From Margaritifera margaritifera (taxonomy: Eukaryota; Mollusca; Bivalvia; Unionida; Margaritiferidae): 64,000 bases of DNA. Positions 1 to 64,000 of this stretch are shown here, piece by piece. Numbering within the stretch: the stretch's first letter is position 1; each line of letters starts with the position of its first letter. The stretch covers positions 1,154,501 through 1,218,500 of the forward strand of contig JAQPZY010001561.1 of the NCBI GenBank assembly GCA_029931535.1. Direction: 5' to 3'. The position numbers and the translations under genes were made by a program. The notes below the pieces were generated by a model, which made no database searches, was not told the DNA's origin, and saw only the letters and a list, made by a program, of their open reading frames with translations.

Positions 1-1200
1 ATGTGGCTGCCATCAAGATGTAAATACATACTTTGCACAAATATATGCAACGAATATGCTTGCCTTGAATCCAAAGTGTGCGTGCGAATGTATGTATATA
101 TGTATGCATGACTACGTGTATTACGTATGTGTGTTTGTCTGTCCGTCTGCATGTATGTACGATTTATGTAACTGGTGAGAGAAAAGAAAAGCTAGTACAT
201 GTCTTAGGACATACTCACATCTTTTGTTGTATCTATATCTTTATAAGCAGAAAAAGGTTCTTTATCAGCATGATTGATGTCACTGGTCTCGCTTATAGGA
301 GGCAGATAAAGATGTGAACGAACCCTTTCTCCGGTATCGGAAGAGGACCACGCCTGTAAAGATAATGATATGGAATTGTCCTTGCTCATGCCAAATTTTA
401 AGAAAGTGAAAACACATATTCTAACAAATCAACGGATGCTATTAACTAGCCATACTTTTGCATTGCCTGATGAACTTCTATTACGCCTTCTCTCTTTGAC
501 TTTATAATATTTATTCCTCCAAGCGTTTAAATTTGTGAAAGATTTTTAGAATGAAAATCAGCTATTCAGGATTTGCAAGGATAAACTGTATTCTGTCTTA
601 CATATCTTACTTTATCTTTGGCCACTACTTAGTGGAATCTCCCATTGTACAATCATATAGAATAATAATATTTTTAAAAAAATCCCCCCCCTCCATGTAA
701 TTTCAACAGATTTGTTGTACTTCCATACGATATAAAAAAGTGGCAAGCTATCTGATAAAGATAACAAGAAAATCTAAGGACAATGGAATATACAATTATA
801 CAAGTTATCCGTTGCACTATGAAATTTCACCTGTCCACAAATTCACATGGCTTAATTCAAATGGAAATAAAGCAGCATACTGACAACCATTCGGCCCGCG
901 CACACCATTTTTAATAGTCAAGCGTGCACATTTTTGCTTTCAACATAATTTGCTATTTAGCTTCATTCCAATTAGGGCTATTATGATTACGTTTACGAGG
1001 GTTGATGAAAGGTTCTAGAACAAATGCAATATCTTCTAAAGAAAATAATATAACCCAAAGTCACACAAATTTGCCCGTCTATAACTGAAAACGTGCGTCT
1101 TTAGGACACATCGTCATTTTTAAGTTGATAACGTCACAGCCTTAGTGACGTCAAATTTTACTACGTTATATATGTAGACGCGGTGAAAAAAGGCAGATGA
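1..1200. other. Non-coding flank, no gene recognised
   Basis: AT-rich sequence with short ATGT/TA-rich stretches near 85-165 and a C run near 684-692. The open frames are short, lack family resemblance and have no convincing splice context. It lies beyond the last mucin exon I can identify (minus strand), so it could hold 3' UTR or unrelated intergenic DNA. Confidence 0.5.
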
Positions 1201-1221
1201 GTCCGGTTTCAATCGTAGAGT

Positions 1222-2213
1222 GATTGTACAATTGTGTGCAAAATTAGGAAAATCATTTACACATATAAAAGCTGACTTGGGTGCTGTTTATGGACTGGCT
1301 AAATCTGGAATGAGTCGATGGATGATACGTTTTAGTGATGGTAGGTAGACTCTTAAAGACGATATAAGAAAAGGTAGACAGAGAGCATCTATTTCAAAAT
1401 AAATAGTCGATTCTGTGGAAGTATATGTGAAAGAAAACAGACTTGTTACTGTCAAAGAGACAGACAATTTTGACACTTCACATGGAAGTGCAGAGGCAAT
1501 TCTGATTAAGGAATACACAAGGTTTGTGCCCGTTGTGTGTCCAGATTGACTGATAGAAACAAATGTGTTTAAGGGTATACATCTGCAGGGAATTATTATA
1601 TAAGTACAAAGTACAAGACTGTAAGTTCTGAAATAAGATCATTACATGTGATGAAGATTGAACCAGAGAGTAGGAAACAAAGCAGTGTATGCACACAAGT
1701 TCGCCATCGACTATAAAGTATGTCTTTACAAATCTACTGGAAAGGTTATGTGCATTATGTTCTTCAACACACAAGGAATAATATTAAACCACATGGTACA
1801 AACGAACACCACAGTGAATGGACAGTACTATGCCACAGACATCAAATATAATATACGAAAAGTTATTCGCAAAAGGACCTACTGAGGAGTTGCTTTATCT
1901 TGCACCAGGATAATGCCCGCACACACGCATGCAAGTTTGTAATGCAGACTTTACACAAAATTGGCTTTGAAAACCTAAATCATCAACCAATCAGCCCAGA
2001 ATTAGCTCCTTACGACTACTGGCTATTTTTTCAAAATTGATAAATTTGTTACTGGGAAACCATTACGAAATCGGAGAAGAACTAAGGGATGTAATCAGTG
2101 GGTAGCTAAGAATAGTATCACGTGATGGGCTGCTGGACGTGTTCAGGACATGGGTCATAAGACGGAGGAAGTGCATCAAGTCGAAAGGAAGTTACTTTGA
2201 GAATGGCTACTAA
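1222..2213 (+). pseudogene. Decayed mariner-family transposase, copy 1
   Basis: Conceptual translation across frames gives a mariner-type transposase. From 1222 there is an N-terminal helix-turn-helix (VIVQLCAKLGKS), then RWMIRFSDGR, a stop, LKDDIRKGR, and near 1480 the second HTH block (SHGSAEAIL). The catalytic core follows: TCDED near 1645, HQDNARTH near 1900 and PELAPYDYWLF near 2010, so all three catalytic aspartates are still readable. The C-terminal block (CIKSKGSYFE) ends before a TAA at 2211-2213. Several in-frame stops (TAG, TAA, TGA) and frame changes show it is dead. It would have cut and pasted its own element at TA sites. I could not delimit terminal inverted repeats. Confidence 0.85.
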
Positions 2214-2289
2214 AATTATTGTCAACATTTAAGTAGTTTTATCTTTACAGTGTTTGTTACAGATCTTTTACCCTCATAGCTTTTATTTC

Positions 2290-2920
2290 TAAGAGGTATT
2301 GTCCTGGATAGGCTTACAATAAACATCCGATGATTTGTGAACACTCCAGCATTCACACCGGTCTCGCCATTAAGCTTTATCGTAGCAACATCTCGGATGA
2401 CTTCAATGATCAGATTGTGACCACATATACACAGTTATGCCCTTTCACTAACTTACAATCGGCATCTAATCGGCTTGTGAACATTCTAGCCTTAACCTTT
2501 TTGTTTTTCCTTCCAAACAAATTTGATGTGGAGCTTTAATCTACTAGCTGTTGGATAAGTTCGATGATGATTGGATGTTGAATAGCCGTTTTACATGTAC
2601 AACCCTAGACTGATTCAGAACATGCATATCTCTCGTTTGTGAACGCCGTGACAATTACTTCGTTTTATTTTAACCAAATCAGCACGAAAATTTTTTGTTA
2701 AGCAGATCTTATATCAGCACGACGATGGTTAGATTTGGACTATGTTATTTACGGGGTTAACTCCCTTGATTGACTTAGAATAGGTATCCCACTAGTTTAT
2801 GAACACTCTAGCATTTACAATGTTCGTTTAATTTGAACTGAATTTTCTTTTATTAACGTTAACAAGGTCTCTAATGAGTGTGATGATTGTTAATAAATTT
2901 TATGGAGATTTGTTCCTCAG
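2290..2920. repeat. Degenerate tandem repeat, about 160 bp period, four copies
   Basis: The block containing 'gtgaacactct' (or close variants) recurs at about 2337, 2477, 2639 and 2799. A second block around 'gatgattg' recurs near 2391, 2555, 2714 and 2873 at spacings of 159-164 bp. The two blocks alternate in fixed order, so this is one diverged tandem repeat rather than chance matches. It begins right after the mariner relic. No coding potential is evident. Confidence 0.6.
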
Positions 2921-5890
2921 TGATCTTAAAATATATCACTGTTTCCGGGATGAAAATTAAAGTGGCAACTCTTTATTACTCAAATAGGTGGCGCTGACTC
3001 ACTATCATATGTGGCATCGCCGTTTTAAAATCTAGTGGTGAACATTAAGTTTCTTCTTGAAATCTCCAGAACAAGCACAAAAATATGAAAGGGCACAAAC
3101 TTTTGCTCTTTATCTTTTTCTTTTTCTTTACCACACCCGCTCACACAAACATGAATATATCAACTAGAGGATTTGTATATTTGTGCATCCTTTGCATTGT
3201 ATACATAACACAGTGTAGGAACGACTGCATGGATTTCGAAAGTTGCAATTTTCAGGTTTGAATTTGGCAACTACAATTCTTTTTTACAGAGTAAGATATA
3301 CTACTTTGTTTTAGAAACCTATGCATGTTGCAATATCTAAATTTCTTTGCGGTTTGTTACTGTGTAACCTAGTTGTCAAAGCTGATCTAAGAAAGTGATT
3401 GTCTGGTCAATCCAGCACCGCTGTATTGGAGTTGCGATTCATTTGTGATCCTTAGTAACAGCAAGAAAGCTTCGCTTAAGAAATTAAAAGTTCGGCAGAA
3501 ACAAATACAGTAGCGCTACTACACTGTAATATCGATGGTAATTGGGAGCTAAGTGAAAAGTGTTGTTACATTCAGCGCAGGTTCGATTCTAGCTTGGGAA
3601 GAATATTACCCCCCCCCCACCCTGTTTAATTATATCAGTGTCATTCTATATAAGGTTCTTGTCTATTTTCATATATCCATAAATAGAATGTTGAATCCAG
3701 AGATAAGCGCTTTCTCTTTGTTTGGAATATAGTTATCTATTTTAATCATACTTTCATGAAATCAAGTAGATTTCTAAATGTACCCAGGCATGATTCTGCT
3801 ATACTAATTAGGGCAGCCTGGCGGCCCCAATTTCTGTTGTAGGCCACAACATTTTTGCTTTAAAATACCCAATTGAAAGTAAGTAAAACTTGTCTGCCGG
3901 TATTTGTCACTCCTTTCATTCATATCCGTAATAAATGTTACCAGTTCGGAAGCGTAAATTTACCTTGTTAACCTTACCGGAAGTCATCTTGATCATAAAA
4001 AGCTTGGCATTGCTAAGTATCCGTTGTTTTCGCGTGACGTCATCAAATTGCGTGCACTTCTATTTCGGTCATTTTGATTCCCTAGCCACCCGACCTGGCA
4101 CCTAACAACACAGTGTTCTCCTCAAAACATTATCAAGGTCATTGAAATAAATTTACTTTTCTTTTTGGTTTGTTTACTACAATCGATTTTGTTATTTTTG
4201 CCAAGACTTGAAGTAGTGTTTGCCTTGTCTGTTGCTACGATTAATTGTATTATACTACCATATGAAAGCGCTAATTATCATGGTAACCAGTTTTAAACTT
4301 CCTTATACAAGAAAGTAGTTGTGAGAGTCAACCATAATCTGGTCAACAAATGCACTGCCTGAAATAAAAAATCATTGTTCAAGTTCAAGTTAAAAAGTCA
4401 AGTCTTAATATATAATTTAATATTTTTTAAAGCACTTTAAGAATACTCGGTTTTGATATTCGAGACAAAGGCATGTTCCGTTAGACACACGTTTCATTTT
4501 AATACACTTAAGATTAAACCATTTCTTTGAACAGTTCTCGCTTTCACTTAATATCATCCTCCGTCCATCATCATCTCCACCACAAATAGAATATTTAACT
4601 GTATTAATTAAATTGGTTTGTCAGCTGTCTTTGCCACAGACACTTGCTTTCGCAACAAGTATTTACATAAAAGTTCTGGCATAATACACGTGCTATGAAA
4701 TTTGTATGCCTTAATTGGCATTGCATCTCAAAGCTCATTGTTCGGAAATACTCTTTCAAGATGGCATTCTTGGAGATATCATACTAAGAAAATAATAATA
4801 TTGTCTGTTTGTTAGAAATAACTGTATTAGTATTTGATAAAAATATGCATGATTGCGGTTCAACTTCATTATTCCGTCTTCCGACATAAACTTGGGAACT
4901 TCCAGCTTTATTTTATCTTTCATGCTGTAGGGGCACTTAGTTTCAAGTGTAAACTATGTATTATTTCGATGAAGTAAATATCCTTATTGACGATTAAATC
5001 TGAGATATTTTTTTTTTGTTGAATGTATGTGATGTTGACTAAGGTTTGTCAGGGAAGCAAAATTGCGGCGCAAGGTGCACGCGCGTTGCATTGTGGATAT
5101 TTGTGTACACAATCGTGACGTCTGTGAAAACAAAGGATTCAGATTCTTCCAAATAAAGTGTATCGTCGAAGAGGAAACATCTTCCTCATTGTGGTAGCAA
5201 CAGCTATGTATTCTTTCCTTAATTAGATACATTGTTTTAAATAACTGTTTGGATAGTAGACAATACATACTGGTATAGACCCATAAACACAGTAAATTGA
5301 ACAAAGAGGCTGTGATTCGTACCTGGATTCACGTGGTCTAGCGTTTCACGCTAAGTTACTTTTTTGACGACTGTGCTTTATATTTGTCTTTAATGACATT
5401 CTATTTCATGCATTTTTTTTTGGATAGGGAATAAAGTATTTAATATCCTCGTTTGCTGAAGTGTGTCTTCTTGGTCAATACGTAGTCATAGAAAGAAGAT
5501 TTTGCGCAGGTGTTTATACTTACGTGGGTTTGCAAATATAAATAGCAGTGCAAAGTTTTATTGATAGGACTAGGTAAATCTATTGCAAAAGATTACAATC
5601 TTTTAGAAAAGAACTGTAATTCGATGTGAAAGTAACTAAATGTAGCATATGAAGGCAGTTTTATACCAATAACACCTGTAAGTAGCAAATAAATATATTA
5701 TAATGCAGCCTGAATTTATATAATGTTGGATGAATAAACATATAAAGTTGTTGACAGCACTCAGTTTCATATTAAGGACGTGTGCTAAAAAAGCTGTTTT
5801 TTATACAAAAGAACACAGCAGCTACTACTACCACCATTACTACTACAAGCAAGCAAATTATATACAAAACAACAAAAAAGTATGCAACAC
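2921..5890. other. Non-coding stretch, nothing recognised
   Basis: AT-rich, with a C run at about 3611-3619 and scattered short open frames. The longest, on the minus strand at 4984-5304, has no domain-like composition and no clear splice sites. I see no gene here. Confidence 0.45.
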
Positions 5891-5896
5891 AGACCG

Positions 5897-5897
<1 letters not shown>

Positions 5898-5942
<45 letters not shown>

Positions 5943-5943
5943 T
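5898..5943. repeat. (AAT)n microsatellite
   Basis: About 15 tandem AAT units; a shorter AAT run lies at about 6093-6112. Homopolymer 'proteins' in this stretch are artefacts of the repeat. Confidence 0.95.
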
Positions 5944-6655
5944 TTCAAAACAATGCTCATCACCAGTGATATAGAAATGAAATTTATAGACCAAATTAAT
6001 GTATGAAACTTCTTTTTAGGAAAGACAATTTAATCTCTATGAATAAACTCTGCAGCAACTTTTATAAAGTTCTATACCTGGGAACAGTTCTAGTAATAAT
6101 AATAATAATAATACATCAAGAACAAAAACCCATGCTTTTTAGAAGAAATTATAACTAGCGTTTTTTAGGGAAAGTTAAACATTTCCCAAAATAATGGTTT
6201 CGCGATACAAAATTTCCAATTTTAGGGATGGGGGCACCAAAATTTCATTGCTGGATTCATCCCTGGCACCGGAAAGTTAAATTCCGCTTGCCTAGCGAAT
6301 TGGTTCTCATTTCACTGAAACCCTTTCCTTAGACCTTGTTCCATTCTTTTATATTGGTTTGAGCGCATTGCATATTTTGGTGTGCTGGGCGATATGTGCC
6401 GTTACTTGCGGCACAGGATTGATTCCTGCTGGCGCAACAACCTGATACACTTTATTTTATAAGAACTTGAACACACATCTCGGCCTTTAGTCTCTAAATC
6501 TTTCTGACGGTGATGATCACTATCGTGAGGGAGGTAACTCGTACAGATCTCGAGTGGGTGCTCGTGAGCGAAGGTCGGTACAGGATTAATAATATAAGAA
6601 ACTAGTGTCAGTACTCTAATAAAGACCTGATTTCATTACATTGGTTAAATAGAGA

Positions 6656-6658
<3 letters not shown>

Positions 6659-6730
<72 letters not shown>
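6659..6730. repeat. (TA)n microsatellite
   Basis: Pure TA dinucleotide run of about 65 bp ending in TATGTATATA. Confidence 0.95.
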
Positions 6731-7359
6731 ACTGGTACTTATTCCACCTTCTTTGTCCTAATTCCTAATTTATCGCAGTGTATCAGAGACACTAAACAAT
6801 TTTTTGGGTTTGGTCGGGCAATGCCTATTTTAATTTATATTGCCTAAAAGGCACTGCCGTTTTCTTCACATTGGTCGACTGAAATCATGTGCCTCTCCGA
6901 TATTAATTTGATCAGTGTAGGGATTCGCAGTGATGCAAGGTAACTCCAGTCGAGGGATTACATTATTCTTCTTTTGCGAGGCTCTGACCACTATATTGAT
7001 TATTGTTGTCATTATTATATTATTATATCATTGCACTGATTATTTTTATCACCCACTGGATTATCATTTTATGTTATGAATTGGTCATAATTTTAATTCT
7101 ATCGTTAGTGATCTCGATTACTGACGTGCAATCGATATAATTTTTCATGACATCGACATCATCAAGCTCTGAAGCTGATGGTTGTAACCAACTGCTGAAA
7201 CTGGTGAGCATGTGCTTCTCACGAGGAGACCAAAACAAGCAACGTGAGACAGCCATCATGGGATAACTGACTCGATAAAAGAAAGGTCATGGTCTCGGTT
7301 TGGCCATATTCTTTTCTGACATGGGTGAGAAAATCCCGTACAAGGCAACGACCTGCCTG

Positions 7360-7470
7360 AGGTAGACATTTCAGTGGTAAAGGTGTTGGACTCATGATCA
7401 GAACTGTGCGGGCTCGATTCCCACCATCGGGTCAGGCCAGATCGGATGCTGTGGTCAGGCCCGCCAACAG
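7360..7470 (+). mobile_element. tRNA-derived SINE relic (head)
   Basis: The tract has a tRNA-like pol III promoter layout: an A-box-like block 'cagtggtaaaggtgttgg' from 7372 and a B box 'ggctcgattccc' at 7411-7422. Spacing is close to a tRNA head, but the surrounding sequence does not fold as a functional tRNA (no acceptor-stem partner or anticodon arm that I can support). It is most simply the 5' head of a SINE on the plus strand; its body and tail are not delimited. Confidence 0.5.
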
Positions 7471-7701
7471 AAATTCCGGGCCCCAAGGCAGAGCAGTCAT
7501 GGGCCCCAAAACAAGTTTAATTTTTTGCATATAAACACCTGAGTACAGTTTTGCATATATAAAACCCGTAGTAATCTAACATAACTTAGACTCTTGCAAG
7601 GAACAAATTTTTATATTTACGACAAAGATTAATTTCTTTTTTATTTTTATAACTGAGTTGACGGCGGGCCCCTATAAATCGCCGGGTGTCTGGGGCAGTT
7701 A

Positions 7702-7716
7702 CCCCCCCCCCCCCCC
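7702..7716. repeat. Poly(C) tract
   Basis: Fifteen consecutive C residues, flanked by G/C-rich sequence with 'gggcccc'-type blocks at about 7479-7505 and 7665-7675 that may be ends of an old non-autonomous element. Confidence 0.9.
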
Positions 7717-7803
7717 TTTCACGGCAGGACTGACTGTGGTGTGTATTGGGAAGGAACTTAACACAGATTGGCACGATATGCCACTAAAGCGTTTGTGTGT
7801 CAT

Positions 7804-8061
7804 CAGGGCCGATCTAACTACTAGGCAAACTAGGCCGCCTAAGGTGGCAAAAAAAAAAAACTGAATGAATAAAAAAAGAAAGAGAAATAGCGTAAAATAG
7901 AAGATAATAAGAGTCTAAAAATAGAAAGAGAAAAAGAGATGCATAATTTTTATTCCTACTAATGCACAATATTCATTTTCAAAAGTTAATTGTGGGGGTG
8001 GGGGAGGGGGCGCAACGCTGAAGGTTCGCCCAGGGCGCCAAATACCCTTGCTCTGGCCCTG
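7804..8061. mobile_element. hAT-like MITE with 8-bp target duplication
   Basis: A 258 bp element begins CAGGGCC and ends GGCCCTG, with weaker inverted similarity further in (GCCGCCTAAGGTGGC on the left, GCCCAGGGCGCC on the right). It is flanked by tgtgtcat (7796-7803) and tgtgttat (8062-8069), an 8-bp direct repeat with one mismatch. Terminal CAGGG-type repeats and an 8-bp target duplication are hallmarks of the hAT superfamily. There is no transposase inside, only A-rich filler, so it would have been moved in trans. Confidence 0.75.
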
Positions 8062-8333
8062 TGTGTTATAAAACACCAAACCAAACGAAACCTGTTGCCA
8101 AGGGTAAACATTACGACACAAGAAGTGCCATAAGCAAACAAGGACAATTGCTGATATATTGTAGACATGGACGTTTCTGACAGTACATAGTAAGTGACTG
8201 CCGCTGAGTTTAACGTGACACTAATCATATACCTCATCATATATACATATATGTTGGAATTCTTGTCTTTTTAAAGGAAAAAAAACACAACAATAAACAA
8301 AAATAAAAATTAAAAGCATCATATCATCCAATT

Positions 8334-8503
<170 letters not shown>

Positions 8504-8624
8504 CACATTATTATACGAGGGAGCAAGAAATGTGATGCCTTTAGTTTTATGCATTCAAGCATAAGCAAACTATAACAAACCAGATTAGTGAAAGCTGGTG
8601 ACCGATGATATTTCCCCTGTGTAC

Positions 8625-8695
8625 CCGTAAGTCGAAACGAAAAACTGGCTACAGATTCCTCTCCATCATCCCATTTAGAATACTCGTCTTGTATC
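8625..8695 (-). CDS. Transmembrane mucin, cytoplasmic-tail exon (3' end uncertain)
   Basis: The minus strand has a good acceptor (pyrimidine-rich, ending ATTAG) with the exon starting at 8695. Its first base G completes the AG left by the transmembrane exon (AGG, Arg), so the frame runs MKNKR into IQDEYSKWDDGEE. The peptide is acidic and hydrophilic, with Tyr and Ser residues suited to a cytosolic tail after a basic stop-transfer. The end is not certain: 8625 uses a weak GTACAC donor, and the frame stays open to 8221 through microsatellite sequence that is unlikely to be coding. Alternatively the protein could stop at the TAA just past the transmembrane exon if that intron is not removed. Confidence 0.5.
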
Positions 8696-9272
8696 CTAAT
8701 GGTGAAAAGATGGCATAAATTAATATATAAATAAATAAACAAAAAATAGATAAATAAAGAATAAATAAATAAATTGTCATTAAAAGTATCATAGTATACA
8801 AAACACTACACGTCCTTTTTGTACTGCAAAGGATAGCATACTATACAAGCATGCAATGGATGAATTTATTTTCTGTATGATAGAATGATAAAACGGACGA
8901 TTATAAAACATATGTTTTTATTGAAATATTTACAGCATCGAGTGCATCTCTCTAACTATCTAGCATCTAATCCTGATTTTTTCCTCTAGGAATTTATCCA
9001 TCTATCAATCCATCCATTAATTCCAGCCTGCATCCATCCAATCAGCTAAGCATGTATGTATGTATGTTGCATGCATATGCATGCATGTATGTATGAATAG
9101 ACGGATGGAAGAATGGATGAATGTGTAGATGGGTGGATAGAAGGATAGAATGAAGTGCGTATGTATCTATGTCTATACATATATCCATCGTTCGTGATTT
9201 GAAGTCACAAATACTTGTTAAAACTGGCTTGTATTCCGCACAAGTTGTGCGTGTTAGTTTCTTTTCCTTTAC

Positions 9273-9449
9273 CTTTTATTTTTCATTTTATCTTTTCTCC
9301 TTCTGATTGTTATGCAAATTAACAACACGATGAGAATAATAATGACGCATCCACCAATGCCAAATGCTAAGACGAGGAAAAGCATCATTGTCGGGGTTTT
9401 CTCCTGACATCTACTTCCACTATAAAGGTAAAAGTTGTCACTGCTACAC
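9273..9449 (-). CDS. Transmembrane mucin exon: end of EGF domain, TM helix, stop-transfer
   Basis: This 177 bp exon has an acceptor (TTACAG) before 9449 and a donor AAAAG|GTAAAG after 9273. It enters with one base that completes the previous AG (Arg) and leaves with two. It encodes CSSDNFYLYSGSRC, the last two cysteines of an EGF-like fold begun in the previous exon, then a short linker and a strongly hydrophobic helix of about 26 residues (starting MMLFLVLAFGIGGCV). The basic cluster RRRKDKMKNK follows as a stop-transfer, giving a type I topology with the mucin outside the cell. If the intron were retained the protein would end at an immediate TAA (9271-9269). SEA-EGF-TM order is typical of membrane mucins of the MUC3/12/17 group. 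Confidence 0.85.
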
Positions 9450-9989
9450 CTGTAATTTATACAGAAAGGGAATTAAATCAAGAACTGAACTAGACTAATT
9501 GTACTTCGATTGAAAAGTTACTTCAAAATGGTATTACAATCTTGAGTTAACATCCAATCTTTGGGAAGACGGTTTTGACGTCCAGAGACATCGATCATTT
9601 GACTGTTGTTAAAGTAGGGTTGGGTGGGGTGAGGCTAAGATTTGGTCTTGAGAAAAAGATATTTCAAATTACAGCCTATATTTTGCTAAAAGATATATTT
9701 GCTGTGTCATCAAATATTCACCATTATATTTGATGAAAATATTTATATATCTGATAAGGAAGAAAAAAAGAAAATAAAATAAAACAATTTTTTTTTTGGA
9801 AAAGCTCGAAGGATCGAAGGAAAAATCCAAGGATGAAACAACGTTTCTATTATAAACGTAATTTTTTTCTCTTACTTTGGAAATGTCGATGATAAATAAA
9901 TGTAATTTATTTAGCAGGTCTGCCTAAACTCTAATCGCGTACTGCAGTTTTGTGATGAAATTGTGTTCGAGTTGTAAAACTCTGGAAAA

Positions 9990-10100
9990 AACTGAGAATC
10001 CCATCGATTGTGGATAAGCTGCCATTAACACTCGAAAGTGCCGGCCGGGAATTGAACTGGGATCGACATGAAATATAAAACCACGAAAACCAACAAACGC
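9990..10100 (-). mobile_element. SINE-like relic (tRNA-type B box)
   Basis: Read on the minus strand, the stretch contains a B-box-like GTTCAATTCCC (10057-10047) followed by CGGCCGGCAC, the kind of tRNA-related block found at SINE heads. The A box is poorly preserved. It lies in the intron beside the Penelope-like fragment. Confidence 0.4.
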
Positions 10101-10139
10101 GTTCTCTTCGTGCTTATTTTCCACCTCGACACCCCAAAA

Positions 10140-10606
10140 TTACAACAGATAATTCAGAAGCATTGGAACTAGACTGAATCTTCCTAACATCAGAAGGGCA
10201 TATTTCAAGAAGTTCCTATGGTTGTGTACCGTAGACCTAAAAATATGAAGGACCATCTGGTACGTGCCAAGTTAACTTCAAACAAGACCACAGATTCAGG
10301 CACATATTGCTGGAAAGACAAGCGTTGCCTAATTTGCAAGACCAAATCGCTTAGAAGTTCGACGACATATGTTTGCGAAACCGTTGATTTCAGAAAAGTA
10401 ATTAATAACTCCAAGAACCTAATTCACTACAAAATGAACGCGAAATTTGCCAACCACTAAAACTTGACTGGGCATTCAATAGATGCTACCGATTCATTCT
10501 AACCTGGGGTGGACCGATACAGAACGCACAAGAAGGGAACGATACTGGATACTTCAATTGAAAACTCATGGGAGTTCGGCCTAAATGAAAAAGACTAACC
10601 TTTCTA
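10140..10606 (+). mobile_element. Penelope-like element fragment, internally deleted
   Basis: From about 10140 the plus strand reads the linker upstream of the endonuclease of Penelope-like retroelements. An IIQKHWN-like block precedes 10218, then VVYRRPKNMKDHLVRAKL and a Cys pair block (YCWKDKRCLICKTK) follow. The reading ends in TERTRRERYWILQLKT (about 10515-10570), the C-terminal block that follows the GIY-YIG nuclease. The GIY-YIG core expected between them is missing, and the frame is broken, so this is an internally deleted, dead copy. It sits in the intron between the EGF and transmembrane exons, opposite in sense to the mucin. Confidence 0.75.
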
Positions 10607-10764
10607 TTGCAATCTTATCAAAATTACAGCCATGCATCAGTTTATCCGACGTACGCAATTTTTGCGATAATATTTACCCAAGTAAAAATTCAGTAACTCT
10701 TTACATGTATCAATGGTATTCTTCTTCTTCTTGCTATCATTATCATCATTTTATTATTAACATC

Positions 10765-10766
<2 letters not shown>

Positions 10767-10805
<39 letters not shown>
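10767..10805. repeat. (ATT)n microsatellite
   Basis: About 13 tandem ATT units. Confidence 0.95.
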
Positions 10806-11223
10806 GAACTCTTGTCCATTATCCCGTTATACCATGCTCTAGACATACTTCCTTAGTACCTCCATGCATAACTTTACCCGGATATAATGTCCTTTGCACA
10901 TTTTGATAATGGCGTTGATTTATCGCCGGGCATGGTGTCAGAACTTTGTTCTAAGCCTGGAATTAGGTCAAAACACTTAGGTTCTCTGCGTGATACGCAG
11001 GATAAACACTTCTTTGAATTTGTTTTACACATCTTTGTTGGGCTGATGGCAGCATAACATAGATATGTAGTTTACCCGTTTTAGACCGTTTTTCTAATTT
11101 TGTCTTCTTTCTTTCTTATATTGTTTAGCCTTTGTTTATTTCCCCGTCATTTTAAAAATGTAGGAGTCAAGAATTCTTCAAGGCTTTTGTGTTTAGTGTT
11201 TGTTTTGAGGATGTAAATTGTTT

Positions 11224-11267
11224 CTTCCCCTGACGAAGAGCGTGTTTAGCTCAAAACGTTGGGAAAG
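11224..11267 (+). ncRNA. Decayed hammerhead-like motif of a Penelope-like terminal repeat
   Basis: The sequence reads CTGACGA, a stem AGAGC...GCTC with loop GTGTTTA, then AAAACG, enclosed by CTTCCC and GGGAAAG, which can pair. This is the hammerhead core (CUGANGA, stem II, GAAA) except that the first G of GAAA is A. Penelope-like elements are known to carry hammerhead motifs in their terminal repeats, and one such element lies about 0.6 kb upstream on the same strand. The G-to-A change at a core position should impair cleavage. Confidence 0.55.
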
Positions 11268-11304
11268 TGTTTTGTATTTGCACCGTTATAAATTTTTGTG
11301 TCAT

Positions 11305-11388
<84 letters not shown>
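11305..11388. repeat. (TA)n(TG)n microsatellite
   Basis: A TA run to about 11356 followed by TG to 11388. Confidence 0.95.
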
Positions 11389-11389
<1 letters not shown>

Positions 11390-13427
11390 TGGTGTGGATC
11401 ATCACAAATCTTGAGCTATTAACCTGAACCTGAAGCTTACCTATTTCACATTTGATAATGAGGAAGAAAAAAAAGAGCTCTAAATAAATTAACTGGATGT
11501 ATATTCTATCATATTGATTGATATAAAGGTATGTACTCAAACGAGTACACTACTTGTAGCGTCTCGTGCAAACAATTTTGGGTACCATTTCTGATCGTTT
11601 CAATCTCCGATCGTTCCGTACCCGTTTTGTATCATTTCTCACCTTCCATCGATCATCCCTTCGTCTTCCTGCCGTTGCATACCGTTACAGTTTAGTACCG
11701 TTCCAAAGTAGTTTTATAGCGTTCTTTTTGCCTGTAGTTGTTAAAATTCCGATTTCCTGCTTCAACTAAGTTAATAAATTCCTCGTAGATTCTATTGAAA
11801 TAAGCACTAAAAAATCTTCAAATGGGAATCTAGTTTTTATTGTTCGAGGACAATAAAGGTATTGATTTAGAAGTAAAGACCTAAATCTAACGCTTTTAAG
11901 TGACAAAGTTTGATGAGTTGTATAAGTATTTATGGAGTGAATAGTAAAATATTCCTTTATTGAAAACGAATTGAATGTTGAGTGAACTTTAGAATTAGTT
12001 TGTTATACGTATATGCTTATTGTTGTATCTATCAACAGAAATTTCACACCTTACAACTTTACAAATGAAGTTAACTATAAAAATACAATAGTGCAAATCA
12101 TTGACATTCCATTATCAAACGTCTCTTCGTAGACAGCTTCAGTGTATGTTTATACAGCTATTGTTTCAGTTCCGCCTATTAGTTTTAATAGAGACAGTAC
12201 AATAGGAAAGAACATGCTTTATGACGCGTGAAAAGGGGTAAAAGTGGAGATGTTTAACTAAACGCTGATTCAATATTTAATTTTAGCAGGGCTTGACGTC
12301 AATAAGTGTTAAGACGGTAATGTACTGCATTGTTCTAATATTTATTGATGTAAAGTGCTAAAATTAAATGTGTAATCAAAATCTCACCATGAATTTAAGT
12401 TGCAGTGATAATTATACCTACAAAATTTCTTTTATTCGGAAGGAAAGGGTTTAACATTGGTATGTTGGCCATCAGCTATAGGATATTTTTCAAAACCAAT
12501 AACGAGTCACAACTTTATGACTCTTTGCTTAATCTGTAGTACAACCAAGTCCATTCTTTAGCATGTAACAACTACAGTTGTATTCTTTCTCAAATCCATT
12601 TTTAATTAATATTAAAAGCGTGTTCTTTGCAGCGCCTAACAATGTTAAATAAAGGTATTACTACCAAAATCTACCCAGATAGTCAAGTACAGCATTATTT
12701 ACATTTAATGACATGGGGAGGTTTCATACCAAGTCTCGGTAAAATTATAAATATGCACTGTGTTTAGATACATGTTATTTGTATTCGGTTTTATACGTAG
12801 ACCAGGTAAAAAGCAACACTTGGTCATGACAACACGTGCTCTTTACACTTTGCTTTGCCAGCCTTCGAGTTAATTATGGGTTGGTTGCGTACATTTGCAT
12901 GTGCCACGGTGGCCTCGTCGCCGGTTTGTTGACATGGTAATATAGGTACATGACGAACAATGTACTGAGAAATATATCACCTTATTTTAAATGTTAAAGC
13001 TTCTGTCATACGTTTTAGGTTCATGCTCGAATTCTCCCTTTTGTCTTGACTCTGATCTACCTCTGTTCAAATTATTTTAACTACTATTCATTAGTAGAAA
13101 CCTAAAATCATGTCATGGCATTATCTCAATTTTCGATGTTTTGTGAGGCAATGCAGTTTTAGTAACCCGATAAAACATCAAAATTTACGTAATGATACGA
13201 TTTTTTACATTTATTTTATAAACTATAATTTAAAGATCGATTCTAAGACAAGAACTGTGCCCGATAAGACCGTAAAAACAATACCTCGTCCGTCCGAAGA
13301 TTTCTTGATCAAAATGATATACATACTGGTAAACTGACATAAGCAACCCAACACTTGTAGCATTTTCTTACTTAGGCATAATTTCATTTTGCAAACAGAG
13401 GACAATGCAACTTATTTCGCAACATAC
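11389..13427. other. Mucin intron, no recognised feature
   Basis: Part of the intron between the Cys-rich/EGF exon and the transmembrane exon. The sequence is AT-rich and I see no exon-like open frame with paired splice sites. Short repeats of 'accgtt' type occur near 11580-11710. Confidence 0.5.
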
Positions 13428-13611
13428 CTACAGACTGTAGTTCCTTGTTCAATTGCGCAACTGCCTTGGTTCCCACAATCAAAGTCATTACACTTGTGCA
13501 TGCATATGTATGGGTTGACGGGGTTTGTCGAATTGCAGGATGAAAAGTTTGCTACGCACGTAGATGATGATGGACAAATATCTAGCAGTGTCTCACATTG
13601 CCCACAGTAAT
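13428..13611 (-). CDS. Transmembrane mucin exon: Cys-rich module and first part of EGF domain
   Basis: The acceptor TTCTAG precedes 13611 and the donor AG|GTATGT follows 13428. The 184 bp exon enters with two bases of a codon (phase 1) and leaves with two (phase 2). Its first base pair joins the A left by the SEA exon to make AAT (Asn). The peptide begins YCGQCETLL and has six Cys in a compact N-terminal module, then the start of an EGF. Joined to the next exon the EGF reads C-x4-C-x5-C-x8-C-x-C-x12-C, a canonical spacing, with a Tyr/Gly-containing last loop. Such Cys-rich modules sit next to SEA in membrane mucins and can act as juxtamembrane ligands after shedding. Confidence 0.85.
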
Positions 13612-14020
13612 CTAGAATTAAACACATTGAAACATAGACAAAGGCAGAGAAAGAAAAACACATAAATACATACATCTCTTATCATATTACACCACGAATG
13701 TAATCAGACTAAGAATTAGATATGCATACTGAAATATTTCCATGACATGTTTAAAGACCTGCATTTATTGCATTTTAACAGAAGGTGAAATTGGGGTACC
13801 ACTATACAAAACTTATTTACCAGTGCACTGATCAAGTTCAGATAATCACTTGCTTGATTATATTACTTACTTACTTTATTTGTGGTCACTGCCGTTGCTT
13901 CTGAGCAAATTTTGCCTAATTCAGTATGTTGGATCTCTTAGTACATGTACATAAGCATATAGCTACACACAATACGTATTCACCTATATACGTTGGCTCC
14001 AAAAATGAAAAAAGCAAAAT

Positions 14021-14034
14021 CACACACACACACA

Positions 14035-14122
<88 letters not shown>
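14021..14122. repeat. (CA)n(TA)n microsatellite
   Basis: CA run at 14021-14035, then TA to 14122 with one TACATA interruption. It lies 76 bp from the donor of the SEA exon, in the intron. Confidence 0.95.
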
Positions 14123-14123
<1 letters not shown>

Positions 14124-14198
14124 TGATTGCTTGTTTTTGTTTTTGTTTTTTATATTAACGTTTATGTGTTTCTTCACTGTTCCGAACTGAATACTTAC

Positions 14199-14449
14199 TC
14201 GCAGCGATTTCTACACTGTAATTCATGCTTGTTGTCGTTCTGGTCAGGTTAAGTGGTATGGAACTATCAATCTCCGGTATAGTTCCATTGGTTTTATTAA
14301 TACTCCCCGTTACGGTCTTCATTATTTCTTTTGCAACTTGCGTCACATTTGTTCCATTGTTGAGTATAGATTGTAGACTCAGATTAACCTCTATTGGTAC
14401 CTTGGTACTACCAACTCTGAAATTCACACATGAATCTTGCCACATTTTT
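14199..14449 (-). CDS. Transmembrane mucin exon: second half of SEA domain
   Basis: The acceptor (TTTACTTAATCTAG) precedes 14449 and the donor A|GTAAGT follows 14199. The 251 bp exon enters one base short of a codon and leaves with one base. Near its start is NFRVGSTKVPIEVNLSL, which matches the SEA strand that carries the G-S autoproteolysis site, followed by the helix NVTQVAKEIMKTV. The usual residues after the cleavage point are hydrophobic (VVV); here they are TKV, so self-cleavage is possible but unproven. There are seven N-glycosylation sequons (NLS, NGT, NVT, NKT, NGT, NLT, NYS). An in-frame TAA upstream (14457-14455) means the exon cannot start earlier. The first half of SEA must come from an upstream exon. 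Confidence 0.8.
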
Positions 14450-15671
14450 CTAGATTAAGTAAACGTGTGTAAAGCATTTTTTGACGATACGTTTAGATGA
14501 AAATATATTCATATATGCTTTTCAGATAAATTTAGATTGAAAAATAATTACAATTTATACAGTGATACGTGTAATTCAGATAATAAAATGTTCTTTCTTT
14601 CTTAACAAAATAAATAAAATTAAATCATGCGATTCTGCTCTTCCACCAAAGTATGCAGGGAGTTTTAATGAGGCATCTCATCTATAAATGTAGGCTACAT
14701 ACATATAGATGGTACCTAGCTAGCTTGATGCTTAGCACCTCCATTATTCCTTCTGTTTATCTTTTTTCTTGTCTAGTTGTGTGAAATGAAATGCCACACG
14801 AGAAATATTCACCACAAATTGGAAACTTTCGACGGGTATTTAATTGCAATTTGTACTGCTTAATTTTTTAAGTGTACAGGTTGGGGAAAGGATGCGTTTG
14901 TGTGAATAAAAAAACAAAACCAAAAAAAAAAAGCCAAAAAAAAAAACCAATCAGTTAATTCATTTATCTGCTTGGAATTAGTGGAATATGGAAGCTGATG
15001 AGATATTTTCTTCATGAGAGCAAATAAGCACAATTTTATTGAAATGTATTAATCATCAATAAAGTTTGTTGGATTGCAAAGGAAACTCCACCAATCGGAT
15101 CATCACAAGAATAAGCTGTGTTGCCGTTTATCAAGGTCACTCCAGATATTGTTCATGCTAGTCTACATGGTCATAACAAATAAGTTAAAAAGGTATTTTA
15201 TTACATTAGCAATTTGAGTCAATTCTGACAGATCTTATTTTTATGGTCATATCAAATACATTATAATCACTTCAATAATAAAATGGTTAAGGCAGTAAAC
15301 AATTCAGCCAATCTGATGCAAAGTCATTCCATTGATATAACGACATTTCCTCTATTTCAATAGGCGGTGAAGATTTGGATGATGCAAACATATATATCAG
15401 TTTTCGAGCGGCAACATACAAGCAACCATGTTGTAATAATAATTAACTTCAAAATCCCAGTGATAACTTTCAAAACAAAGTCAGCTAGTAAAACCCATTC
15501 AGATATTTATAAACAGTGTGTCGAATATGCAGTATAACTTAACAACTCACACCGACATTGAGAGGATAAATGATAACGACGGTAAGGAGGCTTCTGGTTT
15601 CTGGATACAGCCTCAAACGGAATAGGGATTGAGGCTACAGATGAATTAGAATCAAACGTCAAAATGGCATT

Positions 15672-15674
<3 letters not shown>

Positions 15675-15709
<35 letters not shown>

Positions 15710-15748
15710 ATAATTACCCCCCCCCCCCCCACCCCCCCTCCCCCCCCC
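15675..15748. repeat. Poly(A) then poly(C) tract
   Basis: About 33 A residues (15675-15707), a short TAATAATTA link, then a C-rich tract to 15748 broken by one A and one T. Such tracts are prone to assembly length error. Confidence 0.9.
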
Positions 15749-15842
15749 AGATATTTGTGTTTATAGTTTTACATTCAAGATGTTGTCATTAAAAGGTAAA
15801 ACGTTGCGCAAGACCGTAATATTTGATATTGGAGAAAATATG

Positions 15843-15958
15843 CATGCACATTTTTAATGTAGGGGCGGAAAAAAGAAATCCTGAAAGCCAGAAAGTATTC
15901 AATGTACATTTCTTACATAGGGGCGGAAACAATGAAATCCCGAAAGCCGGCTATTTTG
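15843..15958. repeat. Tandem duplication, 58-bp period
   Basis: Two copies share 'aggggcgga' (15861 and 15919), 'gaaatcc' and 'gaaagcc' in the same order, with moderate divergence. Confidence 0.75.
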
Positions 15959-16212
15959 GTACACGAGAGTGTTTTGGTGAGCTGTAAAGAAAAGATCAGT
16001 TAACAACGAGTAGTAGTAATATCGAGGAAATTATGTCATTGTTATTATGACACAATTTATATACTTTTTTTATTTCGTAAAAAGACAATGAAAGATACAC
16101 TAATAATAAATGACGTCGAAAAGAAAAAGATACATTACATATATTGAAGAGATAAAATCTTAACATTGGTTATAAATCATAATTTTGAAAAATAATTGGC
16201 TTTTGTACTTAC

Positions 16213-16241
16213 CAATACACATAACTATGTGACAGGGTAAA
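16213..16241 (-). CDS. Candidate SEA micro-exon (unproven)
   Basis: On the minus strand an AG (GTCAATAG) precedes 16241 and a strong donor TTG|GTAAGTAC follows 16213, enclosing 29 bp. Length and phase (in at 0, out at 2) are exactly what is needed to link the two SEA half-exons. The peptide FTLSHSYVY would bring the distance from the SEA 'FNF' strand to 'VGS' to 45 residues, the same as in human MUC1 as I recall it. Against it, the leftover TG joins the A at 14449 to make TGA, a stop. Either this is coincidence, another short exon intervenes, or the sequence or the boundaries are wrong. Confidence 0.3.
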
Positions 16242-16387
16242 CTATTGACACGATAACAGTATAAGTATTTACATAGCAAACATATATGATATGGCCTCAC
16301 TTGAGAAGAATTATTTGCTTTGACTCCAAAACTCTATTCTTTGTTTAAGCTTATAAGAGCAAACACATTTATGGTATGAATACTTAC

Positions 16388-16491
16388 AAATTGCCGCAGC
16401 CCCTCGGTTAAATTTAATCTCAAACCATCATTCAAACTGGCGAAATTAAAGTCAAAGATGAACTCAAAATGGAACGTGTATACAGCCCTTC
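16388..16491 (-). CDS. Transmembrane mucin exon: first half of SEA domain
   Basis: The acceptor TTATTTCAG precedes 16491 and the donor TTT|GTAAGT follows 16388. The 104 bp exon enters in phase 1: its GA completes the G left by the giant mucin exon to make GGA (Gly), so the join reads SEAPNIG-RAVYTFHFEF. It leaves in phase 0. The peptide alternates hydrophobic residues (YTFHFEFIFDFNFASLND) as in the first SEA strand, then LRLNLTEGLRQF as the start of the first helix. SEA domains sit near the membrane in mucins, often self-cleave and keep the two subunits associated. The link to the second SEA half is unresolved. Confidence 0.75.
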
Positions 16492-16590
16492 CTGAAATAA
16501 ATAAAATTATATAAAATTAAAATAATGTAATGAAGCAATAATACGGAATGATATCACAAGATTTAGATAACTAAACTGAAACTAAACTAA

Positions 16591-16860
16591 AGAGGTAGCG
16601 TGGCCTAGTAATTGACACTGCGGACTCGAGATTGGAAGTTGTGGGTTCGCACCGTTGTTCTTCACTCCTTGAACAAGGCACCATCTCTTACTTTCTGCAG
16701 TCGACACAGCCGAAGATGGATAAAATTTCCGTTGGGGGAAGGGAAGAGGAAAGGGATAAGGGAACTTGACGGTAGTCTGTGATGATCTGGAATTATATCC
16801 AGATGAATCATGCACCGACAGTCGCTTCACAGCATGGTAACTGATACGCTCTGACTACTA
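16591..16860 (+). mobile_element. tRNA-derived SINE
   Basis: The head has an A-box region TGGCCTAGTAATTG (16601-16614) and a B box GGTTCGCACC (16643 onward), preceded by a glycine/lysine-tRNA-like 'gcgtggcctagt'. A conserved-looking body follows, with 'cttgaacaaggcacc' and 'cagtcgacacagccgaagatgg', the form seen in mollusc SINEs (from memory). It is about 270 bp, lies in the intron upstream (minus sense) of the SEA exon and is opposite to the gene. I cannot define its target duplications. Confidence 0.7.
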
Positions 16861-18329
16861 TCCACATTATTAACATTTTCATGTTAGGGACCCTTTCTTT
16901 TAAATCTTGAATGCCACTACTCACCTAAAAAGAGTTAATTATGAATTTTAAAAAGGTGATGAAAACATTTCAGGTCCCAGAAATCTATTTGTTCCCTCCA
17001 GTTAGAGGCTTTTATTGAAGAGGAGTTGTATTTGAAGTTTGACTGACTTGTGTTTTCAAATGTTGTAATATTGAAATTGTGTTTTACTGTACGAACTTGA
17101 CTAAGCTGGTTATGTGTCGGTATCGGTGTCACTATTCGGTGATTAGATGAGTACCAATCATGACAAGGTTACCACCCTTTTTACAGTATAAATATAGCTT
17201 AATAGGACTCACGGTACTAATTCAGCTCCCATAGGAAATATATGGAAACACCATGATATTAAACGTTCAATAACTTTAAATTTCTAAATGCTGATGATGT
17301 AACCTATATTTTTAGATAGACCCATCCTTGATGCAAGCCTCTGAATAGAGAAAACTATATGAGCAGCGGTATGTTTTTTCTCTACATGTGTTTGAAATGC
17401 GTGTTTTCAATTCCGCGCCTAAAGAATCGGGTGCTAATTTCAGTAATGAGTGTTCCTGAAATTCCATCAATAGAAAATTGTCTCTTTTGTTTTCAGTTAC
17501 AAATAGGATAAGCTCACAAAAGATTCTTATTACTAAAATTTTCCTTTTCATTATCAACCAATCATGGCCCTCCAAACCCATATATACTCTATTTTATGTA
17601 TGAAAAAATGGGAAGCAGTCTAGAAATGGGTGAGCAAAAAATAGAGTATATAGCAACTGTTGCTTGGTCACCGTGGTGGTAATGATTTAGGTCTGATTGT
17701 ATAGGGTGAATTAAGACAAATAGTGACGAAATACGAGTAAGTACCCATCCAAAAATTTCCCTTTCATGCGTATAATTTGTTTCTAGATTCTCTAATGACA
17801 TAATTTAGATAACATTGAGGCTGCGAATCGGGATCAAGTTTGATTAAATAGCTTAATAGTCAGAGAAGTACTAAACAGTTTATATTTGAGATATTCTAAT
17901 GACACAGGGAAGGCACTATATTTATTAATTTCTGCTGATTTGGCGCATTTTTCTGAGGTAATAATCATGTGTTTATGTTTACTCTTCAAGGGGTCCAGAA
18001 TTTCTGTCGAATAAGGGTACATCTGTTTATATTTTTTGAGGATTCTGTTGTTCCTATGTAAATGTGGTTCGCAATATGGTATACTTTGTGCCTCTCCTCC
18101 ACGTTGTTGCGTCGGTGGTCATGGAGTACCCGCTCTATTGGGCATCGTCATTCCATGACCATGTGGCTGATTGCGCGACACAAAGTGAAATGAAATTGAA
18201 TTTATTAAGAGCAATTCATATTAGTTATCCAAACTTGTCAACTGTTTTCCCAGGATCAAGTTATCTGCAACTTATCCACTGTTCTATTCAAATATTGTTG
18301 GTCAACTGATGTTAATAGTGTTGATACTG

Positions 18330-18507
18330 ATATGATGTTGATATTGACAGCTACAATCTGTGTAATATTAGCCTTGTTCACATTGACGTCATATTAAGAT
18401 AACAAATCTCGGACTTTAATAACAGTGTAATATTTGTGAATTTTATTTAAACTACTGTATACTAAATAGTAAATAGAATCATGGTTGTTGTGCTATATTT
18501 TCTTCAG
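18330..18507. repeat. Direct duplication, copy A
   Basis: Shares 'agataacaaatctcggactt', 'aaactactg' and 'agtaaatagaat' in order with copy B at 19018-19194, about 688 bp away. Looser similarity extends further to the left of both copies. Confidence 0.75.
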
Positions 18508-19017
18508 TAATGATCTCTATTTCCTTCAGCATAAATGTATCTTAATTGACTTGCAGCTTCCTCTCTTGTAGATAGTCCCGAGAGCAGGCAAGTGGAGACG
18601 ACTCCCGACACTTTTGCTGTCAATTCAAAATTGTTTTAAAAAATAAACAATACCCCTCCCACCCTGCTCCTTTTATATTTCTTTTACAGATTGGTTAAAT
18701 ATGGATACTGCTGCCATTTTTTCTTATTTATTGCAGGGTAGTGTGTCTGTACATTGTAACATCTAGATTGGGGGCAACATTGATGGCAAACAAAGTAGAC
18801 ATTGTAAGGGACAGTTGGCTACTATATACAGTCAAAGGATTAATTCTGGCATATCCACCGGACAAGCGGGTATTCTTGTGATGGACAGATGGTTACCATA
18901 TCAAGTCAAATGATTACGTGTGGCATGGCTATCGGAATGGCGGATTGAGTAACATAAAGTAAAATGAAACAAGTTATCTGTAATTGATCTCTGTTCTTTG
19001 ACTTGTTGACTTGCCCA

Positions 19018-19194
19018 GTATAATTTTGATGTAGGCAGCCAAAATCAATGTAATATCAACCTTGTCCACATTTACGTCATATCAAGATAACAAATCTCGG
19101 ACTTCAATAACTGTGTAATATGTGTTTATTTGTGTAAACTACTGAATATTTATTAGTAAATAGAATTATGGTTGTTTTACTATCATTTCTTCAA
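19018..19194. repeat. Direct duplication, copy B
   Basis: Partner of 18330-18507; same orientation, about 80-85 percent identical by eye across the best 140 bp. Confidence 0.75.
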
Positions 19195-19360
19195 ATTTTA
19201 GTAATATGAAGATGCGTGTAGTTATGCCTGCTTGTAGCGTCGTTCATCATTTAAGTGTTTTTGTGACAGATTTGGAATTACCCCTCCCCCCCCCCCCAAA
19301 AAAAATAAAAAAAAATAAAATAAAATAAAAACATATAAAGGAATGTGTCATCCTTAGAAC

Positions 19361-19453
19361 CCAGAAAGTCACTAATCTGAGCTGCTAGTACTATTCAAGG
19401 ATAACAAACCAGAAAGCCCAAATTTGAGCTGCTAGAAATATTCGAGGATAACG
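19361..19453. repeat. Tandem pair, 48-bp period
   Basis: Two adjacent copies each contain 'ccagaaag', 'tgagctgctag' and 'aggataac' in order (19361-19408 and 19409-19453). Confidence 0.7.
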
Positions 19454-19739
19454 GACGAACAAGTGGTTATTGTAACTTTAGCCATGGAATTCAAGTTTGA
19501 GTGTATTCAAATGTATGTTAGCACTATTGCTTCTGTAACGACGCCCCCCCCCCCGCCCTCTCTAAAATCACACTTACAGGCATACAAGTACCAGCATATA
19601 GTATACCCGGTACGATTACACCGCAGTATTTCTATGGTATATATGTCAGATAGACGGAAATCAAGTGGGATTGCATAGAATTCAGTCTAGTTATAGGTTA
19701 AAATAATTTAAATCAGCAGTCTAATTTGTTGTTGTCGTC

Positions 19740-19765
19740 TTTTTTTTTTTTTTTTTTTTTTTTTT
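19740..19765. repeat. Poly(T) tract
   Basis: About 25 consecutive T residues; it could be the tail of a minus-strand retroposon, but no body is recognised. Confidence 0.9.
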
Positions 19766-21642
19766 GCATTGTACGATCTAAATCGAGAAAACACATTGAT
19801 TTTTGAAACACAAACTGTAGATTCCATAAAAAGAAAAGAAGAGGAGAATGTTGAAGCTTATTACAAAGTAACAACAGTCTATAGTCTAACTTGTTCCGCT
19901 ACATAAAGACCCTTACATAAATCATGTACATGTTAGATATCGGCTAGTTTTTATCGAAGCTGCCAAAGCCTTGGTTTGAAAATGTTGACTTCTATTCGCA
20001 GGAGTTTGATCACAACATACGGCCTACAACTTTAAGGAATACGGAGGTAACAAGGTTTTAGCAAAAGACAACAAATACCGGTACATAATATTTATACTGC
20101 ATACGCTTCCTTACTTTAGTTATGTATTAATGTAACGTTGCACAATTAGTTATCATTTATTGATGTTTTCTGTGGAACTAATAGATCCGAGACTTGTTGC
20201 ATGAGGACCGCGTAGCCTAAATCAATTTACATGCAGTACATTCACTAGAATATAGAACGCTGTGTACTTAGATTTTTAACAACAACAACAACAACAACAA
20301 TAATAGCAACTACTGCTTCTAGCAATACTACAGCTACTCTACTGCTACTAATTCCATAATGAATACGTTAGTAGTAGCAAAAACATCAACTACTTCTACT
20401 GCAACATACAATCAAAAACTGGGGTTCTCCCTTGCAGCTATAGTCTTAGCTCTGTTCCAAATGTTTATTTCTCTTACCAGCATGTCCCACAATTCCAACC
20501 TTCTCTAGTGTCAGCCGCATAAACGCGTCAGAATTTCACAGTAGTTATTTTTATACAAACCTTAAAGATATCCCACGTATTATTCAAACTTTATTTAATC
20601 AATCTTTCATGATGCTGGAGGAAATTCACTGTATGGCTTGCTGACGCATGAATACACTCGTAGACGGTTGGGACCATGTAAAAAATCGGCGCTTTAGGAG
20701 AATAAGTGATGATATTGATGATTGGTGGTGGTGGCGGTGACTATGACGACGACGATAATGATGTTAGTGATAAAGTAGATTCTAATTGATGGCCTCTAAA
20801 GGACTCCGGCATAGAACAGATACCTTGTAAAAGGGGAACATTAAAAAATTGTTGAAATCTTAGGCATCAACTATAACATTTGCTGGATATAGATTCATAT
20901 GAATCAAGGGACACCCTTCCACTTTAAATTAAGTTTAATTTGATGATACATATACGGATAAAAAGTCATACACTATCCTTCGATCTCAGCTCAGAGTCTA
21001 TTAAGTCCATGATCCTATTTCTGAGACATTAAATTTGTAAGAAGTTTTAAGTGAAGGTCCAGAGGGACTCTTCAGAAATGTTTTCCAAACGCCCGGAAGC
21101 CAGAGTGCATTCGAACTAGAGATATTATAACTTTGCACTTCAACATTTATCAGCACCCTTTGAGGGTCTGCAGTTAGGAAATATCGCATGCAAAATCCCT
21201 GCATCATTTCCTGCGAAGAATATATATACATCAGGCCCGACCGTGCTAGCGAAAACTTGTTTCTAACTTTTTATTTTTGTCATGAAACGATTTCTTCTGT
21301 TCATTTATCAAACGGCTGGATTCAGGCTGCAGTTTTATTACATACATGGAACAGCAGAATTTCAAATATACTACAACCTGGCTTAAAATACCACTACAAT
21401 GGGTGACGGCCTGCCTGGATATATCAAATTTTTAGTACACAGATTCATGTTTTACATGGTGTGATGATCTCTTATGAGAGACTACCTTTCTTGATAGACC
21501 ATGCTAATGCCAGATAAGTTGTCTCTCAAGACATGATTTACTGTAGCACATTTCCCTTTTCTGGCATCAATTAGTTTCTAAAATAATCAGTAAAATTAAA
21601 TTAATCAATAAAAGGCAGTTTACTTTATTTCATTTTGCTTAC

Positions 21643-21745
21643 ATCCTGTAATTTTTATCCAGGTCCTTTATATCCATTTGCTTTTGAATAAGCCCAAATA
21701 TTGTTTCAATGACATTCATGATGTCAGCGGCATAACAGTAGTTAC
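21643..21745 (-). CDS. Candidate exon, possibly GAIN-like, in the mucin intron
   Basis: The acceptor GATTGCAG precedes 21745 and the donor AT|GTAAGC follows 21643. The 103 bp between them is open in one frame: two bases, 33 codons, two bases. It enters in phase 1, the phase in which the giant mucin exon ends (G+GT = Gly). The peptide (NYCYAADIMNVIETIFGL, then a Lys/Asp-rich helix ending LDKNYR) is amphipathic and resembles the helical start of GAIN domains of adhesion GPCRs; that likeness is from memory and weak. It leaves in phase 2, so a further exon would be needed before the SEA exon. It may be an alternative or cryptic exon. Confidence 0.4.
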
Positions 21746-21749
21746 CTGC

Positions 21750-22864
21750 AATCAAGTTTAAATACTATACTGCCGACACAGCAATGGAAATTTATTATGT
21801 ATTTCATGAGATATTGAAAACTATAAGTGAGAGAAAAATGATATCACCACAGTGGCGACACCATTATTTTCACCACAGTGGCGGTATCATTTTTGGAACC
21901 ACTTTCTTTTCTCAATTACGAAATATACCTGCCCTTATGTATGCTATTCGAACCTGTATTTCCATATTTAGGCATATTGTTCTTCTTTTTCTTCTCTCTC
22001 TCTCTCTTCGCGAGGATGAACATATCTTAAAATGTGTCAAGTTTGTACTGTAAACCCTATAGTATACATTTATTTAACCAAACGAACTCCACTCAACAAT
22101 TAGTAGGCTTCAAGTATTAAGTTTTTAAAATTAGCTTTCCACATAAATCCTGCAAATTATTAGTAACTGAACATACATGACCTGTTGCTATTCGATATTC
22201 TGTGTCACCCAAACAGTATCGTATGCCTTTTACACTCTACGACAAACGGACACATTGTTAGGGAAAACACTTGGTTAAATATAGTAATAAAATTGGTTAA
22301 CTAGCGATTCAAATTTCAACACAATCATAATCATGTTTGAAAACGACGGAGAAATTGGGCATTGATGAGTGTTGATTGCAAACCGAAATTAAGTGACAAT
22401 CAAAATTTGGGTGCAGCGTCTGTTACCGAAATAGACTGCAAGCTTGACAAGGAAAAATTTCACGTTTGTATGCAGGAATGAATGAAATAAAGAACAAAAA
22501 TTCATACAAGTAATCTCACACTCATTAAAATCTTTCGTTTAAAGCTCTTACGCTGTGAAATCTATCGGATGTGACCGCTCTGTGATATTTTTACAGTATC
22601 CCCACCGAAACAATGTTCACAGTATCAATACGCGCAAGTATGTGTTATCGAAAACACAATTCTCTTCATTTTTAGTTGAAAACAGTCATTAATTTGAAAA
22701 AATACACATTATGAAACATTATTTGTACGAACTAAATTTGTAAAGGTCGCTGTCCTAAAATTATTGTAAATTTCGGATCTTCTTTTGATGGATGTAGTAA
22801 TGCAGCCATTAATCGCATTGACACAGAATGGAGAAAACAATCCTTGCAAATCAACGGTGTTTGC

Positions 22865-22948
<84 letters not shown>

Positions 22949-23147
22949 TAAAATGAAATTCTACGTTTTTTATACAAAGGAGGAAGAATATTGACAATTA
23001 GATAGAGGGATATGATATAAAACAGATACTATCCTTATATTAAAATACAAATCTTTGAAGGCCTACCAAGACAGGGACAAAAATGATAACAAAATGTAAG
23101 AAAATATATGTATAATTTATATGGCAGAAAGATTATAAAGAAATTAC
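21750..23147. other. Intron immediately after the giant mucin exon
   Basis: AT-rich, with a (TA)n microsatellite at 22868-22947. No other feature is supported. Confidence 0.6.
22868..22947. repeat. (TA)n microsatellite
   Basis: About 40 TA units, uninterrupted. Confidence 0.95.
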
Positions 23148-26100
23148 CTATATTTGGTGCTTCAGAAGGGTACAGCTTAGTAGGTAGGAATGTAGTTCTC
23201 GCTGATGCATTGGTACTAACTGTCGACGGAGCTCCTTTCCTAGATATGGAACTTGTCATTGTAGATGTACTTCCTGTTGGAGTGGTCCAGGATGATAATG
23301 ATATTTCTGATGTTGATGTTGGAATTGTTGTTGTTAGAGTGCTACTAGCAGTCGAAGCAGTTTCCTTTGCAGATGACGCACCTGGCACTGCAATTGTACT
23401 TTCTGTAGGATTGGTACCAAATGTTGATATTGTTGACGTTGCAGATGCGAGACGTGTCCTTGTAGTAGTACCGGCTGTAGGAATGGTACTATCTGTAGAC
23501 GATGGTCCTGATGTAGGTGTTCTTGTAGTTGTACTGGCTGTTGGATAAGTACTAACTGTCGACGATGGTCCTGATGTAGGTGTTGGACTTGTTCTTGTGG
23601 TTGTATTGGCTGTTGGAATAGAACTAGCTGCTGACGATGGACTTGATGCAGGTATTGGACTTGTTTTAATTGAACCAGGTGTTGATGATGGTCCTGATGT
23701 ACGAGTTGGAGGTGTTCTTGTAGTTGTACTGGCTGTTGGAATGGTGTCATCTCTAGACGTTGGTCCTGATGAAAGTGTGGGACTTGTTTGTTTAGTTGTA
23801 CTGGCTGTTTGAATGGTACTAGCTGTTGACAATGGTCCTGATGTAGGTGTTTGACTTGTTCTTGTAGTTGTACTGACTGTTGCATTAGTAGTAACTGTCG
23901 ACGATGATCCTGTTGTAGGAGTTGTACTTGTTCTTATAGTTGTACTGACTGTTGGATTAGTACTAGCTGTCGACGATGGTCCTGATGTAGGTGTTGGACT
24001 TGTTCTTGTGGTTGTATTGGCTGTTGGAATGGAAGTAACTGTTGAGGATGGTCCTGATGCAGGTGTCAGACTTGTTCTTGTAGTTGTACTGGCTGTAGGA
24101 AAGGTACTAGCTGTTGACGATGGTCCTGATGTAGTTGTTGGACTAGTTCTTGTGGTTGTATTGACTGTTGAAATGGAACTTGCTGTTGACGATGGACCTG
24201 ATGTAGGTGTTGGACTTGTTGCTGTGGCTGTATCGGTTGTTTTAATAGAACTCGGTGCTGATGATGGTCCTGATGTAGGAACTGGAGTTCTTGTAGTTGT
24301 ACTGGCTATTGGAATGGTACTAGTTGTTGACGACACTCCTAATGTAGGTGTGGGACGTGCTATTATAGTTGTACTGACTATTTGGATGCTACTAGCTGTT
24401 GACGATGGAGGTTTTGGACTTGTTTCTGTTGTTGTATCGGCTGTTTTAATAGAACTAGGTGTTGATGATGGTCCAGATGTAGGAGTTGGAGGTGTTCTTG
24501 TAGGTGTACTGGCTGTTGGAATGGTACTATCTCTAGACGTAGGTCCTGATGAAGGTGTGGGACTTGTTTGTCTAGTTGTACTGGCTGTTGGAATGGTACT
24601 AGCTGTTGACGATGATCCTGTTGTACGTGTTGGACTTGTTCTTGTAAATGTACTGGCTGTCGGATTAGTACTAACTGTCGACGATGGACCTGATGTAGGT
24701 GTTGCACTTGCTCTTGTGGTTGTATTGGCTGTTGGAATGGAACCAGCTGTTGACGATTGACCGGAAGTAGGTTTTGGACTTGTTCCTGTGGTTGCATCGG
24801 CTGTTTTAATAGAACCAGGTGTTGATGATGGTCCTGATGTAGGAGTTGGAGGTGTTCTTGTAGTTGTTCTGGCTGTTGTAATGGTACCATCTCTAGATGT
24901 TGGTCCTGATGAAAGCGTGCGACTTGTTTGTCTAGTTGTACTGGCTGTTTGAATGGTACTAGCTGTTGACGATGGTCGTGATGTAGGTGACGGACTTGTT
25001 CTTGATGTTGTGCTGGCTGTTGGAATCGTACTAGTTGTCGAAGATTGTCCTGATGTAGGTGTTGGACTTGTTCTTGTAGTTGCACTGGCAGATGGATTAG
25101 TGCTAACTGTCGACAATGGTAGTGATGTAGGTGTTGAACTTGTTCTTGTGGTTGTACCCGCTGTTGGAATGGAACTAGCTGTTGACGAAGGACCTGATAT
25201 AGGTGTGATATTTGTTGCTGTAGTTGTAATGCCTGTTGGAATTGTACTCGCTGTCAACGATATACCTGATGTAGGTTTTGGACTTGTTTCTGTGGTTGTA
25301 TCGGCTGCTTTAATAGAACTAGGTGTTGATGACGGTCCTGATGTAGGAGTTGGAAGTGTTCTTGTAGTTGTACTGGCTGTTGGAATGGTACCATCTCTAG
25401 ACGTTGGTCCTGATGAACTTGTGGGACTTGTTTGTCTAGTTGTACTGGCTGTTGGAATGGTACTATCTATTGACGATGGTCCTGATGAAGGTGTCAGACT
25501 TGTTCTTGTAGTTCTACTGGTTGTAGGAAAGGTACTAGCTGTTGACAATGGTCCTGATGTAGGTGTTGGAATTTTTCTTGTGGTTGTATTGGCTGTCGAA
25601 ATGGAACTAGCTGTTGACGATGGACCTGATGTAGGCGTTGGACCTGTTGCTGTGGCTGTATCGGCTGTTTTAATAGTACTAGGTGTTGATGATTGTCCTG
25701 ATGTAGGAGTTGGTGTTCTTGTAGTTGTCCTGGCTGTTGGAATGGTACTGTCTCTAGACGTAGGTCCTGATGAAGGTGAGGGATTTGTTTGTCTTGTTGT
25801 AGTGGCTGTTGGAATGGTAATAGCTTTTGACGATGGTCCTGATGTAGGTTTTGGACTTGTTCTTGTAGTTGTACTGTCTGTTGGATTAGTACTAACTGTC
25901 GACGATGGTCCTGATTTAGGTGTTGGACTTGTTCTTGTGGTTGTACCCGCTGTTGGAATGGAACTAGCTGTTGATACTGGACCTGATGTAGGCGTGGGAC
26001 TTGTTGCCGTTTTTGTAATGGCTCTTGGAATTGTACTCGGTGTCAACGATGTACCTGATGTAGGTGTCGGACTTGTTCCTGTGGCTCTATTGGCTGTTTT

Positions 26101-28000
26101 AATTGAACTTGGTGTTGATGATGGTCCTGATGTAGTTGTACTGGCTTTTGGAATGGTACTAGTTGTTGACGATACTCCTAATGTAGGTGTGGGACTTTGT
26201 CTTGTAGTTGTACTGGCTGTTGGGATGCTACTAGCTGTTGACGATGGACCTGATGTAGCCGTGGCACTGGTTTGTGTAGTTGTACTGGTTGTTGGAATGG
26301 TACTCGCTGTCGACAAAGTACCTGATGTAGGTGTTGGACTTGTTCCTGTGGTTGTATCGGCTGTTTTAGTAGAACTAGGTCTTGATGATAATTCTGATGT
26401 AGGAGTTGGAGCTGTCCTTGTAGTTGAACTGGCTGTTGGAATGGGACTAGCTGGTGACGATGATCCTGATGTATGTGTTGGACTTGTTTGTGTAGTTGTA
26501 CTGGCTGTTGGAATGGGACTAGGTGTCGACGTTGGTCCTGATGTAGGTTTGGGGTTTGTTGCTGTAGATGTACTGACTGTTGGATTAGAAGTAACTGTCG
26601 ACGATGGTCCTGATGTAGGTGACGGACTTGTTCTTGAGGTTGTACTGGCTGTTGGAATCGTACTAGCTGTCGAAGATTGTCCTGATGTAGGTGTTGGACC
26701 TGTGCCTGCAGTTGTACTGGCACTTGGATTAGTACTAACTCTCGACAATAGTAGTGATGTAGGTGTTAAACTTGTTCTTGTGTCTGTACCCGCTATTGGA
26801 ATGGAAATAGTTGTTGACGATGGACCTGATACAGGTGTGGGATTTGTTGCTGTAGTTGTAATGCCTGTTGGAATTGTACTCGCCGTCAACGATATACCTG
26901 ATGTAGGTTTTTGACTTGTTTCTGTGGTTGTATCGGCTGTTTTAATAGAACTAGGTGTTGATGATTGTTCTGATGTAGGAGTTGGAGGTGTTGTTGTAGT
27001 TGTACTGGCTGTTGGAATGGTACTATCTCTAGACGTTGGTCCTGATGAAGGTGTGGGACTTGTTTGTCTAGTTGTACTGGCTGTTGGAATGGTACTAGCT
27101 GTTGACAATGATCCAGTTGTAGATGTTGGATTTGTTCTTGTAGTTGTACTGGCTGTTGGATTAGTACTAACTGTCGACGATGATCCTGTTGTTGGTGTTG
27201 TGCTTGTTCTTGTAATTGTACTGACTGTTGGACTAGTACTAACTGTCGACAATATACTTGATGTAGATATTTGACTTGTCCTTGTGGTTGTATTGGGTGT
27301 TGGAATGGAGCTAGCTGTTAGCGATTTACCTGATGTGGGTGTTGGATTTGTTGCTGTGGTTGTATCGGCTGTTTTAATATAACCAGGTGTTGATGACGGT
27401 CCTGATGTAGGAGTTGGAGGTATTCTTGTAGTTGTACTGTCTGTTGGAATTGTACCATCTCTAGACGTTGGCCCTGATGAAAGTGTCCGACTTGTTTGTC
27501 TAGTTGTACTGGCTGTTTGAATGGTACCAGCTGTTGACGATTGTCTTGATGTAGGCGACGGACTTGTTCTTGAGGTTGTGCTGGCTGTTTGAATCGTACT
27601 AGCTGTCGAAGATTGTCCTGATGTAGGTGTTGGACTTGGTCTTGTAGTTGTACTTTCAGGTGGATTAGTAATAACTGTCGACAATGGTAGTGATGTAGGT
27701 GTTGGAATTTTTCTTGTTGTTGTACCCGCTGTTGAAATGGAACTAGTTGTTGATGATGGACCTGATGTAGGTGTGGGATTTGTTGCTGTATTTGTAATGC
27801 CTGTTGGAATTGTACTCGCTGTCAACGATATACCTGATGGAGGTTTTGGACTTGTTTCTGTGGTTGTATCGGCTGTTTTAATAGAACTAGGTGTTGATGA
27901 TTGTCCTGGTGTAAGAGTTGGAGGTGTTCTTGTAGTTGTACTGGCTGTTGGAATGGTACTATCTCTGGACGCTGGTCGTGATGAAGGTGTGGAACTTGTT
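23148..28000 (-). repeat. Diverged C-terminal edge of the mucin array
   Basis: The 72-bp monomers are still in register but differ from one another, and the 2,232-bp pattern seen further up is not recognisable. Spacer-like variants and irregular lengths occur, and the last monomers grade into non-repetitive sequence (KGAPSTVSTNASARTTFLPT). This is typical of the ageing edge of a tandem array. Confidence 0.8.
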
Positions 28001-31000
28001 TGACTAGTTGTACTGGCTGTTGGAATGGTACTAGCTGTTGACGATGATCCTGTTGTATGTATTGTACTTGTTCTTGTAGTTGTACTGGCTGTTGGATTAG
28101 TAGTAACTGCCGACGATGGTCCCGATGTAGGTGTTGGACTTGTTCTTGTGGTTGTATCTTCTGTTTCGATAGAACTAGTTGTTGATGATGGTCCTGATGT
28201 AGGAGTTGGAGGTGTTCTTGTAGTTGTACTGGCTGTTTGAATGGTGCTATCTCTAGACGTTGGTCCTGGTGAAGGTGTGGGACTTGTTTGTCTAGTTGTA
28301 CTGGCTGTTGGAATGGTACTAGCTGTTGACGATGATCCTGTTGTAGGTGTTGGACTTGTTCTTGTAGTTTTACTGGTCGTTGGATTAGTACTAACTGTCG
28401 ACGATGGTCCTGATGTAGGAGTTGAAGCTGTCCTTGTAGTTGAACTGGCTGTTGGAATGGTACTAGCTGATGACGATGGTCCTGATGCAGGTGTTGGACT
28501 TGTTTGTCTAGTTGTACTGGCTGTTGGAATGGGACTAGGTGTCGAGGTGGGGTTTGTTGCTGTAGATGTACTCACTGTTGAATTAGTAGTAACTGTCGAC
28601 GATGGTCCTGATGTAGGTAACGGACTTGTTCTTGAGGTTATGCTGGTTGTTGGAATCGTTCTAGCTGTCGTAGAGTGTCCTGATGTAGGTGTTGGAATTG
28701 TTCTTGTAGTTGTACTGGCAATTGGATTAGTACTAACTGTCGACGATGGTAGTGATGTAGGTGTTTGACTTTTTCTTGTGGTTGTACCCGCTGTTGGAAT
28801 GGAAATAGTTGTTGACGATGGACCTGATATAGGTGTTGGATTTGTTGCTGTAGTTGTAGTGCCTGTTGGAATTGTACTCGCTGTCAACGATATCCTTGAT
28901 GTAGGTTTTTGACTTGTTTCTGTGGTTGTATCGGCTGTTTTAATAGAACTAGGTGTTGATGATGGTCCTGATGTAGGAGTTGGAGGTGTTCTTGTAGTTG
29001 TACTGGCTGTTGGAATGGTACTATCTCTAGACGTTGGTCCTGATGAAGGTGTGGGACTTGTTTGTCTAGTTGTACTGGCTGTTGGAATGGTACTGGCTGT
29101 TGACGATGATCCTGTTGTAGGTGTTGGACTTGTTCTTGTAGTTGTACTGGCTGTTGTAATGGAACTACCTGTTGACGATGGACCTGATGTTGGTTTTGGA
29201 CTTGTTTCTGTGGCTGTATCGGGTGTTTTAAAAGGACTAGGTGTTGATGATTGTCCTGTTGTAGGAGTTGGAGGTGTTCTTGTTGTTGTACTGGCTGTTG
29301 GATTAGTAGTAACTGTCGACGATGATCCTGTTATGGGTGTTGTACTTGTTCTTGTAGTTGTACTGACTATTGGATGAGTACTAACTGTCGACGATGATCC
29401 CAATGTTGGTGTGGGACTTGTACTTGTTGTTTTACTGGCAGTTTGATTAGTATTAACTGTCGACAATGGTAGTGATGTAGGTGTTGGACTTGATCTTGTG
29501 GTTGCACCCGCTGTTGGAATGGAAATAGTTGTCGACGATGGTCCTGATATAGGAGTTGGAGCTGTCCTTGTAGTTGAACTGGCTGTTGGAATGGTACTAG
29601 CTGTTGACGATGGTCCTGATGCAGGTGTTGGACTTGTTTGTCTAGTTGTACTGGCTGTTGGAATGGGACTAGGTGTCGACGTTGATCCTGATGTAGGTTT
29701 GGGGTTTGTTGCTGTAGATGTACTGACTGTTGGATTCGTAGTAACTGTCGACGATGGTCCCGATGTAGGTGACGGACTTGGTCTTGAGGTTGTATTAGCT
29801 GTTGGAATGGTAATAGCTGTCGAAGATTGTTCTGATGTAGGTGTTGGACTTGTTCTTGTAGTTGTACTGGGAGTTGGATTAGTACTAACTGTCGACGATG
29901 GTAGTGATGTAGGTGTTGGACTTGTTCTTATGGTTGTTCCCGCTGTTGGAATGGAAATAGTTGTTGACGATGGACCTGATATAGGTGTTGGATTTGTTGC
30001 TGTAGTTGTAATGCCTGTTGGAATTGTACTCGCTGTCAACGATATACCTGACGCAGGTTTTGGACTTGTTTCTGTTTTTGTATCGGCTGATTTAATAGAA
30101 CTAGGTGTTGATGATGGTCCTGATGTAGGAGTTGGAGGTGTTCTTGTAGTTGTACTGGCTGTTTGAATGGTACTATCTCTAGACGTTGGTCCTGATTGAG
30201 GTGTGGGACTTGTTTGTCTAGTTGTACTGGCTGTTGGAATGTGACTAGGTGTCGACGTTGGTCCTGATGTTGGTTTGGTGTTTGTTGCTGTAGATGTACT
30301 GACTGTTGGATTAGTAGTAACTGTCGACGATGGACCTGATGTAGGTGACGGACTTGTTCTTGTAGTTGAACTGGCTGTTTCAATGGTACTAGTTGTTGAT
30401 GATGGTCCTGATGTAGGAGTTGGAGGTGTTCTTGTAGTTGTACTGGCTGTTTGAATGGTGCTATCTCTAGACGTTGGTCCTGGTGAAGGTGTGGGACTTG
30501 TTTGTCTAGTTGTACTGGCTGTTGGAATGGTACTAGCTGTTGACGATGATCCTGTTGTAGGTGTTGGACTTGTTCTTGTAGTTTTACTGGTCGTTGGATT
30601 AGTACTAACTGTCGACGATGGTCCTGATGTAGGAGTTGGAGCTGTCCTTGTAGTTGAACTGGCTGTTGGAATGGTACTAGCTGTTGACGATGGTCCTGAT
30701 GCAGGTGTTGGACTTGTTTGTCTAGTTGTACTGGCTGTTGGAATGGGACTAGGTGTCGACGTTGGTCCTGATGTAGGTTTGGGGTTTGTTGCTGTAGATG
30801 TATTCACTGTCACTGTTGAATTAGTAGTAACTGTCGACGATGGTCCTGATGTAGGAGTTGGAGCTGTCCTTGTAGTTGAACTGGCTGTTGGAATGGTACT
30901 AGCTGTTGACGATGGTCCTGATGCAGGTGTTGGACTTGTTTGTCTAGTTGTACTGGCTGTTGGAATGGGACTAGGTGTCGAGGTGGGGTTTGTTGCTGTA

Positions 31001-34000
31001 GATGTACTCACTGTTGAATTAGTAGTAACTGTCGACGATGGTCCTGATGTAGGTAACGGACTTGTTCTTGAGGTTATGCTGGTTGTTGGAATCGTTCTAG
31101 CTGTCGTAGAGTGTCCTGATGTAGGTGTTGGAATTGTTCTTGTAGTTGTACTGGCAATTGGATTAGTACTAACTGTCGACGATGGTAGTGATGTAGGTGT
31201 TTGACTTTTTCTTGTGGTTGTACCCGCTGTTGGAATGGAAATAGTTGTTGATGATGGACCTGATATAGGTGTTGGATTTGTTGCTGTAGTTGTAGTGCCT
31301 GTTGGAATTGTACTCGCTGTCAACGATATACTTGATGTAGGTTTTTGACTTGTTTCTGTGGTTGTATCGGCTGTTTTAATAGAACTAGGTGTTGATGATG
31401 GTCCTGATGTAGGAGTTGGAGGTGTTCTTGTAGTTGTACTGGCTGTTGGAATGGTACTATCTCTAGACGTTGGTCCTGATGAAGGTGTGGGACTTGTTTG
31501 TCTAGTTGTACTGGCTGTTGGAATGGTACTGGCTGTTGACGATGATCCTGTTGTAGGTATTGGACTTGTTCTTGTAGTTGTACTGGCTGTTGTAATGGAA
31601 CTACCTGTTGACGATGGACCTGATGTTGGTTTTGGACTTGTTTCTGTGGCTGTATCGGGTGTTTTAAAAGGACTAGGTGTTGATGATTGTCCTGTTGTAG
31701 GAGTTGGAGGTGTTCTTGTTGTTGTACTGGCTGTTGGATTAGTAGTAACTGTCGACGATGATCCTGTTATGCGTGTTGTACTTGTTCTTGTAGTTGTACT
31801 GACTATTGGATGAGTACTAACTGTCGACGATGATCCCAATGTTGGTGTGGGACTTGTACTTGTTGTTTTACTGGCAGTTTGATTAGTATTAACTGTCGAC
31901 AATGGTAGTGATGTAGGTGTTGGACTTGATCTTGTGGTTGCACCCGCTGTTGGAATGGAAATAGTTGTCGACGATGGTCCTGATATAGGAGTTGGAGCTG
32001 TCCTTGTAGTTGAACTGGCTGTTGGAATGGTACTAGCTGTTGACGATGGTCCTGATGCAGGTGTTGGACTTGTTTGTCTAGTTGTACTGGCTGTTGGAAT
32101 GGGACTAGGTGTCGACGTTGGTCCTGATGTAGGTTTGGGGTTTGTTGCTGTAGATGTACTGACTGTTGGATTCGTAGTAACTGTCGACGATGGTCCCGAT
32201 GTAGGTGACGGACTTGGTCTTGAGGTTGTATTGGCTGTTGGAATGGTAATAGCTGTCGAAGATTGTTCTGATGTAGGTGTTGGACTTGTTCTTGTAGTTG
32301 TACTGGGAGTTGGATTAGTACTAACTGTCGACGATGGTAGTGATGTAGGTGTTGGACTTGTTCTTATGGTTGTTCCCGCTGTTGGAATGGAAATAGTTGT
32401 TGACGATGGACCTGATATAGGTGTCGGATTTGTTGCTGTAGTTGTAATGCCTGTTGGAATTGTACTCGCTGTCAACGATATACCTGACGCAGGTTTTGGA
32501 CTTGTTTCTGTTTTTGTATCGGCTGATTTAATAGAACTAGGTGTTGATGATGGTCCTGATGTAGGAGTTGGAGGTGTTCTTGTAGTTGTACTGGCTGTTT
32601 GAATGGTACTATCTCTAGACGTTGGTCCTGATTGAGGTGTGGGACTTGTTTGTCTAGTTGTACTGGCTGTTGGAATGTGACTAGGTGTCGACGTTGGTCC
32701 TGATGTTGGTTTGGTGTTTGTTGCTGTAGATGTACTGACTGTTGGATTAGTAGTAACTGTCGACGATGGACCTGATGTAGGTGACGGACTTGTTCTTGTA
32801 GTTGAACTGGCTGTTTCAATGGTACTAGTTGTTGATGATGGTCCTGATGTAGGAGTTGGAGGTGTTCTTGTAGTTGTACTGGCTGTTTGAATGGTGCTAT
32901 CTCTAGACGTTGGTCCTGGTGAAGGTGTGGGACTTGTTTGTCTAGTTGTACTGGCTGTTGGAATGGTACTAGCTGTTGACGATGATCCTGTTGTAGGTGT
33001 TGGACTTGTTCTTGTAGTTTTACTGGTCGTTGGATTAGTACTAACTGTCGACGATGGTCCTGATGTAGGAGTTGGAGCTGTCCTTGTAGTTGAACTGGCT
33101 GTTGGAATGGTACTAGCTGTTGACGATGGTCCTGATGCAGGTGTTGGACTTGTTTGTCTAGTTGTACTGGCTGTTGGAATGGGACTAGGTGTCGACGTTG
33201 GTCCTGATGTAGGTTTGGGGTTTGTTGCTGTAGATGTACTCACTGTTGAATTAGTAGTAACTGTCGACGATGGTCCTGATGTAGGTGACGGACTTGTTCT
33301 TGAGGTTATGCTGGTTGTTGGAATCGTTCTAGCTGTCGTAGAGTGTCCTGATGTAGGTGTTGGAATTGTTCTTGTAGTTGTACTGGCAATTGGATTAGTA
33401 CTAACTGTCGACGATGGTAGTGATGTAGGTGTTTGACTTTTTCTTGTGGTTGTACCCGCTGTTGGAATGGAAATAGTTGTTGACGATGGACCTGATATAG
33501 GTGTTGGATTTGTTGCTGTAGTTGTAGTGCCTGTTGGAATTGTACTCGCTGTCAACGATATACTTGATGTAAGTTTTGGACTTGTTTCTGTGGTTGTATC
33601 GGCTGTTTTAATAGAACTAGGTGTTGATGATGGTCCTGATGTAGGAGTTGGAGGTGTTCTTGTAGTTGTACTGGCTGTTGGAATGGTACTATCTCTAGAC
33701 GTTGGTCCTGATGAAGGTGTGGGACTTGTTTGTCTAGTTGTACTGGCTGTTGGAATGGTACTGGCTGTTGACGATGATCCTGTTGTAGGTATTGGACTTG
33801 TTCTTGTAGTTGTACTGGCTGTTGTAATGGAACTACCTGTTGACGATGGACCTGATGTTGGTTTTGGACTTGTTTCTGTGGCTGTATCGGGTGTTTTAAA
33901 AGGACTAGGTGTTGATGATTGTCCTGTTGTAGGAGTTGGAGGTGTTCTTGTTGTTGTACTGGCTGTTGGATTAGTAGTAACTGTCGACGATGATCCTGTT

Positions 34001-37000
34001 ATGGGTGTTGTACTTGTTCTTGTAGTTGTACTGACTATTGGATGAGTACTAACTGTCGACGATGATCCCAATGTTGGTGTGGGACTTGTACTTGTTGTTT
34101 TACTGGCAGTTTGATTAGTATTAACTGTCGACAATGGTAGTGATGTAGGTGTTGGACTTGATCTTGTGGTTGCACCCGCTGTTGGAATGGAACTAGTTGT
34201 CGACGATGGTCCTGATATAGGAGTTGGAGCTGTCCTTGTAGTTGAACTGGCTGTTGGAATGGTACTAGCTGTTGACGATGGTCCTGATGCAGGTGTTGGA
34301 CTTGTTTGTCTAGTTGTACTGGCTGTTGGAATGGGACTAGGTGTCGACGTTGGTCCTGATGTAGGTTTGGGGTTTGTTGCTGTAGATGTACTGACTGTTG
34401 GATTCGTAGTAACTGTCGACGATGGTCCCGATGTAGGTGACGGACTTGGTCTTGAGGTTGTATTGGCTGTTGGAATGGTAATAGCTGTCGAAGATTGTTC
34501 TGATGTAGGTGTTGGACTTGTTCTTGTAGTTGTACTGGGAGTTGGATTAGTACTAACTGTCGACGATGGTAGTGATGTAGGTGTTGGACTTGTTCTTATG
34601 GTTGTTCCCGCTGTTGGAATGGAAATAGTTGTTGACGATGGACCTGATATAGGTGTTGGATTTGTTGCTGTAGTTGTAATGCCTGTTGGAATTGTACTCG
34701 CTGTCAACGATATACCTGACGCAGGTTTTGGACTTGTTTCTGTTTTTGTATCGGCTGATTTAATAGAACTAGGTGTTGATGATGGTCCTGATGTAGGAGT
34801 TGGAGGTGTTCTTGTAGTTGTACTGGCTGTTTGAATGGTACTATCTCTAGACGTTGGTCCTGATTGAGGTGTGGGACTTGTTTGTCTAGTTGTACTGGCT
34901 GTTGGAATGTGACTAGGTGTCGACGTTGGTCCTGATGTTGGTTTGGTGTTTGTTGCTGTAGATGTACTGACTGTTGGATTAGTAGTAACTGTCGACGATG
35001 GACCTGATGTAGGTGACGGACTTGTTCTTGTAGTTGAACTGGCTGTTTCAGTGGTACTAGTTGTTGATGATGGTCCTGATGTAGGAGTTGGAGGTGTTCT
35101 TGTAGTTGTACTGGCTGTTTGAATGGTGCTATCTCTAGACGTTGGTCCTGGTGAAGGTGTGGGACTTGTTTGTCTAGTTGTACTGGCTGTTGGAATGGTA
35201 CTAGCTGTTGACGATGATCCTGTTGTAGGTGTTGGACTTGTTCTTGTAGTTTTACTGGTCGTTGGATTAGTACTAACTGTCGACGATGGTCCTGATGTAG
35301 GAGTTGGAGCTGTCCTTGTAGTTGAACTGGCTGTTGGAATGGTACTAGCTGTTGACGATGGTCCTGATGCAGGTGTTGGACTTGTTTGTCTAGTTGTACT
35401 GGCTGTTGGAATGGGACTAGGTGTCGACGTTGGTCCTGATGTAGGTTTGGGGTTTGTTGCTGTAGATGTATTCACTGTCACTGTTGAATTAGTAGTAACT
35501 GTCGACGATGGTCCTGATGTAGGTGACGGACTTGTTCTTGAGGTTATGCTGGTTGTTGGAATCGTTCTAGCTGTCGTAGAGTGTCCTGATGTAGGTGTTG
35601 GAATTGTTCTTGTAGTTGTACTGGCAATTGGATTAGTACTAACTGTCGACGATGGTAGTGATGTAGGTGTTTGACTTTTTCTTGTGGTTGTACCCGCTGT
35701 TGGAATGGAAATAGTTGTTGACGATGGACCTGATATAGGTGTTGGATTTGTTGCTGTAGTTGTAGTGCCTGTTGGAATTGTACTCGCTGTCAACGATATA
35801 CTTGATGTAGGTTTTGGACTTGTTTCTGTGGTTGTATCGGCTGTTTTAATAGAACTAGGTGTTGATGATGGTCCTGATGTAGGAGTTGGAGGTGTTCTTG
35901 TAGTTGTACTGGCTGTTGGAATGGTACTATCTCTAGACGTTGGTCCTGATGAAGGTGTGGGACTTGTTTGTCTAGTTGTACTGGCTGTTGGAATGGTACT
36001 GGCTGTTGACGATGATCCTGTTGTAGGTATTGGACTTGTTCTTGTAGTTGTACTGGCTGTTGGATTAGTAGTAACTGCCGACGATGGTCCCGATGTAGGT
36101 GTTGGACTTGTTCTTGTGGTTGTATCTTCTGTTTCGATAGAACTAGTTGTTGATGATGGTCCTGATGTAGGAGTTGGAGGTGTTCTTGTAGTTGTACTGG
36201 CTGTTTGAATGGTGCTATCTCTAGACGTTGGTCCTGGTGAAGGTGTGGGACTTGTTTGTCTAGTTGTACTGGCTGTTGGAATGGTACTAGCTGTTGACGA
36301 TGATCCTGTTGTAGGTGTTGGACTTGTTCTTGTAGTTTTACTGGTCGTTGGATTAGTACTAACTGTCGACGATGGTCCTGATGTAGGAGTTGGAGCTGTC
36401 CTTGTAGTTGAACTGGCTGTTGGAATGGTACTAGCTGTTGACGATGGTCCTGATGCAGGTGTTGGACTTGTTTGTCTAGTTGTACTGGCTGTTGGAATGG
36501 GACTAGGTGTCGAGGTGGGGTTTGTTGCTGTAGATGTACTCACTGTTGAATTAGTAGTAACTGTCGACGATGGTCCTGATGTAGGTAACGGACTTGTTCT
36601 TGAGGTTATGCTGGTTGTTGGAATCGTTCTAGCTGTCGTAGAGTGTCCTGATGTAGGTGTTGGAATTGTTCTTGTAGTTGTACTGGCAATTGGATTAGTA
36701 CTAACTGTCGACGATGGTAGTGATGTAGGTGTTTGACTTTTTCTTGTGGTTGTACCCGCTGTTGGAATGGAAATAGTTGTTGACGATGGACCTGATATAG
36801 GTGTTGGATTTGTTGCTGTAGTTGTAGTGCCTGTTGGAATTGTACTCGCTGTCAACGATATCCTTGATGTAGGTTTTCGACTTGTTTCTGTGGTTGTATC
36901 GGCTGTTTTAATAGAACTAGGTGTTGATGATGGTCCTGATGTAGGAGTTGGAGGTGTTCTTGTAATTGTACTGGCTGTTGGAATGGTACTATCTCTAGAC

Positions 37001-40000
37001 GTTGGTCCTGATGAAGGTGTGGGACTTGTTTGTCTAGTTGTACTGGCTGTTGGAATGGTACTGGCTGTTGACGATGATCCTGTTGTAGGTATTGGACTTG
37101 TTCTTGTAGTTGTACTGGCTGTTGTAATGGAACTACCTGTTGACGATGGACCTGATGTTGGTTTTGGACTTGTTTCTGTGGCTGTATCGGGTGTTTTAAA
37201 AGGACTAGGTGTTGATGATTGTCCTGTTGTAGGAGTTGGAGGTGTTCTTGTTGTTGTACTGGCTGTTGGATTAGTAGTAACTGTCGACGATGATCCTGTT
37301 ATGGGTGTTGTACTTGTTCTTGTAGTTGTTCTGACTATTGGATGAGTACTAACTGTCGACGATGATCCCAATGTTGGTGTGGGACTTGTACTTGTTGTTT
37401 TACTGGCAGTTTGATTAGTATTAACTGTCGACAATGGTAGTGATGTAGGTGTTGGACTTGATCTTGTGGTTGCACCCGCTGTTGGAATGGAACTAGTTGT
37501 CGACGATGGTCCTGATATAGGAGTTGGAGCTGTCCTTGTAGTTGAACTGGCTGTTGGAATGGTACTAGCTGTTGACGATGGTCCTGATGCAGGTGTTGGA
37601 CTTGTTTGTCTAGTTGTACTGGCTGTTGGAATGGGACTAGGTGTCGACGTTGGTCCTGATGTAGGTTTGGGGTTTGTTGCTGTAGATGTACTGACTGTTG
37701 GATTCGTAGTAACTGTCGACGATGGTCCCGATGTAGGTGACGGACTTGGTCTTGAGGTTGTATTGGCTGTTGGAATGGTAATAGCTGTCGAAGATTGTTC
37801 TGATGTAGGTGTTGGACTTGTTCTTGTAGTTGTACTGGGAGTTGGATTAGTACTAACTGTCGACGATGGTCGTGATGTAGGTGTTTGGACTTGTTCTTAT
37901 GGTTGTTCCCGCTGTTGGAATGGAAATAGTTGTTGACGATGGACCTGATATAGGTGTTGGATTTGTTGCTGTAGTTGTAATGCCTGTTGGAATTGTACTC
38001 GCTGTCAACGATATACCTGACGCAGGTTTTGGACTTGTTTCTGTTTTTGTATCGGCTGATTTAATAGAACTAGGTGTTGATGATGGTCCTGATGTAGGAG
38101 TTGGAGGTGTTCTTGTAGTTGTACTGGCTGTTTGAATGGTACTATCTCTAGACGTTGGTCCTGATTGAGGTGTGGGACTTGTTTGTCTAGTTGTACTGGC
38201 TGTTGGAATGTGACTAGGTGTCGACGTTGGTCCTGATGTTGGTTTGGTGTTTGTTGCTGTAGATGTACTGACTGTTGGATTAGTAGTAACTGTCGACGAT
38301 GGACCTGATGTAGGTGACGGACTTGTTCTTGTAGTTGAACTGGCTGTTTCAGTGGTACTAGTTGTTGATGATGGTCCTGATGTAGGAGTTGGAGGTGTTC
38401 TTGTAGTTGTACTGGCTGTTTGAATGGTGCTATCTCTAGACGTTGGTCCTGGTGAAGGTGTGGGACTTGTTTGTCTAGTTGTACTGGCTGTTGGAATGGT
38501 ACTAGCTGTTGACGATGATCCTGTTGTAGGTGTTGGACTTGTTCTTGTAGTTTTACTGGTCGTTGGATTAGTACTAACTGTCGACGATGGTCCTGATGTA
38601 GGAGTTGGAGCTGTCCTTGTAGTTGAACTGGCTGTTGGAATGGTACTAGCTGTTGACGATGGTCCTGATGCAGGTGTTGGACTTGTTTGTCTAGTTGTAC
38701 TGGCTGTTGGAATGGGACTAGGTGTCGACGTTGGTCCTGATGTAGGTTTGGGGTTTGTTGCTGTAGATGTATTCACTGTCACTGTTGAATTAGTAGTAAC
38801 TGTCGACGATGGTCCTGATGTAGGTGACGGACTTGTTCTTGAGGTTATGCTGGTTGTTGGAATCGTTCTAGCTGTCGTAGAGTGTCCTGATGTAGGTGTT
38901 GGAATTGTTCTTGTAGTTGTACTGGCAATTGGATTAGTACTAACTGTCGACGATGGTAGTGATGTAGGTGTTTGACTTTTTCTTGTGGTTGTACCCGCTG
39001 TTGGAATGGAAATAGTTGTTGACGATGGACCTGATATAGGTGTTGGATTTGTTGCTGTAGTTGTAGTGCCTGTTGGAATTGTACTCGCTGTCAACGATAT
39101 ACTTGATGTAGGTTTTCGACTTGTTTCTGTGGTTGTATCAGCTGTTTTAATAGAACTAGGTGTTGATGATGGTCCTGATGTAGGAGTTGGAGGTGTTCTT
39201 GTAGTTGTACTGGCTGTTGGAATGGTACTATCTCTAGACGTTGGTCCTGATGAAGGTGTGGGACTTGTTTGTCTAGTTGTACTGGCTGTTGGAATGGTAC
39301 TGGCTGTTGACGATGATCCTGTTGTAGGTATTGGACTTGTTCTTGTAGTTGTACTGGCTGTTGTAATGGAACTACCTGTTGACGATGGACCTGATGTTGG
39401 TTTTGGACTTGTTTCTGTGGCTGTATCGGGTGTTTTAAAAGGACTAGGTGTTGATGATTGTCCTGTTGTAGGAGTTGGAGGTGTTCTTGTTGTTGTACTG
39501 GCTGTTGGATTAGTAGTAACTGTCGACGATGATCCTGTTATGGGTGTTGTACTTGTTCTTGTAGTTGTTCTGACTATTGGATGAGTACTAACTGTCGACG
39601 ATGATCCCAATGTTGGTGTGGGACTTGTACTTGTTGTTTTACTGGCAGTTTGATTAGTATTAACTGTCGACAATGGTAGTGATGTAGGTGTTGGACTTGA
39701 TCTTGTGGTTGCACCCGCTGTTGGAATGGAACTAGTTGTCGACGATGGTCCTGATATAGGAGTTGGAGCTGTCCTTGTAGTTGAACTGGCTGTTGGAATG
39801 GTACTAGCTGTTGACGATGGTCCTGATGCAGGTGTTGGACTTGTTTGTCTAGTTGTACTGGCTGTTGGAATGGGACTAGGTGTCGACGTTGGTCCTGATG
39901 TAGGTTTGGGGTTTGTTGCTGTAGATGTACTGACTGTTGGATTCGTAGTAACTGTCGACGATGGTCCCGATGTAGGTGACGGACTTGGTCTTGAGGTTGT

Positions 40001-43000
40001 ATTGGCTGTTGGAATGGTAATAGCTGTCGAAGATTGTTCTGATGTAGGTGTTGGACTTGTTCTTGTAGTTGTACTGGGAGTTGGATTAGTACTAACTGTC
40101 GACGATGGTCGTGATGTAGGTGTTGGACTTGTTCTTATGGTTGTTCCCGCTGTTGGAATGGAAATAGTTGTTGACGATGGACCTGATATAGGTGTTGGAT
40201 TTGTTGCTGTAGTTGTAATGCCTGTTGGAATTGTACTCGCTGTCAACGATATACCTGACGCAGGTTTTGGACTTGTTTCTGTTTTTGTATCGGCTGATTT
40301 AATAGAACTAGGTGTTGATGATGGTCCTGATGTAGGAGTTGGAGGTGTTCTTGTAGTTGTACTGGCTGTTTGAATGGTACTATCTCTAGACGTTGGTCCT
40401 GATTGAGGTGTGGGACTTGTTTGTCTAGTTGTACTGGCTGTTGGAATGTGACTAGGTGTCGACGTTGGTCCTGATGTTGGTTTGGTGTTTGTTGCTGTAG
40501 ATGTACTGACTGTTGGATTAGTAGTAACTGTCGACGATGGACCTGATGTAGGTGACGGACTTGTTCTTGTAGTTGAACTGGCTGTTTCAGTGGTACTAGT
40601 TGTTGATGATGGTCCTGATGTAGGAGTTGGAGGTGTTCTTGTAGTTGTACTGGCTGTTTGAATGGTGCTATCTCTAGACGTTGGTCCTGGTGAAGGTGTG
40701 GGACTTGTTTGTCTAGTTGTACTGGCTGTTGGAATGGTACTAGCTGTTGACGATGATCCTGTTGTAGGTGTTGGACTTGTTCTTGTAGTTTTACTGGTCG
40801 TTGGATTAGTACTAACTGTCGACGATGGTCCTGATGTAGGAGTTGGAGCTGTCCTTGTAGTTGAACTGGCTGTTGGAATGGTACTAGCTGTTGACGATGG
40901 TCCTGATGCAGGTGTTGGACTTGTTTGTCTAGTTGTACTGGCTGTTGGAATGGGACTAGGTGTCGACGTTGGTCCTGATGTAGGTTTGGGGTTTGTTGCT
41001 GTAGATGTATTCACTGTCACTGTTGAATTAGTAGTAACTGTCGACGATGGTCCTGATGTAGGTGACGGACTTGTTCTTGAGGTTATGCTGGTTGTTGGAA
41101 TCGTTCTAGCTGTCGTAGAGTGTCCTGATGTAGGTGTTGGAATTGTTCTTGTAGTTGTACTGGCAATTGGATTAGTACTAACTGTCGACGATGGTAGTGA
41201 TGTAGGTGTTTGACTTTTTCTTGTGGTTGTACCCGCTGTTGGAATGGAAATAGTTGTTGACGATGGACCTGATATAGGTGTTGGATTTGTTGCTGTAGTT
41301 GTAGTGCCTGTTGGAATTGTACTCGCTGTCAACGATATACTTGATGTAGGTTTTGGACTTGTTTCTGTGGTTGTATCAGCTGTTTTAATAGAACTAGGTG
41401 TTGATGATGGTCCTGATGTAGGAGTTGGAGGTGTTCTTGTAGTTGTACTGGCTGTTGGAATGGTACTATCTCTAGACGTTGGTCCTGATGAAGGTGTGGG
41501 ACTTGTTTGTCTAGTTGTACTGGCTGTTGGAATGGTACTGGCTGTTGACGATGATCCTGTTGTAGGTATTGGACTTGTTCTTGTAGTTGTACTGGCTGTT
41601 GGATTAGTAGTAACTGCCGACGATGGTCCCGATGTAGGTGTTGGACTTGTTCTTGTGGTTGTATCTTCTGTTTCGATAGAACTAGTTGTTGATGATGGTC
41701 CTGATGTAGGAGTTGGAGGTGTTCTTGTAGTTGTACTGGCTGTTTGAATGGTGCTATCTCTAGACGTTGGTCCTGGTGAAGGTGTGGGACTTGTTTGTCT
41801 AGTTGTACTGGCTGTTGGAATGGTACTAGCTGTTGACGATGATCCTGTTGTAGGTATTGGACTTGTTCTTGTAGTTGTACTGGCTGTTGTAATGGAACTA
41901 CCTGTTGACGATGGACCTGATGTTGGTTTTGGACTTGTTTCTGTTGCTGTATCGGGTGTTTTAAAAGGACTAGGTGTTGATGATTGTCCTGTTGTAGGAG
42001 TTGGAGGTGTTCTTGTTGTTGTACTGGCTGTTGGATTAGTAGTAACTGTCGACGATGATCCTGTTATGGGTGTTGTACTTGTTCTTGTAGTTGTTCTGAC
42101 TATTGGATGAGTACTAACTGTCGACGATGATCCCAATGTTGGTGTGGGACTTGTACTTGTTGTTTTACTGGCAGTTTGATTAGTATTAACTGTCGACAAT
42201 GGTAGTGATGTAGGTGTTGGACTTGATCTTGTGGTTGCACCCGCTGTTGGAATGGAACTAGTTGTCGACGATGGTCCTGATATAGGAGTTGGAGCTGTCC
42301 TTGTAGTTGAACTGGCTGTTGGAATGGTACTAGCTGTTGACGATGGTCCTGATGCAGGTGTTGGACTTGTTTGTCTAGTTGTACTGGCTGTTGGAATGGG
42401 ACTAGGTGTCGACGTTGGTCCTGATGTAGGTTTGGGGTTTGTTGCTGTAGATGTACTGACTGTTGGATTCGTAGTAACTGTCGACGATGGTCCCGATGTA
42501 GGTGACGGACTTGGTCTTGAGGTTGTATTGGCTGTTGGAATGGTAATAGCTGTCGAAGATTGTTCTGATGTAGGTGTTGGACTTGTTCTTGTAGTTGTAC
42601 TGGGAGTTGGATTAGTACTAACTGTCGACGATGGTAGTGATGTAGGTGTTGGACTTGTTCTTATGGTTGTTCCCGCTGTTGGAATGGAAATAGTTGTTGA
42701 CGATGGACCTGATATAGGTGTTGGATTTGTTGCTGTAGTTGTAATGCCTGTTGGAATTGTACTCGCTGTCAACGATATACCTGACGCAGGTTTTGGACTT
42801 GTTTCTGTTTTTGTATCGGCTGATTTAATAGAACTAGGTGTTGATGATGGTCCTGATGTAGGAGTTGGAGGTGTTCTTGTAGTTGTACTGGCTGTTTGAA
42901 TGGTACTATCTCTAGACGTTGGTCCTGATTGAGGTGTGGGACTTGTTTGTCTAGTTGTACTGGCTGTTGGAATGTGACTAGGTGTCGACGTTGGTCCTGA

Positions 43001-46000
43001 TGTTGGTTTGGTGTTTGTTGCTGTAGATGTACTGACTGTTGGATTAGTAGTAACTGTCGACGATGGACCTGATGTAGGTGACGGACTTGTTCTTGTAGTT
43101 GAACTGGCTGTTTCAGTGGTACTAGTTGTTGATGATGGTCCTGATGTAGGAGTTGGAGGTGTTCTTGTAGTTGTACTGGCTGTTTGAATGGTGCTATCTC
43201 TAGACGTTGGTCCTGGTGAAGGTGTGGGACTTGTTTGTCTAGTTGTACTGGCTGTTGGAATGGTACTAGCTGTTGACGATGATCCTGTTGTAGGTGTTGG
43301 ACTTGTTCTTGTAGTTTTACTGGTCGTTGGATTAGTACTAACTGTCGACGATGGTCCTGATGTAGGAGTTGGAGCTGTCCTTGTAGTTGAACTGGCTGTT
43401 GAAATGGTACTAGCTGTTGACGATGGTCCTGATGCAGGTGTTGGACTTGTTTGTCTAGTTGTACTGGCTGTTGGAATGGGACTAGGTGTCGACGTTGGTC
43501 CTGATGTAGGTTTGGGGTTTGTTGCTGTAGATGTATTCACTGTCACTGTTGAATTAGTAGTAACTGTCGACGATGGTCCTGATGTAGGTGACGGACTTGT
43601 TCTTGAGGTTATGCTGGTTGTTGGAATCGTTCTAGCTGTCGTAGTGTTTCCTGATGTAGGTGTTGGAATTGTTCTTGTAGTTGTACTGGCAATTGGATTA
43701 GTACTAACTGTCGACGATGGTAGTGATGTAGGTGTTTGACTTTTTCTTGTGGTTGTACCCGCTGTTGGAATGGAAATAGTTGTTGACGATGGACCTGATA
43801 TAGGTGTTGGATTTGTTGCTGTAGTTGTAGTGCCTGTTGGAATTGTACTCGCTGTCAACGATATACTTGATGTAGGTTTTGGACTTGTTTCTGTGGTTGT
43901 ATCAGCTGTTTTAATAGAACTAGGTGTTGATGATGGTCCTGATGTAGGAGTTGGAGGTGTTCTTGTAGTTGTACTGGCTGTTGGAATGGTACTATCTCTA
44001 GACTTTGGTCCTGATGAAGGTGTGGGACTTGTTTGTCTAGTTGTACTGGCTGTTGGAATGGTACTGGCTGTTGACGATGATCCTGTTGTAGGTATTGGAC
44101 TTGTTCTTGTAGTTGTACTGGCTGTTGGATTAGTAGTAACTGCCGACGATGGTCCCGATGTAGGTGTTGGACTTGTTCTTGTGGTTGTATCTTCTGTTTC
44201 GATAGAACTAGTTGTTGATGATGGTCCTGATGTAGGAGTTGGAGGTGTTCTTGTAGTTGTACTGGCTGTTTGAATGGTGCTATCTCTAGACGTTGGTCCT
44301 GGTGAAGGTGTGGAACTTGTTTGTCTAGTTGTACTGGCTGTTGGAATGGTACTAGCTGTTGATGATGATCCTGTTGTAGGTGTTGGACTTGTTCTTGTAG
44401 TTTTACTGGTCGTTGGATTAGTACTAACTGTCGACGATGGTCCTGATGTAGGAGTTGGAGCTGTCCTTGTAGTTGAACTGGCTGTTGGAATGGTACTAGC
44501 TGTTGACGATGGTCCTGATGCAGGTGTTGGACTTGTTTGTCTAGTTGTACTGGCTGTTGGAATGGGACTAGGTGTCGAGGTGGGGTTTGTTGCTGTAGAT
44601 GTACTCACTGTTGAATTAGTAGTAACTGTCGACGATGGTCCTGATGTAGGTAACGGACTTGTTCTTGAGGTTATGCTGGTTGTTGGAATCGTTCTAGCTG
44701 TCGTAGAGTGTCCTGATGTAGGTGTTGGAATTGTTCTTGTAGTTGTACTGGCAATTGGATTAGTACTAACTGTCGACGATGGTAGTGATGTAGGTGTTTG
44801 ACTTTTTCTTGTGGTTGTACCCGCTGTTGGAATGGAAATAGTTGTTGACGATGGACCTGATATAGGTGTTGGATTTGTTGCTGTAGTTGTAGTGCCTGTT
44901 GGAATTGTACTCGCTGTCAACGATATCCTTGATGTAGGTTTTCGACTTGTTTCTGTGGTTGTATCGGCTGTTTTAATAGAACTAGGTGTTGATGATGGTC
45001 CTGATGTAGGAGTTGGAGGTGTTCTTGTAATTGTACTGGCTGTTGGAATGGTACTATCTCTAGACGTTGGTCCTGATGAAGGTGTGGGACTTGTTTGTCT
45101 AGTTGTACTGGCTGTTGGAATGGTACTGGCTGTTGACGATGATCCTGTTGTAGGTATTGGACTTGTTCTTGTAGTTGTACTGGCTGTTGTAATGGAACTA
45201 CCTGTTGACGATGGACCTGATGTTGGTTTTGGACTTGTTTCTGTGGCTGTATCGGGTGTTTTAAAAAAACTAGGTGTTGATGATTGTCCTGTTGTAGGAG
45301 TTGGAGGTGTTCTTGTTGTTGTACTGGCTGTTGGATTAGTAGTAACTGTCGACGATGATCCTGTTATGGGTGTTGTACTTGTTCTTGTAGTTGTTCTGAC
45401 TATTGGATGAGTACTAACTGTCGACGATGATCCCAATGTTGGTGTGGGACTTGTACTTGTTGTTTTACTGGCAGTTTGATTAGTATTAACTGTCGACAAT
45501 GGTAGTGATGTAGGTGTTGGACTTGATCTTGTGGTTGCACCCGCTGTTGGAATGGAACTAGTTGTCGACGATGGTCCTGATATAGGAGTTGGAGCTGTCC
45601 TTGTAGTTGAACTGGCTGTTGGAATGGTACTAGCTGTTGACGATGGTCCTGATGCAGGTGTTGGACTTGTTTGTCTAGTTGTACTGGCTGTTGGAATGGG
45701 ACTAGGTGTCGACGTTGGTCCTGATGTAGGTTTGGGGTTTGTTGCTGTAGATGTACTGACTGTTGGATTCATAGTAACTGTCGACGATGGTCCCGATGTA
45801 GGTGACGGACTTGGTCTTGAGGTTGTATTGGCTGTTGGAATGGTAATAGCTGTCGAAGATTGTTCTGATGTAGGTGTTGGACTTGTTCTTGTAGTTGTAC
45901 TGGGAGTTGGATTAGTACTAACTGTCGACGATGGTAGTGATGTAGGTGTTGGACTTGTTCTTATGGTTGTTCCCGCTGTTGGAATGGAAATAGTTGTTGA

Positions 46001-49000
46001 CGATGGACCTGATATAGGTGTTGGATTTGTTGCTGTAGTTGTAATGCCTGTTGGAATTGTACTCGCTGTCAACGATATACCTGACGCAGGTTTTGGACTT
46101 GTTTCTGTTTTTGTATCGGCTGATTTAATAGAACTAGGTGTTGATGATGGTCCTGATGTAGGAGTTGGAGGTGTTCTTGTAGTTGTACTGGCTGTTTGAA
46201 TGGTACTATCTCTAGACGTTGGTCCTGATTGAGGTGTGGGACTTGTTTGTCTAGTTGTACTGGCTGTTGGAATGTGACTAGGTGTCGACGTTGGTCCTGA
46301 TGTTGGTTTGGTGTTTGTTGCTGTAGATGTACTGACTGTTGGATTAGTAGTAACTGTCGACGATGGACCTGATGTAGGTGACGGACTTGTTCTTGTAGTT
46401 GAACTGGCTGTTTCAATGGTACTAGTTGTTGATGATGGTCCTGATGTAGGAGTTGGAGGTGTTCTTGTAGTTGTACTGGCTGTTTGAATGGTGCTATCTC
46501 TAGACGTTGGTCCTGGTGAAGGTGTGGGACTTGTTTGTCTAGTTGTACTGGCTGTTGGAATGGTACTAGCTGTTGACGATGATCCTGTTGTAGGTGTTGG
46601 ACTTGTTCTTGTAGTTTTACTGGTCGTTGGATTAGTACTAACTGTCGACGATGGTCCTGATGTAGGAGTTGGAGCTGTCCTTGTAGTTGAACTGGCTGTT
46701 GGAATGGTACTAGCTGTTGACGATGGTCCTGATGCAGGTGTTGGACTTGTTTGTCTAGTTGTACTGGCTGTTGGAATGGGACTAAGTGTCGACGTTGGTC
46801 CTGATGTAGGTTTGGGGTTTGTTGCTGTAGATGTACTCACTGTTGAATTAGTAGTAACTGTCGACGATGGTCCTGATGTAGGTGACGGACTTGTTCTTGA
46901 GGTTATGCTGGTTGTTGGAATCGTTCTAGCTGTCGTAGAGTGTCCTGATGTAGGTGTTGGAATTGTTCTTGTAGTTGTACTGGCAATTGGATTAGTACTA
47001 ACTGTCGACGATGGTAGTGATGTAGGTGTTTGACTTTTTCTTGTGGTTGTACCCGCTGTTGGAATGGAAATAGTTGTTGACGATGGACCTGATATAGGTG
47101 TTGGATTTGTTGCTGTAGTTGTAGTGCCTGTTGGAATTGTACTCGCTGTCAACGATATACTTGATGTAGGTTTTGGACTTGTTTCTGTGGTTGTATCGGC
47201 TGTTTTAATAGAACTAGGTGTTGATGATGGTCCTGATGTAGGAGTTGGAGGTGTTCTTGTAGTTGTACTGGCTGTTGGAATGGTACTATCTCTAGACGTT
47301 GGTCCTGATGAAGGTGTGGGACTTGTTTGTCTAGTTGTACTGGCTGTTGGAATGGTACTGGCTGTTGACGATGATCCTGTTGTAGGTATTGGACTTGTTC
47401 TTGTAGTTGTACTGGCTGTTGTAATGGAACTACCTGTTGACGATGGACCTGATGTTGGTTTTGGACTTGTTTCTGTGGCTGTATCGGGTGTTTTAAAAGG
47501 ACTAGGTGTTGATGATTGTCCTGTTGTAGGAGTTGGAGGTGTTCTTGTTGTTGTACTGGCTGTTGGATTAGTAGTAACTGTCGACGATGATCCTGTTATG
47601 GGTGTTGTACTTGTTCTTGTAGTTGTACTGACTATTGGATGAGTACTAACTGTCGACGATGATCCCAATGTTGGTGTGGGACTTGTACTTGTTGTTTTAC
47701 TGGCAGTTTGATTAGTATTAACTGTCGACAATGGTAGTGATGTAGGTGTTGGACTTGATCTTGTGGTTGCACCCGCTGTTGGAATGGAACTAGTTGTCGA
47801 CGATGGTCCTGATATAGGAGTTGGAGCTGTCCTTGTAGTTGAACTGGCTGTTGGAATGGTACTAGCTGTTGACGATGGTCCTGATGCAGGTGTTGGACTT
47901 GTTTGTCTAGTTGTACTGGCTGTTGGAATGGGACTAGGTGTCGACGTTGGTCCTGATGTAGGTTTGGGGTTTGTTGCTGTAGATGTACTGACTGTTGGAT
48001 TCGTAGTAACTGTCGACGATAGTCCCGATGTAGGTGACGGACTTGGTCTTGAGGTTGTATTGGCTGTTGGAATGGTAATAGCTGTCGAAGATTGTTCTGA
48101 TGTAGGTGTTGGACTTGTTCTTGTAGTTGTACTGGGAGTTGGATTAGTACTAACTGTCGACGATGGTAGTGATGTAGGTGTTGGACTTGTTCTTATGGTC
48201 GTTCCCGCTGTTGGAATGGAAATAGTTGTTGACGATGGACCTGATATAGGTGTTGGATTTGTTGCTGTAGTTGTAATGCCTGTTGGAATTGTACTCGCTG
48301 TCAACGATATACCTGACGCAGGTTTTGGACTTGTTTCTGTTTTTGTATCGGCTGATTTAATAGAACTAGGTGTTGATGATGGTCCTGATGTAGGAGTTGG
48401 AGGTGTTCTTGTAGTTGTACTGGCTGTTTGAATGGTACTATCTCTAGACGTTGGTCCTGATTGAGGTGTGGGACTTGTTTGTCTAGTTGTACTGGCTGTT
48501 GGAATGTGACTAGGTGTCGACGTTGGTCCTGATGTTGGTTTGGTGTTTGTTGCTGTAGATGTACTGACTGTTGGATTAGTAGTAACTGTCGACGATGGAC
48601 CTGATGTAGGTGACGGACTTGTTCTTGTAGTTGAACTGGCTGTTTCAATGGTACTAGTTGTTGATGATGGTCCTGATGTAGGAGTTGGAGGTGTTCTTGT
48701 AGTTGTACTGGCTGTTTGAATGGTGCTATCTCTAGACGTTGGTCCTGGTGAAGGTGTGGGACTTGTTTGTCTAGTTGTACTGGCTGTTGGAATGGTACTA
48801 GCTGTTGATGATGATCCTGTTGTAGGTGTTGGACTTGTTCTTGTAGTTTTACTGGTCGTTGGATTAGTACTAACTGTCGACGATGGTCCTGATGTAGGAG
48901 TTGGAGCTGTCCTTGTAGTTGAACTGGCTGTTGGAATGGTACTAGCTGTTGACGATGGTCCTGATGCAGGTGTTGGACTTGTTTGTCTAGTTGTACTGGC

Positions 49001-52000
49001 TGTTGGAATGGGACTAGGTGTCGACGTTGGTCCTGATGTAGGTTTGGGGTTTGTTGCTGTAGATGTACTCACTGTTGAATTAGTAGTAACTGTCGACGAT
49101 GGTCCTGATGTAGGTGACGGACTTGTTCTTGAGGTTATGCTGGTTGTTGGAATCGTTCTAGCTGTCGTAGAGTGTCCTGATGTAGGTGTTGGAATTGTTC
49201 TTGTAGTTGTACTGGCAATTGGATTAGTACTAACTGTCGACGATGGTAGTGATGTAGGTGTTTGACTTTTTCTTGTGGTTGTACCCGCTGTTGGAATGGA
49301 AATAGTTGTTGACGATGGACCTGATATAGGTGTTGGATTTGTTGCTGTAGTTGTAATGCCTGTTGGAATTGTACTCGCTGTCAACGATATACTTGATGTA
49401 GGTTTTGGACTTGTTTCTGTGGTTGTATCGGCTGTTTTAATAGAACTAGGTGTTGATGATGGTCCTGATGTAGGAGTTGGAGGTGTTCTTGTAGTTGTAC
49501 TGGCTGTTGGAATGGTACTATCTCTAGACGTTGGTCCTGATGAAGGTGTGGGACTTGTTTGTCTAGTTGTACTGGCTGTTGGAATGGTACTGGCTGTTGA
49601 CGATGATCCTGTTGTAGGTATTGGACTTGTTCTTGTAGTTGTACTGGCTGTTGTAATGGAACTACCTGTTGACGATGGACCTGATGTTGGTTTTGGACTT
49701 GTTTCTGTGGCTGTATCGGGTGTTTTAAAAGGACTAGGTGTTGATGATTGTCCTGTTGTAGGAGTTGGAGGTGTTCTTGTTGTTGTACTGGCTGTTGGAT
49801 TAGTAGTAACTGTCGACGATGATCCTGTTATGGGTGTTGTACTTGTTCTTGTAGTTGTTCTGACTATTGGATGAGTACTAACTGTCGACGATGATCCCAA
49901 TGTTGGTGTGGGACTTGTACTTGTTGTTTTACTGGCAGTTTGATTAGTATTAACTGTCGACAATGGTAGTGATGTAGGTGTTGGACTTGATCTTGTGGTT
50001 GCACCCGCTGTTGGAATGGAACTAGTTGTCGACGATGGTCCTGATATAGGAGTTGGAGCTGTCCTTGTAGTTGAACTGGCTGTTGGAATGGTACTAGCTG
50101 TTGACGATGGTCCTGATGCAGGTGTTGGACTTGTTTGTCTAGTTGTACTGGCTGTTGGAATGGGACTAGGTGTCGACGTTGGTCCTGATGTAGGTTTGGG
50201 GTTTGTTGCTGTAGATGTACTGACTGTTGGATTCGTAGTAACTGTCGACGATGGTCCCGATGTAGGTGACGGACTTGGTCTTGAGGTTGTATTGGCTGTT
50301 GGAATGGTAATAGCTGTCGAAGATTGTTCTGATGTAGGTGTTGGACTTGTTCTTGTAGTTGTACTGGGAGTTGGATTAGTACTAACTGTCGACGATGGTA
50401 GTGATGTAGGTGTTGGACTTGTTCTTATGGTTGTTCCCGCTGTTGGAATGGAAATAGTTGTTGACGATGGACCTGATATAGGTGTTGGATTTGTTGCTGT
50501 AGTTGTAATGCCTGTTGGAATTGTACTCGCTGTCAACGATATACCTGACGCAGGTTTTGGACTTGTTTCTGTTTTTGTATCGGCTGATTTAATAGAACTA
50601 GGTGTTGATGATGGTCCTGATGTAGGAGTTGGAGGTGTTCTTGTAGTTGTACTGGCTGTTTGAATGGTACTATCTCTAGACGTTGGTCCTGATTGAGGTG
50701 TGGGACTTGTTTGTCTAGTTGTACTGGCTGTTGGAATGTGACTAGGTGTCGACGTTGGTCCTGATGTTGGTTTGGTGTTTGTTGCTGTAGATGTACTGAC
50801 TGTTGGATTAGTAGTAACTGTCGACGATGGACCTGATGTAGGTGACGGACTTGTTCTTGTAGTTGAACTGGCTGTTTCAATGGTACTAGTTGTTGATGAT
50901 GGTCCTGATGTAGGAGTTGGAGGTGTTCTTGTAGTTGTACTGGCTGTTTGAATGGTGCTGTCTCTAGACGTTGGTCCTGGTGAAGGTGTGGGACTTGTTT
51001 GTCTAGTTGTACTGGCTGTTGGAATGGTACTAGCTGTTGACGATGATCCTGTTGTAGGTGTTGGACTTGTTCTTGTAGTTTTACTGGTCGTTGGATTAGT
51101 ACTAACTGTTGACGATGGTCCTGATGTAGGAGTTGGAGCTGTCCTTGTAGTTGAACTGGCTGTTGGAATGGTACTAGCTGTTGACGATGGTCCTGATGCA
51201 GGTGTTGGACTTGTTTGTCTAGTTGTACTGGCTGTTGGAATGGGACTAGGTGTCGACGTTGGTCCTGATGTAGGTTTGGGGTTTGTTGCTGTAGATGTAC
51301 TCACTGTTGAATTAGTAGTAACTGTCGACGATGGTCCTGATGTAGGTGACGGACTTGTTCTTGAGGTTATGCTGGTTGTTGGAATCGTTCTAGCTGTCGT
51401 AGAGTGTCCTGATGTAGGTGTTGGAATTGTTCTTGTAGTTGTACCTGCAATTGGATTAGTACTAACTGTCGACGATGGTAGTGATGTAGGTGTTTGACTT
51501 TTTCTTGTGGTTGTACCCGCTGTTGGAATGGAAATAGTTGTTGACGATGGACCTGATATAGGTGTTGGATTTGTTGCTGTAGTTGTAGTGCCTGTTGGAA
51601 TTGTACTCGCTGTCAACGATATACTTGATGTAGGTTTTGGACTTGTTTCTGTGGTTGTATCAGCTGTTTTAATAGAACTAGGTGTTGATGATGGTCCTGA
51701 TGTAGGAGTTGGAGGTGTTCTTGTAGTTGTACTGGCTGTTGGAATGGTACTATCTCTAGACGTTGGTCCTGATGAAGGTGTGGGACTTGTTTGTCTAGTT
51801 GTACTGGCTGTTGGAATGGTACTCGCTGTTGACGATGTACCTGATGTAGTTGTTGGACTTGTTTGTCTAGTTGTATTGGCTGTTGGAATTGTACCAACTC
51901 TAGACGTTGGTCCTGATGAAAGTGTGGGACTTTTTTGTCTAGTGGTACTAGCTCTTGACGATGATCCTGATGTAGGTGTTGGACTTGTTCTTGTAGTTTT

Positions 52001-52947
52001 ACTGGCTGTTGGATTAGTACTAACTGTTGACGATGGTCCTGATGTAGGTGTTGGACTTGTTCTTGTGGTTTTACTGGCTGTTGGAATTGGAGTATTTGTT
52101 GACGATGTTCCTGATGCAAGTGTCAGACTTGTTCTTTTAGTTGTACTGGCTGTAGGAAAGGTACTAGCTGTTGACGATTTTCCTGATGTAGGTGTTGGAC
52201 TTTTTCTTCTGGTTGTACCGTATGTTGGAAGGGCAGTGGCTGTTGATGATGTACCTGATATAGATGTGGGATTTGTTGCTGTAGTTGTAATGGCTGTTGG
52301 AAAGATACTAGCTGTTGACGATGGTCCTGATGTAGGTGTCAGACTTATTCTTGTTGTTGTAATAGCTGTTGGAATGGTAGTAACTATCGGAGATGGACTT
52401 ATCGTATGTGTTTGAGTTGTTCTTGTGGTTGTATCGGCTGTTGGAATGGAACTAGGAATTTCCGATGGTCCTGATGCAGGTGTCAGACTTTTTGTTCTTG
52501 TTTTACTGGCTGTAGGAATGGTACTAGCTGTATACAATGTACCTGATGTAGGTATTGGACTTATTCTTGTTGTTGGAATGGCTGTTGGAATGGTACCAGC
52601 CGTCGACGATGGTCCTGATGTAGGTGTTGGATTCGTTGTTGTAGTTGTAATGGCTGTTATAATGGTATTAACCGTCAAGGATGGTCCTGATGTAGGTGTT
52701 GGACTTGTTTTTGTACCGGCTATTGGAATGGTACTAGCTGTTGACGATGGTCCTGATGTAGATGATAGACTTGTTCCTGTATTTGTACTGACTGTTGGAA
52801 TGGTACTAACGCTCGACGACGTTCCTGATATAGGAGGTCGCGTGTTATAGGTGTTATTTACTATTGAACTTGTGATATTAGCTGTCGATGGAGTCAGTAG
52901 TATCGCGATCATGAATATTATTTTACTTCGAAACCACTTCAGAAAAC
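23148..52947 (-). CDS. Giant membrane mucin, Thr/Ser/Pro-repeat exon (one frameshift)
   Basis: This exon of about 29.8 kb encodes roughly 9,930 residues, nearly all Thr, Ser and Pro with a regular Arg, Gly and Ala or Val. The unit is 24 residues, for example SGPSSTASTIPTASTTTRTS, plus four more. Such sequence is the substrate for dense O-glycosylation and forms an extended, gel-like extracellular rod. There is essentially no Cys. The 5' end has an acceptor (CCCTCATATTAACAG) before 52947; the frame also stays open to an ATG at 52999. The 3' end is the donor ATATAG|GTAATT after 23148, phase 1, matching the SEA exon. Two open frames (52999 to 37853 and 37434 to 23035) are offset by one base because of an extra T at 37884-37886. 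It is the extracellular part of the gene whose SEA, EGF and TM exons lie at lower coordinates. Family assignment is by architecture; orthology to a named mucin is not claimed. Confidence 0.9.
28000..51830 (-). repeat. Homogenised core of the mucin array with higher-order repeats
   Basis: A marker variant (plus-strand gttgcacccgctgttgg) recurs at about 29498, 31934, 34166, 37466, 39705, 42231, 45531, 47763 and 49995. The intervals are 2436, 2232, 3300, 2239, 2526, 3300, 2232 and 2232 bp. The basal value 2,232 is 31 x 72. A second marker recurs with intervals of 2214, 2436, 2232, 1086, 2215, 2238, 1086, 1440, 1086, 2214, 2232 and 2232. The 2214 form lacks 18 bp (six residues, KPTSGP) and the 2238 form gains six (Thr-Val). 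Adjacent 2,232-bp units differ at only a few bases. Confidence 0.9.
37884..37886 (-). other. One-base insertion breaking the mucin frame
   Basis: On the plus strand this copy reads gtgtttggac where the equivalent position in the other copies reads gtgttggac (for example at 32347, 34580 and 40120). The extra T shifts the minus-strand frame and ends the upstream open frame at 37853, after a short altered tail. It may be an assembly or polishing error in a near-identical repeat, or a real null or truncating mutation. Confidence 0.9.
51830..52880 (-). repeat. Diverged N-terminal edge of the mucin array
   Basis: From about 51830 upward (toward the N-terminus) monomers become irregular in sequence and are no longer part of the 2,232-bp unit. 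They merge into a short non-repeated N-terminus (NITSSIVNNTYNTRPPISG) with a few N-glycosylation sequons. Confidence 0.8.
52880..52947 (-). other. Signal-peptide-coding start of the mucin exon
   Basis: The first codons read GFLKWFRSK, then the hydrophobic IIFMIAILL, then TPSTA followed by Asn. This is a basic n-region, an h-region of about nine residues and a small-residue c-region with a likely cut after STA. The initiator Met is either in an upstream exon joined in phase 1 at 52947, or the ATG at 52999 if no intron exists there, or the internal ATG at 52912, which would leave too short a leader. The acceptor before 52947 favours an upstream exon, which I could not find. Confidence 0.6.
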
Positions 52948-52949
52948 CT

Positions 52950-53737
52950 GTTAATATGAGGGAAAAATTAACGTTTCTGTGACAAAAAGATAGATACAAC
53001 AGCGGCGTAGTGCATTCGAAGCAGGTTTGCGTAATCTTTTATAAACGTGTGATCCTTTCGCCTGATTAACTATCTGCCCATATAGACGTACGAACAAATA
53101 GACAAACAGATATGTCACATGTTTTAAACACTCTGTTGAGTATTTCACATGATGGAATTGTAACAATAGATTTGAATAAATCATTTTTGGCAACGAACTT
53201 TATACATTTATTGAGCAGTCGTTGTAAGCTGTGAATTATTACTCTTAAAGTTATATAGTTCGAATGACAAGAAATAATTACAGAGATGTACCAGCTGTAA
53301 AGCGTAACTGTAAAATCGTAGAGTTGCACTACACCAAGGAAATTAACTTGTTTCTTTTTTATTCTATCCTTTTTTTCTTTCTCGTAAGTACGTACGTGCT
53401 GGGTACAGGACCGTCATAGATACTTCCTTACTCATCTGAAATAGATTGAATTGCATTAGTTTCTTACATTTTGTATCTGTACACGAGAAACATTTGTAAT
53501 TTTACGATAATACATTGACGGACCTATCAACTTGTCGAGTTGTGCTCTGTCCTATTATTTCCTGTACAAAACTAGTACATGTGGATGCATATGAAGAAGA
53601 GCATTCAGCCATGTAAATGCAACGCAGTCTTAAGTTGCACCATATGCATTGGTATTGCGTTATTACGTCTTCAGACAAAATTAAAATTAGGTCAGAACTT
53701 ATCAATATTTAACACAATGTAACACCGGTTAACGTGT
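52950..53737. other. Upstream flank of the mucin exon, nothing certain
   Basis: This should contain the promoter or the intron preceding the giant exon. Short minus-strand open frames (53193-52951, 53705-53502) have no supporting features. No convincing small exon with ATG and a phase-1 donor was identified. Confidence 0.4.
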
Positions 53738-54693
53738 TTACAGTATATAAAACCATGGGTGATTTGAGCAGACATGTGCGCATGTTGGGTGCAGTGTTTT
53801 GTATTTATTTGCTTTCAGCGAGAAATTAATTTGAGCTATATCACGGCTGTATAGAGGATATGGAAAAGTTTGGATACTGTGCTTCTTCAGGAAGTCTGAC
53901 GCTACGGCGGATGTATGCGTCGGTGGGTTGTCACGGGGAAAATGGATACGTTGGGTACCGGTGCGCGGACGCGAGGGTCGGTAGTATTCCACAACGTTTG
54001 GCAACACTTTGGAGGCATAAAATGTTTAGGGACAGTAGCTGAGTCAAGCACAGGTACCTGGACGACCGGGCTTTTGGCATACATAAATATTGCTTATAAA
54101 ACTCTCTTGACAGTCCGACTACTTGGAGCAATTTGTGGCCTCTCCGATTTCTCCGGTCCAAGCTTTATTATTTACTCTTAGGTCGGGTTCACAAAAGTAA
54201 ATCCTTGTTTGTTCACTTGACAATGTTATTCGTATTAGGCATGTAGCTGTTTGGTTATTTCAACCGGAGTCGGTTTTAATCAGCCGTCAACAAATGTGGA
54301 ATCCATCTTGCACAAACCTTTCTGAGCTTCAAATGATTCTTCAATATAAAAATAAATAGCTATGACAAATTCTGTGATAATAGAAGTATCGTCTACTGTG
54401 TATCAAGCATCTTCATCATTTGCATCCTTCACAGCATCCACTTCCCGTTCAACAATCGCAGACTACGGTCTTCCAGAACGTGGATCATCTTCCATAGATT
54501 TGCGACCATCTTTAAAATGACGTAACCACCTCAACTATGTAAGACATGACAGAGAATTACATCCGTAAGCATTATCTAAGTTGATCTTGATATTAGTAGG
54601 AGAGTGAGCTGTGCCAAGTTTAAGGTCCAAAAACGCCAGGAATTTACAGTCGGCTCATTACTAAGTAGCAGAATTGTTCTCCTTCTCAGACAT
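53738..54693 (-). pseudogene. Decayed mariner-family transposase, copy 2
   Basis: The minus strand starts at an ATG at 54693 (MSEKENNSAT then three stops), then FLDLKLGTAHSPTNIK and RWLRHFKDGRKSMEDDPRSGR (HTH region, about 54540-54470). LRKVCARWIPHLLT follows near 54290. The C-terminal part, 54007-53738, carries HFPRDNPPTHTSAVASDF and the PYPLYSRDIA block, where PHPPYSPDLAP-like sequence with the third catalytic acid is expected. Multiple stops and frame changes, and a change after the third acid block, make it inactive. Its sequence differs clearly from the copy at 1222-2213, so two mariner lineages are present. Confidence 0.8.
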
Positions 54694-54739
54694 TTTATGG
54701 TCAGCGTCATTTACCTATGTAACGTCACGGCAAGGGTAA

Positions 54740-56640
54740 TACGTAATTCCGTGACTTTCTAAAAAGGCATACTTTTGAACTATTGAAGATATCTGAATGA
54801 GGCTTTAACCAGTTATATATTATGACTAAACAGTGTGTCACGTCCATAGCCATGTCCGTTGCCTCAGGTGAAAGATCACGGCAAGAAAAATATAAATCAT
54901 TGACATCTATATATGTACGGGTACAACCTTTGAACCAATGAAGATATTTTAATGGAACTTTAGCCAGTTATGTATCTTGCCAGTGTCTCAGATAGTCTGG
55001 TTATGGTATACATTAGGGCAAAGGTTCATTAAAATATCTTGATTGGTTCATTTGGTATACTCCAGACAAGGACACAAGTTACATAATTCAATGTCCCCTT
55101 GCCATGAACATAACTCTGAGGCAGTTGACGTGGTTATGGTAGTCATGATATATACTTGGACAAATTTCATTAAAATATCTTCAGCAGTTTAAACGGTATG
55201 ATTAGGACAATTTGCAAGTCATATTATTACATTTTCACTTTAATGTGACCTTGACTGTAAGGCAGGGGGTCTGGCTATGGTACGGAAGACAGCATCAAGT
55301 CATGATATATAACTGGGCAAAGCTTCATGAATATCTCTCAACCGTTGGAAGTTATGGTACGGATAAATAAATGTTATCAAACAAACGGACAGACAATGCC
55401 ATAACATAATACGCCCAACTTCAGACGGGCTTATACAGGTGCATCAAAATTCGTATCATAGTTTAATATGACACCAGAGTTTACATTTACATCTTTGCCA
55501 CCAGAAGTACATGTTCATTTCTTGACCTTGACGTTGAGAAAAGACTTATAATACGGCATGCAACAAACTCTCTAGTCATGATTTTGCAGTATACACAGTT
55601 TCCTCTCAACATCTTAAACACCTTCAGAGCTAATGCATTGACATAAATATTGGCTATCTTGATCTTTAAGACAGAACCATGAAAGAGGTATATTAAACAC
55701 TGTCAAGTCATCATGGATATGAGCAAATCAAGTTTCATCTCCCTAAATATGGGTTTATTGACTACTAACGTTGACAAGAAAATTATGTACATTGGCATGT
55801 GGACTTGATCTTGAAGCTAAGATTATAAAAGTTAGAAAAAGTAAAGATGTAAAAGTGTACACAGTTTGGTAATACTACCAAGACAACACAAAGTAAGTAA
55901 CCTTGAGATGACTGTGATCTGAACTTCACACATGTGATCTTGACAGTGATACTAGATGCACCAAAGAAACAGTTTCATTTACATCTACCTAAACAGTTTC
56001 TGAGCTACAGCCCAACCATGATACATGACATTGAATGTGAAATATAATAAAGTGTCTTATATGACACGACCTCAGGGCATGATACATAAATATACGTGGT
56101 TTTATCTGAGCATTACTATCCTTGAGAATTTCTGAGCTTGAGCCCTAACACAAAAAATAAATAATGTTTATATATGACCTCAACATTGATGAATAGACCA
56201 TGAAAAATAAATGACACATTCAGAAGGTGTATTGTAAAGATACGTTTCATTACATTTGCCTTCAACGGCTTTAGCGTTATAGTTCCAATACAAATGTGAG
56301 AAACCTTCACAGATGACTTTGATCTTGTTGATAGGACGATGATAGTTATGCACATGCTATGTGTAAAATACACTCTTAAGCCACGATTTTAGAGGCAAAA
56401 ATATTTAATTTCATTATCTCTAACAATTTAATCGCTTCTGTTCGGCGGTTGACACTAAATTTAGGTTTATAGAATGTTAACTGACATCATCATGTCGTGA
56501 TATATAGTTGCGCCAAGTTTAAGGTCTATTGCTATGTTTAAGAGTTTCCAAATTACAGCCCCAACAAAAATAGTAATATTCATCCCTAAACTTGAAGTGA
56601 GAACCGTGCAAGTAATATATTAGACGCACTTTTCTTATAT
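54740..56640. repeat. Field of diverged dispersed repeats in opposed orientations
   Basis: Many copies of a unit containing 'catgatatatanctgg.caaa.ttcattaaaatatctt' occur. Copies at about 54765-54830 and 54931-54990 are reversed; those from about 55010 on (55016, 55147, 55296 and looser ones near 55710, 56080, 56500) are forward. The switch is at about 54990-55015. Between them are GACCTTGA-like blocks. No coding potential is seen. The unit resembles ancient dispersed mollusc repeats, but I cannot name it. Confidence 0.6.
54931..55050. repeat. Imperfect 35-bp inverted repeat with about 50-bp spacer
   Basis: Arms 54931-54965 and 55016-55050 match at 30 of 35 positions as reverse complements, sharing tgaaccaat and aagatattttaatg. 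It marks the point where the surrounding repeat units change orientation. Confidence 0.8.
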
Positions 56641-58374
56641 GTATGTAAAAGTTAATCAATTTTTGTACCACTATATTTATTCTTTTCAGAGTTACTACCC
56701 GTACACTAAAAAAGCCTTAAGCTTCTAGAAAGGGCTGCAATATATCTCCTAGTTCCAACGTGGAAACGTACAAAGTAACGTCCAGTCAATCAGCTGGTTT
56801 TTTAAACCTTGTATATTGAATAATTATTCAAGATTTTGTATTAGATTACTCAAGTATATATCGACACTGATTTCTGATTCCACATTTTCTTAAGAAGCAC
56901 GTGGGCAGTATCACCTGTATAGTTGTCACACTTGATGATTGTTTTGGTAAACATCAAATTCAGTGTAATTCAAAGCATGATGATGCATTTTCTTTTGGAA
57001 GTGAGATACAGAAGAAAAAAAAAAGAATTAGGTCAATGACACGCCATTGCATGTTGCCACACTTCCAAGCTATACCACTAGAGGCAGGGCCTGACCCTGA
57101 AGCCAATGTTGGAACGCTGTAAATGTGTATTTCTCTTTTAATACCAGTTAATGTATATACGGTCATAAGAGGGGATTAATGATAGTTTCCAAGTTATAAA
57201 TATATGTAAGTGATATATATATAACTGTGTGTGTGTGTGTATTCTCGTGTCATTAAGCCCTTCATACCTACATATATCGTTAAAGGCTGGAGACCTGAAC
57301 AAGTTATGATCAAAGAGTAAGTCCCCTTCCAAATGGTTTTCACTACACATATGTCTGATTTCGTCTCTTCGTGTTTCCAAGTTATGACCCAGGAACAAAT
57401 ACCACACCTCTGGATCATGACCTTAATGTAAATCACGAGGATGTAATCTAAAAACGCGTTTGATATGCTGCAAACCTGGTTTTGAGTATGACAGCAGCTA
57501 TCGGTTCCATACCTATCATACTTAATATATTGAGATTAATGTGTTAAAATATTATCCCCTCACCCTGGCAAATTTCTCAGGGGTCATAACATAATCATAC
57601 AATCATTGTGCACATCTACAGGCCCCTTTCCAATCATATCCCAAAGTTTCAAGTCTGTTTCTTCAACGGTGTCAGAGCATGCACTTTTCTAACGTATGGA
57701 TGGATGGATGAATAGCTAGCTGAGGGGTATATTCCTCGACTATCTTCCCAATGAAAATATTATTGTCTTTTTTCTTTTTGATTTATTTAAAGATTATGAA
57801 TGCCAATTATAATCAAGGAAAAATTTCAGATACTATCAATATTTAGAGAAAAGTTTTGCTTGCTTGACAAAGTATTCCTTCCAAGAAAAGTTTTGTTTAT
57901 GACTGAAGAAACAGCACAGAAATTTGCGTATATCTGAACTTAAAGATCTAACTTCTAACAATACACATTACACACATTAACAGTGTTTACAAAACTTTTA
58001 ATTTTCAGTATCAATAACTTCTTTCCACAACTATAAACTACAGAAACTGTAGGTAAAACATTATTTTCCAACTACCCTATTACCCACTCAGGCAAGCCCG
58101 GGTCGGCTGCCTCGGTGCGTCTTTGGAAACGTACTTATCTCCCTCCCACTTTGTTGACATGATATAGCCAACAATGTGTTAAACGTGCGATTAAAACCAT
58201 CAAAAACAAAAGCAAACCATCTACCCTATCAATATGACATTTCAAATATTAAAAACAATTTCAAAAAATATAAATTGCTATATCGCCTAGTATATGGAAA
58301 AGAATGCTTGCGAGGTATATACAACTAGTGAAATAAGAAGTAAAGTACATTGCAAATTGTTGGTATTGTTGTTG

Positions 58375-58413
<39 letters not shown>

Positions 58414-59850
58414 GTAATAGTAGTAGTAGTAGTGGTGGTAGTAGCAGTAATAGTAGTTGTACATTTGCCTTAAGTTTTCAAATTAAAAAAATTAATGTCA
58501 GAGCTATTTTATATCACAGAGTATATATTTGATCTGTTTTTTATTTTGTTTAGTGGCAGATTTTAAACACCGAGATGGTTTTCAATTTATACAGGAAATA
58601 ACTTTTCTACGAGACTAAATCTGGATATTAAATATATGGTTTATATCGTTTGCGCTATCAACCTTGCTTATTAATACTGTGAAATTCCCAAAAGGCTATC
58701 ATTTGTGCCTTGATTAGACTGCGTCATTAGTCGAGAAATCGATTTGTCTGTCTTTCTTTCTATGCACTTTAACAACTTCATTTATATTTTGGCAGAATTA
58801 TTTCAATACAACGATAGTAAGGATTGTGATATGGTACTATATATTAATATGTCAGTGTGATCATTTGTTTTCCATGCATTATGCGTGGGTAGATTCGATA
58901 GAAACATATATATCATTCGTAATAAATCACTGTTTTCATTAGACTAGAATGTTTACATAAATAGCTTATATTTCGAATTATGGAAATGTGAATGCAATAC
59001 TATAGATCATATGACCGGTCAAACAGCGATGCGTTATTGATTTAGTTAATTATCACTTTACTCACCCTAAATATTAATCTGTTTGCGCTCCACACAATGC
59101 ACAATCAAGAAATGCATCTGTCGTGCAGGGGCTTTTGTGGGTACCTTTGATTTTATAAATATATGACTCGTCCAGGGATTCGAGAGTATTTATGTTTTAC
59201 AAAGTTATGAGAGGTCCAGAAGTGTCGTCTTATGCCTATGTGAGACTGTAATACATAGCATATGAATGGTCTAGTGGTTTTTGGAGAAGTATAGAAACAT
59301 ATAGTCCTGAAATTATAATTTTTTATGTATTTATTTACTCGCTAGCGGTACGGCTGAATTGTAGAGTTTGACAGAAGAGTACAGCTACGATTAGAATAGG
59401 TTATTTATCTACTTTCTCCTTTCTTTTGTGTGTTCCCCCAAATGAAACGTTTAATGCATTAAAACAATCTGGTTTTGGTTTCATAATATTGACTTCCTGT
59501 TCACGTGTAATGATACAGAAATGGGCGTATCATGCAAAATTTAACTACGGGTATTTGTTCTTCCTCAGAAATGGAACAACTACCGCATGCGTGATTAGAT
59601 TGCATTTAATCATGGTTAAATTACTACACATGAATTGGCGTTAAAATAACTCCTGTGTGATTAAATTGTATTTATTCATTTTTTAAATACTACAATGGCC
59701 GCAGTAAAAAAAAAAAACAAACAAGAAAAACGACCATATTGAGTTTACACTGAATAAAAATAAATGGCATTCCTATAACGGTTGTTTGCCAAAAATTTTC
59801 ATACCTCAACTAAATCATGTTGTTCGTCCTTCGAGTTCGAAGATGACCAT
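56641..59850. other. Non-coding stretch, nothing recognised apart from microsatellites
   Basis: AT-rich. It includes a short (GT)n at about 57227-57240 and a compound trinucleotide repeat at 58363-58462. No gene, element or splice pair is supported. Confidence 0.45.
58363..58462. repeat. (GTT)(TTA)n(TAG)n compound microsatellite
   Basis: GTT, TTA and TAG trinucleotide runs in series. Confidence 0.95.
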
Positions 59851-59857
59851 GACATCA

Positions 59858-61900
59858 CTAACTGATTTGGTTTCTGTGAACACGTGAGTGGCTCATCAGG
59901 CCAATTTGTGCTCTGTACTGTCTATGGTACACTGGACAGGAAATACCGCTTGGGGCTGCTTGATCGATAGAGGACCTGCTGCACTCCCAAAATTTACGCT
60001 GCTCGCGCTTCTGCACTGCCTCCGTAATTCTCCTCGGCTCATAGTCTGTTTCTTCAGTAAGGATGAGACTGTGCCAGATAAAACGATCCTGTACGAGATC
60101 TGCCCAAGACTCGGGGTCAATGTTGAAGTGTTTCAATGACGACTTGAGGGAGCCGTTGAAGCATTTCTTCTGACATGCCAGAGTAAAAACCTCAGTGTCT
60201 GGGACCTTGTTCAGCCATCTTATTCTCATCAGTTTCCTAAGGCAACCCATGTGAAAATGGTTCATATTTTTGGCATGGCGTCTGTACACCGTCCAGGTCT
60301 CGCATCCATAAAACACATTCGGCAACATATTGGCTTCGTAGGCCTTCACTTGTGTTTGAAGGTTGATACTTCTGCGCTCCCACACATTTTCGCGTACTCT
60401 ACCAATGACCACACGTGCTTTGGCAATTTTGCTGTCGTTTTCGTCATCGAAGTGAACTGCACGTGACAGTGTATTGCCTAGGTATGTTGTCCACGGCCTG
60501 GAGGGTTAGGCCATTCACTGTGATGGTAGGCTCTACTTAAAGTTTTCCTGGTGTCGGTTGGTCACCACCTCTGCCTACTTGATACTGACCGTGAGACCGA
60601 AATTGAAACAAGCTCAAGAGAAATGGTCCATACTCTGTTGCATGTCATACTCTGATTTGGCATTCAGGGAACAATAGTCAGCACATAGGAGATTACGAAC
60701 AGTCTCTTCCTGTAACTTCGTCTTCGTCCGTAGTCTCCTCAGATTGAAAGTTTGCCATCAGTCCGGTATCTGATGTCGATCCCAGTGTCATAGTCACGGA
60801 AGGCATATGTAAGTATGGCAGAGAACATCATACTGAAGAGGGCAGCCATGCTTGACTCCATTGGTGATTGGGAATAGTTAAAATGACTCACCGTCGTCCA
60901 CGACGAGGGCGAGAATGCCATCATGGAATTCCTGAAACATTCCGATGAATTTCTCTAGGCAGCCCAATTTTTCAATGATCTTCCATAAGCTCCAACGACT
61001 GACTGTGTCAAATGCTTTTGTCAGGTCGACGAATATCCTGTACAGGTTGGAGTTCTGTTCCAGGCATTTCTCCAGGAGTTCATGAGCTGGAAACACCATG
61101 TATATGGTCCCTTGTCCTTTCCTGAAGCCACACTAATACTTAGGCAGGAGCCCGTGATCGATGCGATGTGCAAGGCAATTCACCAGAATTCTGGCGAGGA
61201 TTTTGCTAGCTATTGACAGTAAGGAAATGCCCCGATAGTTGTCGCAGAATTGTCTGTTGCTTTTCCGCTTGTACAAGTGGACAATGGATACATCCTTTTA
61301 CTCCTGGGGTATAGTTCATTGAGTCCACATTGACTGTAAGAGTTCAGTCACTTTCTGTGCCATGTGAGAGCCTCTGGCTGTGTAGACGTCTGCTGGTATA
61401 ACATCTGCTCCAGGTGCTTTGCCATGTGACAGCAGGTCAATTGCTTTCACAGTTTCAGTCAGCTTTGAAGGATAAGCGAGAGATATGTTGATTTCCATTT
61501 GGGGCATTCGATCGGTTGCCTATTCATTGATATATGATTCTTGATTAAAGATGTTGTTGAAGTGCTCTGCCCATCTTTGCAATATCTAATCTTTGTCAGT
61601 GAGCAGGGTGGTGCCATCTGCACTCAGTATTGGAGATGATTCTGGGAACTGTGGCCCGTAAAGTGTCTTCAAAGAATTAAAAGTTCTTTATGTCATTCCT
61701 GTCTGTGTAGGTCTGAATCTCATCTGCCCTGTTGCTGAGTCATGAGTCTTGCAACTCTCTGAGTTAGCATTGGACAATCTTTTTGGTGCTGTGGAAGGCT
61801 GCCGTCTTACATGATGTATTCTAAACAGGCCTTTTAGAGCCTATGTTTCTCATTCAGTAGTCTCCGTATGGAAACATCGTTTTCAGCAAACAACCCGATG
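59858..61900 (-). pseudogene. Dead non-LTR retrotransposon (endonuclease/reverse transcriptase ORF remains)
   Basis: Read on the minus strand from 61900 down: a connector (ENDVSIRRLLNEKHRL), reverse transcriptase start (LSHGKAPGADVIPADVY, 61450-61380), YRIFVDLTKAFDTVSRW (about 61040-60990), LFSMMFSAILTYAFRDYDTG (about 60840-60790), then the catalytic box. The C-terminal part has YGCETWTVYRRHAK (60310-60270) and a zinc-finger-like CPVYHRQYRAQIGLMSH. It is dead: the catalytic box reads CADYCSLN instead of the FADDCALN form, the finger has lost its second Cys (Tyr), about 50 residues are missing between EVFTLAC and KKCFNGSLK, and stops and frameshifts are frequent. The upstream endonuclease region is absent or unreadable. 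I do not assign a clade (RTE/CR1/jockey-like). Confidence 0.85.
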
Positions 61901-61929
61901 CTTTGCCGCTTGCGCATCGCCACGGGACT

Positions 61930-62420
61930 TTAAAGTTTATGGGGTGGGGAGGGGTATTATGTAATGATTTGTGCGTGAGCTGGATTTAAGTGAGGCAAAG
62001 CCTGCGCAGAGTCACCCTCATTCACTCGGCCAGGCCTATCTGAATCCAGAGGCACGACAATATCGAGACGTTTGGAGACGAGTCCGGATGTAGTGGATGG
62101 CCATCGGGTCCTACTACACCAGAGCTGATGCCCTGCGCTGTCCACACAGCCGGGGGATGAGCATATCAGCTAGGTCGCCTGATCCACCAGGGAGGTTTTT
62201 CTAGTAGCAGCCAGGTGCAGCTGTCCACTCTGGGTCAAGAGTCAGTAGTACCGTCTATTGTTACTTACGGTAGTAGGCGTAGCCTGACTTGACACATAGA
62301 CATCTTATATTGTACTTTTCTATTAGTTGGTAGGGGTATTTCAATAATTTCAAGTATCTTATCACTTAGGACCGTTGATATGCTAAGGAGTGGAATGGCC
62401 AGTGAGAAGTTGTGTAAAAC
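61930..62420. other. Unassigned moderately GC-rich segment
   Basis: This part is more GC-rich than its flanks, up to about 62280, and borders the dead retrotransposon. It could be the element's 5' region or another repeat. Its 62-residue open frame on the minus strand (62145-61957) has no recognisable domain. Confidence 0.35.
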
Positions 62421-62424
62421 AATT

Positions 62425-62790
62425 TGTGCAATAGCATAGTATTGTTTGTAAAAATGTATTTTAGGTGCAATAGTATAGGGTGTTGTAGGTAAAAATATTT
62501 ATGTTGGCCGGGAAATTTTGTAAAAAAAAATGTGTGCATATGGAATCTTTTTTGTTTTCTTTTGTTTTGATTTTTGTCTAAAGAAGAAATTGGAGGTGCA
62601 ATAACTTAGATTTGGCTGGCAAATTTGGGAAAATAAATCGGTTGGTACAATAACATAGGGTTCTGTGTGGCCGGGAAAATATTGTGTATACATGTTTTGG
62701 TGGGTGCAATGGCATACAATGTTTTTTTTTATCTTATTTGTAAGGGTGCAATACCATTGGAGTAGTGGTGGGGCACATTTTATAAAACAA
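62425..62790 (+). repeat. Degenerate minisatellite around 'ggtgcaata'
   Basis: The block ggtgcaata(a/g)cata(g) or close variants starts at about 62427, 62464, 62594, 62643, 62703 and 62747, often followed by ggccgggaaa and tttgt. Six irregularly spaced copies. Confidence 0.6.
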
Positions 62791-62879
62791 TTTTGGTGCG
62801 GTGGGGGGTGGGTGGTGGTGGCTGGGGATGATGAAAGTGTGTTTATAAGTATGGTATGATTAATGTCCGGGAAAATGTA

Positions 62880-64000
62880 TTATATATACTACTGTGATTT
62901 CTCTTTGATCAGCCGAGAGTCCCACATAGTTCCAAAGGGGTTAGATAAGGAAGTCATGAAGCCATTGTTTAAATGTTAATGTGGAATTGAACTTAATAGA
63001 GTGTCAAATACATTTACGAACACTCAAACAATATTTAAAGCGAAAACGATCCTGAGACCGCAAGTTTTAATAATAAACAGCTTCTGCGTTTACCTCGAAC
63101 ATTTTGACAAAGAGACCTCAAGCATTTGATACCCATTTAACATATAAATGCTGGTACTTGTGTTTAATACTTTATGGATAAAACTGCTAAGGCTGACATG
63201 TACCTTTTTCAGTGTAACTGGTTATAGAAAATATGGAGTATCCAAGCAGGGGGTTGGCAGGCGTGATAATTTGACCAATACTTATTCTTACTTAACCATT
63301 TTAGTCTGCACGATACCTAATTAATGTTGACTTCCCTTGTCATACGGTCTACTTCGGTAACGTTCCAAGATTGCATGACTTAATACATGTTCCGCACAAT
63401 CGCTGTTAGCACACTGGTAAACACGGTATTTGCCGCAAATAGACGAAGTTGTTTTATTTTATCTGAGATGCAATGTTAAGATAATAATGTGTAAAATATA
63501 GACTTGGTAATTTCTTTATAGAATCTTTGTGGAAATTTGCTAAACATGCTGTTGCAATAGTAGCTCGTGCTTGTTGGAAGATTCTAAAAAAATTTTGGGT
63601 TTTATGGGTTTGTAGGTTTTGTGATTTGTTGGTTTGTGGCTTTCTATGGAAGTATATAAGGCGTTGTGGGCTGCTTGTGGGGATTTGGTTCTGCAGCATC
63701 CTAACAATTCACATCACAAATTAGATTGTGAGGTTGTGTTTGTTTTAATTATTTTTTATTTGTGTTCAGTTTATGACTTTTATGTATAAAGTTGTGAAAC
63801 TTTAGGCAATATTTTGGACAATTAATTTTTGTTTAAAGTTTATTTAAGCACAAAGTAATATTTATCTAGGGAATTTTTCGCGCTTTTCTTTCTTCCAAAT
63901 TATATGAATTCTATTAATTTCTAACTTATTGTATAAGCAAACTATAGATTGTTATATCATTTGTTATAAGAACTGAGTTGTATTGACAAGGAAACTTAAA
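62880..64000. other. Non-coding right end, nothing recognised
   Basis: AT-rich with no supported gene, element or RNA. Short open frames at 63454-63724 on both strands have no domain-like features. Confidence 0.45.

Follow-up and report, generated by a model that had tools for sequence, protein, structure and literature searches.

The window analyzed, a 64,000-nt stretch of the Margaritifera margaritifera genome, carries on its minus strand a giant mucin (PTS) exon at positions 52947-23148, which is followed by six more exons in phase on the same strand. The giant exon is 29,800 nt long and contains 9,932 codons (5,020 + 4,912, the sequences on either side of a single-base frame break being translated separately) with 0 stops. 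It lies within two minus-strand stop-to-stop frames, 53038-37853 (5,061 aa) and 37896-23035 (4,953 aa), which overlap by 44 nt at the break. The other five frames of the same DNA hold from 85 to 1,230 stops each when both sides of the break are summed (upstream + downstream 63+52 and 289+276 in the sense frames, and 45+40, 399+406 and 624+606 in the antisense frames), the pairing of upstream and downstream sides in these totals being our own choice. The exon product has an S+T fraction of 0.551 and a P fraction of 0.153, contains no Cys, and harbors 552 K+R, 160 D+E and 49 N-X-S/T sequons.

At the start of the exon, two bases complete a codon and a hydrophobic leader, FLKWFRSKIIFMIAILLTPSTA (KD-9 = 3.57), precedes the 24-aa repeats, while the exon ends in phase 1. 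The acceptor and the donor scored 6.83 and 6.82, respectively, with our own generic matrices, and counterparts of both ends are present in same-genome paralogs (a, b and c) described below. The end reads LYPSEAPNI/G gtaatt at this locus, LYPTEAPNI/G gtattg in paralog a and MYPTEAPNI/G gtattc in paralog b (the slash marking the exon-end position), and paralog c ends in MIYPTLKPLG, which is related to the YP[T/S]EAPNI/G motif. The start with two codon-completing bases and then a hydrophobic leader recurs in paralogs b and c, with leaders of similar kind, whilst paralog a is truncated where the contig stops. An alternative donor at 23381 has the same phase and a higher score (10.75) than the terminal donor, and it was rejected in view of paralogs a and b, whose exons stop at the YP[T/S]EAPNI/G position. 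As far as the DNA itself can tell, the open mucin-repeat exon is confirmed as real, its 29.8 kb being bounded by an acceptor and a donor. A preliminary description had claimed a minus strand open for 29.8 kb except for one base, about 9,930 residues of 24-residue Thr/Ser/Pro repeats, and an acceptor and a donor at the exon ends, and each of these points agrees with the present figures. For the exon carrying the start codon (exon 1), four ATG-donor candidates were found in 53-64 kb, none of them favoured, and when the upstream regions of the paralogs were compared, the strong matches were confined to a transposon-like stretch near 54 kb, all others having E-values of at least 0.006.

Profile cutting of the exon product yielded 414 units, with 388 of them exactly 24 aa (72 nt) in length. 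The array is built on three levels, in which 72-nt units form a higher-order repeat (HOR) of 31 units and 2,232 nt, with a fixed order of 31 unit types, and the HORs in turn lie within multi-kb block repeats. The HOR region, at 29059..51787 of the minus strand, comprises nine full copies (2,232-2,526 nt), with a pairwise identity of at least 99.3%, and two partial copies (1,062 nt). Block repeats were detected at a lag of 8,065 nt over 4.3 kb (99.4% identity) and at a lag of 13,597 nt over 4.6 kb (99.6%). The longest exact repeat in the array is 1,306 nt, so accurate long reads could resolve it. Gap runs of 18, 198, 204 and 288 nt, plus one single base, separate the 11 HOR segments in alignment, where a further run of 1,441 columns corresponds to the terminal part that both partial copies lack. 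Outside the HOR region lie 17 units before and 79 after it, and those before, as well as those after beyond roughly the first 14, are mostly unlike the HOR types. A 25-mer of the repeat occurs 27 times in the genome (2.45 Gb, 1,696 contigs), in every case at the mucin locus.

A protein-level search of the genome, for which an early version of the anchor model served as query, returned 30 matches at E ≤ 10, including its own locus and paralogs on contig C703 in the same exon order. In each of the three paralogs on that contig, anchor exons come after a T/S-rich exon, with only two anchor pieces seen for paralog c, and wherever exons were found their order and phases are those of the locus described here. 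The T/S-rich exons of the paralogs, as assembled, are all shorter than the 29.8-kb exon, at about 16.5 kb or more in paralog a (which has frame breaks and runs off the end of the contig), 8,073 nt in paralog b and about 1.7 kb in paralog c. Paralog b is built of the same 72-nt units, and such units are probable for paralog a, whose antisense frames are spaced at 1,152 nt (16 x 72). Exons 2 to 6 measure 104, 65, 218, 184 and 177 nt at our locus and 104, 65, 206, 181 and 177 nt in paralog a, and the two sets align end to end with equal phases and 40% identity. Counterparts of exons 2 and 3 were looked for in paralog b and were not found there.

The first gene model was corrected on the basis of these paralogs. 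An exon at 21745-21643, initially placed after the mucin exon for its fitting phases, was withdrawn, having no counterpart in paralog a or b, and was replaced by exons 2 and 3, because these fit the phases and have counterparts in paralog a. Exon 2 (16388..16491, minus strand, 104 nt) encodes a SEA-like strand/helix piece, RAVYTFHFEFIFDFNFASLNDGLRLNLTEGLRQF, and matches paralog a (C703:22077-22180) in length and phases, with a similar piece in paralog c. Exon 3 (15917..15981, minus strand, 65 nt; LTKTLSCTKIAGFRDFIVSAP) is the weakest of the chain. Its residue similarity is at background level (24 in paralog a against a best background of 23-24 in b and c), and the placement of its 21 residues follows from a length, phase and position equal to those of the 65-nt counterpart in paralog a. 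Exon 4 (14199..14416, minus strand, 218 nt) encodes an N-X-S/T-rich piece, VGSTKVPIEVNLSL, in which G-S-x-x-V is invariant among this locus and paralogs a and b. Exon 5 (13428..13611, minus strand, 184 nt) contributes a Cys-rich stretch and the first part of an EGF-like module, and exon 6 (9273..9449, minus strand, 177 nt) the end of that module, a predicted transmembrane helix (KD-19 = 3.19) and the basic stop-transfer sequence RRRKDK, the helix being kept in paralogs a and b. The last exon (8581..8695, minus strand), encoding the putative cytoplasmic tail RIQDEYSKWDDGEESVASFSFRLTGTQGKYHRSPAFTNL, has its start at 8695 and its phase set, with an assumed weak donor as its 3′ end. Pieces similar to it lie downstream of paralog a (E 4e-10) and paralog b (E 2e-11), E-values that cover those short regions only.

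The search for known domains gave little for the anchor. A SEA domain was not matched in Pfam at E ≤ 10 in our locus, paralog b or the early model of paralog a, nor was a SEA structure returned by the PDB searches, including one made with an alignment; the order of the pieces and the invariant G-S-x-x-V are what we take to resemble SEA. The EGF-like module has six Cys and a GxxC end, a spacing and ending that resemble those of EGF modules, and it matched P-selectin in the PDB at E 0.34. In Pfam, EGF was recorded for a 41-aa cut only, at E 0.026 and 15.2 bits against a cut-off of 21.5, with no match for the 80-aa piece of this locus, for longer pieces or for the two EGF-like pieces of the paralogs. 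Folding of exon 4 alone with AlphaFold was uninformative (pLDDT 44.6). Among ten open reading frames of the window scanned with Pfam, there was no match to the von Willebrand D or cystine-knot domains of gel-forming mucins. Protein database searches revealed no homolog at E ≤ 0.01 among 470 and 4,573 candidates, with queries that included 33 residues of the withdrawn exon and with very long proteins falling outside the length limits.

Whether such an array is coding was assessed on its units. Descent from a single open unit would by itself make a whole array open, and the 388 units of 24 aa were therefore reduced to 51 representatives less than 90% identical, of which each column was permuted. 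No stop was seen in the 51 representatives, against a permuted mean of 4.5 and a lowest value of 1 in 1000 permutations; in a repeat with 300 runs the mean was 4.3 and a fraction of 0.003 reached 0. In the same test the S+T content equaled chance, P lay above every permutation and K+R below nearly all. Silent and replacement divergence among the units are equal in the open frame (dN/dS 1.02), and the two shifted frames yield values of 0.90 and 0.55, so that residue identity lends no support to coding. Differences among the HOR copies amount to 11 silent, 23 replacement and 0 stop variants, close to the neutral model, which predicts about 29, 68 and 3 percent, respectively. Only the frame, the absence of stops and the bulk composition look to have been kept in the array. 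In exons 4-6, dN/dS between paralogs a and b is 0.55, and against the value of about 1 among units it looks as if the anchor is constrained whereas our own array is not constrained residue by residue. The dN/dS near 1 and the satellite-like higher-order structure are also what a non-coding satellite, open by chance, would display, but we consider this very improbable, given the depletion of stops, the unique T/S-rich open ends that reach splice sites common to the paralogs, the downstream exons in phase and the same layout in the paralogs.

Two further explanations accept the exon and question what becomes of it. The frame break lies in the stretch 37870..37896 (minus strand), where HOR6 and HOR7 differ, and a stop codon about 30 nt beyond it means that, if the break in the assembled sequence were a true mutation, the gene would be broken in the sequenced individual and the anchor never translated. 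This is rather unlikely, as only one of these two HOR copies carries the break, and nothing but a single substitution sets them apart elsewhere. The array of paralog a also loses its frame near a contig end; indels introduced during assembly are therefore plausible in arrays of this kind, although paralog a may also be decaying. The break probably arose either in the assembly or through a recent and private mutation. Slightly more probable than a broken gene, though still unlikely, is a real exon that is processed, with intra-exon introns removing part of the array so that no transcript holds all 29.8 kb. Each full HOR copy (9/9) contains one CAG/GTAGTT site, whose score of 7.47 exceeds that of the terminal donor, and acceptor-like sites are more numerous than a first-order model predicts (554 against 329 at score 0, 149 against 77 at score 2, and 49 against 23 at score 3). 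Since all nine of these donors lie in the codon phase of the 12 best acceptors, removal would keep the frame. On the other hand, donor-like sites scoring at least 4 number 40 against 165 expected (the mean of five resamples of the first-order model, again with our generic matrices), and the best internal acceptor reaches 3.5, with none at 5 or above, compared with 6.8 for the acceptor that opens the exon. Acceptor scores alone do not settle the matter, because two downstream exons of the model have acceptors of only 0.9-1.1. On the sequence evidence, a single undivided exon appears the better reading.

The whole is best explained, with a probability of roughly 85%, as the central exon of a minus-strand gene for a membrane-tethered mucin, a reading that draws on the open frame, the repeat structure, the phase-compatible exon chain, the predicted helix and the paralogs. 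The preliminary description had envisaged a secreted mucin rod; the mucin-type repeat exon stands, but the protein looks membrane-tethered, given the in-phase EGF-like, transmembrane and tail exons downstream and their counterparts in the paralogs. With a PTS domain in a large exon, and a predicted transmembrane helix, a stop-transfer sequence and a tail after it, the product is best read as tethered in the membrane and not simply secreted.

Under the tethered-mucin reading, the gene would be transcribed and the giant exon spliced as one piece; entry of the chain into the secretory pathway would depend on a short upstream exon together with the hydrophobic leader of the giant exon, and the Thr/Ser/Pro rod of about 9,930 residues would carry O-glycans and stretch out in the extracellular space. 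The SEA-like and EGF-like modules, the transmembrane helix and the conserved tail would anchor the rod in the epithelial glycocalyx. Judged by its length per residue, such a chain might be long enough for a micrometre-scale glycocalyx rod. The exon may grow and shrink by unequal exchange between 72-nt units and between 2.2-kb HORs, an exchange that would keep the frame, as the observed lengths of units and HORs are divisible by three, the frame break excepted.

Vertebrate MUC3/MUC12/MUC17 and MUC4 carry a giant PTS exon, followed by SEA-like or EGF-like modules, a transmembrane helix and a tail. The present locus shares with them one giant tandem-repeat PTS exon and the subsequent putative SEA-like/EGF-like modules, predicted transmembrane helix and tail, and with MUC12 the dominance of a VNTR exon in the gene of a tethered mucin. 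It differs from them in its 24-aa units arranged in a 31-unit HOR and in the net basic charge of its repeats, and no sequence homology to them was detectable in the searches made. The kind of gene is therefore already known, while the family, with its very large PTS exon, is best read from its sequence as a new one, and it would add to the tethered mucins a family without a homolog in the protein databases as searched here. Among the open-licence titles listed on octopus, cephalopod or mollusc mucins and on mucin HORs (one listing giving 20 of 1,290), no title concerned this family.

According to a 2026 preprint (PMC13345508), human MUC12 alleles are predicted to encode as many as 23,080 residues, over twice the number found here, and the MUC12 exon is, to the knowledge of its authors, the largest human coding exon. 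By these figures, the preliminary description, which had taken MUC16 (21.7 kb) as the largest human coding exon, used a yardstick that is out of date, and the 29.8-kb exon is very large but no record. The same preprint reports arrays more degenerate at their ends in about half of the human mucins studied (PMC13345508), and the array of M. margaritifera follows this pattern.

The most interesting part of the feature is its satellite-like organisation. One less probable reading takes the array for a coding satellite, with monomers, a 31-unit HOR and larger blocks like those of centromeric arrays, which might turn over by unequal exchange at a dN/dS near 1 while selection acts only on frame, absence of stops and bulk composition, and in which the donor-like site of each full HOR, sharing its codon phase with the best acceptor-like sites, could add frame-keeping RNA length variants. 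The locus also offers a clean case for measuring what selection keeps or ignores in a coding tandem array. As for other features of the window, neither Rfam matches at the gathering score nor tRNA genes were detected (0 each), and an open reading frame for a reverse transcriptase gave 22 protein matches, including sequences from Nucella lapillus, Alligator mississippiensis and Diadema setosum.

The repeats of the mucin exon (window 23148-52947, minus strand) are net basic, with 552 K+R against 160 D+E residues, whereas the backbones of vertebrate mucins are uncharged for the most part. In paralog a, a mucin-type relative on contig C703 of the same genome assembly, the array begins at the contig end (C703:1-17019) and has a spacing of 1,152 nt, equal to 16 × 72, with at least two frame changes within the first 6.8 kb and an open frame over the final 10.4 kb. 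An open frame of 1,623 codons (C703:223892-228760, minus strand) adjoins paralog c, another relative on this contig.

Pieces of reverse transcriptase were observed upstream of the mucin exon (window 59858-61132, minus strand) and are probably a decayed retroelement. The Pfam scan gave an RVT_1 match at window 60878-61132 (E 1e-4, below the cut-off), and the protein search revealed relatives of window 59858-60505 in Nucella lapillus and others. A weak DDE_3 match (E 0.06) was also obtained by Pfam scan at window 53738-54025, minus strand, and this stretch is probably a DNA transposon, because a counterpart with 56-59% identity sits upstream of paralog c.

Two other relatives of the transmembrane exon (window 9273-9449, minus strand), located at C1451:162297-162458 and C302:242475-242648 of the assembly, both contain stops within the matched stretch and are perhaps pseudogenes.
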